From: Yamagishiella unicocca | Taxonomy: Eukaryota; Chlorophyta; Chlorophyceae; Chlamydomonadales; Volvocaceae | NCBI GenBank assembly: GCA_003116995.1 | Contig: BDSL01000010.1 | Span: forward strand, 1,116,001-1,180,000 | Length of the DNA stretch: 64,000 bases | Reading direction: 5' to 3' | Shown: positions 1 to 64,000 of the stretch, piece after piece | How positions within the stretch are numbered: the first letter of the stretch is position 1 | How the letters are laid out: the number at the start of each line of letters is the position of its first letter | The notes under the pieces: model-generated | The model's database searches: none | The model's input: only the letters and a program-made list of their open reading frames with translations | What the model was told of the DNA's origin: nothing | Made by a program: the position numbers and the translations under genes

Positions 1-576
1 TTTTTGAGGGATGCTGCTGGGCCGTAACATGGGAAGCCGCTTGTCATAGACAGCTCTATCCTATGGTGTCACACCTGTCTCCGAAGGTCCCTGGCTGCTC
101 CCCCTGAGACCTAAAGCCCCAATTCCGACAGTAAACAGCACAACATCACGACGTTTGTCGACCGCCACCCGCAATCTTTCCCACAGAAACCCAACTCCAC
201 TCCTCGCAGACCGGGACCGACCGGGGCTGCTACATGCTTCACTCCACCTGTTGAGCAAAAACCTTCTTCCTGACACGCCTGCCACTGTTTACGTCTTCAC
301 ACGTGAACATCAGGTGCGCCGTGAAAGTTTGGGTTCGCACTCGATGTCGCTGTCGCCTCCACATGTATGATGTTAGCAGTGAAAGCCGAGGCGATGAACC
401 AGAGGAAAGGGACGGCATAACGCGAGTTACTGACATTACGCGGCGGGAAAAGCTGTTATGGTTTTCCATCGCCGCCCCAGCACATCCGGAGCTGATCGCG
501 TGTCAGCGGCACTCTGCGTAGCGCGCCTGATCGTCCGACACAACAAACCCGCATTCCTTGTTGCCGCTCAAAACAG
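1..576. other. No confident gene; expected 5' part of the GT15-like gene
   Basis: I could not identify coding sequence here. The first exon I can support for the downstream glycosyltransferase begins at 577, after the acceptor AAAACAG. The N-terminal signal-anchor exon of that gene should lie here or beyond the left edge, but no frame shows a convincing one. Several short open frames exist on both strands without recognisable motifs. Confidence 0.4.
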
Positions 577-2926
577 GTCGAGGCCCTGCGCGAGATGCTT
601 GGCGACGTGGTGGGCCCTAACTTGGCTGTGCTGGCGCTCGACAACCGCACCTGGGTGGTGCCGCCGATGGCCGGCAAATCAACATACTGGCACACAAGCA
701 AGACAGCAGACTACCGACTGATGGGCGACTGGCGGCTGTCATCCATGCCGGACTTCGCTAGGGCTATGGGGCACAGGTAGGATAAGAAGAAGGGGGGTGG
801 GTGGGCTGTAGCCTTCCCTTGGGCAATAGAAAGGGTCCCCCAGTTTAGGCCCCCGGGCCATGTTCATATTTCCGACATTGAGCACAAGCGTGCACCCCGC
901 TTCATGGTCCAATCCACACTCACTATGGGCACAGCCTGCCTTTCGTCCCGTATGATGACGGCCCTGCCAACCACGTGAGGAAGGCAAATTCGTACGCCGC
1001 CTGACAACTTTTCATCCCCATGCCACGTCCGAATTCGCGGTACTTGCGTACCCTGCAATTGATGTGTTCGTTCGCTGGGCCGTCGACGCAACTTTGGGTG
1101 GTCGGGCAGTCCTAACTAAACACGCTAACCCTTCGGCACATGACGGCACACCCGCTGGGTGCCGTTTGCTTGTCACCGCTGGCATCGACGGCAAATATTG
1201 CGTTTCCGGTCGCGCTGGGGCAGCCCGCTGGGTTGGGATGGGAAATCGTCCTTTTTTTGGTGAATAACAAGCTTGGTTTGCGGCTTTGTGATGAATTGCC
1301 ACACTGTTGGGTTCGGTCGCTTCCGCTCCCGCGCAATGCTGGCCGTGTCTCGCGTGCTACAGCTTCCCCACGGCACACACATTACCGTCTGCTCCTCCCC
1401 TCGTTTTGAACGTAAGCGATGTCCTTAGTAAATATATCTCTTTATCCCTCCTGTGGCGTTGCAACATGCCTGGGCCCGATGGCGCCTTGCAGGTACCTAC
1501 TACAGCTCGACGACGATTCGTACATCATGTCGCCCGTGGGCCGGAACTTGGTGGAGTTCTTCGATCGGCGGCAGTATGTCTTGGCAGCTCGCCATGTTAC
1601 GCACGACCCCATTCACGTCACCTGGGGGCTGCCCGAGCTGGCGCGCTACTTCCTGACCACCCATAAGGTGGTGCCCACGACACTCTTCGAGTTCTGTGAC
1701 CCGCACAGCATCGAGGGCTTGTACTCGGAATTCAAAAAGAATGTGAGTAGAGTTTTGGAGCGCCATCAGGCCCTCGGGCATCAAGGATAACGCAAATTTG
1801 TAGGAATGCCCCAGAGCGAGCAATCCGGGCGCCACATCGTGGCTTCGATCGGGGCTGCGTCTTGTCGATCGAGTGGGCGGGCGTGATATTGGGTGGGTGG
1901 GTCAAAAGCCGCGGTTGCGGACAGGTGTAAGGGCTTGCATGGGAGGCGGCGGGGTCTCTGCGAGCACAGGCATACGTTGCGGGCATCGGGATCCGGGTGC
2001 CTGACGGTCGGGTCTCTTCGCACATTGCAGGGCGCATTTGCAGCTCCAGTGGAGCGACCGAACCGTGAAATCAGCGGCGCAAGCCGGACACTAGCTTCCC
2101 TGAGATAGCTTGGGGGCAGGGCCCAGGAAGCTGGCCGCAACTGTCGCCCAGATGCTGTAGCTACATTATGAAATCGCCTCATTTGGCGCTTTGATGCATC
2201 GGGGTTGGGTCACATGGCGCGGCAAATGCACCAACGCGCTGGGCAACAACAAAGCGGAAACCACTTAAAAAAGATACCAAAAGGCATTCCCCGGCCGCCT
2301 CACGCGCATCTTTCAGAAGCTGTTGGAGGCTGGCATTCCCGAGGACAGAGTCGCTGCACTGAAACAGCTGGGACTTCCAGATCGAGGCGGCGGCTGGAAT
2401 CGGACCATCTTGTACGGCAACTGCTTGATGTACAGCCTTGAGTGGTGGTTCCAGCCAGAGGTGGGTTTGCGGGAAGTGTAGTTCGCCCAGTGCACGTACT
2501 GGCGGACTACTGAAGCGGATGTGAGTAGGTGATTTTGAGGACGTTTTGGATGATTCGAAGGCATGGTGTTGATGGCATGGCCGTACGTGGCTGACCGTCG
2601 GCTTTGGCCAGTCGTGTGGCATCCTTCAACCTCTGTGTTCTGGCTTACTGACTGGCCGTTTGCTGTTGTTACCGCTGGCCCCCCTGCGTTCCCTGCTCAA
2701 CCACCAGGTCAACCGCTTTGTGCAGCTGTGTCGAGCAACCGGAGGCTCATTCTCGTACCGCTGGAACGAGCAGGGCGTCATTGCCATGCTGTGGCAGATC
2801 TTCGTATCACCAAAGCAGTTTTATGTGTTTGAATTCGACTACGAACATCGCAAAGCTGTCGCGGAGGTATTGCGGGATGATGAGGTGCGACCAAGCGACG
2901 CCTCAGAGGTAGTAGCCTCCAGCTGA
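577..2926 (+). CDS. GT15-like (Kre2/Mnt1-type) glycosyltransferase, copy A, 5' end missing
   Basis: Four exons are visible: 577-776, 1493-1742, 2317-2460 and 2708-2926 (TGA). All junctions are GT-AG and keep frame, and the 776/1493 join restores GHRYLLQLDDDSYI. The order of motifs fits the GT15 alpha-mannosyltransferase fold: YRLMGDWR..MPDF, an acidic LDDDS strand that may bind the metal and nucleotide sugar, TTLFEFCD, YGNCLMYSLEWWF (the Glu lies where I recall the GT15 catalytic Glu), and ATGGSFSYRWNEQGVIA near the C-terminus. A type II Golgi membrane enzyme making O- or N-linked glycans is expected, but the anchor exon is not found. A paralogue lies convergently at 8240-4522 with exon lengths 200, 250, 138 and 213, against 200, 250, 144 and 219 here. 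The last intron's 3' end is also near-identical between copies, so the duplication is fairly recent or was homogenised. The family call rests on remembered motif order; another GT-A glycosyltransferase family is possible. Confidence 0.6.
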
Positions 2927-4521
2927 AGAACATTTGGTTCGCGGCGCCGTCAGTTTTTAAGTCCTTGGTTCCAAGGTTGGTGTGGTGAGCGGGCGGATGC
3001 CGGCATGCACTCCAAGGGGAATGCTCGCTGCAAGCTGTGGGTACCCAGGCAGCCACGTGGGTTCCCTATGGCGTCTTCTGTTGTTGGCAACCACCGATGA
3101 CATGGTATTAAGCGGTGCCAAACTGGGGCCAAATGAGGGCGGCCTTCCGGGCCCCAAAATTGTAGCTGCAAATCGTCGTGCGCTGCCAGAACACGTGACC
3201 GAACTGAGGCACTGCTATCAGCGCACATCGCCCAACGGCGTTGTTGTAATAACAGTAGTAATTGCAGCGCAGAAGTGGTTGACGCGCAGTGGTCGTGTTG
3301 TTATGTGCCGGTGATGGCGTTATACGTGGCAGGAGCATTGTGTGTTGGCGGGGGCGGCCGTTGAGCTGTGGGGTATTCGTGCGTGCGATATATCTTACTG
3401 GTGGGATGCGAAGCTGTTGGGTTGAAGTAGCGATCGCGGCTTCAGTTGAGGGCTTGGGTTGATGGACGCAACGCCAGTGGTTTGAAAGACTGATCGAAGC
3501 GTGAGGTAATGGTTGCAAGTTGCTGAACGAAAGTTGTCGCGTTCACTATGGTATGATCCTGTCAGGCTCTGTCTCCGCATGCGGCCAATGAGATGAAGCT
3601 TATGAACGTGTTGTCATATTATTGCTCCTGCGTGCTTGCAGGACTTCTTTCGCCTAAGCGACTTAATGAGCACACTTTGCTGCGTATGGAGATTTTCGCG
3701 GTAAGGTATAGAGCCGCCGTGTGTCCAGGCGGCACCAACAGCACGGTGTATACGCGATACCCGAGACCCGAACACACATTTTTATTTTGTAACCGCCAAC
3801 ACCGTCTGTTCACGGCTCACATAGCCAAAGCTATTTCGCCAGAACCACACACGTCGTGAGTATTAACGTGTATTCACCGCTGCGTGTACGATGATCAAGA
3901 CACGGATATTATTCGAGTTCAAGCCAGCATTCCTGCCGATCCAACACCCTATAGCCTGAGGTTTGCGTTGCCCGTCCTGCCGGCGTCACGCTGTCGCAGG
4001 AAGGAAGTATTCTGTTTAAGCGAGTCCCTCGATTTAATGCACATTTAGTCCCTGACAGCCCAAGTTCATGGACATTATATACAATTGCCTATACCGTATG
4101 TGACCTATGTGACCGTATCGTCACATTGGGTGGATTGCCACCGTAATTGTCATTCATCCATTAACCAACCATTCATCCAGTGTACCTACTGTAACCAAAC
4201 CACCCCTGCGAACACAATACCACCACACATAGCTCTACCTTACGGTCTGGGGCCCACTATAACATTTACTACTCACATTGGTGCATAGCCAAGGCTACCT
4301 ATCCTTGATGTAGACATGCGACGCCGTCCTTCGACCGCTGGCTTGGCATGGACGTGCCCCCCCTCCGCCTGTGCGTCCTCCAACACTCTGGCGGCGATGT
4401 GCCCGGTGGTTATGCCTTTTGGTCTGAGCCCATAACACGTGCTGCTACTTCCACGCCCTGAACACAGCCTCAGGTGCGCACCGTCCGTTTTGGGGGCACA
4501 AAGTGTCAGTCGCAGCGTCGA
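2927..4521. other. Tail-to-tail intergenic region between the two glycosyltransferase copies
   Basis: This holds the 3' flanks of both convergent genes. TGTAA motifs occur near 3244 and 3786 on the + strand. An 88-codon + frame at 3593-3859 starts with a hydrophobic, signal-like segment and runs into a GTGAGT donor-like site, but matches nothing I recognise and may be chance. Degenerate pieces of the TGTAACCGTTACA repeat lie at about 4231-4273 and 4390-4446. Confidence 0.4.
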
Positions 4522-7500
4522 CTATGGATGGCCGGCATGGGCGGCACGTGCGTGGTTGCGCATTTTCCGTACTGCGACATCCGCAGAAATGCGATGTGCG
4601 TAGCGGAACTGGAAGGCGTAAAATTGGTCTCGTGGTACGAAGATCTGCCACAGCATGGCGATGACGCCCTGCTCATTCCAGCGGTATGCGAAGGAGCCTC
4701 CGGTTGCTCGACACAGCTGCACAAAGCGGTTGACCTGGTGGTTGAGCGGGCACGCAAGGGGGCAGCGGTAACAACCGCAAACGGTAAGCAAACCAGCCAA
4801 AGCTAACAAGGCAAATGGGAACGCCCAGGTCGCGGTGGGCCATAACTTCGCCAACGTGAGGCAACACAACTGGCGCAATTCGCCCTGGGGTGCTGGCTGC
4901 TGCTGTTTTTGCCTCTGGGCCCTTAGCTGGTGTCGTGGTGGTTTGCTTTTGTTATTGAGCGATTGGGTTTCTGTCTCTTCTGTCTCCTTCAGTGTCAGGC
5001 GATGTGCCCAATGGTTCTGCCTTTTGGCCTTGAGCCCACTGTAACGCGTACTACTACCACAAGCACTGACTGGAGCCCACAGTAACGAATACCACTGCTA
5101 ATAACAACCTGATATCTGGTCAACCGTTGCATTGACCGGAAAACGCAGCACGGGGGCGTTGGACGGCCAAGATCATTGCTACCGCTCCCTAGCGTCGCTT
5201 CGTGTGCAGCCCCCTGCCCGGCTTGCACACGATCGGCCTGCTGGGAGGTTGCACGGAAACCCGTGTGCATGTCCCTGTCCCATCTGCCCGATAGGACAGG
5301 GCCTTGCGCCAGCCAGTGGTACCAACGTAACCTCACGCAGCCAAGGCACACCACAGGCAGGACTGCGTGCCGGCGCAACAGTGACGCAGTGCCACCCCAG
5401 GTACTTACCCTAGGTACTAGCCTACGCAGTGGCAGGTACTAACATAAGATACGAACCTCATGTACTTACTCCAGGTAAATACATAAGATACGATACGAAC
5501 CTCATACCCCAGGTGCAAAGTCTATTACGAGCGGAGAAGTACACGTCAAGGGCGCTGCACCCACCATTGGTCGATACCACCATTCCACGCTGAACATCAA
5601 GCAGTTTCCGTACAAAATTGTCCGGTTCCAGCCGCCCTCTTCCTTAAGGCCCAGATTTCTCAAACTCGCCAGGTCCACTTTGGTCAGGTCGTCTTCGAAC
5701 TTCTGCCTTGTCAAGGAGACGGGTGCGGAGGACGTCCCGGATGAGCAGCTACAAATAAAGGCACTCTTGCAACCAACATGGGCTCATCGACTGACGCCAG
5801 ACGCTCAATGAAACGACCGAGTCACGCGGAACCAGTACATGTACGCTGGACGCCGAACTGTGGCGCTTGCCAGCAGTCAGACGCAGTGCAATTGAGAAGC
5901 AGTGCTTGCAGTGCCATCTGGCAACCCGTCAAAGTTGGCGAACTAACTCAGGCCCTCACTGCTCAGCGGGACTCGGCAACACCGCGCTCCCTTCCACCCC
6001 TTTCATTCCCCAGGCAGCTGCCTCCTCACTTACGAATTTATTGAATGTTGAGTACAGGCCCTCGATGCTGGGAGGGTCACAGAACTGGAACAGTGTCGTG
6101 GGCATCACCTTGTGCGTGGTCAGGAAGTAGCGCGCTAGCTCGGGCAGGCCCCACGTGACGACAGGGGAGTCCTTTTGCGTCTCGCGCGCCGCCAGTACAT
6201 AGCCGTTTCGATCAAATAGCGCGACTAGGTTTTCGACCACGGGCGCGAGTATATAGGAGTCATCGTCGAGCTGCATTATGTACCTGCACCGCCGTTCATG
6301 GGGAGGAGCAGTGTAGTGTTGTGTCAAGTCGAAGGCGAGCAACCGCGACGTGTCTCGAAACAGAACAAGCAGTAGGCTATATAGGAAAAGATCGACAAGC
6401 AGCAGGCTATAAGGAAACGACCGGGTGGCACTTGGCGTGGGTTGGGCAGCCACGGCGCGTCACCTGTTTTGTAGCGCTGACGCAACCACTGTTTGGTCAA
6501 TGCTAATGCGGGTTCGATCCGGACCCTCCCCTCCAGCGCGCAGCGCGCACGCACAAGCACCCTTCACACGGCTGCTAGTCGCCGAGCCTCTCCAGGGCGA
6601 TGGTTGTTGTTGTAACGGATACAGTGGGTTCCAGACCAAGAGGTAGAACCATCGGGCGATGGTGTTATCGAAGGCCAGGTGCGTTCGTGTACCAGGGCTT
6701 CCCCATGCTACTCGCGACGCGCAACCAAGCTTGTGGTGCGGCATCTCTACATTACCCAGATACTCAGCCAACCTTGTTGTGCGGCATCTCTACATTACCC
6801 AGATACTCAGCTAACCTTGTGGCTTGCGCACCGGCCCTCGACACCCCGCGTACCGCAATCCAAAGTGCTTATCCGACATACAGTCAAGGACAAGCACGGC
6901 AGCCATCAGTCAGGGACAAGCACGGCACCCACCTGTGACCCATATTTCGCACAAAGTCCGGCATGTGTGACATCCGCCAGTCGCCCATCATTCGGTATTC
7001 TATTGGCATCACCGAATGCCAGAGGCGCGGGTCCCCCACCATCGCTGGGACAACCCACGATTCCCGATCCGTCGATAGCACCGCTACATTGGGCAGCAGG
7101 AACTCGCCAAGGTTTTTCCGCAATTCCTCCACCTGTCAGGGCGCAAAATGTAATGGCGTTGCACCCGTTGTGAAAGGCGGAACACATTCAGGGATTGAGA
7201 ACAACAAGGCGTTTCAAACGCGGTGCCGTGCGTGCAGGTCTGCCTCAACCACTCATGGGGCGTCACGGTCGTCTGTTGGCTGCTGTCGTGGTGGTTTGCC
7301 TTTGTTATGGCGCGGTTAGATTTCTGCGTCTTTTGTCTCCTTCGGTGTCCGGCGATGTGCCCAACGGCTCCGCCTTTTGGAACCCACTGTAACCAGTAGT
7401 ACTGCCATCGTCTATTCATGCGGGCGATTCGTCCACATCCCGTCGTACAAGAAAACACGCCATGCAACGATACCAGGTTCCGGTGCAAATGCCATACGGC

Positions 7501-8240
7501 CGGTTGGGCGTGAAGCCTGGTGGAAAGGAAGTGAAGGACTGACTGTCGCAATTGACAATCAGCCATCCACTCCATACGATACCCGTTCATGCTCCGTGGA
7601 TGTTCAGCGCAATATAAGACTGTCGCTGCATTTAAGTTTCGCTCAAGGGGTTATTAATACCCAGCTGAGGGGTCATGGGTACCCACCTGCGGCTGGTGTG
7701 TGAAGATGTATACAGACGAAGGCGTGCTGGGGAAGAGGTTTGCTGCGCATAACTGTAAACAAGCGCGCAGCATACCTACTCGATCCCGATCTGCGACAGG
7801 TATTTTTGGGCGGGCGTATTGGAGGATATAACGGTGAAATCGGGGCGCCTGTGGGCGGCAGCTGTTCGTGACACGGGCAAGGCTGCTGAGGCGAGGGTTT
7901 CAAAATCATGGTTCCACCCGGCCGTTGGTTCCAAACCGCAGAGGGACAGGTTTTACCCTCCCATAATACACCAGCACAGCGTGTGCGGCTTACCTTTTCT
8001 CTCTAGGTCTGTCACTAGGATGACAATAGCAAGTCGGTCTGCGTTTGCCGCTGCTTCTCGTTGTCCCAGCTGCTGAAGTGCCAATTCGGTAGTCTCCTCA
8101 AGCCATAGTCCTTTCGACCCCAGTTCACTGCCGTTTATATTGTTTTCCTGTGATTGCAGCTGGCCTTGACAGCTAAGCACGGTAACCATGAAGCTTAACA
8201 CAACGATTCGCGGAAGCTCACGTTGAATCCAGCAAGACAT
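4522..8240 (-). CDS. GT15-like (Kre2/Mnt1-type) glycosyltransferase, copy B
   Basis: Supported exons on the minus strand are 7132-6933, 6283-6034, 5702-5565 and 4734-4522. They are phase-compatible and collinear with copy A. Motifs are YRMMGDWR..MPDF, YIMQLDDDSYI, TTLFQFCD, YGNCLMFSVEWWY and ATGGSFAYRWNEQGVIA. A likely first exon is 8240-7994: ATG, then a hydrophobic signal-anchor (RIVVLSFMVTVLSCQG), then a strand ADRLAIVILVTDLERK resembling the first beta-strand of the GT15 domain, ending at a GTAAGC donor. The exon or exons joining 7994 to 7132 are not resolved; 7752-7687 is one candidate. A dispersed repeat sits in this gap at 7240-7405 and another in the next intron at 6604-6661. The product is expected to be a Golgi type II membrane glycosyltransferase. 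No stops or frameshifts are seen in the conserved exons, so the copy may be functional. Linking the first exon to this gene is inference. Confidence 0.58.
4870..5060 (+). repeat. Dispersed repeat family T, long copy
   Basis: About 190 bp shared with 12430-12620 and 7240-7405. Landmarks in order are TGGGGTGCTGGCTGCTGCT, GTGGTTTGC, GTCAGGCGATGTGCCC, a GGTTCTGCC box, CTTTTGGCCTTGAGCCCACT and a GTAAC end running into a CTACTAC simple tail. The end and tail look like the 3' terminus of a SINE or LINE. Confidence 0.65.
6604..6661 (-). repeat. Dispersed repeat family T, 3'-end copy
   Basis: Reverse-orientation copy of the terminal about 60 bp (TGTAACGGATACAGTGGG, then AGACCAAGAGGTAGAACC). It sits in the intron of copy B between exons 6933 and 6283. 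Confidence 0.6.
7240..7405 (+). repeat. Dispersed repeat family T copy
   Basis: Shares GTCGTGGTGGTTTGCC, GGCGATGTGCCCAACGG and GGAACCCACTGTAACC with other copies, then a CAGTAGTACTGCC tail. It lies in the unresolved intron of glycosyltransferase copy B, antisense to the gene. Confidence 0.62.
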
Positions 8241-9299
8241 CTCGTGGTTCGAGTATCGCTTTAAGGGTTATCGATACTTATAGCTTGAAAGCGTTTCTGC
8301 GTTTGCCTGAGTCAAGGTAGCGCAAGCGCAATGCTCGTTGCGTTGCCGATTTGGATCTCGGATCGAAAAAGCTATGATATGCAAGAAGCGATCGGTGGAG
8401 AATGTAGAACTGAACCTAGTCTACGGCACAAGAGCAACAAAATGAGAGATGGACGTAGAACACGTGGATTGCCGTATGGAATCTAGGTCCGTCAGCCGGC
8501 TCAGAACTAAGCCATATATCGAAGGTAGGCAGTCCGTCAGCAATGCCTATCAGTCGACATCTGCTGCTCAGCACCTCCATGCAGCTCGAGGCCGTGGCCG
8601 CTGCTCGCCCTGCATGAAGCGTACGTGCGGGAGGCACTAGGGGCGCCTCTTGCCTCCTGGAGGTGTGTTCCGCTTGCGGCTCACCTTCCCGTGGCTGTGG
8701 AGGGTGCGGTGGCAGAGCCGGCACACGAAGAATCTTCTGGCGCCTGGCCGTGTATGGGCTTCCGCTGGTTTGTGACATGCATGTTCGTGGCGCTCCCTTG
8801 GGGGCCTGTGGATGCGGGGATTATCCCGGGGCCGCCGCCGGACAGGTGTCCCCTCGCCCGCTCATTTCTGGCACTCCCCTGGAGGTCTGTGGGTGACTTT
8901 TCCGGAGCCCGGCGCCGGACAGGTGTCCCCTCGCCCGCTCATTTCCGGCACTGCCCTATGGCTCGTGCGGTGGCCAGTGTGCTCGGAGGGCACATTGCGG
9001 TGGCGCCCGCTGTCCCTGGGCTGGGCAATCGGGCGGTCGTGTTGCGCTGCGGGCTGCTCTGCGTGATCGGCCGGTAGCTGCCCCCGCTGGTGTCCGGTCG
9101 CTGGCCCGTGTGGCTGGTGCAAGCCCCCCACCCCCCCCGGCTGTGAGCAGTGTGTTGGGGATGTCATCACTTTTATTGCGATTGGCCACTGCACGCTCTG
9201 GGCTGTTTCACGCCGGCCAGCGGTGCCTTGTCCGCCTGGATGGGGGGCCCCGCCGGACACCGTGCACTCGCGCGCAGTGGACTGCGATTGCTGCTGCAG
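8241..9299. other. No gene recognised; contains a degenerate tandem duplication
   Basis: This is the 5' flank of glycosyltransferase copy B and then unassigned sequence. At about 8815-8965 two copies of a roughly 75-bp segment containing GACAGGTGTCCCCTCGCCCG lie in tandem. Open frames here (for example + 8625-9077) have no recognisable domain. Confidence 0.4.
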
Positions 9300-9300
9300 G

Positions 9301-9463
9301 CCCGTCTGCGGGGTCCCGTCTGCGGGGCCCGTCTGCGGGGTCCCGTCTGCGGGGTCCCGTCTGCGGGGTCCCGTCTGCGGGGTCCCGTCTGCGGGGTCCC
9401 GTCTGCGGGGTCCCGTCTGCGGGGTCCCGTCTGCGGGCCCGTCTGCGGGCCCATCTGCGGGGT
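9301..9463 (+). repeat. 14-bp minisatellite, about 11-12 units
   Basis: The unit is GTCCCGTCTGCGGG, with a few units missing bases. Three units make 42 nt, so all frames read a 14-residue repeat. The open frames across it are a by-product of the unit length and not evidence of coding. Confidence 0.9.
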
Positions 9464-9477
9464 CCAGGCTCAGCTAG

Positions 9478-9575
9478 GTTGCTATTGTAACGGTTACAGT
9501 CGGTTCCAGACCAAAAGGTAGAACCATCGGGCACATCGCCTGACACTGAGGAAGACGGAGGAGCTAGGTGTGCCG
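9478..9575 (-). repeat. Dispersed repeat family T copy, reverse
   Basis: Contains TTGTAACGGTTACAGTCGG, AGGTAGAACCATCGGGC and CGCCTGACACTGAGG. It directly abuts the 14-bp minisatellite. A fragment of the terminus recurs at 9975-10015, with the TAACGGTTACAG motif doubled. Confidence 0.65.
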
Positions 9576-10015
9576 CGGGCCGAGTGGGCAGTGGGGTGAT
9601 GTCAAAGTCACCTACCTGCTCCTCCGTGTGGTTGGTGGTCGCGTGCGGTGTGCTGGCTGAACCCTGGATGCCCTGGGGGACCTGAGCGACTCCTGCCTCG
9701 TGCTTTTCGCTTGCGGGCAGATCGTCCGCCTGTCTGGTGCCTTCTAGGCCGGGTCAGTTTTGGGTTATGTACTACTTGGCGTCAGGCAGGCGGACCTATG
9801 GGACAAGGGGCGATGAGGCACGGCCCATGGCGCGTGCCTCGCCTCCCCGGTCTCGAGGTGTCCCTCCAGCCGCTGCCGACGGTGTGTCCTCCCGTGCGGT
9901 CCGTGGGTCCCGGAAACGACGGGGACACTTTTTGACTTTGGGTCCCTGTAACCCTGTCCCACTAACGATTATCTTGTTGTAACGGTTACAGTGGGTTCTG
10001 TTACGGTTACAGTGG

Positions 10016-11435
10016 CTTATCGTTGTCTGCGACCCTGTTGATCGGTGCGCCCGGGGTGCCGTCTGCCCGGTTCTGCGTTTTCCCCAATCCTCTTGGCCTT
10101 GGTTTATTTGTTGAGACTGCCCATCTTGCTAAAGTTCCCTTTGTTGGCCGGTTTTTCGGGTGGGATACTTCCCACGTGTAGGTGGTGCCCTATGCCGCAT
10201 CCACCAACATAGGAAGCATCAAGGGGCACTAGGTCCATGGTCTCTACATGCCATGGTCCCCTCTACGAACATGGGGCTTCGCCGTTGCCGGCCGTAGCAG
10301 GACGGGTCTGCTGCGCAGGCCCGTGTGGGTCAAGGTGTGGGTCAAGGTCAAGGCGAGGCAGCAGTAATAAGCTAATAACAATGTGGCTCCACCCTACATA
10401 CAACTAATGAGCAGTACTGGCCGCACGACAGCTTCTCAACACCATCCAAGCACCGATGGTGAACCCCTCCAGCTCAAGCCAATCAACTGGAGCACGCGGT
10501 GTGACGATGCCTAGGGCACGATGCGTACGGGCGAGCGGGCCTACGGGCAAGCGTGACGCCAAGTGTGCTCTAACTTGCCACTCGTGGTCGGAGCCGACAT
10601 GCTCCCCGGCCACCTGCTCCCCGGTCAGACCGCAGGGGGATGTTACGGCGAATGTACCCCCACAGCCCGCGCCACGCACGTCCGGCCCGGAGTGCCTTCC
10701 GACGGGTCCCCCCGCCGGCCGGCCTCGCGCGGGTGTCGCTAACCACTGACGTACCCCGTGCCAAGGAGTTTCAAGTGCGGCCCAATTCCGGGGCAGTACC
10801 CCCGTACCGGTATTTCTGGCAGGGCCAGGCAGGACGGATCCAGATTCGACCATAAAATGGAACTACTTAATGGGGTTTGTCCGTTTACCGAGCAGGCAGT
10901 TACGTAAGAATCGAGTCGTCGTCAGGGGCCCAGCAAAGGGTGAGCGACCAGCAAACGACCTTCTGCTGGGCGACCGGTGATCTGCGCAGCGCCTGCGGCA
11001 GGCTTGAACGGCTCAGGGATCGCAGCTCTGTGCCTAGTCCCCGAAGCACGTCACTGCTGGAGGGTGGCGCAAGCCGCTGCCGCGTAGATGTTGGCGTGGC
11101 CGTGTGCAGGTCCATCCAGCAGACTACTGTACAGCTGGCGGGCGCTGGCGCAGGTGCATCTGGCGCCTTCCGGGGCAGGACCGGTGGCTTCTGCGGAAGG
11201 TGAGTCAGTGAGGGAGATGGAACGGGCCCAAGCAAGCCGCGAGGGGCGACAAAGGAGGGGCCTCACGCAGCGCAGGCGGCACCGCGAAGACGTATTATTA
11301 TTAGCGCGTGCACGCTGCACAAAAAGAAGACGGAAACAGCGACGCCATGATGAATGCCCGCCAGTTCATGCCGGCTACGTAAGGACAAACAACAGGGGTG
11401 GATGGACCGTACTTCATGGCGGGGTGGTAGTTACG
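10016..11435. other. No gene recognised
   Basis: Unassigned sequence. Open frames on both strands at 10404-10853 and 10877-11235 have shuffled composition and no domain. A short GTGGGTCAAG repeat lies near 10325. Confidence 0.35.
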
Positions 11436-11790
11436 ATTGGAGGTAGTACTGCTACAGATGGCCCCAGACCAGAAGGTAGAGCCATCGGGCGCATCGGTGC
11501 TGAGTTCGTTGTGCTGGGTTGCCCGACAGTCCCGCGACAAGGAAGCCTGAGAGATGACTCCCGACGCACCCCTCGCCTGCAACATACTAACCCCTGCAAG
11601 TCCGCACGGCCACATTGACGTCTTTGCACGAATAGCATAGGCTGCGTACCGGGCCCGGCTGCGGCAGGCGCCTGAGTCATCACAGCGGATGGAACTACAA
11701 GTATGTCCACCAAAGCCGCCTGTTGTTGTAACGGTTACAGCGGGTTCCAGACCAAGAGGTAGAACCATCGGGCGCATCGCCTGTAGTGTG
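11436..11790 (-). repeat. Two reverse copies of dispersed repeat family T
   Basis: Copies at about 11440-11510 (CCAGACCAGAAGGTAGAGCC..) and 11722-11790 (TTGTAACGGTTACAGCGGG..AGAACCATCGGGCGCATC). About 210 bp of unrelated sequence separates them. Confidence 0.6.
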
Positions 11791-12429
11791 GCAGGGTGTG
11801 CTGGCCAATGTGGCCATGCTCCTACGCGGTCGGCGTGTCTTACCAATGATGCGCATGTTTGGCATTATGCAGCATGGAGAGCGATGGCGGCAGACGAGGG
11901 TGAAGCCACATCCGTCAGGGGATAAATTATTCAGACCGGTCCAACCGCAGCAGCTACTACAGTTAACGGGCACTGCTGCACAATCTGCTCTACAGCTGGG
12001 TTTTTTAGGGGCTCACGATTGCGCATGTGTAACCTGATGTATCTGTCCGTATGCATCCATCCAGGACTTGCTCCCAGTCCAAGTAAACAGCCCCCGCGTC
12101 GCCTGGCCAACGGAACAGCCTGAAACACAACGGAGGACATACAAGTCCACAGAAACAAGCCACGACGCATACAGGGACCGCCCACCGGGAGCCGGCGGCA
12201 ACCTGCCGCGCGATTCAGCCCTGTCCAGGCACTCCGTTCAAGCGCGGAAGACAGGAACCCGCCGCGCGCGCAAAGGGGGAAATAGCAGACGGTGCCCTCC
12301 GTGCACAGGACAAGGCAAGCCCGGAACGCAGTGCACCAGCGTTGCACCAGCGTTGCGGCGCTTCACTGGTTCGTCGGTTGCTGGGCTGTTAGGTTGGTTG
12401 GTGGCCAGTTCCTGATAGGGGAGCCTCTA

Positions 12430-12620
12430 GTGCAAATTCCCCCTGGGGTGCTGGCTGCTGCTCTGTATGCCTACGGCCTGTCAATTTGGTGTTCTGGTGG
12501 TTTGCCTTTGTTCCGGTGCAGGTCGGTTTTTGTTTCCTCCGTCTTGTTCAGTGTCAGGCGATGCGCCCGATGGTTCTACCTCTTGGAACCCACTGTAACC
12601 GTTACAACAACAACGACTGA
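12430..12620 (+). repeat. Dispersed repeat family T, full-length-like copy
   Basis: Collinear with 4870-5060 from CCCTGGGGTGCTGGCTGCTG through GTGTCAGGCGATGCGCCC and GGTTCTACCTCTTGG to CCACTGTAACCGTTACAAC, followed by an ACAACAACGAC tail. It is the clearest reference copy in the window. Confidence 0.7.
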
Positions 12621-12689
12621 CGCAACAAACCGGGCAGCATCACACGGCATCACATGACCACGGCATACATCACATGAGCGCAACCTCCC

Positions 12690-12870
12690 CCTGCGTATTG
12701 GTGCTTGCTGTCCCCTCTGGGCTTTCGGTTGTGAGGCGTCTGGGTGGTTTGCCTTTTTGAAACCGCCGGGTCTCCTTGCTTTCTTTATCTCTTCCAGTGT
12801 CAGGCGATGCGCTCAATGGCTCAATCTGTAGAGGTCTGGAGCCCACTGTAACACACACTACTAGTACGGC
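12690..12870 (+). repeat. Dispersed repeat family T, diverged copy
   Basis: Retains GGGTGGTTTGCC, AGTGTCAGGCGATGCGC and GGAGCCCACTGTAAC, then a CACACACTACTAGTA tail. It lies about 70 bp after the previous copy in the same orientation. Confidence 0.6.
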
Positions 12871-14018
12871 ATGATTATCGCAGGAGGGCAGACTAGATAT
12901 ACAACAGATTGTGCGGGATCAGAAAATGTGCCTAAGCGAGTCGCACTCCTTGAAAAATCTCCCCTAACAGATCTGGCGTGCAGCGAACAGAGAGCGAGGC
13001 TCAACAGAAGGAGTCTTTTGCAGTCAATCTTACAGTCTGTCATCCCCGTACGATGCAGCAGATAGCTCGCATGGAGACAGGACAGGGCAGGGCGCTTCGC
13101 AGCGGTACGGCGCTGAACGCTGCAGCGTCCCTGTTAGATCTGCAAGGTCACGGCAGGTCACGGCGCCCCACACACGCTAGCTGCTGAGCACCTTTGGATG
13201 AGCCACAACTACTTGGTCCTTTCCTACCTGGCCTTCGAGCTGCTATATGCCCATCTTTTAATCATACGTAACGTGTGCTCTACGAACCCTGGTACATGCT
13301 GGCCAGCTTGCGAACCCGTAGTTCAACGGTTACTGCGTAAGGTGTTGCGCACGCGAAATGGGGCAGCACAAGAATATTGTTGGTCGGGGTTGGAATTGAT
13401 GGTGACACTGCACTGTACCAAGAATAGTATGTCACTGAACATCGGCTTGAAATAACGTCTTTTCGATATGGTCTTCGGCACTGCGCGAATGTAAGGGTTG
13501 CGACCATAATTATGCCAGTTGATTTCAAGGAAAGCTTGAAGGTCTATGAAAGGCATACTGACTTGTTGATAGGGTGGACACTCATGTAGCAGTAATCGCT
13601 AAACTCATTCGTAGGAATTGCACATTTCTAATGATAATCGATACATTTTCTGTTCAATAATTGCTTCTGTCGATCTCCTGAAGTAGTGCGAGCCGGCCGG
13701 CAGCCGGTTGGGGTCAGGCGCCCGCCATTAATCCTGTACGGTGCATTATGAGGCGACATTCCGCGACCACCCACGGTCAGGGCCTAATAATTTGTGTAGC
13801 TGCCAATTATACTTGGTATTAGCGGAGTGGGTGCGCCTTGACACATCACCGCACCCTAGTTGGGTTAAACTGGGTTTCTTAGTGCGCCGCTGCCCTACAG
13901 AGTCCAGTTAAAACTATTATACAAGTCGTGCTGCGCCTTAACTAATCCAAAGCTACATGCTGAGTTTTCTTCTTTGAACTCGTAAAGGGCGTTGCGACCA
14001 ACGACTGGATCGGAACTC
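12871..14018. other. Unassigned; includes upstream region of the wall-protein gene
   Basis: AT-richer than its surroundings, especially 13190-13990. I see no coding motif on either strand. The last few hundred bases before 14019 would be the promoter of the wall-protein gene; no clear core element was picked out. Confidence 0.35.
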
Positions 14019-17000
14019 ATGACCGCAGACAGGCCGCGGGACGACGGCGTCCTTGCGCCCTGTGCTAGGAATTATAGCAGATTCAGATGGGTGCTGGCGC
14101 TTATGGCGATGCTGTTGCTACTCTTGCCGGCATCTCAGTCGGCGCAAGTTGGTTTGGCGGCCCCAGCCTTGTCGGCTCTCAAGATACGTGGGGTTCCAGC
14201 CGCAAATGGCGGCGAGGATGTTCTTGTTTCATTTAGCCTGACATCACAAGGTGAGCAATTGAGGGTCATTTTGTTGCGTTCGTAAAGTTCGGGTTGAGTC
14301 GTCGACCGCGAATCGACACAGATCAACATGTGGGTGCATCAGTATCTTATTTGTAGCGCAATAGTAGATGCATAATGCATTTCTGGGGGCTTCTCCCGAA
14401 CAATGCTTCCGAGGAAAGCCCAGCCGGTAACAGCCCTATGACAGCTGGAGAGTGTACAAAATGCGCTGATGGGGAGTTCGCCGACAGTCCTGCAGTTCAC
14501 TGATTGTATACCTGGTTGCTCTGTCATTCAAACTTTCCTGTGTCATTCAAATTTTTGAATTCTAGGGTATATGCAGCGTTGGCCGTGAGTTGGAAGGCGT
14601 TGGGGCGCACGCGGATGCCTTATCCCCCTCCAACTGTCAGCCGGCGTGCACCGCCTTTCAACGCACGTCACATAGAGGGCATGTACATGGCCGGATACTG
14701 GCTCTTAGTCAAGGGGAAAGACGCACGTCCCTAGGCTTGCGCCACAATGCCTGCGATGCATAGCAAAGGAAACATACTTGCCGGTCAAACCCAACTTGGA
14801 GTACGAAGCATTTGCGGCTTTGGGCGGGGCCGGTGTCCTTGGCAGCGGCATACCGGGGGGGGGCCCTACGCGCAGACGGCCACCTGCTCCACGCACCGAT
14901 GGAACGCTTCGCTTGGTCATCAAGCAGCACCGGCGGCATTCGTGTTTCCGTTCGTTTTCCGCCTCCGCCGTGCGACGAGCAACCCAAATGCCCCATAGCT
15001 CGGTTGCGCATTCGCGTCGTCCTGCCACGTACGCACTATTTGGGGTCCTGTCCGACTACTTTCAGAGGCGCGTCAACCCATTTGAGCGATCCTGCCGCGC
15101 CGCCTACGATGCGTGGTGTGCCTCAGCTCGTGATCTTCACGAAACCAAGCACTGCGCGTGTGCACTAGGTACTTAAGGGTCCGCTCTGAGCGACCCAGTT
15201 GCCCCCACCCTGAACCCTGCTGATGACGTCCGTCCATGCCCCGAACCCTCGTATCGTGCCGACGCAGGTCCGATGGTTGAGATCGCCATCCAATTGGGCG
15301 CCGTCCGGATCAACCAGTCCGTTGCGTGCCCCTGCGACTCCCGAGTGGTTACCGCCGCCGCCGGCGTCACGACTCCAGGGGAGCACTCGGTGGTCATCGT
15401 CGCGGAGGCCAACGGCCAGTCAACCACCCTGTACACGAAGCACGTGATCCAGGTGGGGCCTGGGAGGGTGGAGGAAGGGCCTCGCATGACGGCGCAGGAC
15501 AAAGCGGGTTTAAGGCCCCGACCCGACCCGCCACGCTATGCTGTGCTACGCGAGCAATTACGTGAGCCTCAGCGCACGGCTTTTTGCGCGGCACCAGGTA
15601 CCTCTTGGTCTGGAAAGCACTGTAACCGTTACAACAACAACCAGGCAAGGCAAGAACCGGCCAGCCGCTCGCTTTATTTAGGAAAGAGAGCGGCGTACGG
15701 TGGCCAGGCCAGTACAGTGGGGGGGGAAGGATGGGGCAGATCGGCTGTCTGGGCTCTGCAGCACAGAGAATTTGTAGCCCGGGAGGATCATGCTGCTGCA
15801 GGGGGGGTGGGGGCGGCCAGCGGGTAGGTGGGTAGCGTAGAAACCCGGCGGGTTGCAAGGAAAACCCGTGCACCCGTGTACACGAACCCGGCGGATGGGT
15901 CGCAGCGAAGAACGGGCGGGTGTTGGCTGGTCTCACTGGCTGGTGGTTATGGTGCAGTGCAGGGCTAGAGCAGGGAGCCAAGGGCCTAGGGATGTGACCC
16001 AACTTGCAAATTTGCCTTAAGATCCGGATCCGGCGCCTGATAAACAGAGCCAAACCAAAACGGGACCATAGATATGCCGGGGGGCAAGGGGCATTGCAGG
16101 CTGCTGTTCCGTGTGCCAGTCCGTGCCGCGCTAGCAACGAACTCATGTGAATCCACATCACGAGAGATCAAGCGATTAAGAAGCACTGTGTGATGATGAT
16201 GCACGCACCGATACGCTGTGAAGCATCTACGGGAAGATAACGGGTCGGACAAGGAATTGGCCGCGCGCGCGTTTGCCTTTGCGATTGTCTGCCGCGGCGA
16301 CGACCACACACCTACGGGTTGCGTAATGGCGGACCGATAACGCAACGCTTGGGCGCCGGCACGCGCGCGGCGATGGAGTGGGTGGCGAAAAGACCCGTGG
16401 TCGCTGCAGGGAGGGGGGGATTGCGCGTCAAAAGAGGCACGTGTATCCGCGTACGTACGCTTCCACGTGAATGCAGGGATCAGCTTCTTGAATTGTTACG
16501 GTGCACTGAGGCAATTGCTGCTGCCAATATGTGTATATGAAAGTCCAGGGTTGGTCCATCAGGGTCCATCAGGTCCCCATGCTGCCATGGTGTGGATGGA
16601 AACAAGCGCCCCGGGCGGTGCTGCGGCGCGGGTCCGGGGTCCTCCAGGTTGCAGAGGGAGCCAGGGAGCGCAGCGGGCGTAGCTGCGGAGGTGACCCTCA
16701 GGGAGAGGTTTCGAGGAAGACCCTCAGGGAGAGGTTTCGAGGAAGACCCTCGGGGAGAGGAGGGCGCACCCCTCACGCCACGCGCACGTGCACCCAGCCA
16801 CGTGCACCCGTCGCCCCTCTCGCGCCCACAGTAGTCCCGTCGTACACGTGCGCATGGTACCGTCGTACATGCACCCACACGCACCCAGCCCAGCTCCGGT
16901 GGGGTGGTAAGCCATCGCGTCGACGGGGCCGCACCCGTAACCCATAACTCTCCCGCCCACGCGATGCGCTGCTGCTGCAGGGCGCGACTGAGGAAGGCGC

Positions 17001-20000
17001 TGGTGGCTCAGACGCCGAAGAGCAGCAGCTGTTCTCCAAGCAGCGGCGGCTGCTGCACTCTGCGGCGCGACTGCTAGCACCCCTGCATCTGCTGCCTTCT
17101 GAGTGGCACGGCTCCCCAGACCCCACCCCCGAGCCTCTACCATCTCAGGACTCGATGGGACAACCGGCAGCCTCTTATCCTGCGTCTGAAGATGCATCAC
17201 CGCCTATGGAAATGCCCCCCCAGTACTCATCACCTCCATACCAACCCGACGCTTCGGGACCGCCTAGCTATGGGAATCCCTCCCGGCCGCTGTCGCCCGC
17301 GAGCTACGCGCCAACTGACACGCCGCCGACGTCGCCGTCACCTCCCGACAGCCCGCCGCCGACGTCGCCATCACCTCCCGACAATCCGCCGCCGACGTCG
17401 CCATCACCTCCCGATAACCCGCCGCCGACATCACCGACGCCTCCCAACAGCCCCCCGCCTTTGTCACCGTCGCCTCCCGCAGTCCCCCCGCCTCTGCAGC
17501 CCCCCAGCGAGCCGACACCAGCCCCTGAAGGGGCTGCCTGGCCTCCCAAGCCACCATCGCCTCCATCGCCCCCCAAACCACGTGCTGCCTCACCGCCTCC
17601 GAAACCGCGCAGCCCGCCATCTCCTCCTAGGAAACCCCGTTCTCCTCCCCCTATCAGCTTGCCACCACCGCGCACCCTACAAGCGCCGTCTCCGCCGCCA
17701 AGCACCCCTCCAGCAGCGCCTACGCCTCCACCCGACTCCCCGCCGGGGTCCCCTGAACCACCCAGCTCGCCGCCGCCAGACGTTCCGCCTGAGGGCCCTC
17801 CGCCCCCCAGTCCCCAGTCCCCAGTGGTGTCGCCTTCGCCTGAAAACACCCCTGATGCCCCATCACCTCCCAGCTACCCCCCAACAACGTCTCCTCTATC
17901 TCCCAGCTACCCGCCGCCAACGTCTCCTACCTACCCGCCAACAGCTGAGCCGCCACTCGAACATTCGCCCCAACCGCCTGCCAGCAACCCTCCAGATTCG
18001 CCATCACCGCCCAGCTACCCTCCACCAGGCACACCGCCAGTGGTCAGCCCTCCAGATTCGCCCCCACCGCCTGCCAGCAACCCACCAGATTCGCCATCAC
18101 CGTCGAGCAACCCTCCACCAGGCACGCCGCCAGTCGACAGCCCTCCCGAGTCGCCCCCACCGCCTGCCAGCAACTCTCCAGATTCGCCAACACCGCCAAG
18201 CAACCCTCCACCAGGCACACCGCCAGTGGGCAGCCCTCCAGATTCGCCCCCACCGCCTGCCAGCAACCCACCAGATTCGCCATCACCGCCAAGCAACCCT
18301 CCACCCGGCACGCCGCCAGTGGGCAGCCCTTCCGAGTCGCCCCCACCACCTGTCAGCAACCCTCCAGATTCGCCATCGCCACCCAGCTACCCTCCACCAG
18401 GCACGCCGCCAGTGGGCAGCCCTCCAGATTCGCCCCCACCGCCCGCCAGCAACCCACCAGATTCCCCATCACCGCCAAGCAACCCTCCACCAGGCACGCC
18501 GCCAGTCGACAGCCCTCCCGAGTCCCCCCCACCACCTGTCAGCAACACTCCAGATTCGCCAACACCACCCAGCTACCCGCCACCAGGCACGCCGCCAGTG
18601 GGCAGCCCTCCAGATTCGCCCCCACCGCCCGCCAGCAACCCTCCAGATTCACCATCACCGCCAAGCAACCCTCAACCGGGCACGCCGCCAGTCGACAGCC
18701 CTCCCGAGTCGCCCCCACCACCTGTCAGCAACCCTCCAGATTCGCCATCACCACCCAGCTACCCGCCACCAGGCACGCCGCCAGTGGGCAGCCCTCCAGA
18801 TTCGCCCCCACCGCCTGCCAGCAACTCTCCAGATTCGCCAACACCGCCAAGCAACCCTCCACCAGGCACGCCGCCGGTCGACAGCCGTCCAGATTCGCCC
18901 CCACCGCCCGCCAGCAACCCACCAGATTCGCCATCGCCGCCCAGCTACCCGCCACCGGGCACGCCGCCAGTGGGCAGCCCTCCAGAGTCGCCCCCACCGC
19001 CCGCCAGCAACTCACCAGATTCGCCATCACCGCCAAGCAACCCTCCACCAGGCACGCCGCCAGTTAGCAGCCCTCCAGAGTCGCCCCCACCGCCTGCCAG
19101 CAACCCACCAGATTCGCCATCACCGCCAAGCAACCCTCCACCAGGCACGCCGCCAGTGATCAGCCCTCCAGAGTCGCCCCCACCGCCTGCCAGCAACCCA
19201 CCAGATTCGCCATCACCGCCAAGCAACCCTCCACCAGGCACGCCGCCAGTCGACAGCCCTCCAGAGTCGCCCCCACCGCCCGCCAGCAACCCACCAGATT
19301 CGCCATCACCGCCAAGCAACCCTCCACCAGGCACGCCGCCAGTTAGCAGCCCTCCCGAGTCGCCCCCACCGCCCGCCAGCAACCCACCAGATTCGCCATC
19401 ACCGCCCAGCTACCCGGCAACAGGCACGCCGCCAAGCACACCGCCGGACGAAGCCTCTTCTTCCCCTCCTGCCCCCCCTCCCAGCCCAGTTCCCGCCCCT
19501 CGTTCGCTACAGCTGACGACCACCTTGGCGGGAGCCAACTTCGACGAGGTTATTGCCTCGGTGGAATCGCGTGACGAGTTTGAATCGCGGACCTGTGCGG
19601 AAATTGAGGTAAGTCGGCGCCCTGGGTAATCCTACCGCTCAGCAGTGCTCGACTCATCTTGCAAGCGCAAGGCTCCACTCGTGGCTCTTCCCTCGTGGGC
19701 TCGTGGCGGAGGTCGCCATGCAACTGCGACCGGGCCGACCGCAGCCCGCCGACCGGCTGGTCTGATGACACGTGCGGCACTGTTGTCCCGAGTGGCACGA
19801 GACCTACCGCTTCCGCCCGGCGAACGCCATTGCCAATAAGACGACTTGGTCGCATGTCTCTGCGTACATTGATCTGCCTGTTTGTGCTTGTGGTTGCGTT
19901 TGTGATCGTGTTTGTGTTTCACCTTTGCCTCCTCGCCTGTGTCGGGTCATACCGTGCTGCACAGGGGAGCACCAAGGCCAGCACCTGCACCGTCCGGAGC

Positions 20001-20585
20001 ATCCGCCGCGGCAGCGTCATCGCCGATATGGACTTGGAGCCGCCCGAAGGCACTTCTGTGGAGGACTTCACTAGCCAGGTCTCCCTGATCGACCCCAGCG
20101 ACCTCTTCTCCCCCGCCTTCACCTCCGACTACAACGTCACGTCCATCACAGCTGTGATAGGAACATCCCCCCCGCCCAGCCCCGCTCCGCCGGGCACCCC
20201 TCCGGCCGGCCAGGCTGCACTGTCGCCGCCGCCGGCCAGCCCGGCACCGCCGCCGCCGCAGTCTGCCCCGGAGCGCGCCCCCGATGGTGGGTCCAGCGGC
20301 GGCCTTTCCACAACCGACAAGATCATCGTGGCGGTGGTGGTGCCTGGAGGTGCCATCCTGGTCATCTTGGCCGCCGTCATCGTGACGATCATCCTGCGCA
20401 GGAGGTGGCAGCGGAGCGTCCGGTACACAACGCCGGTGGGCACCGACCCCGAGGCCGCCGGGGTGGCGCCGGTGTCAGACGTCATGCCGGCGGGTGAGGT
20501 GGCGGCGGCCGGCTCGGCAACGGCCGCTGCCCTGAGCATGCGACGACAGTCTGGCCGTACCACAGGCCTGGGCAGCGCCTTGTAG
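14019..20585 (+). CDS. Hydroxyproline-rich wall/ECM-type single-pass membrane protein with a 31-residue tandem repeat
   Basis: Proposed exons are 14019-14250, 15268-15452, 16981-19608 and 19965-20585 (TAG), giving 1221 residues. All joins keep phase: codon 78 is split G|GT, and the other joins are phase 0. Residues about 22-42 form a signal peptide or anchor (VLALMAMLLLLLPASQSAQ). Residues 50-139 look like a beta-sandwich (..CPCDSRVV..TPGEHSVVIVAEANG). The Pro-Ser region starts near 200 and contains about 15 copies of a 31-residue SPP/PPGTPPV repeat at about 473-953. Next is a small conserved module (LTTTLAGANFDEVI..TVRSIRRGSVIADM) at 983-1040, a second SPP linker, a membrane segment at 1135-1159 and a basic RRRWQR stop-transfer with a cytosolic tail of about 60 residues. 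In volvocine algae such SPP blocks are hydroxylated and arabinosylated rods in the wall. The tail suggests a wall-anchored membrane protein, not a free pherophorin. Intron 2 (1.5 kb) might hide more exons. Confidence 0.72.
15590..15643 (+). repeat. Dispersed repeat family T, 3' end inside an intron
   Basis: Carries ACCTCTTGGTCTGGAAAGCA and CTGTAACCGTTACAACAAC. It lies in intron 2 of the wall-protein gene in sense orientation and would place a TGTAA poly(A)-type motif inside the transcript. Confidence 0.6.
16690..16762 (+). repeat. Short tandem repeat, about 30-bp unit, intron 2 of wall-protein gene
   Basis: Two to three copies of a unit containing GGTTTCGAGGAAGACCCTC. The motif GGTTTCGAGGAAGACCC is also the start of the intron-borne modules found in the genes of the right half. 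Confidence 0.7.
17980..19420 (+). repeat. 93-bp coding tandem repeat in the wall-protein gene
   Basis: About 15-16 units of 93 bp encode a 31-residue Pro/Ser/Asn/Gly repeat with the order SPPDSP, PPASNPPDSP, SPPSNPPPGT, PPV. Units differ by in-frame substitutions and there is no frame break, so selection has kept the reading frame. The unit continues into the non-repetitive SPP region upstream. Confidence 0.9.
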
Positions 20586-22199
20586 GCTGAGGAGCTGCTT
20601 GCCGGGGAATGAGGTCCCCCCGCCGTCGATGATTCTCGCCTGCTGGGGGAGCGGTTGAGAAGCCACGCGGTTGGAGCGGGGCAAAGTGGGGTCGAGGCAC
20701 CGCAGTGGTTGGGGAAACGGAGGTGGGTGGTTGGCGGCTGCTTGGTTGCCGTATTAGCTGCTTGCTTGCCTTGTTCGACCAGTTGTGCGGTTTGCGCCGC
20801 GTCTGGTGGATCGTGGATGGCTTGCGTGGGCCTTGCGCAGCCTGATGTGGGTGGCCGCGCCTTGGGAGGGGTGCGTAGATGGGGGTGAAGCATAGTTTGG
20901 TCGCCGAATTACGTACGATTCTCACCCCTGTACGTGTGTGTATGTTTACAAATTCGTCGGCACCGGTCTGTTATGCGTTTGGTGTCGGGCGGCCCGCAGC
21001 CTTGCCTCTGTCTCCGGCGCGCCGGTGCGGCTGCTGCGTATCGTGCCGTCGTGCGGGAGCGGAGGAGAGGCTGTGGGGGCGAGGTGACGGCTCCGGAACC
21101 ACCATGCGGGCAGGTCCGCCAGGTACGGTACAATGTATGTACGGCATGGTCATCAGCAAGACAGAGAGTGGTGGGGGGGAGGGATCCCCGCGAGCTGGGC
21201 GGGCGGCATGTGTATTCGGGCGGCATGTGTATTCAGGCGACGCTCCGCGCTAATGGTGCAGGGTAGGGTGGGAGAGAGGGTTGCGGGGATCTGCGAGTGA
21301 TTGCAACACTTGCGAATAGCAGGAGTGGCAGGGGTAGTAGCGGCAAACCTGGGATATGGTACCGTTAATGGGGGTGAAGCAGCCGCTGTGTGGAAATAGT
21401 AGGGAGGGGTCGGGGGCGCGCGTGTGTAAAGCGCAAAGAAAGAAAAGTACGACAAGATGACGATTGTTCCCCATTCGTTGTGCCCATTGATTGTTGTTGA
21501 CACCGTAGCTTAAGTTGGGGTCCAGAAGTGGCTACCACGATTTGTATGGACCTCATTGATGGAGCTAATCCAGGACGGTGATGGACTCTCTGACAGCGGC
21601 GCGGGAGCCCCGCAGCATCGCAGTTTCCGTTTCCCGTCCTGCTGTCTCTCCCCCTCTCCCTCTCGCTTCCTATCTACCTACGGCTACGTCGTTTGTTGGC
21701 GGTACGGACGGTCGCGTAGCTCCGAAGGGTCGTACGTCGTAGCGTATGCGTTTTGTTTGGAGATATATGTTGAGTGTCAGCGCGCACGCACCTAGGGATT
21801 CATCCGCGCTTAGTGTCAGGGGCCCATTTCGGATGGGGCCCTGTGTGTTGAAGACGAGGGAATGTTTTGTGTGGTACGAGGTGGGTCGAGCCCACGCGTG
21901 GTCATTTTTAGGGGTGCTGCTGTCACAATATTCTTTGAAAGGAGTTGTAATCCCTATTTGACGCCACCGGCAAGTCCCCCGCCGCCCCTCGGGCCCCAGT
22001 CGACATACGACTCCCGACGTTAGTTTCCCTAACCAAGTTCTCCCGCATGCATCTAGAAACGTCTATAATCCTAGACGGTTTTTCTTTCGTACACGGTTTT
22101 TCCTTGCAGCCCTCGGTCCCCGGCGAGAGAGCCACGGCCGCTTGACACTCCTGGCTCCACAAGCAACCCGTGGGTAGTAGTAGTAGTACTAGTACTAGT
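20586..22199. other. 3' flank of the wall-protein gene and unassigned sequence
   Basis: The first TGTAA on the + strand after the stop that I found is at 21425-21429, so a 3' UTR of about 0.85 kb is possible. No gene is recognised between 21430 and 22170. A (GTA)n-rich tract starts near 22171. Confidence 0.4.
21425..21429 (+). terminator. Candidate TGTAA poly(A) signal of the wall-protein gene
   Basis: TGTAA is the usual chlorophycean polyadenylation motif. This is the first + strand copy I found after the stop at 20585. Confidence 0.35.
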
Positions 22200-22345
22200 C
22201 CTCACAGTTGGCTCCAGATCTTAAAAGGTGGAACCGTCGGGCGCATCGCCGTGGGTGGTGAGGAAATGAATCGCCAGTCTAGCATTAGCACGTCGTGCCG
22301 CTCGCCTTTTGGTCTGGAACCCACTGTAACCGTTACAAGAACAAC
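22171..22345. repeat. Inverted pair of dispersed repeat family T ends
   Basis: A GTAGTAGTAGTACTAGTACT tail leads into a reverse copy (about 22200-22250: CAGTTGGCTCCAGATC..GGTGGAACCGTCGGGC). A forward copy follows at about 22300-22345 (CTTTTGGTCTGGAACCCACT..GTAACCGTTACAAG). The two ends face each other with about 50 bp between. Confidence 0.6.
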
Positions 22346-22351
22346 TATGAT

Positions 22352-22390
22352 ACGGTGTCTTGCCATGGTTACAGGGACCCACTGGAAACT
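22352..22390 (+). repeat. Solo fragment of the 160-bp repeat seen at 25047-25365
   Basis: Shares GGTGTCTTGCCATGGTTACA and GGGACCCACTGGAAACT with the tandem pair 2.7 kb downstream. In both places it lies just after a family T end. Confidence 0.65.
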
Positions 22391-22974
22391 GGGCCGCTGG
22401 TTGCTCGCAGCATGTGTGGCGTGTGTGCAAGGCACGAGTAGTTCTATCTGCGGGTCGCCCGCCACGCACCTGCCCTCATGAGCACATGTGCGCACGAACC
22501 GCAAGGAGGGCCAGGGACCGGGAGACCGTGTATGCGGATAACGTGTGGTTGTATCTCGGGCTGCTAAGAAGTCCAATACAGTACACGACGGCGGCGGCGG
22601 CGGCGCGCGGCATACAGCAGAGAGCGAGCATACATGGTGGGCGAGCACATGGGATTGCAGAAGGAGGGCAGCGCAGCCGCCAGCAGAGTTAGATAGGGAT
22701 GGCTCAGGCGCGCAGCGACGCCAATCCGACAGCGACCCACATACATCCACCGGGGCCTGGGTCCCACTCGCGGCCAAGAACGCACGCGAGATCCCTGCTC
22801 AGTGCTCACCAGCTGACTTGCACTCATCCCGCATATACGACTTGAGCGCCCGAGACCAGTGAAGCTCGTTCTTGAAGCGGCCGCCGGCAGCTGCACCGCC
22901 GGAGGGCAAGACTGCCTGCTAGCTGGACACGACTACGGCGTGTGCGGGACGGCAGCTGAACGTCCTCACGCTCC

Positions 22975-23519
22975 AAGGCGCCTGCAGTGGCTGCGGCTGA
23001 GAGGTTACCCACATTTAGTGACACAGGAGTGGTTAAGTATCAGAAAACAGCTCTGGGCAGGCGGTCAATCCAGCAGCCACATGGCCGCCCGCATCCGCAA
23101 CGTGCGTGGACGTCCTGCGGTACCTGCTGCTGGCGGAGGACATCGAGAAGGACCCTTCTTTGTCATCTTATGCCGCCAGGGGTGGTCACCTAATCGCCCT
23201 ACCTGCAGTTGCTGCACGCCCATGGCTACGATTTGCGTGAACCAATGGGACGACCGTTTGCAAGCAGGAGCGGAGGGAGGGCACCTGCCGGTGGTCAGCT
23301 GGATACCATCGATCGATGTATGCCTGGTCTGTGCCGGCCGCTTGACGAGCGAGCGGGCGGGTTATCGCGTGCGCAGCGTTGTCGGCGGGCGACCCGCAGC
23401 TGCTGACGTGGCTGCGTGAACACGACTGCTTCTGGGATGCCAGCGCCTTTACATCAGCTGCCGAGGGGGGCAGTCAGGAAGCGCTGGAGTGGCTGGTGGC
23501 GCACGGCTGCCCCATGCCG
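22975..23519 (+). pseudogene. Decayed ankyrin-repeat protein sequence
   Basis: Ankyrin-like segments appear in order but in different frames. They are LRYLLLAEDIEKDPSLSSYA (about 23110-23170), LQLLHAHGYDL (about 23205-23240), WDDRLQAGAEGGHLPVV (about 23245-23300), and the longest at 23373-23519 containing DPQLLTWLREHDCFWD, SAAEGGSQEALEWLVAHGCP. The last ends at a GTGGGT donor. The AAxGGHLxVLxWLxxxGCP pattern is typical of the large algal ankyrin families. Frame changes and a TGA between segments point to a pseudogene, although short introns or sequence errors could explain some of them. The 28-bp array starts about 130 bp downstream. Confidence 0.5.
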
Positions 23520-23654
23520 GTGGGTCGGGGCTGGGCTGCTTGACCATGAGGCAGTGCGAAAGGGGTCGGGCTGTTTCGACATGCCGGCCGGCTCCGATAT
23601 CGCGGCCGCACGTAGTCATAAAGCTACCTGCATACCGTGGAGCCGTGGCGGCGA

Positions 23655-24962
23655 CAGCAGCAGCAGCAGGGCGAGGCAGCATGGACAGCAGCAGCAGGGC
23701 GAGGCAGCATGGACAGCAGCAGCAGGGCGAGGCAGCATGGACAGCAGCAGCAGGGCGAGGCAGCATGGACAGCAGCAGCAGGCAGCAGGGCAGCAGCAGG
23801 GCGAGGCAGCATGGACAGCAGCAGCAGGGCGAGGCAGCATGGACAGCAGCAGCAGGGCGAGGCAGCATGGACAGCAGCAGCAGGGCGAGGCAGCATGGAC
23901 AGCAGCAGCAGGGCGAGGCAGCATGGACAGCAGCAGCAGGGCGAGGCAGCATGGACAGCAGCAGCAGGGCGAGGCAGCATGGACAGCAGCAGCAGGGCGA
24001 GGCAGCATGGACAGCAGCAGCAGGGCGAGGCAGCATGGACAGCAGCAGCAGGGCGAGGCAGCATGGACAGCAGCAGCAGGGCGAGGCAGCATGGACAGCA
24101 GCAGCAGGGCGAGGCAGCATGGACAGCAGCAGCAGGGCGAGGCAGCATGGACAGCAGCAGCAGCAGGGCGAGGCAGCATGGACAGCAGCAGCAGGGCGAG
24201 GCAGCATGGACAGCAGCAGCAGGGCGAGGCAGCATGGACAGCAGCAGCAGGGCGAGGCAGCATGGACAGCAGCAGCAGGGCGAGGCAGCATGGACAGCAG
24301 CAGCAGGGCGAGGCAGCATGGACAGCAGCAGCAGGGCGAGGCAGCATGGACAGCAGCAGCAGGGCGAGGCAGCATGGACAGCAGCAGCAGGGCGAGGCAG
24401 CATGGACAGCAGCAGCAGGGCGAGGCAGCATGGACAGCAGCAGCAGGGCGAGGCAGCATGGACAGCAGCAGCAGGGCGAGGCAGCATGGACAGCAGCAGC
24501 AGGGCGAGGCAGCATGGACAGCAGCAGCAGGGCGAGGCAGCATGGACAGCAGCAGCAGGGCGAGGCAGCATGGACAGCAGCAGCAGGGCGAGGCAGCATG
24601 GACAGCAGCAGCAGGGCGAGGCAGCATGGACAGCAGCAGCAGGGCGAGGCAGCATGGACAGCAGCAGCAGGGCGAGGCAGCATGGACAGCAGCAGCAGGG
24701 CGAGGCAGCATGGACAGCAGCAGCAGGGCGAGGCAGCATGGACAGCAGCAGCAGGGCGAGGCAGCATGGACAGCAGCAGCAGGGCGAGGCAGCATGGACA
24801 GCAGCAGCAGGGCGAGGCAGCATGGACAGCAGCAGCATGGACAGCAGCAGCAGGGCGAGGCAGCATGGACAGCAGCAGCAGGGCGAGGCAGCATGGACAG
24901 CAGCAGCAGGGCGAGGCAGCATGGACAGCAGCAGCAGGGCGAGGCAGCATGGACAGCAGCTG
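23655..24962 (+). repeat. 28-bp minisatellite, about 46 units
   Basis: The unit contains GGCGAGGCAGCATGGACAGC followed by AGCAGCAG. One short variant stretch (AGGCAGCAGGGCAGC) lies at about 23780-23800, one unit is extended by a CAG at about 24150, and one is truncated near 24830. Twenty-eight is not a multiple of three, so each frame cycles through all registers and reads a 28-residue repeat per three units. No register has a stop on either strand, hence long open frames in all six frames. Copies are nearly identical, implying recent expansion or active homogenisation. Confidence 0.95.
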
Positions 24963-24964
24963 AT

Positions 24965-25060
24965 GCTGGCGAGGTTGTGGTCCATTTCCTCCGTCTCTCT
25001 CAGTGTCAGGCGATGTGCCCGATGGTTCGACCTCTTGGTCTGGAACCCATGGTTACAGTG
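24965..25060 (+). repeat. Dispersed repeat family T copy abutting the 28-bp array
   Basis: Contains CAGTGTCAGGCGATGTGCCC, GGTTCGACCTCTTGGTCTGG and then switches at AACCCATGGTTACAG into the 160-bp tandem repeat. Confidence 0.62.
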
Positions 25061-25365
25061 ACCCACTGGAAACTTTGTTTCCTTCCCTTTTCCGCATTGT
25101 TTTCGGCCACTTTGTAGAGATCGATCTACGGCACTGCACTTTCTTGCGTTTGGGACCCACTGTTGCTGCGAAGCACTTGCAATTGGGGCCGTACCGCGGT
25201 GTCTTGCCATGGTTACAGGGACCCACTAGAAACTTTGTTTCCTTCCCTTTTCCGCATTGTTTTCGGCCACTTTGTAGGGATCGATCTACGGCACTGCACT
25301 TCCTTGCGTTTGGGACCCACTGTTGCTGCGAAGCACTTGCAATTGGGGCCGTACCGGTCTGAGGT
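25047..25365 (+). repeat. Tandem duplication, 160-bp unit, with a third degenerate unit
   Basis: The two units start with CCATGGTTACAG at 25047 and 25207 and are almost identical through CTTGCAATTGGGGCCGTACC. A diverged third unit runs to about 25500 (GTTTCGGCC, TTTTTGTAGAG, GCGTTTGGGACC). Confidence 0.85.
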
Positions 25366-25811
25366 TGAGTCGTGCCTGGGACCCAGTATCAAGCTTGTTA
25401 CATGCTGTGTATCGCCTAGCTATTGTTTCGGCCTTTTTGTAGAGCTTCGTCCTCGACGGCACTGGTCGTCGGTGCGTTTGGGACCTATTGTGTCTTGGAC
25501 GACGCTCTTGTATGGGGGCCCTATTGTGGATTGGACGCTCTTGTATCGGTGTTCAGACTCTGTTATTTTTCCTCGGTTGTTCGCTGGCTGTTGCTGTGGC
25601 GGTTGCGGCCAGTCGGTAGGGTAACATGTGGCTCTTGCTTTGCGGTGTCCGGTGTTCGGTGTTCTGAACTGGTTTACGTTGTGTTATTGTTGGTCTCTAG
25701 CATACGATTATGTATACCACACATTCTGCTGTTGGAATTAAAGATTGGGGGACCCTCGATAATGAAGGCCAGTATGGGGTGTACGGCATTGCACGCTGGT
25801 GGGGTCATTGG

Positions 25812-25838
25812 GGTTTTAGGGTTTTAGGGTTTTAGGGT
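25812..25838 (+). repeat. Interstitial telomere-like TTTTAGGG tract
   Basis: Three perfect TTTTAGGG units followed by TTTTTGGGG. TTTTAGGG is the C. reinhardtii-type telomere repeat. The tract lies immediately 5' of a truncated retrotransposon fragment. Confidence 0.8.
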
Positions 25839-25860
25839 TTTTGGGGTCATTGGGGTCTTT

Positions 25861-26422
25861 GGCTATGACGACAGCATTGATGCTGTTCCACGTTTTCGGA
25901 ATTGTGTCGACGCGCGCACCAACCACGCGGGCATTGAGCTGGGGAACGTATGCCGCTCAGAAGGCCTGTGTGTAGTAAATGGGAGGGTTAGAGGTGATGA
26001 ACGCGGGGCTCTTACGTTCTTGGGCCCGCAAGGTGGCAGTACGGTGGACCTATTTCTAACTAGTCCTAGTCTGTTTTCTAAGTGTCAGGCTTTATTTGTG
26101 TTTGATAATCTGCATAATAGGCTACGTACGCGTGGTACGGGCGGGCGTACGTTCAGTGACCACGGACCGGTTAGTCTACAACTGGGCGTGCGGCTGCAAC
26201 GGCCGGACGGGGAATTACCTCCACGTCGTCCTCGTAAGCGTCTGGGATTCAACGTCAGCCAGTGGAGGAAGTATGCAACCTATTTCACTGCAGACGACAG
26301 TGCAGTAATGGCAAATCTACAGGAGGTTACGCAAGGTTTGGATAATGGATCTGTTTCTAGCACATGTGCGGTAGATCGTATAGGCGAGATTCTGTACGGA
26401 GCTATGAAGCAGGCTTTTGGGG
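25861..26422 (+). mobile_element. 5'-truncated non-LTR retrotransposon: C-terminal half of the AP endonuclease
   Basis: One open frame reads collinearly with the end of a LINE APE domain: PRFRNCVDARTNHAGIELG, CRSEGLCVVNGRVRGDERGA, LTFLGPQGGSTVDLFLTS and the SDHGPVSLQL motif (about 26154-26180; the SDH His is catalytic in this fold). An unassigned linker follows. No reverse-transcriptase motifs follow before the frame ends at 26490, and the endonuclease N-terminus is absent. Both ends are therefore truncated, or the sequence is rearranged into the hairpin and minisatellite downstream. Confidence 0.72.
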
Positions 26423-26473
26423 GCCATAGCCACCCTCGGCCTGACGTGCGGCAATGGCGAGGGTGGCTATGGC
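26423..26473. repeat. Perfect 16-bp inverted repeat with 19-nt loop
   Basis: GCCATAGCCACCCTCG (26423-26438) is the exact reverse complement of CGAGGGTGGCTATGGC (26458-26473). It marks the point where retrotransposon similarity ends. Confidence 0.85.
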
Positions 26474-26496
26474 AGCGAGGAGGCGGCTGAGCCCCC

Positions 26497-26604
26497 TGCC
26501 TGTACGGCGCTGGCCCCCTTGCCTGTACGGCGCTGGGCCCCCCGCCTGTACGGCGCTGGCCCTCCTGCCTTGTCCCCCCCTGCCTGTACGGCGCTGGCGG
26601 CCCT
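26497..26604 (+). repeat. About 26-bp tandem repeat, four units
   Basis: Units contain GCCTGTACGGCGCTGGCCCC with small length changes. It directly follows the 16-bp hairpin. Confidence 0.75.
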
Positions 26605-26954
26605 TCCCAGGTGCCGACCCCGCCCCTGCCGACCCTGCGGGCTGCCAATTGGGTGTATCTTGATATGCCACGACACGCGACGGCGCCTCTACCTGCCACG
26701 AGCAAATTGTTTCGCAGTTCGGCTCCTGCCTCAGCGGTTGCCCCATGACGCCAGTCCCTGGGCACTCGCGTCAGGACACGAGTGCCACCTGCCTGCCGCC
26801 GTGGCTGTTTTCGCCCAACAGGTAGTAGAGCCGGCAGGCAGGAATTCGGGTTACAGGGCTGCGGGCCGCCTGGGTGAGACCCCTATCTGACGAGAAGCGG
26901 AAGAATAGCACAAGCATAATGAACGGCGACGATGTTTGCAAGCCTGCCACACCG

Positions 26955-27055
26955 GTTAAGTAGTAGTAACTGTTATAGTGGGCCCCAGGTTTATAATGGG
27001 CCCCAGACCATCGGGCGCATCGCCTGACACCGAAAGAGACGCAGGAAGAAGAACA
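26955..27055 (-). repeat. Dispersed repeat family T copy, reverse
   Basis: GTAGTAGTAACTGTTATAGT tail, a doubled GGGCCCCAG segment, then CCATCGGGCGCATCGCCTGA and CACCGAAAGAGACGCAGG. Confidence 0.6.
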
Positions 27056-27061
27056 AAGTGG

Positions 27062-27098
27062 CCGACCGAGGTATGGCAATTTGCCATACCTCGGTCGG
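27062..27098. repeat. 18-bp perfect palindrome with 1-nt spacer, next to a second hairpin
   Basis: CCGACCGAGGTATGGCAA and its exact reverse complement flank a single T. A second inverted repeat (GGTGG..TTTGCCA / TGGCAAACCACC) follows at about 27096-27125, so the region can form two adjacent or competing stem-loops. It sits just outside the 5' side of the reverse family T copy. Confidence 0.85.
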
Positions 27099-27125
27099 TG
27101 GTGTTTTGCCATTGGCAAACCACCA

Positions 27126-27475
27126 AAAACCCCGACCAAGGGGCCAGAGAATAAACACTGGCATCAACCACCTAGGGGGAAGTGGCCTAAATGGTCCCGC
27201 TATAAGCAGTACAGCGACCGCACTTCAAGCGGCCCCTCGATCAGAACAACCAGCACAGCGCCCCAACAAGTCGAACAGCAGCCTCCCGCCTGAGACCCAA
27301 GATGCCAAGAAGACTCCTCCCACACCAAACCAGCACCCAGCCCGAAGTAAGGAGGAGCAAAAAGGAAGGCCCCCCAGGAGCACCGGCCAGCCGGGACCTA
27401 ATCCGACAGCTCACAATGGGGTGCCGGGCCAATACACACACACACCGGGCAGTGCTGTGAAACCAACCAAATACG
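27126..27475. other. No gene recognised
   Basis: Lies between the palindrome and a forward family T copy. With the reverse copy at 26955-27055, the segment is bounded by inverted family T sequences, which could mark a composite insertion of about 600 bp. No coding motif is seen. Confidence 0.35.
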
Positions 27476-27570
27476 TTTTTGTTTCCTCCGTCTTTCTCAG
27501 TGTCAGGCGATGTGCGCGATGGTTCTACCTCTCGGTCTGGAACCCACTGTAACCGTTACAAATACGTTGG
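27476..27570 (+). repeat. Dispersed repeat family T copy
   Basis: TTTTGTTTCCTCCGTCTTTC, AGTGTCAGGCGATGTGCGCG, GGTCTGGAACCCACTGTAAC and CGTTACAAATACG. Confidence 0.65.
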
Positions 27571-27740
27571 GGTGTTCAAACCGGCCTCCCACCTGCTCCT
27601 TTGTTTGGTTTGTCCTTCTCACGTGTCAAAGCACGTGTTTGCTATGCTGCGCGGCTATGTGGGCAGCGGTAGACGTCCTGGGAGGTGGGGCAATCTTCCA
27701 TCCCGCGCGCTTGACTGCCTAGATGCGTGCCCCCGTCGCT

Positions 27741-27890
27741 ACTAGTAGTAGTAGTAGTAGTAGTACTAGTAGCTGTTACTGTTACAGTGGGCCCCAGACC
27801 ATAAGCTAGAGCCATCGGGCGCGTAATTGACTTTGGGTGCCTGTAACCGTGTCCCCTTCCCACGGTTACAGTGGGTTCAAGACCGAGAGG
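27741..27890 (-). repeat. Simple TAG/ACT tract plus two reverse family T ends
   Basis: (TAG)n at about 27741-27772, then TGTTACAGTGGGCCCCAGAC and CTAGAGCCATCGGGCGCG. A second terminus follows at 27857-27890 (CACGGTTACAGTGGGTTCAA). This is the right-most member of the family in the window. Confidence 0.6.
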
Positions 27891-30047
27891 TGTGTATTCA
27901 CAAGGCCCGGTTGCTGACGCGTACCAGGACGACGGGGCTCCCCACGGGGCCCTCGGATGAGGCACGCACCCACGTGCAAGGTTTGCTTTTGCGCGCAAGC
28001 CTCGGTGAGCTCCTCCTGCGCTACGAGGTCCTACTTAGGAGCTGCTGCGAAACGTGGGTTCGAAGAGTCCACAGCTCATTCACTCGCGCCAATGAACTAC
28101 CCTAAGCCAACCAGCCGTGCTCAGCAGTGCCGCTGTCGGCCGTCACCTCGTCACGAGTTGACGCTGTATGGGCCGTGATGATGCTGTATGGGCCGTTCAT
28201 CACCGCGCGGGACAGCGTGCGGGCGGCGGTGTGGGAGGGTTCGTTACCAGAGATTTTTCACGTATGGTAATCATTGCTACTCCCCCCCAGCTGTTGCTAC
28301 TGATTTTGGGGGGGGGGCTCTGGCGAGCGAGCCTCCCCCCCGGCCCACTGGACAAACTCACAAGCCAAACACTGAGTCACGCACAACCACTCGGCGCCAA
28401 ACAACTCCCACGTGCGCGTCTTGCCCTTGTCCTACGCGCCCAACACGCCGCCATGCCGCAACAAAACCACGTCAAGCCGGCTCCTGAATATCACACCGTG
28501 CCATTTTCTCCAATGCCCCCTGCCCCCATGCAGCAGCAGCGACGGGCAAAGCGCAAAGCGCAGGCCTACCCCCTCGCTTCAAAGGTATACACAGACACAC
28601 ACCCACACATCTCGGAGCAAAACAAAGCGCCTCCGCCCGCCCGCAATGCCGCAAGGCAGGCACGAGGCGTGACCAGGGTCGGGCCATTAGGTACGAACAG
28701 ACGGGCTAAACAGTGCGCAGCTGCTGCAAATACGAACGACGCTGGGCGCGAGGCCCGGCCCGCCCGGCCAGGTACCCGGCAGCCGACTGCAGTGAAAGGC
28801 TCACAAAGCGCCGGAGCAACACACCCCTCTGTACACTTCGGGAACAAGCGGCAGCGGGAGGGGGCGGGAGGCGGCGTGGCTTCACGCGCGTGGGTGGGTG
28901 GCTGGGTATGATGTCGGCGCGGGCGGGCAACGAGGGCCTTACGTTCGTACCGCTGAGTCAGCGGCTCCGAGCCGCGCGGCGAGAATGCCTGCCGCGTGCG
29001 CCCAGGCCAAGCGGTACGGGCGCCGCGAGGTCCAAACCCCCGAGCCACCTTTCTTTTATTTGCAAGGTGCAAAACGCGGCGGACTACCCACCCACCCACA
29101 CCCACCCACCCAACCTACGTCGTGCGCCGCGATGGCCCTCCTCGCCTCCGATGCGGCTGCCTCCGACCCACCACTCCCGACAGACTACCAACCAGGTGAT
29201 AAGGAACCCACAGCTGACACGCAGTCACTGCGCCCAAGCAGCGGCAAAACAAGCAGCGGCAAAACAAGCAGCGGCGAAACACAAACACCAACAATAGCAG
29301 CAGAACGAAAAGACAGCCTGCGCGCAGTGGCCACCTAACAAAGTAGTACGGCAGTAGTAGTATTTCGGAAACAGGAGCAGCCATCAAGGGGCTCCGAAAC
29401 CTATCCGGCAGGATCGCCCAAATCAGTGCGTTAGGTGTTATTCCCAAACTGCTAGTTGCTGTTCTTCGCATGTACTGGCACTCAGTTGTCAAACGTAAAA
29501 GCCAGCCAAATAACCCAGCCGCCTGCCCAAACCCACCCCCTAATGATAGCTGCACAGCTGCGGAGCTTGCCGCAGGCGGACTAAAGTCATATGCACTGAC
29601 GCATCTAAAATAGTGGTCGGGGCACCACGTTCGTCGATCCAACCCAAGAGTTCAAAATAAGCAGCCGACAGCTGGCGGGCCGCAGCTGAGACGCCACGAG
29701 CCGAAACAAGACCAACCACGCGCATCGCCTAACAAGTTTTACGTTTTACTCTGGCAGGTAGCTGCATCCGGCATTGCCCGGGGGGTTAAGGGTGGCAAGG
29801 CCGCGCCCGAGGGGGCGCAAACCGACCAGTTCCCCCGCCCGGCGGTTTCCGCAGCTAGCCCCTGGCCCTCTCTACATCCGCCAACCAACCGACCATCAAA
29901 CTCAACCGCAAGCTCACTCACACACATGGACAAGAGCGCCCCGACACACAAACGTGCGGAACTATACATGGTATACTACCGTACCCGCCGTACCACCCGC
30001 CGTACTCTGCCGTCGCCGCGGCATTCCACCCCCCCCACCCGCACTGC
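27891..30047. other. Gene-poor stretch; one possible exon at 29352-29612
   Basis: Mostly unassigned. A + strand frame from the acceptor-like ACAG near 29370 to TAG at 29612 reads like protein (KGLRNLSGRIAQISALGVIP, KLLVAVLRMYWHSVVKRKSQ) and might be a terminal exon or a transposon remnant; I recognise no family. A 15-bp AGCAGCGGCAAAACA repeat (three units) lies at about 29235-29280. The part nearest 30047 is the 3' flank of the AP2 gene. Confidence 0.3.
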
Positions 30048-33000
30048 TTACTCCAAGCCAAGCCCCAGCGAAAGGGTGGGCGGCAGCTCCGAGGGACCGC
30101 TGGTGCTGGGACTGCCGCCCGCCTGGACTTGGATGCCCTCGCTGCCGCCCGCCTCCTCCAGCAACCCCTGCAAGGGCGGCTGCGGCTGTGGCTGCGCCGG
30201 CGCCGCGCCGCCGCCCCCCGGCCCCCCCGCGGCCGCCGCCACCGCCCCTCCCACCGCCACCGCGTTCTTCGCCGCTTGCTGCTTCAGGTACGTCCCAAAC
30301 CCGCGCTGGCGGATACCCGGCCCGCTGGCTGTCAGCGAGGGGCCGTCCGGGGACATGCCCATCAGGTCGTCATCCTCATCGTCATCGTCGCCCTTATCGT
30401 CCCGGCCGGCCCCCCCGTCCGAGAGCCGCCCCATACCCAGCAGCGGGTCCCCCGCAATCAGTTGGTTGGGGTAGGCGCCCAACGGCGACCCCAACGGCGC
30501 CGCGCCGGGGCCCGTGCCGTCACTGGCAGGGCTGCCGCCCCGCGACCCAAACGGCCCGCTGCCTCCTCCGCCCCCGCCTGCCGCGCCACTACCGCTCCCG
30601 CTGTTGGCTTTGCCTCCTGCACCTCCGCCTCCGAGACCAAGCGGCGCCGCCGCCGCGACGGGACCGCCGCCGCCGCCGGCGGCGGCCACTGGGCCGGCGG
30701 CGGCGGCGGCGGCTGAGGCCTGCAGCATAAAGCCGGCGCCGGAGAAGCCGTGCGGCATGCCGGGCGAGCGGAAGAAGTGGTCTGTGGGCGTGCGCGCGAA
30801 GTCCGGGGTGGTGCCTAGGATCATCATCTCGTCCATCTCGTGCACCTCGTGGTCGTCCATGTCGCCCCCGGGGCCGGCCCCGGAGTCGTGCTTGAAGTCG
30901 GGGGGCATCACCAGCTCGTTCCGGAGGCTGCCGAGGTTGGCCAGCGGATCCACGACTGGGGGCGGGGAGAGAGGGCGCAGGAGGCGGCGGCGAGCGGGTT
31001 CGTGGGGTGAATGTACGGTAAATGTACGGTTTTTGAATGTACGGTTTGAATGTACGGTTGGATATGCGGTTGAATGTACGGTTTGGGAGCGCGGGTGAGT
31101 GGGGAAAGGTGTCAGGACTCGGGGGAGAGGTTAGGTGGGTGGGGGCGGGGGCGGCAGGGGAGGGGGTCGCGCGGCGTGGCTAGGAAGGGGGGGGAGGTGT
31201 GTTTTGGATGGAGGCCGGTACTGGGAGGCCCCCGGATGCGGGCGGTCTTCGGGTGGTGGGACGGCGATGGGACGGGCGGCGAAGGGCGCCATCACGTGGT
31301 GCCGGGGGGGGTGGGGGTGTGGCGAGAAGACCCGGCCATGGGGGATTACAGGAGAGAACCGTTTACTTGACACGTTTAGCTGTTGCATAGGCTTCGGACA
31401 CCTGGACGCGCGCGCATGCCGGGGGGGAGGGAGGGGTTTAGAGGAAACCCATAGGTCGGCACTCGTGGTGGTGGTGGCGGTGGTTTCAGAGACAGGGATT
31501 CAGAGCGCGTGGCGCAAGGGAGTGGTACACCGGTGACGCAACCGCCGTGGGGACGGTGGCGGCCGCACGGCTTGAGGTAGCGACCCACGGGTCGCAAGCA
31601 TCGGCGGCACGAGACCGAGGCTGGCGAGTGGAGCTGCTGGGAGCCGAGGTGGGTGGAGAGGGGGAAGGAGCCAAAACACAGCTGGATGGCGGTTGACGGG
31701 TGGGGACAGGATACGCCATGACTGGGTTGCTAGGTAAAACCGTGTACGACAGAAAAAAACCGTTTAGAACGGCCGTTTGGATATACATGCTGGAAAACTC
31801 GGTGGGGGAACTGAAGTAACAGGTCGCATGTCGACCTTCGGCGGCCTAAGACTAAATCGGAGGCGACGGCTAGGCTAACGGAAAGGAGGATCCCGCGCGG
31901 CGCAAGGAAATGTTTGCGAAGTCGGTTTGTTTTGCGCGCAAGCGGGAGAACTTGGCGAGGTAGCTAGCGACGGGGCTTGCATAAAACGAGGTGGGACAAC
32001 ACGGGTGGGCTTGGTGGGGCGGCTGGATGGCGCCTCTTGGCGCCTGCCCTCCCCAGGCATCGCGCTACGAACAAACAAACAAACAAACGAGCGCTGGCGT
32101 CGAACCAAACCAAAGACGTGCACAGACATACGGAAGCGACACTCTTGGGCGCACAGAGCCTTGCTGCACACAGCCCGGCCAAGGAGGGCGCGCCCATTGC
32201 GCGTAGACCTCTTAACTCCCAAAACTCGCACTGCAACTCGCTGCGCCTCCACCTCCCGCCGCCTCCTACGTTGCCGCCCACCGCTCTCCTCGCCCGCTCC
32301 ACATGCCGATCCACTCTCCGCGCCACTCCACACCACTCCACTCCACACCACGCCGCTCCACCGCCGACGCGCTGTACGTACCGTTCCCTCCGACTAAGCC
32401 CCACGGCGTGTCCAGCAGCTCACCTCCAGCCTCCATAAGCTGGGCGCACATGTCCAGCATGTCGACGGACTTGCCGTACGTGTTGCCGTACGTGTTGCCG
32501 TACGACGTGCCCATCCCCAGGTCGCCGCCGGGGGAGATGCCGAGCATCATGGACGCGGCGCTGCCCATGGAGCCGCCGGGGGGCCACTCGGGCAGCAGCT
32601 GGCCCATGATGCCGCTGGAGCCGAGGGAGGGGATGGGGCCGTGCCAGCCGCTGAAGTTGGGCGTGAGGCCGGTCTTGACCTTCATATGGAGGAAGCTCTG
32701 GGCAGGGCAGGTGGCGGAGAGGGAGGGGGTGGGTGGGTGGGTGGCGTGAAGACCGGTTACACGACTTCGGTGTAGTAGCTGGCGGAGAGGGAGGGGGGGG
32801 GGTTTGAGGAAGACCCGTGGATGCGAGGAAAACCCCGGGGGATGGGGGGGGGGTGTGTGTGGGTTGCGGATGCGGAGGAACCGGGGGAGGAGTCGGCAAC
32901 ACTGGTTTGGGCCGGGATTTCGGCATCCTTTTCATTGTTCTGTTTGTCCTTGTCTTGTTGTTTTTGGGTGACAAACACGAGCGTTATCATTCCGAAACGT

Positions 33001-36000
33001 CACACGTCGTGCTGCTGCTATCTGCTAGGACAGGTGCACAAGAGGCTGGGCCGTTTTAGGATGCACTGCAAACACGTCGATGTAGGCGTTCGCTAGCTGC
33101 TATTCCCGCTGCGAACAACCCAACAACCTGCGGCTGCGCCGCCAGACCCCCCCCGGTTTTTTTCGGGCATCCACGGGTCTCCCTCGACCCCCCCCCCCCC
33201 CGCAAGGCGCCACTGGTGTCAGGCTCACCGAAGGGCTGCCGCCGTTGAGCCCGTGCATAGGGCCCAGCAAGGCTCCCCCGACGCCCGCCGCCGCCATCGC
33301 GTCGTTGACCGACATGGCGCCGTGTATATCCGCCGCCCCCAGACCTCCGTGCATGGACGACTGGATGAGCGGGTCGTCCATGCCTGTGTCGTACAACGTA
33401 CGACGGAGGAGGTGGCAGAGGAGCAGCACGATCCGGGAGCGCGGTCGTTAGCGCGCGGCCGGCCGGCTGGCATGATTTGTGGATCCCTTGGCTTCGGAGG
33501 AGGATTCTTCTCCGAAACCGCTGTGCTCCGGTTGGCCCGGGCAGTTCCGGAGCCGCTGGGTGCGGAGGAAGCGGGCGCTGGCGGCGCAGCCGCGGCCCAA
33601 ACCCAACCCCAAACTCCAATGGTGCCGTACACAGCACGTTGCCCCACCCCTCAGCTTACGCCTGATGCCCGCCTCCATCGTGCCCGCCCCCCGCACCCCC
33701 GGGATTCCTCTTGTAACCCAACGGGGTTTTCCTGACAACCACCCCCACCCCCTCCACGTCCTCATCCCAGTTCAGGCCTGTGAGTGGGTAAGCTGGTGTG
33801 ATGCATCTCGGCGGGCGCAGCGCTACCGACCGCGATTTCCGCAAATGCGCTCCGAAACCCGGCGCACCAGATTTCTTGGCGCTTCCCTTCTGCGCCTTGG
33901 GAGGGCGCAACCGGAGGCTAGGTCCATGCGGCTTGCCTGCCGGACCCAAAGCCGAGGGGGCCGGAGGGGGGCACCAAAACCGGTTACGCGACATGGATAG
34001 GATAGCTGGTGCCGGGGGGGGGTAAAGGATGCAGGGCGGGAGCCAAGTCGGTGGCGCTGCAGCCCCGCCGACCAAGCAGGTGCTCCAGGGATGTTACAGA
34101 TCGGCTTCACAAGCGTACGAGGGGGGCAGGGGCTGCAAGCGGTTGTGTGCGCCGCGGGCTGACATGGGGTTGGACGGGCGACATGTGAAGAGGGTCGCCG
34201 GCGGCTGCCGGCGGCATGCCCATCAGCCCCCACCCGCCAACTCGCTCGGCTTCGCTCGCCCTCTCACCAAACTCCCCGTCTCTCCCCGCCCCCAACACAC
34301 ACACACACACACACACACGCACCCCGCTCGTCCCCGCGCGCACCTTTCGGCTGCTCCGGCGGCGGCCCCAGCCCTGACGCTCCGGCCGCCGCCGCCGCCT
34401 GGTCGTCTGGCCCACCGAGCTGACCCATGGGTCCGCCGCCCATGTCCATCTGCCCCATCTGCCCCGCGCCAGCCGCACTCGCCATCGAGCCCGCACCCGA
34501 GCCGCCCGTCAACCCCATAGAAGACATAGCGCCACTCGCTCCTGAGCCGCCCATGCCCTGGCTACCCGCCGAGGCCATCATGCCGCCTGACGCGCCCCCC
34601 GTGACGACCGCCACCGCCTGCGCCTCGAGGTGGTGGTAGTGGTGGTTGTCGTCGCCGGCGGATGCGGGGAAGTTGCAGCGGGCGGCGGGGCCGCGGATGG
34701 CGCGGGCGGCGGCATCGTAGGCCCGAGCGGCCTCCTCGGCCGTGTCGAAGGTGCCCAGCCACCTGCGGGGCGTGGAAGGGTAGGGGGGGAGGGGAACATG
34801 GAACGAGGCGGGTAGGGGGGGAGGGGCACATGGGACTAGTCGAGTAGGGGGGGAGGGGCACATGGGACTAGTCGAGTAGGGGGGGAGGGGCACATGGGAC
34901 TAGTCGAGTAGGGGGTGGTGTGAAACCGGTGACACGATAAAAGGCAAGATAGTGGGCACATGGAACGAGGCGGGTAGGGGGGGGTAAAGGATTATCCGCG
35001 GTAATCCGGGGGGAAGGCGCAAGCAAAGGACCGGTTACTCGACGTGTGAACGACGACGACTGGTGACTCGATGAGACGGGGGGTCGAGGTCGGGGGCATA
35101 AAGACCGGTCACACGGCATAGGTATAATTGGTGTGGGGGGGGGGCCCGCGCATACAGACCGGTCACACGACGTAGGTAGGTGTACGGGGGGCGGGGGGCG
35201 GGGGGAAGGCAAGTGGCGGTAAGCGGCTCAGGCTGCGAGCGCGGGGGGGAGTGGCCTCCGACCGCAGGGCAGAGGAACAGCACAGGCGACGAGGAGCACT
35301 GCGATGGAGCGGAGCGGCGGCCGCATCAGCCTCTCCGCCAACGCCGCGGCTTCGAAGAAGGGATGAAGAAGGTGCGCCACAGATGCTGATCTGATTTTCA
35401 TCATGCGGAGTGGGGGCTATCTAAGAGAATCCGCGAACCCACGGCCGACACGGCGGAATGCGGGGAGCCCGAAGAAAGAGGCGCCCAGCAGCGCGTGCAT
35501 CCCCCCACTTCTTCGGCCCCCCAAACACACACCCCGTCACGCACCTGCGCGCACCAACGGTCGGATCGCGGATCTCCGCCGCCCATTTGCCCCACGGGCG
35601 CTGCCGTACGCCTCGGTACGTCTTGTTCTTGCCCTTGGACACGACGTCGTCGCCGCCGCCGCCTCCTCGGTGTCCCTTCTTCTGTTGATTTGCAGGCAGG
35701 CGTGCATGGGTCGGGTGTGGGGTTGGCAACGGAACACACCAGGTGTGGAAAGCAGACGGCAGGAAGCAGGTCGTCCAAGGCTTCCCGAACCCTCCAGCCG
35801 TCTACCCCTACGCGGCTCAGCGAGTCTAAATCCCCCTAATGCGCTGCTTCGTGGCCTTCGTAGGCTTCCTGCCTACAGCCTCGCAGACCGACCCACCGAC
35901 CCACCTTCTCCCGGCGCTTCCGAGGGGACGTCGTGTCACCCTCCGACTCGTCGGATGAGTCGTCGTCGTCTTGAGGCATCTGCTGCGTCGGGGCCGGCGC

Positions 36001-37998
36001 CTGCATCTGATGCATGGCCATCAGAGGCACCTGCTGCTGCATCTGCACGGGCATCTGTACGGGGATCTGCTGCATCTGCTGAGCTTGCGCCTGCATCTGC
36101 TGCATCTGTTGCGCCTGCGCCTGCAGCTGCTGCATCTGCTGCGCCTGCGCCTGGATCTGCTGCATCTGCTGCGCCTGCTGCTGCATCTGCTGCATCTGCT
36201 GCGCCTGCTGCTGCTGCTGCATCTGCTGGATCTGCTGCGCGTGCTGGATCTGCTGCAACTGCTGCTGCTGCTGCATCTGCTGCAGCTGCTGCTGCGCCTG
36301 CTGCGCCGCGGTCTGCGCTCCACCGGCCAGGGCTCCTTGCTGCCCTGACCCGCCAGCGCCAGCCACCCCGGCGGACTGCTGCTGCTGCTGCTGCGTGGGC
36401 GAGCCCACTCCCTGAGGCGACGGCAACGACGACCGCGGCCCCTGCGGAGAAGATCCCATCGCACCCGCCGCAGCCTGCAGCTGCGAGGGCGACGATGCCG
36501 CCGCTATGACCGCCGGCAGCGCCGGCGTCAACTGCCCTGGCGGCACCATCGCCGTCGCCGGCGGCGTGGCGGGTCTGCTGCCCTGCCCCACGGCGGCGGC
36601 CGCGGCAGCGGCCGCCGCCGCCGCGGCCGCCGCGGCCTGGCTCGCGATGGTGGGTGCAACGCCTGGCTGCGCCATGCCAGCCGCTTGCATGCCTGCACCC
36701 TGCTGCTGCTGCTGCAGCGGACGCGATCCGAGCTGTTGCTGCTGTGCACCGCCAGTCGCACCCGGCTGGTGTTGGTGCTGCCCTACAGCCGCGGTGCCGG
36801 CGGGTTGCTGCTGCTGCTGCCCCGGCAGCGTGCTGGGAAACGGAGGCCGGATGAGGCCTTGCTGGGCGGCGTTCCGCAGATGATGCGCCGCTGCCAGCTG
36901 CGCCTGGAAGTTCGCCTGGGCTTGCAGCTGCGCCTGGACCTGCGCCTGGGTCGGCGCCTGACCCGGCTGACCTTGGCCGGCCGCGGCCTGCCCGGCGGCT
37001 GCCTGGCTCTGCGCTTGGCCTGCCGCCGCGGCCGCGGCCGCGGCAGCGGCCGCCGCCATCTGCGCCTGGGCCGCCTGCAGCGCTGCTTGCGCGGAGGCAA
37101 GGGCCTGCATGGCCGCGGCCGGGCTGGGCGGGACTGCTGGCTGCGGGTGAGGCGCCGGATGGGTGGGTGCCACTGGGGCTGTTGGGGCCGGTGATGCGGA
37201 CATCCCGCTGGGAGCTCCGCCAACAAGGGAAGTCGAGGCCATGCCCGCTTGCGGCGCATCGGGTGAAGTGGGTCGGCCAGGCTGTGTCGTCATGCTGGAT
37301 GCGCCCTGTTGGTGCGCCTGCTGTGCGGCTTTGGCGGCCTCGGCGGCTTGTAGATGTGCCTGGGCCTGGGCGTGGGCGGCCTGGGCGGCCGCGTTGGCCT
37401 GTGCTGTCGCCTGCAGCTGCGCCTGCGCAGCCTGCAGGCCCTGCATAGCCTGTAAGACGTGAGGCGGGAGAGACTGTGCAGTGAGGCCTGGTTGGTAGAG
37501 TGGTCGCAGTCCTTGGGCGGCCTGCTGCGCAAGTTGTTGTGGCGTCGCTGTAGGTCCGCCTGGTGTGCTTCCCGCTGCAGTCGGGAAGCGAAGAAGCGTG
37601 TTGTAGACAGCCGCGGCAGTTGCCGTAGTCTGCTGTAACGCCGCTGCTGATGCATTCAACAGTGGATTCGGCGCTGGCATACCAGGCCGGGGCGCTCCCA
37701 TCTGAAGTCCAGCCTGTGATTGGGTAGATGCATACAGGCCCAGGCCATTAGGCAACGCGAAGCTTGTCGCAGGCTGTTGTGCAGGCATATGTTGTCCAGG
37801 CGCAATAGCTGCAGCGGGAACAGATGATGTCCCGGGACTTGTTGACGTGACTTGCAAGCCTGGGGTCGTTGAGGGAGCTTGCTGCCCCTGCTGCAATGCC
37901 TGGCCTGACTGTGACGCGTCAGAGACGGACAACGTTGCTATTAAGGAAGGAGGAGATGCCGGGGCCGGCACCTCCGCTCCAGCTTCGGGGACGCCCAT
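30048..37998 (-). CDS. AP2/ERF-domain transcription factor with long Q-rich N-terminal region
   Basis: Six minus-strand exons: 37998-35905, 35681-35545, 34762-34344, 33383-33229, 32697-32382 and 30955-30048 (TAA). All phases match, giving 1342 residues. The single AP2/ERF DNA-binding domain spans about 719-776 and is split by intron 2. Its first half has [18 protein letters not shown] (the conserved beta-sheet that reads DNA) and its second [27 protein letters not shown]. Exon 1 encodes 698 residues rich in Gln, Ala and Met (QQMQQ runs at about 549-680), ending in an acidic-basic [19 protein letters not shown] patch that could be a nuclear localisation signal. The C-terminal half is Gly/Ala/Met-rich low complexity. 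The protein is probably a nuclear regulator; the Q-rich part may be an activation domain. Plant ERFs are usually 150-400 residues, so this is very large, as is common for algal AP2 proteins. The target process cannot be read from sequence. Confidence 0.85.
31722..31872 (+). repeat. Intron module A, long copy, in AP2 intron 5
   Basis: Core AAAAAAACCGTTTAGAACGG, GATATACATGCTGGAAAACT and a GTCGACCTTCGGCGGCCTAA hairpin-like end. Antisense to AP2 and nearer the acceptor half of the intron. Confidence 0.65.
34770..34916 (+). repeat. About 32-bp tandem repeat in AP2 intron 2
   Basis: Roughly four units containing GGAGGGGCACATGGGACTAG and TCGAGTAGGGGG. Followed by several short ACCGGT modules at about 34917-35180. 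Confidence 0.75.
34917..35182 (+). repeat. Cluster of short intron modules B in AP2 intron 2
   Basis: Four G-run-bounded copies of a roughly 40-bp module: GTGAAACCGGTGACACGATA, AGGACCGGTTACTCGACGTG, AAGACCGGTCACACGGCATA and CAGACCGGTCACACGACGTA. The same core recurs in introns of NAA10, the F-box gene and the VWA gene. Confidence 0.65.
35960..36350 (-). repeat. CAG-rich codon repeat in AP2 exon 1
   Basis: On the + strand, runs of CTGCTGCATCTGCTGCGCCT. They encode alternating [11 protein letters not shown] on the minus strand. A GCC/GCG-type poly-Ala block lies at about 36590-36645 in the same exon. Both are likely length-variable. Confidence 0.85.
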
Positions 37999-39321
37999 CT
38001 CGACCTGGCGTCCCCTAGCCCCTTGCGTGAGTCAGGTTCCGTCCAACGAGCGACACACCTTCTGACCTTGAAAAACACTCCTATCGTATTATCGGACCTC
38101 TTTCGGCCCGAAATAAGGGGCCGCGCAGTGGGACAGTCCTTACGCGACAGCGGAAAGCATGCAACTAGCACGGTTCCGCTCACTGTCATTAACTAAGGAA
38201 GTATCAACGATATCTCTTTAGCATGCACGTTCTCGTAGTAAGTATCGAGTGAGATGGCAGGGCAGGGTCATGTAGGCAGTAGGCTCATGTGGTCATGTGA
38301 AACCAGTCAATCCGTGTGGCGCTGGCTACAGCACGCCCCACAACGCGCTTGCGTACGTTGGTCTCGCGCCTTCAAAGCCGATGTATGCATGCGCCTAAAT
38401 GCATGCAGGGACGCAACGCGGTACTCGAGTGCGTTTATCCAGCTAGGTTCCGTTCGGCAAAGGCATCTTTAACCGATAGCCTCCAGAAACATGACAAGAA
38501 CATTTTCTCAAGGGAGTTAATGACGTGCATAGGCGTCTGGTTCTTCCGACTCGGTTTGTGCTTTAGGCCCGCCTCCATAGTGGCGCACGCGTCACGCCCC
38601 TGACCTCTGGTCAGACCCTACTCCCTACCCTAACTCCCCTAGCCACCCGGTGACCGCGCAAACCCACATGGCCTCGCTTCCATGACCACATTTGTCGTCA
38701 CATACCCTTACATAAATGCCACATTGCCGTGAACTTGCCCAATCCTGCATGACTGGCCTGCCCCTTTCCGTCGGAACGACGTGCACCGTACGGCACCGTA
38801 CGGCCTCACAGGCCGCGGACAGCAAGACGCGTCTGCGCACACGGCGCGCGCCCCCGGTCACGACGCTACAGGGAGGGGGAACATCACCGAGACGGTCTCC
38901 GTCATCTGTTTGGGAGCGCACCCAGCTCAATCAGACGCACCCATATCGCACCCATACCGCACCAACCGCGCTGTCGGCAAGAGAGACGCCATCACCCCAG
39001 CGCCGTTGCCACCACCAAGCACGCGCGGGCAGCACCCCACCAGGTACGGCAGCCCACGCCTCCGAAGTGTCGTAACCGACAATCGCCACACGCAGATTAT
39101 CACAGCCCGTTCCCAGCCAACACCGCCGTTGCTACCCGCAACACCCCCACCTACGCCCCATGGATAAAGCCTTGAGGCACTTCGGAGCTGTTCTAGGCGA
39201 CAACACAGGCCTTCTGCCCCTCATTCCTTCCCCCAAACCTCCCGGCGCGGCATCCCCCTCCCTCGCCGCTCAGGCTCCCAGTCCAAATGCAGCCACCGCC
39301 CGTCCGACCACCAGCGCCGCC
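37999..39321. other. AP2 upstream region and NAA10 3' flank
   Basis: No gene is recognised. The first part is the presumed AP2 promoter and 5' UTR, and the last 0.6 kb the NAA10 3' UTR. The repeat and intron-module content is low, as expected for regulatory sequence. Confidence 0.45.
38708..38712 (-). terminator. Candidate TGTAA poly(A) signal of NAA10
   Basis: The first TGTAA I found on the minus strand downstream of the NAA10 stop at 39322; it implies a 3' UTR of about 0.6 kb. Confidence 0.45.
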
Positions 39322-42300
39322 TCAGCTGCTCCCCGCCGCCGCCGCCGCCTTTCCACTGCCGGCCGCGCCCGTCCCGACGGCCGCCGCCGACGCCACCACT
39401 CCGATGCCCCCTGCCATGGCCGCCGCCGTCAGCGCCGCCGCCTTCTTCGCCAGCGCCGCCGGCATCGTCCCGTAGTACTTGCGCATCTCGTACGCATCCT
39501 CGCCGTCCGCATAGTACTTGCCCTCGATGTCGCAGATCCTGTCGTACACAAGTTCAGGCGCGCGCGTGGAGTTTCGGAGCACGCGGGTTACGGGTGTTTC
39601 GCCCCAGTGTTTTCCCACAGCTTCCCGCGACAACGCAGCGGTCGCAGCGGTCGCTGTGTGTGTGTGGCATGAAAACCGTTGACGCGAAAAAGAAAGGATA
39701 GTGGGCGCATGGTCGGCGGGGGGGGGTGTATAAGAGAATCCGCGGGGGGGGGGGTGCGACCCGCCACGTGCGGCCAGGAAGGGCGTGGGTGCGCCGGGCC
39801 GACGAGGGCTGATGTCGGGCACCGAGGTGTCGAGGAGGACAAGCTGACGACCTAGCAGGAAGTCCAGGGATGGTGGAGGCCCCTTCCTGACGCGGGGGTT
39901 GCCGTACAGAACCGCCGACCCCCCCCCCGGGACCACATGCGCCCACAAATTTGGTGCCCGCCGACCATGCGCCAACCATCCTGTCCTTTTCGCGTCAACG
40001 GTTTCATGCCACCGCCCGGACCAAGCGCAGGCGTACCCTGCCGCAACCCGCCACCCTGATCACACAATCGCGATCACGACCCAGCGTAGGAAAGACGTGG
40101 CGGCCTCTCCCCCGGGCCCCACTCCCTTCCCCCGGACCCACCGACCCCCCCTCCTTACCCCTGCCCCCCGCCCCTGCCCACCGCCCCTGCCCCCCACCCC
40201 TGCCCCCCGCCCCTGCCCCCCGCCCCTGCCCCCCGCCCCTGCCCCCGCCCCTGCCCCCTAGTTTGTCAGCTAGTGTCTGCCCTTCCTTTCCAACGCCATG
40301 TCACCAGGTCTTCTCTCCCCCCCCCCGGGTCCACTCACTTGTATCCAAGCGTTTGCGTGTAGAGGTGCACCGCCACCTTGTTGGTGACGCGCACGTGCAG
40401 CGACACGTACTGCGCTCCGAAGACCTCCGCCATGGCCTTGTCTGTGCGTGTGTGTATGCGTATATGTGGGGGGAGGGGAGGAAAAGACCGGGAAAACGGG
40501 TTCAGCCCGAACCAAACCGCACCGCAACCCCCACCACGTCTTGTTCTCCGGCTAGCCAGAAACATACCGGTAACGTGTATCGGCAGGCACAGGGTAAGAC
40601 TTCATGTCCCACCCGTTGCCGTACAAGCATGTTTTTCCACTCCCCTCTCCCCCCCTCCCCCGACTCACGTGTTGCGCTCATCAGCTTCGTCGCCAGCCCC
40701 AGTTTGCGATGCGTCCGAGCTACGGCCACTGATGTGATGTGGCCGTGCGCTTCCGTCGCGTCCTCCTCCCTGAGAAGGTGATTGGGTCGGGTCGGGTCGG
40801 GTCGGGTCGGGTCGGGTCGGGTCGGGTCGGGTCGGGTCGGGTCGGGTCGGGTCGGGTCGGGTCGGGTCGGGTCGGGTCGGGTCGGGTCGGGTCGGGTCGG
40901 GTGGGTCGGGTCGGGTCGGGTCGGGTCGGGTTGGGTCGGGTCGAGTCGGGTTGGGTTGGGTCGAGTCGGGTTGGGTTGGGGCCCCCTCAGGCCGGGGCCA
41001 ACACTTCGTGTCTAGGGGCGTCGGGCTGGGTCAGGCTTTGCGAGGAAGGCAGCGCCAGTATGTGTGCCAGTGAAGCGGCATCGGAGGAAGGGTGGGCAGG
41101 AGTGGCGGCGTGAGGAGAGGAGGGCAGCGCTGGGATGCTGACGTCCGGCTTCCTGTATCTGCACATCCCCTGCCTGCTCCCACCCCCTTGACCGGTTTTC
41201 ACGGTTTTCACGCCACCCCCCCTTGACCTCACGATTTATTCGATTCCAAGGTCTCTCACGGTTCACTTCTACAGGCCCCGGGCATACTTCGGGCATACAT
41301 GCATCCCGAATGAAAACCCAGAAACCTTGCATCCCCCTAATCGCCCCGGCCCCGGCCTCGGCCTATCGCATATGGATCGGTCCCCGGGCCCCTGCTGCTG
41401 CTATTGCTGCGCGCAGCGACCCACATCTTGGCTAGGACGTAGCCCACGATTTTCCCATCGTAATCCTCTGCCACTTGAAGCAGCTGCGGCCATGATAGGA
41501 TGTGGTACAAGTAGTACTGCGGGGCGGGTGGGGCAGACACGGAGGGTCGCGGGCGTGAGAGTGCGGCGCAGGGGTTGGCGGGACGTGAGGTGGTTGAAGG
41601 CGGGTGTAGGGTGGGAGTGGTTTGGAGCTGGAGGGGAGCGGTTGGAAGTGGTGGCGGCGGGTGCGAGGGGGCCGCGACAAGAAGGGAGGGAGGGGCGTGG
41701 GTGCGAGCAGGAGGTGGTGTCGCGACAGACGACTGCACAAGCAACAGAGGATGTGGCCGGCGAACATTGGACATGACTATGGAGGGCGAACTGGCGTGAC
41801 AATGAAGTGCGTGGGGAAGGGGCGACGAGAAAAACCCGGTGAGGACGCGTCATGGGAGGAGGAGGAAAGGGGGAGGGGAAAGGCACGGAGCGGTGCGCTG
41901 GTTTTTGTGCCTGGGGGTGAAGGCCGCCGGACAGAGTGTGCGGTGCGATTAGTTTTGTAATCAGCTGCTACGCGGTGCGGCTGATGAGCTGCTGCCGCCG
42001 ACAGCATGTTTGTTTGCCAGTTCCTCATTTCCCCGCTGTTGTCGCGCAACCCCGCGCAGAACGCACGCAACCACAGCGCTGATACGCCCTGCTGACAGCT
42101 GAGCGCACGCGGCGATTTGAAAAGGGAGTACGACATCTGGATTCCCTGCTCTTGCTACCTTGCTTCCGAAGTACTCTTCGCCAGCCGTCCCCAGCACGAC
42201 GATGCATCCAACCATATCATGCGTATACCCGGCAACAACTACGAACAGCGCATGTCGTGACGCCCGCCCTGGTTTCGGACGCGCCGCCTAGTCTGGTTGA

Positions 42301-42518
42301 GGACCCCCCGCCCACGCCGCACGCACACCTTGAGCTGGTAGTTCTCCGGTAGACTGCGCAGGCGAACGGCAGTGGATGCAGCATGGCGGCATAACCATAA
42401 TGTTCAATACACACACCAGATCACAGATAACGCAGCAAAGCAGCGTCACCTACCAGAGCAGGTTGCATCTTTGCATCTGCATTAGGTCATCGATGGTAGC
42501 TGGCCGAATGCATACCAT
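39322..42518 (-). CDS. NAA10: N-alpha-acetyltransferase 10, catalytic subunit of NatA
   Basis: Six minus-strand exons: 42518-42454, 42353-42329, 41516-41425, 40769-40669, 40441-40339 and 39538-39322 (TGA). They join in frame to 200 residues. The protein follows NAA10/ARD1 throughout: [115 protein letters not shown]. The GNAT acetyl-CoA motif R/QxxGxG/A is RKLGLA at 82-87. In the NatA complex with NAA15 it acetylates Ser, Ala, Thr, Gly, Cys and Val N-termini at the ribosome after Met removal. The ATG is fixed by the conserved N-terminus. The last about 45 residues are Ala/Gly-rich and replace the acidic tail of animal homologues. Exon 2 is a 25-nt microexon. Transcribed divergently from the F-box gene. 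Confidence 0.93.
39666..39722 (+). repeat. Intron module C copy, NAA10 last intron
   Basis: GGCATGAAAACCGTTGACGC, AAAGGATAGTGGGCGCATGG. The inverse copy at about 39945-40015 (GACCATGCGCCAACCATCCT, TTTTCGCGTCAACGGTTTCA) lies in the same intron, so the two can pair. Confidence 0.7.
40783..40980 (+). repeat. (GGGTC)n pentanucleotide array in NAA10 intron 3
   Basis: About 25 perfect units, then degenerating to GGGTT/GAGTC to 40980. It lies between exons 41425 and 40769; the NAA10 transcript carries the C-rich complement, close to the acceptor of exon 4. Confidence 0.95.
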
Positions 42519-42859
42519 GGTTGCAAATCTTCCCTAGATCTGAGTGGTGGGCTGTGCAGTGAGAAAGGATTTACGGCTCTGAGCCAAGCTGCGAGTCTGC
42601 GACAGGGAGTTGGTTTGGCGGCTCGATCAGATTTGCCGATGCAACAACGTCGATAACCCGATACGATTAACACAAGTTATTCTGGTACTTTACCCATCAA
42701 GGGATGGAGTAACGAAAGGAAATCGATGCCGTACATGCTAATGGTTCAGTACTCAGGAAAGGCTCAGCTGCAATTGTAAGAAATTTCAATTGCTTATTAC
42801 TGCTTTATGCTGTGACTTTCTACTGCTGAAGCATTCCAACGATCGCCGCTTGGCCGGGT
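42519..42859. promoter_or_regulatory. Shared divergent promoter region NAA10 / F-box gene
   Basis: Only 341 bp separate the NAA10 ATG (minus, 42518) and the F-box gene ATG (plus, 42860). The stretch is AT-richer than its surroundings and free of intron modules. Both promoters and both 5' UTRs must fit here. No consensus element could be assigned with confidence. Confidence 0.6.
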
Positions 42860-45800
42860 ATGGATGACGAGGAGTTTTCGCGAGGAGGCTTCGAGTCGCT
42901 CGATGACCTTTGCCTCCAACATGTCGCAACACATACTGATTCCTTGAAGGTAGGGCAAAGGGGCCGGCAGTGGCCAATAGGAGTTGGCGACACCATCGGT
43001 GTGTCTCAGCTTCCATCTGTGCCTTAAGTCACACCAGCCACGACGTCCCGCATGCTCACGGCCAGGCAGCCGCACCGCCAGGCCCAACGCGCTCCCCGCC
43101 AGCCCCTCCGACTCCACCGCGAACCGCCACCGCTGCCCAGCGCGGCGCACGTGAAAACCCTACCCATGCCGCGGCCCAGTCCCCGACGCCTATCCCTCAA
43201 AAAAACGAATCCTCCCCCCTACCCCGTTTCGCCATGACTCACGGAAACCCCCTCTCCGGCCGTCCCGGCCTCCCCTTCCAACCGAGCCGCACACTCCACT
43301 GCCGTCCGCCCGTGCACGTGCGTTTAGCTCCGCAGCCCACCGCCTGCTGCTCCCTCACCCTCCCCTGCGCCCCCGCGCGCGCAGGACCTGCTGTGTCTGG
43401 GCAGCGCCTGCCGGCGCCTCCACGACGTAGTGGACGTTGCTGACGTGGCCTGGCAGCGCCACATCCTGACGGACTTCGGACTGCTGGTCAAGGTGCGTGG
43501 GTCAACGGGGGTTCACGAAAAGAACGGCGGCAACGGGGGTTCACAGAACAGAACCGGGGCAACGGCGGGGTGGGGTGAGGTTGTGAGGAGATAGGGCTAT
43601 ACGGTACAGGAGACGGAGGGAAGAAACTAGCCGGAGGCGAATAGTGTCGGACACGCGCGCTGAAGTGGGGTGTCGGGGTGGGGGGGGGAGGGAGTAGGTA
43701 CAGGAGCGTGGCGATGGGGGAGGGGGTGGAGAGCTTGAGCGGGCGGTTGCCTAAGCAGGCACAGGAGCGGGCGGTGGGGTGGCAAGGAAAGCCCGTGTAC
43801 GAAAGGAATTAGGGCGGGCGGTGGGGTGGGGTAGGTGGTCAGGCGACGGAGGCTGGGCCTATGTGTTTTGTCACGGTGTTGCCGTGATCTGGGTCAATGA
43901 TGGCCAGCCAAGGCGCCAGTGGGGGACGTGTCAGACGACGTGTTAACATAAGCACGGTGGAGCGAGGGGCGGGGCGCAGAGGCGGCGTTCGCCGTGGTGG
44001 CGAACTGGGCTTGGCGGAGCCGGCAGCGTGGACCCCGTGTGGTGGGGATTCGAGGGAAATCCGTGGATGTCCGAAAAAAACCGTTTAAAACAGACGTTTT
44101 GAGATGCATGCTGGAGAACTGGGTTGGGGATACGAAAGCCGAAGGTCGTAATATGACCTTTGGCGGCTAAGCTATATCGGCTACGGCGAGACGAAAGGGA
44201 GCGAGTGGTGGGGAGAGGCCCGAGAGGTGACCCCACGCCGTGTGGCTGAGCTCCCGGCGCAGGTCGCCGCTTGCTGGGCGATGCGGCTGGGTCGCAGCAG
44301 CAGCTGCCTACAGCCTCTGGAGGGATGGCAGGAGTGTGGGTGAGGATACGGCCTCGAACCACCGGGGGAACTGGACAGCGTTCATAAGTCTGCTGCGGGC
44401 GACGCAGGAGGGACTGGGAGGAGGGCGGGGCGCTTGTGTCCGTACGACCGTGAAGTAAACGGCCGTACGGAACCTGCCGTACGCCCGTTTCGCGACCCGC
44501 TGCTGTGCGCGCAGGGCACGGCACTGAAGCGCCAGTACGATTTGCTGCGCCACGTGGCGCGAGGGGAGCCGCCGCCGCCGCCGCCGCCGCCGCTGCTGCT
44601 GCCGCCGCCGCCGCTGTTGTCCCAGCCGCCGCCGGCGCCGCTGACACCGCCGCCGCCGCCGCCGCTGCTGGCGGACGCTGGCGGCTCGCAGGGCGCGCCC
44701 AGCCCGACGGGGGCAGCGGGGGGCAGCTCCTCCGGCCCCACTGGCGGCGTAAGGCCCTTCCTGCCGTTCGCTGGGGTGGCTACGGACGGCGGTTGCGACG
44801 CCCCCGCAGCCGACTTCTGGGTGAGGGGGTTTTGAGGAAGACCCGTGGGTGACCCGGGGATAAGGTAATCCGCGAATCCACGGCCGACGGGGGGGGGGGC
44901 CGCGGAGGGAAGGGGGGGGGGCGGGGGGGGTTTTGAGAGCAAACCCGCTGGGTTGGCACGTGAGGGATAAGGAAACCGACAAGCGAAAGGTTTGAGGGAG
45001 GGCGAGGAGATGCCGTGTGCACGACAGACGAGGAGGGTGACGAGGGTGGGGGGGAAGGGGGGCAGCGAGGAAACGCGTACAGCGACGCAGGGGAATGAGA
45101 GAACGGAGGCCTAGTTGGGAGGGGGTGGGGGGGTTTCGAGGAAGACCCGTGGATGCCAGAAAAACCGTTTAGAACAGACGTTTTGAGATGCTGGTTGGGG
45201 GGAGTTGCTGGGAGCGGCCCTTCCCTCTTCCCCTACACGCCGCCACGGTGGCCGCACTGCCCTCCCGCTAGTGCCCATCCCGAGTTGCGTTCCCCCCTTT
45301 CCGCGACGACGTCACGCACACGGGACAGCCAACCATCGTTACTCCCCTCCCAAACCCCAAACCCCAAACCCCAAACCCCAAACCCCACCAAGCCTCTCCC
45401 TCCCCGTCGCGCCCTCTCCCCCCCCCCTACTCCCCTTTCCCCTCTCTCCCACCCCCGCCTCAGGCCGGCCACCTCTTCACGCCCTCCTCGCGCACCTTCC
45501 ACTCGAGTGAGGCGCTCACACGCAACGTGCACTGCCTGGCGGTGCTCCAGGTACGGGCCGTACTGCTTGTCGTACGACGTTGCGGGGCGTGTGTCCGGCG
45601 CTGCGAGCGGGAGCATGTCGTCCAGCCTGCTGCGGGTTTGGGTGCCGCTGCATGATTTAGGGTTTAGGGATCGGCGTGCTGCCTGCTCGTCCTCTGCTCG
45701 TCCTCTGCTCGTCCTCTGCTCGTCCTCTGCTCGTCCTCTGCTCGTCAGCCACGATAATGTAGGCACTATCCACAAATACGCCATCGGAGATGCCGCCGCA

Positions 45801-48800
45801 ACATTTGATATATTTAGCCAGGGGTTATGGGTACCGCGTGGGAGGCTCTTCTGACGGCACGGCTGGGCATTGCCTGATTAGGTTGCCGGGATGCCGTAGC
45901 GAGGGCGCCAACAGCCAACCCCCACCCCACCACAACCACCCCCCCACACACACATATACACATATACACATATACACATATAAACACACCTACACACACA
46001 TACACACTCTCACCGCCACCGCCCCCCGTCCCTGGCGCCGCTGCTGCTGCCGCTGCTGCTCCGAAACCCGCCTCCAGCCCTCCGGCCACGAGCACCCCGA
46101 CCCCCACCGCTGCTTCCTGCTAGACCGGCTCCAGGTAGGGTGCGGCTGCCGCAACGCTGGAAGCTCGCTGCGTAGATCGTGTTGCCGAGCCCTGCCGGCC
46201 AGATTGCCGAGAGGTGCTGAGGGCTCCGCCCTACCATGCCCTGCTGTGCCGATGGGCTGTGCCGATTGCTGTGCCGATGGGCTGTGCCTATTGCTGTGCC
46301 GATTGCATTGCGGACCTGTTGACCTTAGCCCTGCCGTGCTGTGTCGTGCTGTGTCGTGCTATGCCGTGCTGCGCAGCTGCCTGCCGCCTACCTCAGCCGC
46401 GACGTGATGCGCTCCATCATGACCGACCAGGTGACTGACAGGCGGGCTGCGGGGGCGAGGAGCAGGGGGTGAGGGGAAACCCGCCCGGGGAGGCGGGGTA
46501 TGAAAGGAAAACCCTAGGTCGGCACTGAAAAGTAAAACAGAGGAGGAAAGTGTATGTGTGTGGGGTGAGGGGCTCGCATGGCCGCTGCCCTCCCGCCGGC
46601 CTGTCCCATGCTCCCATCGCACACCCAAGCTCCTGGCTTGCGGCCACGTTAATCCTTAGAAGGTTCCAAAAAGCTAACCGCGAACGCTGAGCAACCACTC
46701 CTGCCCCGCGCGTTGTTCCCTCACTGGCTCGCCAATCCCTACCCCCCCCCCCAATTCCCCAGTCGAGTTACCGGTTCTTTACTTGTAACCCCCCCCCTCA
46801 CACGCACAGGCCTGGGAGGGTGGCGCCCGACACGCGCTTCCCGACCCGCTGCCGCCGGTGCCGGCCCGAGCCGTGGAGGAGGCGCGGCGGGTGCTCAGTC
46901 AGTGCGCCACGGAGGGTGAGGCGGCGCGGGGGAGGATGCAGGGCGGCGGCGTGCGGGCGGCGGCGGGGTTTTAAGAGTCACTGGGACAGGCGAGGGGACC
47001 CGTGGAAGCGATATAAGGAGGCAAGAGAGCCGGTGGGGGGGGGCTGGGGTCGAGCAGCGGGGCTCGGGTCGTTGGTGGTTGCGCAACCAACGCAAACCAC
47101 CGATGTGGAATCCTGGCACCCGCCCTGGACAGTCGGAGGCTGTCTCCAGCACTCCTCGCTCGCGCTGGTGCTGCATGCTGCCGGGTCCATCGATTCCAAA
47201 TCCGGATCCGCTGTTTAGATCCCGCGCTGAGCCTGACGCTGGATCCGACGCTGACACTGACTTCTCACTGCGCGCCCGTGACCCAAATCCGATCCGGTTC
47301 CGGATCCGGATCACTGTCGCCGTACGGGATCCGCCGCAGTCCTGGAGGACCTGTACGTGCACTGCTACAACCAGATGACGCAGGGCAGGGCCTGGGGCAT
47401 GCTGCTCGTCCGGGGGCTCAACAATAAGCAGCAGCGCTCCAACCAGAACCCTAGGGCGGGCTGGGGGCAGGCGCTGGGGGCGCACGACCAGGACGAGGCG
47501 CTGCACGACATCCACCATAAGGCCTGGCAGGTGAGGGGGGCCGAATCTGGGTGTGGGACCGGGAGAACGGCTGGGGTAACGGCTGGGGTAACGGCTGGTG
47601 GGTTTCGAGGAAGGCCCGTGGATGCCAGGAAAAACCGTTTAACGGCTGGTGGGGGGGAAGAGGATGAATGACCGTGTCTGGTGGCAGGCTTGAGACTGCG
47701 TGTTTTGTGGAAAATTAAAAGTGGAAGGAAACGAAATGTGTGTGGACCTGACACGGGCGAGACACACGCCTGCTTGCCTAACCAGGACACAACGCCCTCG
47801 CCCTCGTCTGTCTTGATCTCTGCAGATCTGGCACAACCAGCGATCCGTGCCGTACACGATCCAGCAGGCGGCGCCGGACCGGCAGCCGAGGCTGGTGTAC
47901 GGCGAACCGCCGCTGCGGCCGCTGCTGGAGGCGCACCGGGAGGGGGCGCCCTTCGCCCGGACAGTGGGTGAGTCAGGGGGGTGTATAAAAGGGGTGTCAG
48001 GGGGGAGGGGTCAAGGGGGGGGGGCCGTGAAAACCGGTGACACGAAGTCCGGAGTCAGGGGGGGTTGAGAAGAAAAATCCGCGAATCCACGGCCGACAAA
48101 CCGAGGGCGGTGAAGGTGATGGTCGGGGGGGGGGCGAGGATACCCGGCTGGTACGACATGGTAAACCGCGGCGAGGGAAACGATTCTGAGAGCCGCTTTT
48201 GTTCGGGGACTGCATGGGTGGGAGGGGGGGGAACCGGGGGGGGTACGGTGTAGGCGGGTGGTGGGGTCATCCCTGGGGAGCGACACAAAGGAGGTGTACG
48301 GAACCTTAGGCGTTCGTCACACATGCGTCAAGGGAGAAATCCAGTGGTGTATTCTGGGGTTTGGGTTACCGTGCTCTTGGGGTTCGAGGTGCCGTATTCT
48401 GGGGTTTGCGGTGCCGTTTTCTGGGGGTTTGGGGTGTCATATACTGGGGTCTGGGGTGCCGTGTTCCGGGGTTCGGGGAACCGTGTTCCGGGGTTCGGGG
48501 AACCGTGTTCCGGGGTTCGGGGAACCGTATTCCGGGGTTCGGGGAACCGTGTTCCGGGGTTCGGGGAACCGTGTTCCGGGGTTCGGGGAACCGTGTTCCG
48601 GGGTTCGGGGAACCGTGTTCCGGGGTTCGGGGAACCGTATTCCGGGGTTCGGGGAACCGTATTCGGGGGTTCGGGGTACCGTGTTCCGGGGTTCGGGGAA
48701 CCGACTTCTTCGGAGTCCAGGGGCGCAGCGGCACTCACTCCTCAAACGTGCTCAGGCGGGCGCCCCCCTCTCGACTGGGTGGCCGATCCCCAACGAGCAA

Positions 48801-51112
48801 GGCCCACCAACGGATCGAACCTTTCCCGCCTACCCTCGTCGAGCCTTCCTCGCCGCCCTCACAATACACCTCTTCGACCCCCCACACACACATTAGTTTT
48901 GACTTCCAGTGCCGCAATACGAGCGGCACTTTCATACCCCCCTTCCCCGTTGCGTCGCGCGGGGTCCTCGCTTCCATTCGTCTCGCCGCAGCCGATTTAG
49001 CTTAGCCGCCGAAGGCCGACATACGACCTTCGTCTTTCGTACCCTCAACCCAGTTCTCCAGCATGCATCTCAAAACGTCTGTTCTACACGGTTTTTTCTC
49101 GCATCCAAGGGTCTTCCTCGAACACCCCCCCACACACATCAGTGTTGATTTGCAGTGCCGCAATACGAATTTCCTCTCATCCCCCCCCTTCCCCCCCCCC
49201 ACACACGATCCACGTTTTCGGACATCCACGGGTTTCCCTCGAACCCCACACACGATCCGCTCCCCCCGCCTCAGGTCTCTTCGACAGCGTCCTCCTCAGC
49301 CGCCACCTCAACGTGACGTGCCCCCTCCGCTGCGGAGCCCTCTTCGCCGCCGTTACCACAACCACCGCAACCACCAACGGCGCCAACGGCCCAGCGGCGG
49401 GCGCTGGCAGGGACAGCGGCGCCGCCTCCGCTGATGTCTCCGCTGCGGCGCTGGCGGCGGGTCTCACAAACGGCCTGGCGTCCCTCCCTGGAGTGCAGGT
49501 ACGGGGTTGAGGCGGGGAGGGGGAGGTGGGGGAGGAGCCCCGGCGGAGCCCCTGTATGTGGGTACGGCATCACCCTTCCCAGCATTACCCGGTCGTCGTC
49601 TCACCCGCTCAATATGTTACTATACGCATCCAGTTTCCTTTCGCTCGTGTCTCGCCCGCTGGCGGTGGCTCCGTGAAGGGCGGAAAGGGCGTTGCGTTTC
49701 GCTGACAATAATTCCAACTAATAAACAAGCAAACAAACAGAATCCTGCTGGGGCCGTGAGTTCTCGGTTGCTCACCCGCATCCTCACCATTCTCACCAAC
49801 CCCCACCCGCAGCTTTCCTACCCTTGTCGTGCACCCGGGTCTCTATGCCACCCTCGCCGTCCCTCCCAATCACTCACCGTCACGCCCGCCCCCCCACCCT
49901 ACCCACCCCAGTGCTCCAGCATGCGCCCACAAAATTGGTGTCCGACGACCATGCGCCAACTATCCTGTCCCGTTGCGTAAAACTGTTTTCATACACCCCC
50001 GCCTGCCAGGCGCTGGATGACGCCTTCGATGTCCGGGCGGTGCTGGCGGGCTGCCGCAGCGGCGCCCTGCCGCCCATCGCCAGCTACTGCACCAACGGCT
50101 GGCTGGAGTGGGTGGAATTCGAGCGGCCGCCGCTGCCACCGCCGGGAGAAACAGCAGCAGCAGCAGCAGCATCAGAGGCCCTGCGGCTGCAACCACTGCA
50201 ACAACAGCAACAACAGCAGTCAAAACAACAAAAACAACAAGAACTGAAACAGCAGAATGCGTATGCAGGCGGCGGTTTCGGAGCGGATTCAAGGGGGGCG
50301 CCATCGCCGCGATCTCCAGGGTTGCGGCGGCAGCAACACCCGCTGCCAGGGCCAGAGGACGGCGGCATCAAAGGCGCCTCCCTGGAGCGCCACGTGCCTT
50401 GCCTGGAGCTGCCCGACCTGGGCGTGTCCTGTCGGGTGCTGCCCGTGCTGTGGTTTCGGTTCTCGACGCGGGAGGAGCGGCGGGCGCTGAGGCGGCGTGG
50501 CGGCGGCGGCGGGGTGGCGGCGCCGACCACCGCCGCCGCCGCCGCGGCGGCGGCGGCGGCCGCCGAGGCTGAGGCGGAGCTGGCTGAGGCGGACCAGCAG
50601 CTGGCGGCGGCTCAGGCGCTGCTGGTGGAGTTGCAGCAGGTCGCGGTGGAGATGGCCGGAGAGGGGCAGCAACAGCAGCTACAGCAACAGCAGCAGCAAC
50701 AGCAGCAACAGCAGGTAGAGCAGCAACAGCAGCAACAGCAGGTAGAGGAGGAGCAGCAGCAGCAGAGGGGCATGGTTCATGGCCTGGCGGCGGCGATGGC
50801 GGCTGCCCTGGCGGCGGTGGAGGTGGCCCGGGGGCGAGGCAACGAGATGCCGGTGGTGGAGGCGCGGGGAGACCAGGTGCAGATCAGGGTGGGCAGCCAG
50901 CAGTTGTTCGCCGCAACAATGGGCGCAGCAGCGGCGCCGGCGGTGGCGGCGGCGGTGGCCGCAGCGGCTGGCGCCGCCGTTGCCGGCGGCACCAGCGCCG
51001 GCGCCGGCACCAGTTCGTCGGCGGCATGCCGTGACGTTCCCGCGCACCGGCTTTCCGACATGAGCTTCGAAGAGGATGGCGAGGAGGAAGTGGAGGACGA
51101 CGAGGACTGCAG

Positions 51113-51152
<40 letters not shown>

Positions 51153-52855
51153 TCCGGAACTGGCTTTGGAGCCGGCTCCGGAGCCGGCGCGTCCGGCGCC
51201 TCTGCGGCACTGCTTGGTTCTGCTGGGCCGATGGACCAAAGCGACGACGACGACGACGACGAGGAGGAGGAGGAGGAGGAGCAGCAGGAGCAGGAGGAGG
51301 ACGAGGAGAGCAGTGGAGAGTTGGAGGGCAGCGAGGAGGATGGCCCGGAGGAGGAGGAGGAGGAGGCCAACAATGACGAGCACGGGTACGGCTCGGACGA
51401 CGACGAGCTGACGGAGTCCGACGAGGACTTTGACGACGTGGGCGGAGTCATCGACGTGGGCGGCATGCTGGGGCCGTGGCCTCTGGTAGCGTTGGGGCTG
51501 CCGGGCGGCGGCGCCGGTACCTCCGCCGGCTTGACGGCGGCGGCGGCGATGGCGGCGGCGGCGGCGGTGGCGTGCAACGCAGCGCTGGCGCAGGTGGAGG
51601 CGGAGACCGGAGGGGGGGTCCACGGATGCGGCGGCGGCGCCGCCGCCGCCGCCGCGCCGTTGGCGGCCCAGGCCGTCATTATTCCCACGATGCCCATCTT
51701 TCCCATCTCGCCAAACTTGACGGCGCTGGCGCCGGGTGGGTTGGCTGCGCGGGTAGGGTTGTTGTGTGGAGGAGGAGGAGGAGGAGGAGGAGGTGGCGTG
51801 GAGGAGGAGGAGGGCTTGCGGGGTGTCAGCGTGTGTATGTGTGCAGTAATGTGAGTTATGTTTTAGGGGGTCGGAAAGTGTAAGTGGTGGTGTGGAGTCC
51901 GCAGCTAGAGTCGACGACGGGTCTAGGAGCCAGATGCTGCGTGGTGTGGCGCTTGGCTCTTCTGAAACGACAGACCGTCTATTGCCGTACACGCCGTCCT
52001 CCACCGCCGTTTTGAGCCCGTCGGAGCCTTGACCTACCGTGCACCCGCCGTACATTCGCAGGTGTCGGCCACGTGTACGGCTGGGCTGCCCCAGCGGCGG
52101 CCGACCACATGGTGCAGATCCGGCTCAAGCAGGTGCGGCCCCCGAGGGTGCGGGCTTTAGGGTTTAGGGGTTTTAGGGGTTTTAGGGTTTCGTTTCACAA
52201 AGCCCTGCGCCCTGCAATGAGGGGGGCATAGGGTATGGCAGGGAAGCGCGCGGAGGGGTCGGCCAGATGGCCATCAGGGCCTGAAGCTGGAACGGACAGG
52301 GGCCTCTGTGTCATCGTGTCGGGTACCCTAGAACGGACAGGGGCCTCTGTGTCATCGTGTCGGGTACCCTAGAACGGGGTGAGTCGAGTGCCGGCACATG
52401 GCGGAACTACCGTGTGGCGCTGAATCACTGGTAGGAGGAGGGAGGACGTGGCGGTGGGAGGACATGCCAGTTGGAGGACGCGCCAGTAGGAGGACGTGCC
52501 GGTATTTCAGCAGCACTGGGGTGAGGACCTGATGACGGCGCCGCAGCAACACCAGCCTTAACCCCAGGCTTTTGTGAGCTTACGAGGTGCACACCGTGCG
52601 CACACAGCGGCCCTGGCCCTCCTCCTCCCCTCACACCAACCTCACTGCGCCGCCCTTGGCCCCCCGCCCTGACGCCACCCACCCCCCGCCCCGACCCCGC
52701 CGCCTCCGACCCCGGGTCCGCCTCCCTCCCTGGACTCGCAGCCCTGGTGTGCGAACACCCTACTGGCCAAGCTCATCTCCTGCGAGGACACCCGGCCCGC
52801 CTTCAACCGCAGCCGGGGGGGCTGCAACATAGACGCGGGCATCGTGACAGTGCAG
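42860..52855 (+). CDS. F-box domain protein, large, with acidic and Gln-rich insert
   Basis: Thirteen + strand exons join without a phase error: 42860-42949, 43385-43492, 44515-44820, 45464-45550, 46078-46134, 46377-46430, 46810-46915, 47340-47530, 47826-47967, 49275-49498, 50010-51735, 52062-52132, 52742-52855 (1092 residues so far). Residues about 8-60 form an F-box (FESLDDLCLQHVATHTDSLK, DLLCLGSACRRLHDVVDVAD, VAWQRHILTDFG), which normally binds SKP1 in an SCF ubiquitin ligase. The rest is unfamiliar: a poly-Pro stretch (about 85-125), a conserved-looking block (IWHNQRSVPYTIQQAAPDRQ), and a 575-residue exon-11 segment with Gln runs (about 672-710) and a very acidic stretch (about 806-936). 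C-terminal folded segments (VYGWAAPAAADHMVQIRLKQ, CNIDAGIVTVQ) suggest a substrate-binding domain. No stop codon is reached; the 3' part may be 55450-56058. Later exons are supported by phase and splice sites only. Confidence 0.72.
44045..44185 (+). repeat. Intron module A, full copy, F-box intron 2
   Basis: GATTCGAGGGAAATCCGTGG, AAAAAAACCGTTTAAAACAG, TTTTGAGATGCATGCTGGAG and an AAGGTCGTAATATGACCTTT hairpin. Almost identical to 55295-55400 and 60965-61085. Confidence 0.75.
45131..45192 (+). repeat. Intron module A, 3'-truncated copy, F-box intron 3
   Basis: GTTTCGAGGAAGACCCGTGG, AAAAACCGTTTAGAACAGAC, then GTTTTGAGATGCTGG. The start of another copy lies at 44826-44850, just after the donor of the same intron. 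Confidence 0.7.
45353..45390 (+). repeat. AAACCCC heptamer tract (telomere-like)
   Basis: About five units of CCAAACC-type heptamer, equivalent to GGGGTTT on the other strand. Short TTTAGGG pairs also occur at 45655-45672. Confidence 0.8.
45682..45745 (+). repeat. 11-bp minisatellite, six units
   Basis: Unit CTGCTCGTCCT repeated in F-box intron 4. Confidence 0.9.
48456..48704 (+). repeat. 22-bp minisatellite, about 11 units, F-box intron 9
   Basis: Unit includes GGTTCGGGGAACCGTGTTCC; every unit contains the near-palindrome GGTTCGGGGAACC. The open frames across it (22-residue repeats) are unit-length artefacts. Decayed half-units precede it from 48355. Confidence 0.92.
49005..49125 (-). repeat. 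Intron module A, full copy, reverse, F-box intron 9
   Basis: GCCGCCGAAGGCCGACATAC, AGCATGCATCTCAAAACGTC, then GCATCCAAGGGTCTTCCTCG. Antisense to the gene and in the acceptor half of the intron; a second partial antisense copy lies at 49215-49260. Confidence 0.72.
49926..50000 (-). repeat. Intron module C, reverse, at the acceptor of F-box intron 10
   Basis: AAATTGGTGTCCGACGACCA, TGCGCCAACTATCCTGTCCC, GTTGCGTAAAACTGTTTTCA. It ends within about 10-15 nt of the acceptor at 50009. Matches 59983-60068 in opposite orientation. Confidence 0.75.
52150..52190 (+). repeat. Interstitial telomere-like tract, F-box intron 12
   Basis: Mixed TTTAGGG, TTTTAGGGG and TTTTAGGG units in a row. Confidence 0.75.
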
Positions 52856-52985
52856 GTGGGGGGGCTGCAACATAGACGCGGGCATCGTGACAGTGCAGGT
52901 GGGGGGGCTGCAACATAGACGCGGGCATCGTGACAGTGCAGGTGGGGGGGCTGCAACATAGACGCGGGCATCGTGACGGTGCAGG
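52817..52985 (+). repeat. 43-bp tandem repeat built from an exon end plus its splice donor
   Basis: Four units each end ATCGTGACAGTGCAG|GTGGGG. The first is the coding end of exon 13 and the other three lie in the following intron, so the candidate 5' splice site is present four times. Copies differ by one base in the last unit (GTGACGGTGCAG). Confidence 0.85.
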
Positions 52986-52999
52986 TGGGGGGCGGGTTG

Positions 53000-53070
53000 T
53001 AAGGAAGGAAAACCCGTGTACGAAGGAAAACCGTTTAGGACAGACGTTTTGAGATGCATGCTGGGCGGGC
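53000..53070 (+). repeat. Intron module A, short copy
   Basis: GGTTGTAAGGAAGGAAAACC, GAAAACCGTTTAGGACAGAC, TTTTGAGATGCATGCTGG. A second, diverged start follows at 53158-53240. Confidence 0.7.
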
Positions 53071-53534
53071 GGGTAGGTTCTGGGTCGTGGGGGGTCGTGG
53101 TGGCTTGGAACCGGCGCGTTCGTCATATGAGGCAGGAGGCCAAGCACCCAGCTGGGGTTTGTGGGGAAAGCCCGTGGACTAGGAAGTTCCTAGTAGGAAT
53201 GGAGGAAGCCGATTGGGAAACCGTTTGGTACACCCGGCCGAGGTCTTGAGGACGGGGCTTGGGGTGCGGGGTGGCGCGTCGTCCGTCACCAGCTTGCGCG
53301 CGTGGGATGTTGTTGAGATGCCACCAGGGTAGAGCTAGAACACTCGGTGCTGCAAGGGTAGCGGCTTAGGCATTACCAGTGGCGAGATGGATGTATGGAT
53401 GCCGCCATGGTCTTCCACCCGCCGGAGCCCCGCCAGAGCATCCCGGCTACCTCCTCCACACCGCGTTACCCCCCACCATCACCACCACCACCACCACCAC
53501 CGTGGTCAATCGACAGTCAATCCAAGTGCGCCAG

Positions 53535-53620
53535 CATGCGCGCCAAACAGCCGTCCGAAGCCTATGCGCCAACTCCTATACTTTTCACGTCGCGTAAACG
53601 GTCTGTTTTGCAACCCACCA
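53535..53620 (-). repeat. Intron module C, reverse
   Basis: AGCATGCGCGCCAAACAGCC, TATGCGCCAACTCCTATACT, CGCGTAAACGGTCTGTTTTG. Confidence 0.6.
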
Positions 53621-53766
53621 ACAACAACAACGACAATAGCAACCCTCTTGCTGCTTACGTTTCCTCGCCGTTGCCCCGTGGCTCCATAGGGCCCGGAGGC
53701 GCCTGGCGGCGCTGGCGGAGCCCCCCTGGTAGCTCTGCTCGACGGTATCTCACTCCTCTGAAACTC

Positions 53767-53975
53767 CGCCACCACCACCACCACCACCACCACCGCCGCC
53801 ACCACCACCACCGCCACCACCACCACCACCACCACCACCACCACCACCACCACCGCCACCACCACCGCCACCACCACCGCCACCACCACCACCGCCACCA
53901 CCGCCACCACCACCACCACCGCCACCACCACCACCACCACCGCCACCACCACCGCCACCACCACCGCCACCACCA
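53767..53975 (+). repeat. (CCACCG/CCA)n tract
   Basis: About 210 bp of CAC/CCG triplets. It can read as poly-His/Arg, poly-Pro or poly-Thr on + and poly-Gly or poly-Val on -. I treat it as intronic or non-coding simple sequence; a poly-His exon is possible only if the + frame 53395-54108 is spliced in. Confidence 0.85.
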
Positions 53976-54108
53976 TTACCTGCTGCCGCCACCACAACAG
54001 CGCCGCGGCTGGCGCTGGCTGGCCGGCGGCCACGGCGCCCCCCGCTGTTGTGCGTTTAGGGTGGCAGCTGCGTGTCTTGCATCGCTGTGGAGCTGTTTGT
54101 ATAGTTAA

Positions 54109-55294
54109 GATTAAGAGCTGCAGGGACGCTCCCGCACATCGCGGGCCACAGTCATTGTTGTGTGGGGTTGTTGTGGGGGGCGGGCGGCCGGCGCGGTGAG
54201 TTAACAACTCAGCCGGTGCGGTGAGTGAACAATTTCACAAAGGCGCCACGGGACGGGCTGAAGTGATGGGGCAGGTTTCGGAGCATCCACACCAGCGACG
54301 GGAAGTATGGAGTAGGACTGGAACCAGACTGGAACGGCATGAAGCTGAGAAATGGTATTGGTTGGTTGGTTGGTTGGTTGGTTGGTTGGTTGGTTGATGG
54401 GTACTGCATTAGTAGGCAGGGGTACGGTTGTCGTGGTGCGGGGTTGCGCGATGGTACGATGACGTAAGTGCATGCGCAGGCAGGAGGATGCTGCGAGGCT
54501 CGAGAGTCGTGGCCTAGGGTTTCTGGACTGCGGGTCTTGAGGGCGGGCTGGGAGCAGCGCGAATGATGTGCACAGAAAGGCAGAGCTGCCCGAGACGGCC
54601 CGAGGGGGAAGGGGAGAGGAGAGGGGACGGACGGAGCAGACGGAGCGGATTGATCCCTGCTGTGTGGAGTCGCGCCCTGCAGCTGTTGGAACCGCTTAAG
54701 CGCACGGCGTAGTGTCCCATGTAAAAGACGGTCGGCGTGTACAGGGGTACGACATGTACGACTTGTACGGAGGTACATGGAAGGGGGATTTGGGATCCGG
54801 ACGTGTGCCGCCGTCCCCAGCGGAGGACGCGGGGGTCGGAGGTCGCGGCTCGGAGGTCGCGTGTGGTCATGGGCTCGTTTTCGAACTCAGAAAGAATCCG
54901 AAAGGGATCCAAAAGGGATCTGAAAAGAATACAAAGACCTTGACACCTGGCTCGTGCGCAGCTGCCTCATCCACCCTGTAACAAGGTTCGCTCCAGACAG
55001 CTCTGCGTGGGTACCCACGGTTTGCTGTGGGCCCGGAGAGGGAGGCGGCGGCGGGGGAGGGGCGGCGGCGGCGGTGTGCCAGGCGGCGACGGAGTAGGTG
55101 GTGGTGGCGGGGGCGGAAGGTCACGGCAGTGAAAGGGCAGCCGAGGCAGCGGGCTGCTGGGAATGAGAAGCCGGCCCGAATCACTTGACGACCGCAGCCG
55201 TGGTTGGGCCCTGGCGGCACGAGGCCGTTTGGTCGCTGCATAGCAGCAGCTGTCGGATGGGGTCTGTTGTGGGGTGGGGTGGGGTGGGGTTTGT
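54109..55294. other. No gene recognised; contains (GGTT)n
   Basis: GGTT tetranucleotide run at about 54359-54396. The remainder has no domain on either strand. If the F-box gene extends to 56058, this is intron. Confidence 0.35.
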
Positions 55295-55400
55295 GGGGTT
55301 CGAGGGAAACCCGTGGATGTCCGGAAAAAAACGTTTAAAAACAGAAGTTTTGAGATGCATGCTGGAGAACTGGGTTGGGGATACGAAAGCCGACCCCGGG
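55295..55400 (+). repeat. Intron module A copy
   Basis: GTTCGAGGGAAACCCGTGGA, AAACGTTTAAAAACAGAAGT, TTTTGAGATGCATGCTGGAG, AACTGGGTTGGGGATACGAA. Nearest relative in the window is 44045-44185. Confidence 0.75.
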
Positions 55401-55449
55401 TGGGGTGGGGTTTGTTGTGTGGTGTGCGCGCCTGCAAGTCAATCCCCAG

Positions 55450-56058
55450 GACGCCGACCGCCGACAGCGGCAGGCGGGGGGGCGATACACGATAGGGTTG
55501 CGGCACCGGCCTTCCTTGGCTGAGCCCTTCCTCCGCATCACAGGCATCAGGTAAGGCTCGGAGGCGACCACGAGGACGGTCAGGGAGGAGGGGGATTATA
55601 ACAGAAGCCGGGAACCCACGGCCGACAAACCGAGTGCGGTGGAGATGGTGGTCCAGAGGAGAGGCGCGGCAAGGAGACGGAGCGCATGTGTGGGGGGGGG
55701 ATATAAGAGAATCCGCGAATCCACGGCCGACAAACCGCGGCCGCGGCCGCGGAGGAGGGGGGCAGCAGGGCGGACATCGCACAACCGCAACCGCCGTCGC
55801 GGGTGCTTGTGTGCCTGGGTAGGAGTCCAGTGGAGGCGGGCCCACAGAGGACCCGCCGCGGACCGGCGCCGGCAGGGCTCCCGGGCGAGGGTGAGGACGT
55901 GGACAACGTGGGCCGCCCCGCCAAAACACAGCCGGTCCAGGAAGTCGTTTCGCCGGGAAATCCATGTGTCATACGTATGTGTGCCGTACGGCCGTACGGC
56001 TCCCAGTGCATCGGGTCCTCTAAGCGGCCTCCTGGCCCCCAGACCCCTCGCCTGGTAG
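55450..56058 (+). CDS. Possible last two exons of the F-box gene, or part of a separate gene
   Basis: Exon 55450-55550 follows CCCCAG, reads DADRRQRQAGGRYTIGLRHR then PSLAEPFLRITGIR, and ends at a GTAAGG donor. Joined to 55941 (after GGTCCAG) it continues KSFRREIHVSYVCVPYGRT to TAG at 56056-56058. The first exon starts in phase 0, as needed after 52855, and the second join is also in phase. The resulting ..GIVTVQ|DADRRQ.. reads as a plausible beta-rich segment. The intervening intron would be 2.6 kb. A donor-like CTG|GTAGGC overlaps the stop, so the gene may continue. A TGTAA lies at 56392-56396. This is inference from phase and composition only. Confidence 0.4.
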
Positions 56059-58039
56059 GCCGGCGGCATGCTGTGGACACGGGGCACTGGGTCATGGGGA
56101 GCCCTCATCGACCGCGCCGGGGCAAGGGGCAGCGGCGCTTAGGTAAGAAATGCCAAAGCCGTGTCCACGTTGAGTGTTTACCGCCGAACCGCGGAAAATT
56201 TCCGCTGGAAATGAACGGTCCGGGCGGCGGCGATTTCCGCACGGAGGAAAGCGAAGGGAGGGCGCAGGAGCGCGCGGCGCTAAACTGGCCGGTATTACAC
56301 GCTGGGAGGGCCGGAGGTGTGTGTCGGTGTGCTGCAGGCTGAAAGGTCGGGGAGGTCACGATGTGTCTCAAAGTGCTCCGCGATAAGGGGGTGTAAGAAA
56401 ACCGTTTTTTGGGGGGGGCTCTTCCCCGAACGGGGAGACAGACGAGGTGCTGTGCTGTGGGATGCCCAGCGGGATGCCGAAGAGGAGGACAAGTAAGCGG
56501 CTCCGAAACCAATACGCTTCCTCCAGCGCCGCCCCACTGAGGCTTACAGCTGGCCTTCACTGCCGTCGAGCTGCTGCGCGGAGCAAGGCAGAGCCGCCTG
56601 CTGCCCGCTGCGGAAAGAACGCAAGATACATGTATGTGCGCAGCTCGCGGCCGCGGCGGCGGTCGGTGGCGAAAGGGACCCAGCGCACCTGCCGCCCACC
56701 ATACTTGACAAGTCCACGGACACGTTACCTACCAAACATCAACGAAGCAGGTCCAGCCATTATGAAAGGTGACCCCACGCGCAACGGCCGCGTACCAGTT
56801 ACTACTGCCACGCCAGCATCTAGGTGCACGGTGCATTAGGTGTACCCAATCGGTCATTCGTGCACGCACGCACATACAGTGTGTGAAAGCGCTCGAACGG
56901 CCGGTCGTGCGTTCACCTGCAGAAGCTTGTTGCAACACAACCTTCGGCCTGGTGCTCGCTCATTGGCGTGTCGAGCACGTGCTGTGTCACGCGACGGACG
57001 CTTCCGACACCGACATTGGGAATCATGCACCCCTCAACAATCACTCGCCCGCACAACACAAAGACCGTGCAGGGCCGGACGGAGTGCGAAAACCTCGCCG
57101 CCGCCGCGGTGCTCCCCCCTCCCCACAAGTCCGCCTGCAGTGGCGGCTTTGCGCCCATGACGGGCGTCCTCCGCCACATACGGCGTCGCGGAGTTGAGGT
57201 ACTGTCCGGCTGTAACAGCAGCAGCAACAGCAGTGTAGCCCAGCAGTTGAAAATGGCATTTATGCACAAATATATCGTGTTGTTGTCATGTTGTTGCGCT
57301 CAACATACGGCACAGCACGCCAGCAGCGCATGGAGACCACTGGCTTGTAATTGACGCTGTCGCGACTTCAAATTTTGTATCCCGCCCTTTTCCGGGTTTG
57401 CTCGGGATCCACCCAAACAGGATCCAAGCTAATAGAATCCACCCTAATAGGATCGATCCACCCACAAATAGGATTCACCCCAAAGAGGATCCACCCAAAG
57501 AGGATCCCGTGGATTCTTCGTCAGGCAGGGACACACACGCATGCACTTCTCATCCCCTTAGCGCACCCGAATACGGCGACCTGATATCAGTACGGCAGCC
57601 CGTGACACCCGTACCCTAATCCATGACATCAGTACAGTAAGGCAGGCAGGCAATCCGTGACACCAGTACGGTAGCCCGTGCACCGTGACACCAGTATGAT
57701 AGCCCGTGCACCGTGATACGAATACGGCAGACCGTGACGCCAGGACGGACGGTAGCCCGTGCACCGTAATATCAGTACGACGTCCCGTGATGCCAGTACG
57801 GTATCACGGGTTACCTTGACTACTCTAGCCCGTAACACCAGTGGCTGCAGTCCATCGCCGCCACAGCCGCGGCGGCGTCAAAGTCAGGAGCCCCTCCCGA
57901 CATCATGCAACAGTGTCGAATCGGAACACGCATTCAATTCAAGCGCTTCCTCGCGTGTACCCCCTCAGTGCCGTCCTCCTTCCTAGCCTTACGCAGCTCC
58001 CTCCTCCTCCGTCCCTCCACCGCAATGCCCTCCTTCCTA
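56059..58039. other. No gene recognised; degenerate short repeats
   Basis: A + strand TGTAA at 56392 could end an upstream transcript. About six GGATCCACCC-type repeats lie at 57408-57510. At 57585-57840 a degenerate minisatellite of roughly 30-bp units mixes CGTGACACCAGTACGG and AGCCCGTGCACCGTGA. A duplicated segment with TCCTTCCTAGCCTTAC lies at 57978-58050. Confidence 0.4.
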
Positions 58040-58042
58040 GCC

Positions 58043-58047
58043 TTACA
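58043..58047 (-). terminator. Candidate TGTAA poly(A) signal of the VWA gene
   Basis: TGTAA on the minus strand about 250 nt after the VWA-gene stop (58296), a typical spacing. Confidence 0.55.
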
Positions 58048-58295
58048 CAGCTCTACATGCAGCCACCGCCACCACCCCTTTGCTCCCGAGCTCCATACGG
58101 CCCCCGACTCTCTCCCCACGCACTCAAGACACCAGCGCAGCCGCGCTTTCATGGCAACATCAACATCGCCCCCCAGCGCCTGTATAAAAACACGCCGTGC
58201 AGCGCCTCACACACCCGCATACCCCCACCCCACCGCGACGACGACCTCTCCCACCCCACCCCCCCCTAGGAAATCCACGGGCCTAACTTGCTCCC

Positions 58296-61200
58296 CTAGG
58301 AAATCGTGCAGCCGCCCAGGCTGTCGACACACGACCCCGCATCGCACTCCCCACACTCCCCACACTCGCCGCACTCGCCGCAGCACTCCCCGCCGCCCGC
58401 GTCGCCCATGCCTCCCATGCCGCCCCCGACGTCGCCCATTCCTGGACCGAGGCCGCGGCCGGGGGGCGGGGGGGGGGGAAACGGAGCGGGGTGAGAAGTG
58501 GTGGTGGGTAACAATAAAAGAAGGGGGGGGGGGAGCACGTACGGATGAGTGCACAGGCGAGGGGGTGGTTCGACGTAGCACGGCCGCTGATGCTGGTTGG
58601 AATTGGCTGCTGTAACCGGGCAGAGGCAGCTCGCGCCCGGCACCGTCCCCGCCTAGTCGCCTGCTCATGCCCCCTAGCTCCCCCCCGCCACCCTCCTCGC
58701 AATCCGGCCGTCCACCCTCTTCCCTCTTCCCCTCCCTCCCTCCTCCCCACCCTCCTCGCACAACCCCTCCCTCCTCTGTGTACCCAACGCTTTCCTAGTC
58801 GGGTTCCCTACCCAGTGCCGACCCACGGGTCTCCTCTCAAACCTTCCCTCCCCAACCAGGCCCTCCACCCCGCCCCCCGAACGCCCTGCCCCGCCCCGCC
58901 ATCTCCAAACACGTGTACCAAAACGCTTCCTGTGGGTCGGTACTGAAACGTTTCACTACCGACCCACGGGTCTCCTCTCGCACACCCCCCCCGCCCGACC
59001 CACCAACGTTGGCGGCCGTGGACCCCAGGTCGCCGAACGCAAAGGCCGCTCCGACCCCCAGCGCGGCCAGCACCACCAGCCCCGCCGCTCCGCCGATGGC
59101 GTACTTGGCGTAGTTGGTTTTCCGCTTTCCGTGGGTCGCCTCTGACTGTTGGAGCTGCTGGTAGTCGCGGTGGGTGGTTTCGAAGCCAACCGTACGGGTG
59201 TGGGCGCAAGGTACGCCTGTCGGGCAGGGAGCGGGTCGGGGGGCAAGTTAGCGCGTACGCGGATGAGGGCACGGTGGGGGGCGGTTGGTGGTGGTCGTTG
59301 GTACGAGCAACGTGTCGTGCGCAGCGCGCGCGCCCTCAGGCCCCCTTCGGAGCCCCTTTCCCATCCGGCCCTCCTCCCTCACCACCACCTTCATCGCCAC
59401 CATCACCACCACCACCACCTTCATCACCACCACCACCACCACCTTCATCACCACCTTCATCGCCCTTGGTTTGTCGGATTCACGGACTATCCAATCCTTA
59501 ACCCCCTCACCGGTGGCGATGGAGAGGTCGACGATCTGGTTTACCATCTGGGGGGGGTTGCCGGCCAGCCACGCCTGGGAGCAGTAGGGATGTTACAACG
59601 GAGCGGGGTGCGGAGTGTAGGGCGTAAGGAGGGAGGCGGAGGAGCGACGCGACAACCTCCATCCACGTCCAGCCAGCCTCATACAAAAATGGGTTCCCGC
59701 CAACCGACAACGGACAACCGTCAACAACGGTGAAGTTATCAGGGCAGTCCCCCCACTCCTTAGGACCCCCGCCCCCCTCCACGCCGCCGCCCCTTCCCCG
59801 CTGTCCCCCGCTCCCTCCTCCTCCGCTCCCCCCCACCTGCGCTGTGAGGAGATCCAGGCGGTTCTTGATGAAGATCTTGTCCAGCGGCAGATCGCTGTCC
59901 TTGCATGGAAGCACGGGGTTGGAGCTCCAGGCTGGGGGTGGGGTCGGGGTGGGGTTCGAGGGGGGGGGGCGTGGAGGGGGTGGCATGAAAACCGTTTACG
60001 CAACGGGACAGGGATAGTTGGCGCATGGTCGTCGGATACCAATTTTGTGGGCGCATACTAGAGCACTGCGGGGGGGGGGTCGGGGGGGGGGGGTTGGAGA
60101 GGGGGATTGAGAGGACAGTCCAGCGGAAGGGGTTGGGCGGCGCAACCTGCTAGTAGGGCTGCCATCTGGGCGCGCTGTCAAGTCCAGGAGGGGGAGGCGG
60201 TTCGGTCGGCACAGCGGGCGGGAAGGCGGGTCGCTTCCGCAGTGAGATGTCGGTTGGGGTGTCTTCTTGGTCCGTGTAGGAGGCCTGGACGGCAGGGTGC
60301 CGCAGCGCGGGTAAAACCCATCCCCCCGCCATACACACACCCAATCCCCCCCCCCGCCACCAGTCGCGTTACCGGGTCTATTATTATAACCCCCCGCCAC
60401 CACCGCCGTCTGTCCAAACTGACACCACCCCAAGCGCAGGGGCCGCGAGGGCCCTGCCCGCACAGTACGGTAGATTGCGTATCAGTACGACAGAACTTCG
60501 CCCTCCCCCCGTGGATGCGCGGATTGCATTTAAACCCTCCCAACCCTGAACAAAGTGCGCCAGCATGCGCCCATGACTATGGTTCCGAAGAAAATATGCG
60601 CCATATAACCTATCTATGACGTGTAAACGGTCATTATGGCACCCCGAACCCGTACACGGGTCTTCCTTGCAACCCCCCCGAACCCCAACCCCGACGCCAC
60701 CTGTTCCGTTTGGCAGCGTGCCGTTGAGTGAGATGCCGCTCGCCGGCCACTGGCCGCTGTACTTGCCGGACACCACCAGCGGCATGCCGCAAAAGAGGTC
60801 CGGCAGCGGGTAGGGGTACAGCTCGCAGCCGGCAACTCCAGGGAGGGTGAGCGTCAGGTCGGACAGCACGGGCCGCTGGGCGGCGGTGAGCATGTGCTGC
60901 ATTTGGGTCTGCGCGGGTATAGCAGGAGTGGGTGTGGGTGTGTGGGGGGGTGGGGGCGTTTAGCGGGGGTTTCGAGGAAGACCCCTGGATGCGAGAAAAA
61001 CCGTTTAGGACAGACGTTTTGAGATGCATGCTGGAGAGCTTGGGTGCGCAAAGGACGGAGGTCGTAGGTCGACCTTCGGCGGCTAAGCGAAACCGGCGGG
61101 CGGCTAGACCCCCCGCGTGACGCAAGGAAACGTTTCGCGAAACCGGTGTTTTTTGGCGCTAGCTGGAGAACTGGGGGGGGCGGCGAACGATGGGAGATCG

Positions 61201-63695
61201 GATAGCGCGGCATTGAGCGGGGGGGGGAGAGGGGTTGGTACACAGAAGGGAATGTTTTATTCGGAGTACGGAACGCGGGAAGGCTCCGGTGTTTTCAGGT
61301 AAGGCCGTACTCCTGCAGGAAGCAATCAGCGGCAGTCTCCCCTCCACGCAGACTGTCGGTCGTGGATTCACAAATTATCTGCTTCCCCCCCCCCCACGTG
61401 ACCCCCCCAACTACATTACCCCAGTCGAGTTACCGCTTCTTTACTTGTAACCCCACGTGACCCCCCCACGCGGCGAATGAGGCGCCAACACTGGAAATCT
61501 CTTCCCCCTTGCCGTCCTGTCTCGTCCTCTCCACACACACACACACCCGGGGGGTTGATGTTTTTTACACCCGTGGGGGCCTTTCCACGCCGTGCCCTTC
61601 CCACGGGTTCCGGATTTACTTTATAGCCCCCCGAAGCCCACGCGCCAGCTGGTTCCTACCCTGCACTCCCTAGGTCGAGTAACTCCGGGTAACCCCCCGC
61701 TTACCCCCCCCCCCGCAGCCCGCTCGCACCTGGATCGCGTGCGGCCGGAACGCCGCGTCGAAGGCTCCCCTGCCGTATGACGCCAGCTGCTTGAGGAAGT
61801 AGTGGTTGCAGTAGATGCCGATGCCGAAGGCGCAGATGCGGGGTATGCCGGGCGGCGGCGGTCCGCCCGCCTGCCCTCCCTGGACCTGCTGCTTCTGCTG
61901 CAGCAGGGCGCCCACCTGCTGCTCCACGTAACGACAAATGTCCTTCTCGTTCTGTATACGACACCGGGTCGGGTACAGGAGGTGGGCAGCGGCGTTAGAG
62001 GGTTGGTTGCGGTGGGTTGCAGTTGGTTGCAGTGGGTTGGGTGTGGTTTCGGAGGCCTTGAAAATGCCAAACAGCAATGCCCCGCCTCACGCCGCCCCAC
62101 AGCCCGCGGCCACGATCCCGCCAAAGAGCCGTCTGGCCCCCCTTGCTGCCCTCCCACCCTCCACACACACACATCCACCTACCCATCCTCGGTTCGCCTA
62201 CCTATGTGACATGTAAGCCACCCACCCACCCACCCACCTGCACACAGCCGTCGGTGACCAGGAATATGAAGGGCAGGGAGGGGGTGGCCTGGGCGGCCTG
62301 GCTCGACAGCACCCCCATGGCCGCCTCCAAGGGCCCTCGGATGTCGGTGAGGCCGCGCGCCTCGATGGAACCCATCACCCAAGCCTGAAGCGGGGGGGGG
62401 GGCGGGTGAGGAAATCCCGTGGAAGAGGGTGGGAGCGGGTGGGTGGGTGGGGTGGATGGGCTTGGAGGAGCTACGGCGTTTTGGGTTATTGGCGGCGACC
62501 GACAAATGCCATATGGCATGTGTCCGGGTGGCGACAGCAACAGCAGCATACCCCTTACCCCCCCGTCCCCTTCCCCGGTTTCCTATGCCGTGTAACCGGG
62601 TCTCCTCGCCACGCCCCAAAACCCCAGCCTCAGCGCACCTCGCACGCCTGCACGTTCTCCGACGTGGCCTGCATCAGCGACCCCCCTGGAGTGAACCACA
62701 GCTGCTCGTGGTCGAAGGCAACCACCGTGAAGCTGTCCAGGGGGGTCAGGGAGCGCAGCCCGAAGGCCAGGGCGGCCCTGAGGGGGGGGGAGGGAGGGAG
62801 GGGGAGAGGGAGGGAGGGACGAGCAGTGTGGGCAGGAGGGAGGGGCGAGCAGCGTGGGCGGGAGGGAGGGCTGGGCAGTGTGGGCAGGAGGGAGGGACGA
62901 GCAGGGTAGCCCGGGTCGGGGGACGGGAGGAGCCGGCAGCTCAGAGGGGAGTGCCGAACCAAACAGCGGATGGAGGGGAAGCGAGCAACGCAGCAAGCTC
63001 CAAACTCTCTGCAGCGAGGAACACCCCCCCACCCCGCCCACATACACAGCCCCATTACAAACCTTGTCGAGGTTCCGACCTCCTGTCGGCTGCCCTCTGT
63101 TTTTCTCCTTCCGAGGCCCCTCCGGTCTCTCCACCCCACCCTCCCTCTCCTTTCCCCCCAAATAGCCAGTACCAGCAAGCCCCCTCCCTCTCCCGGGTGC
63201 CTCTCCTTCAGGCTTCTTCCTCATCCCCCCCCCCTCCATATGTTGGCCCACAGGTATTTGTCTCAAGGACCCCCCCAGATGCCCCCCCCCAAGGTGCCCA
63301 CGTCGAGTAACCGGTTCGTTTTTGCAACCCCCCCCAGGTGCCCCCCCCCCAGGTGCCCCCCCCCCAGGTGCCCCCCCCCCAGGTGCCCTCCCCCCCCAGG
63401 TGCCCCCCGCCCAGGTGCCCTCCCCCCCCAGGTGCCCCCCGCCCAGCTGCCCTCCCCCTCACTTCGCGAACTGCATGGGCTCCCCCGTCATGCTGCCCGA
63501 GCGGTCCAGCATGAAGATGATGGAGCGGGGGAAGGAGGGGGTGAACTCGGGGGCGGGGGGGGCCACGGACAGCACGAAGGCGCCGCGTGGGTCGGGGTCG
63601 GCGGGGTGGGGCTCACGCGGGGGGGTTACGTTGAGCGCAAGGAACATGTCGGAGCCCCACACCAGGTAGCGCACGTCCAGGTCGGTGTTGGGGAC
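58296..63695 (-). CDS. VWA-domain protein (VIT/VWA type) with C-terminal membrane-like segment and Gly-Cys tail; 5' end outside window
   Basis: Nine minus-strand exons in phase: 63695-63463, 62777-62639, 62384-62238, 61951-61730, 60908-60701, 59931-59837, 59574-59511, 59216-59004 and 58441-58296 (TAG), 488 residues visible. A von Willebrand A domain begins SIIFMLDRSGSMTGEP; the MIDAS metal motif DxSxS is D64-S66-S68 of the visible part. It continues FTVVAFDHEQLWF, GLTDIRGPLEAAMG, IFLVTDGCV and ICAFGIGIYCNHYFLKQLAS. A beta-domain follows (LPLVVSGKYSGQWP-like), then LPLDKIFIKNRLDLLTAQAW and VPCAHTRTVGFETT. The end has a hydrophobic Gly/Ala/Val segment (YAIGGAAGLVVLAALGVGAA) and a short CCGECGECGEC tail. 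Inter-alpha-trypsin-inhibitor-type VIT/VWA proteins have this order, with the VIT domain before VWA, so it is expected beyond 63695. Likely a metal-dependent adhesion or scaffold protein; location uncertain. Confidence 0.85.
59390..59465 (+). repeat. (CCACCTTCAT/CACCAC)n in a VWA-gene intron
   Basis: CACCACC triplets punctuated by CTTCATC, several units. Confidence 0.85.
59983..60068 (+). repeat. Intron module C, full copy, VWA gene
   Basis: GGCATGAAAACCGTTTACGC, ACGGGACAGGGATAGTTGGC, GCATGGTCGTCGGATACCAA, TTTTGTGGGCGCATAC. It is antisense to the gene and adjacent to the acceptor of the 59931 exon. Inverse of 49926-50000. Confidence 0.75.
60555..60690 (-). repeat. Intron modules C and A, reverse, near the donor of the same VWA-gene intron
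   Basis: AGCATGCGCCCATGACTATG, GACGTGTAAACGGTCATTAT, then CCCGTACACGGGTCTTCCTT. In gene orientation it is sense and next to the donor (60700), so it is inverted relative to 59983-60068. Confidence 0.65.
60965..61150 (+). repeat. Intron module A, longest copy, VWA gene
   Basis: GTTTCGAGGAAGACCCCTGG, AAAAACCGTTTAGGACAGAC, GATGCATGCTGGAGAGCTTG, then a GTCGTAGGTCGACCTTCGGC hairpin and a CGTTTCGCGAAACCGG tail. Antisense to the gene, near the acceptor side of its intron. Confidence 0.75.
62785..62935 (+). repeat. About 26-bp repeat, VWA-gene intron
   Basis: Units with GAGGGACGAGCAGTGTGGGC, about five copies, preceded by a (GGGA)n run. Confidence 0.8.
63330..63460 (+). repeat. AGGTGCCCCCCCCCC-type repeat at the donor side of a VWA-gene intron
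   Basis: About eight units of 14-16 bp. In gene orientation this is a G-run-rich tract directly following the 5' splice site (63462), rich enough to form a G-quadruplex. Confidence 0.85.
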
Positions 63696-64000
63696 CTGCG
63701 GCTCCAGGGGGGGAGAGGGAGGAGGAGGGGGGAGGAGGCCCGGTTACATGACATAGGAAACGGAGGGCAGAAAGCAACTGGCGAATAGGCCAGGGAGGGG
63801 GAGGGGGCAGGGGAAAGGGGTTGGGTTGGGTAAGGGTTGGGTTTGGGGGTCTTGGGGTGAGGAGGAGATGGAGAGGGGACCGTTATAGCCGAGGAGCCGA
63901 GGTTGGGAAGAGGAGCGTCTGGTGGATCGCTGGTGGCTCGGTGATGCGGGTAACGGAGCGGGTAACGGAGCAGCTGTCGGGTCGCGGGTTGCGGCAGGGG
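63696..64000. other. Intron sequence of the VWA gene
   Basis: On the minus strand this precedes the acceptor of the 63695 exon. It holds one short ACCGGTTAC-type module near 63735-63765. No upstream exon is visible, so the rest of the gene lies outside. Confidence 0.5.

Follow-up and report, generated by a model that had tools for sequence, protein, structure and literature searches.

What are the short repeated modules that lie in the introns of several genes in this part of the Yamagishiella unicocca genome, and why do they point inward from both ends of the introns that hold them? The window considered here, that is, the whole stretch of DNA analysed, is 64,000 nt long (contig C10, positions 1,116,001-1,180,000, in an assembly of 133.4 Mb and 1415 contigs). 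The sequence-only reading had described the modules as dispersed mobile elements placed at splice sites in opposite orientations, and had considered as their origin either introners with terminal inverted repeats or an arrangement that folds introns. We think it probable (roughly 0.8) that they are several short families of non-LTR retroposons, SINE-like or LINE-derived, that are target-primed at G runs and take their orientation from the G run. Pfam profiles confirm the AP2, N-acetyltransferase and VWA genes of the window, the F-box gene keeping the name given to it by the earlier reading; a NAA10 query made of four joined exons matches Volvox reticuliferus at 91% over 72%, Gonium pectorale at 89% over 77% and Pleodorina starrii at 80% over 97%.

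Copies were searched for by BLAST with ten seeds in 264 kb, namely the window and four random 50-kb blocks of the same genome. This returned 75 module copies, 36 in the window and 20, 15, 3 and 1 in the blocks on contigs C8, C1, C9 and C2, two pairs among them overlapping slightly and two neighbouring same-family pairs perhaps being pieces of one copy; the ten seeds gave 0 hits in the same sequence reversed without complementing. Because all seeds were cut from the window, only the 39 copies elsewhere are independent, and copies below the BLAST threshold, such as one seen by eye near 32803, are uncounted. Extrapolation from 39 copies per 200 kb suggests about 26,000 copies genome-wide, a rough figure considering that the blocks differ twentyfold and that they are the first 4 of 40 random draws among contigs for which earlier hits gave a bound on length, so that small contigs are missing. 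Exons and introns come from a home-made gene finder with a strand-symmetric background, whose models are predictions without transcript support. The trained splice models span only a few bases at each intron end and are themselves G-rich at the donor and C-rich at the acceptor, and intron polarity was measured after trimming 8 and 25 bp from the introns.

Among the copies between two same-strand exons (exon score at least 8, gap below 3 kb) in the window and the four blocks, 48/59 point inward. The left halves of these gaps hold 29 plus and 1 minus copies and the right halves 19 minus and 10 plus (Fisher 2.3e-7); outside the window 25/29 are inward (left plus, left minus, right minus and right plus copies being 16/0/9/4, p=7e-5), so the pattern that had been proposed for the window extends beyond it. 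The sole left-minus copy, at 33154-33187, lies in reality at the right end of the AP2 intron 32698-33228 and was miscounted as an exception because the model missed an exon at about 33229-33390. With signs flipped intron by intron, p is at most 5e-5 for exon thresholds of 5 and 8 and 2.5e-4 for 12, with 49/56 copies inward at threshold 5 (gaps to 1.5 kb) and 48/59 and 37/47 at thresholds 8 and 12 (gaps to 3 kb). At threshold 15 the rule weakens (31/47 inward, Fisher 0.03, sign flip 0.011); there, more exons are dropped and introns merge. Neighbouring copies less than 600 bp apart are same-oriented in 16 cases, convergent in 8 and divergent in 0 when no exon lies between them, and same-oriented in 6 and divergent in 2 when one does. 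It is the place within the intron that orientation tracks, in genes of both strands.

Six introns had been offered as examples. Copies point inward from both sides in four of them, whereas 59217-59510 and 62385-62638 hold no copy above threshold, only diverged stretches recognised by eye. The AP2-gene intron 32698-33228 has a family B2 copy on its left side (32742-32782, plus) and at its right end the minus copy at 33154-33187, a family A copy truncated to 34 bp. The intron 39539-40338 of NAA10, a gene on the minus strand, has a C2 copy on the left (39668-39716, plus) and a C copy on the right (39937-40016, minus). The VWA-gene intron 59932-60700 holds two C copies, 59976-60068 (plus) on the left and 60554-60645 (minus, 69% identity) on the right; in the next, 60909-61729, a family A copy of 77% identity takes the left side (60971-61109, plus), and a family F copy at 61411-61452 (minus) is flanked by the 14-bp repeat CACGTGACCCCCCC at 61395-61408 and 61454-61467. 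The F-box gene carries a truncated A copy on the donor side of an intron, after a G run (45135-45198, plus), an F copy (46752-46790, minus) separated by 19 bp from the next confident exon, an A copy in the right part of intron 47968-49274 (48967-49122, minus) and a C copy (49909-50000, minus) that stops 9 bp short of the acceptor in the intron ending at 50009. An AP2-domain intron contains a same-orientation cluster of a B copy (34914-34962, plus) and a B2 copy (35095-35133, plus). The two exceptions that had been pointed out are real copies: the family D copy 35419-35450 (plus), preceded by a G run, lies in a right half and breaks the orientation rule, and the A copy 55299-55393 (plus), whose gene context is uncertain, has an 18-bp target-site duplication (TSD) in a G-rich repeat (55277-55294 and 55398-55415). 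A family E copy at 58905-58988 (minus) contains an internal near-perfect hairpin, GTGGGTCGGTAGTGAAAC / GTTTCAGTACCGACCCAC, and the predicted exon overlapping it is probably false.

Several other features of the window may be recorded here. Its composition changes sharply, from a GC of 0.57-0.61 with 1 copy over positions 1-30000 to 0.64-0.67 with 35 copies over 30000-64000. Short contig-internal arrays of GGGTTTTA-like units, the telomere repeat type of Chlamydomonas and Volvox, lie at 25808-25862 and 52152-52187, and a long near-perfect array of about 45 units of 28 bp, CAGCAGCAGCAGGGCGAGGCAGCATGGA, occupies 23658-24960. Four near-identical 43-bp repeats at 52815-52992 each carry, as judged by eye, an apparent exon end and splice donor, the donor therefore being repeated in tandem.

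Where the copies sit bears directly on the introner proposal. Their density per 10 kb is 7.8 in introns, 0.2 in exons (1/75 copies) and 1.1 in other DNA, the last including unpredicted introns. Expressed per 100 G/C runs, to which insertion itself adds, the densities are 4.4 in introns, 0.1 in exons and 1.2 in other DNA for runs of at least 4, and 75.6, 7.1 and 55.6 for runs of at least 8 (59 intron and 15 other copies). Copies are thus commoner in introns than in other DNA, as had been expected of mobile modules enriched there, but the excess shrinks to 76 versus 56 at long runs, so that the preference for introns is in large part associated with long G/C runs. Elements that create introns, carrying splice sites at or near their ends, would yield intron-concentrated, inward-pointing copies as their terminal inverted repeats, and introners are present in Micromonas, a green alga, according to PMC9860276. 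However, a single copy fills at most 0.34 of its intron (median 0.12, 29 introns), no copy of 37 lies with both its edges 10 bp or less from a splice site, different families occur in one intron, and the one full-length A copy that was tested shows no terminal inverted repeat, 442/500 shuffles scoring as high. Measured over 37 copies, the median gap between the edge of a copy and whichever predicted splice site is closer is 55 bp, for which the phrase "at splice sites" was too strong. Where TSDs are seen, individual copies have their own, and therefore the inward arrangement does not represent two ends of one element. We regard an introner origin as highly improbable.

The aligned copies of families A and C have instead one constant end and another cut at variable lengths, from about 20 bp up to the longest A copy of 1838 bp on contig C133. 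At least 14 other matches, among 40 scored of 69 candidates, share the far end base of the 1838-bp copy, and three of these 14 (on C39, C13 and C5) have the A constant end at the expected distance. Family C is about 120 bp long, judging by three copies that end alike, and A at 1838 bp is too long for a SINE. TSDs of at least 9 bp (9-18 bp) flank 22/53 A and C copies, the families to which these statistics refer (B, D, E and F lie outside them), compared with a mean of 3.9% and a maximum of 11.5% for mismatched flanks in 300 pairings; 31/53 copies are without a TSD of this length. The test omitted L001, L009 and L012, which are the same places as in the window, as well as copies with a query start above 8 or too near a locus end, and some of the remaining loci had been chosen by a search for high similarity to A or C. 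Within the window, the A copy 44049-44205 (plus) has a 9-bp TSD, GTGGTGGGG, at 44039-44047 and 44205-44213; it lies between F-box-gene exons by reading and was scored as a different-strand gap as the exon at 43385 scored low. The A copy 47604-47642 (plus) has a 14-bp TSD at 47589-47602 and 47640-47653, at a site adjoining a short tandem repeat, and the truncated A copy 49215-49243 (minus) has one of 14 bp, GGATCGTGTGTGGG, at 49198-49211 and 49245-49258. Most of the TSDs finish with a G run where they adjoin the constant end, examples being TATTTTCGGGGG (L006), GGAAAGGGGGG (L014) and GCCGAGGGGGGG (L003).

Taken together, a constant end, one-sided truncation, TSDs and the lack of a terminal inverted repeat characterise non-LTR retroposons. 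Rolling-circle elements are not known to leave a TSD. DNA transposons of the MITE kind, or rolling-circle elements, would fit the shortness and very high number of the copies and the lack of a reverse-transcriptase frame, against which stand the long and variable TSDs, the one-sidedness of the truncation and the absence of a terminal inverted repeat from the A copy tested; we give this alternative almost no weight. From the truncation pattern we infer which end is 3': the constant end, read backwards, would be the 3' end of the element RNA, and most copies would lack some of their 5' part. At L048:312-508 the 5' end of the long A copy is overlapped by a perfect inverted repeat of 90 bp (loop of 17 bp), such as 5' inversion during reverse transcription might leave behind.

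By their constant ends the families form two groups, A/A2/E/E2 and B/B2/C/C2, to which D and F are unlinked, and AAAACCGTTTA is common to the constant ends of A, A2 and C. A short relative on contig C62 retains the 5' region of A and its final 36 bp, the middle between them being reduced in length and only partly similar. The longest frame of the full-length A copy encodes 323 aa, whose first 200 residues are rich in P and Q repeats; the copy has no reverse-transcriptase frame, and Pfam recognised no family in those 200 residues nor in a 99-aa frame. The partner enzyme would be encoded elsewhere, perhaps by a LINE sharing a 3' end that matches CCACGGGTYTCCYTCRAACC or AAACGGTTTTTATACCACC. RVT_1 is abundant in the genome by profile search (150 of 610 reverse-transcriptase candidates scored). 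The element tail was absent from the 3' regions of two LINE-like loci (L045 and L046), with only chance-like matches of 18-23 bp elsewhere, a third locus (L047) being presumably LTR-like, and neither the DNA upstream of the long A copy nor that around its C62 relative contained a partner enzyme. Nothing that would account for a pol III promoter was found inside the modules: a search for tRNAs was negative in 8 loci, and Rfam returned neither a match reaching the gathering score in 6 loci nor any match inside modules. A segment of the window at 12348-12611 matches the 3' region of LINE-like L046, which has a 1461-aa frame, at 94-97% in both orientations.

What, then, sets the orientation? The 18-mer TTCGAGGRARACCCGTGG, taken from the constant end of family A, was counted at 4034 genomic sites, of which 2030 are forward and 2004 reverse; its backward control has no match in the genome. 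GGGG stands 0-3 nt upstream of 1233/2004 reverse sites, about 38% having none within 3 nt, and CCCC is beside 0/2030 forward and 2/2004 reverse sites (2/4034). The listed reverse sites appear once each, and the forward GGGG figure of 2834, inflated by overlapping starts, is left out. The same rule is seen for all families in the sample: GGGG lies within 14 bp upstream in 37/59 copies with a near-complete constant end, against a strand-matched background of 0.14, and CCCC in 0/59. Over a wider stretch, whose sample counts, but not the 18-mer count, are helped by some seeds starting with G, CCCC is found at 2/75 copies. Composition of the 150-bp flanks on each side fits the orientation in 67/75 copies, and intron position in 48/59. 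Each copy thus seems to be oriented by the G run into which it inserts.

Alternatively, copies might insert in random orientation and selection then remove the wrong ones, for example those with antisense cryptic splice sites. Such purging would fit the near-absence of copies from exons (1/75) and an orientation that follows intron position on both gene strands. Yet a rule as strict as GGGG by 1233/2004 reverse A ends and CCCC by 2/4034 would most simply be set at insertion, and GGGG is found also at 7/9 copies that break the orientation rule, counted over a stretch reaching 8 nt into the copy, and at 8/12 copies not placed between same-strand exons. We consider later selection an unlikely main cause, and infer target choice in its place, together with a target-primed mechanism and an enzyme common to all families.

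For target choice to produce inward copies, the introns themselves should be polar, and they are. Along the transcript, GC skew of introns in which no copy was detected (n=97) runs from +0.22 to -0.24, and their first and second halves hold 183/54 runs of G4 and 69/166 of C4. A G-run target rule can therefore fix orientation with respect to the intron. The eight longest of these introns (700-1500 bp) have no clear polarity. Copy-free introns of the copy-poor blocks on C2 and C9 have a polarity of +0.065/-0.038 (31/45, p=0.006), weaker than the +0.199/-0.166 (47/52) of the window and copy-rich blocks, and insertion may thus itself account for part of the polarity. Copies may prefer introns that are already polar, the polarity may have grown through many earlier insertions, or both.

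This polarity also bears on the proposal that modules are kept because they fold introns and bring the splice sites together. In introns with modules, the first and last 30% are predicted to form 23.6 pairs with each other, compared to 12.8 after whole shuffling, the number being higher in 16/19, so the end pairing that had been suggested is indeed predicted. However, introns without copies behave alike (21.7 versus 12.2, higher in 53/82), native folds are per base no more stable than those of shuffles, and shuffling within halves retains the pairing (24.5 in the 19 introns with copies and 20.1 in the 82 without), and therefore composition suffices. Retention of the modules for the sake of folding is, in our judgement, very unlikely.

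Returning to retroposons primed at G runs, we envisage the following sequence of events. Insertion would begin at a G/C run, where a nick leaves a G-run primer able to pair with the 3' end of the element (CCC...); reverse transcription would start from this primer, and repair would yield the 9-18 bp duplication carrying the G run, the strand of which fixes the orientation of the copy. As introns start G-rich and end C-rich on either gene strand, copies would point inward from both ends. Every insertion would duplicate the G run, and earlier insertions would probably supply new sites of the same orientation. A further possibility, offered tentatively and one we would rather doubt than assert, is that of a self-reinforcing loop in which retroposons read the slight G-to-C polarity conferred on every intron by its splice signals, insert accordingly, duplicate the G run, lengthen the introns and so deepen the polarity. 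If this were true, volvocine algae would owe their long, G-start/C-end introns, and the tendency of these to fold end to end, in good part to decayed copies.

The orientation of transposons is often put down to selection after insertion, and here a target rule combined with intron polarity explains it, offering a testable source for the unusually long introns of volvocine algae. In the open-licence literature, searched by title and start of abstract, we found nothing describing G-run-seeking retroposons or G-to-C introns in these algae. Alu and L1 elements in animal introns insert by target priming, are truncated at the 5' end and are oriented non-randomly relative to genes; the modules resemble them in the 5' truncation, the non-random orientation and, as inferred here, the target priming, and differ from them in that orientation tracks position in the intron, not gene strand. 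Target-specific LINEs insert into simple repeats, as do the telomere-targeting SART/TRAS and Zepp, and share with the modules a repetitive-motif target and a fixed orientation, the target of the modules being, in contrast, G runs scattered in introns. The constant end common to each of the groups A/A2/E/E2 and B/B2/C/C2 is reminiscent of SINEs and LINEs read by one enzyme. In Chlamydomonas reinhardtii, SINEX-1 to -6_CR are described in PMC3747384 as having RandI/Dualen or L1-1_CR tails. The modules are like SINEX in being short elements of a volvocalean alga, but the SINEX families described there terminate in (ATT)n, (CTTT)n or (A)n, and the 3' end of the modules, which abuts a G/C run directly, carries neither poly-A nor a simple repeat of the kind found in named algal SINEs. 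Craig et al. 2021 (PMC8226300) regard whatever drives intron length in volvocine algae as probably of ancient origin, and state that what benefit long introns bring is not known. Introners, finally, carry or recruit splice sites at their boundaries, as stated in PMC9860276, and the modules are similar to them in high copy number and concentration in introns; unlike introners, they cover only part of the intron, are found at variable distance from splice sites and, in the copy tested, are without a terminal inverted repeat, a warning that inward repeats in introns can mimic introners.
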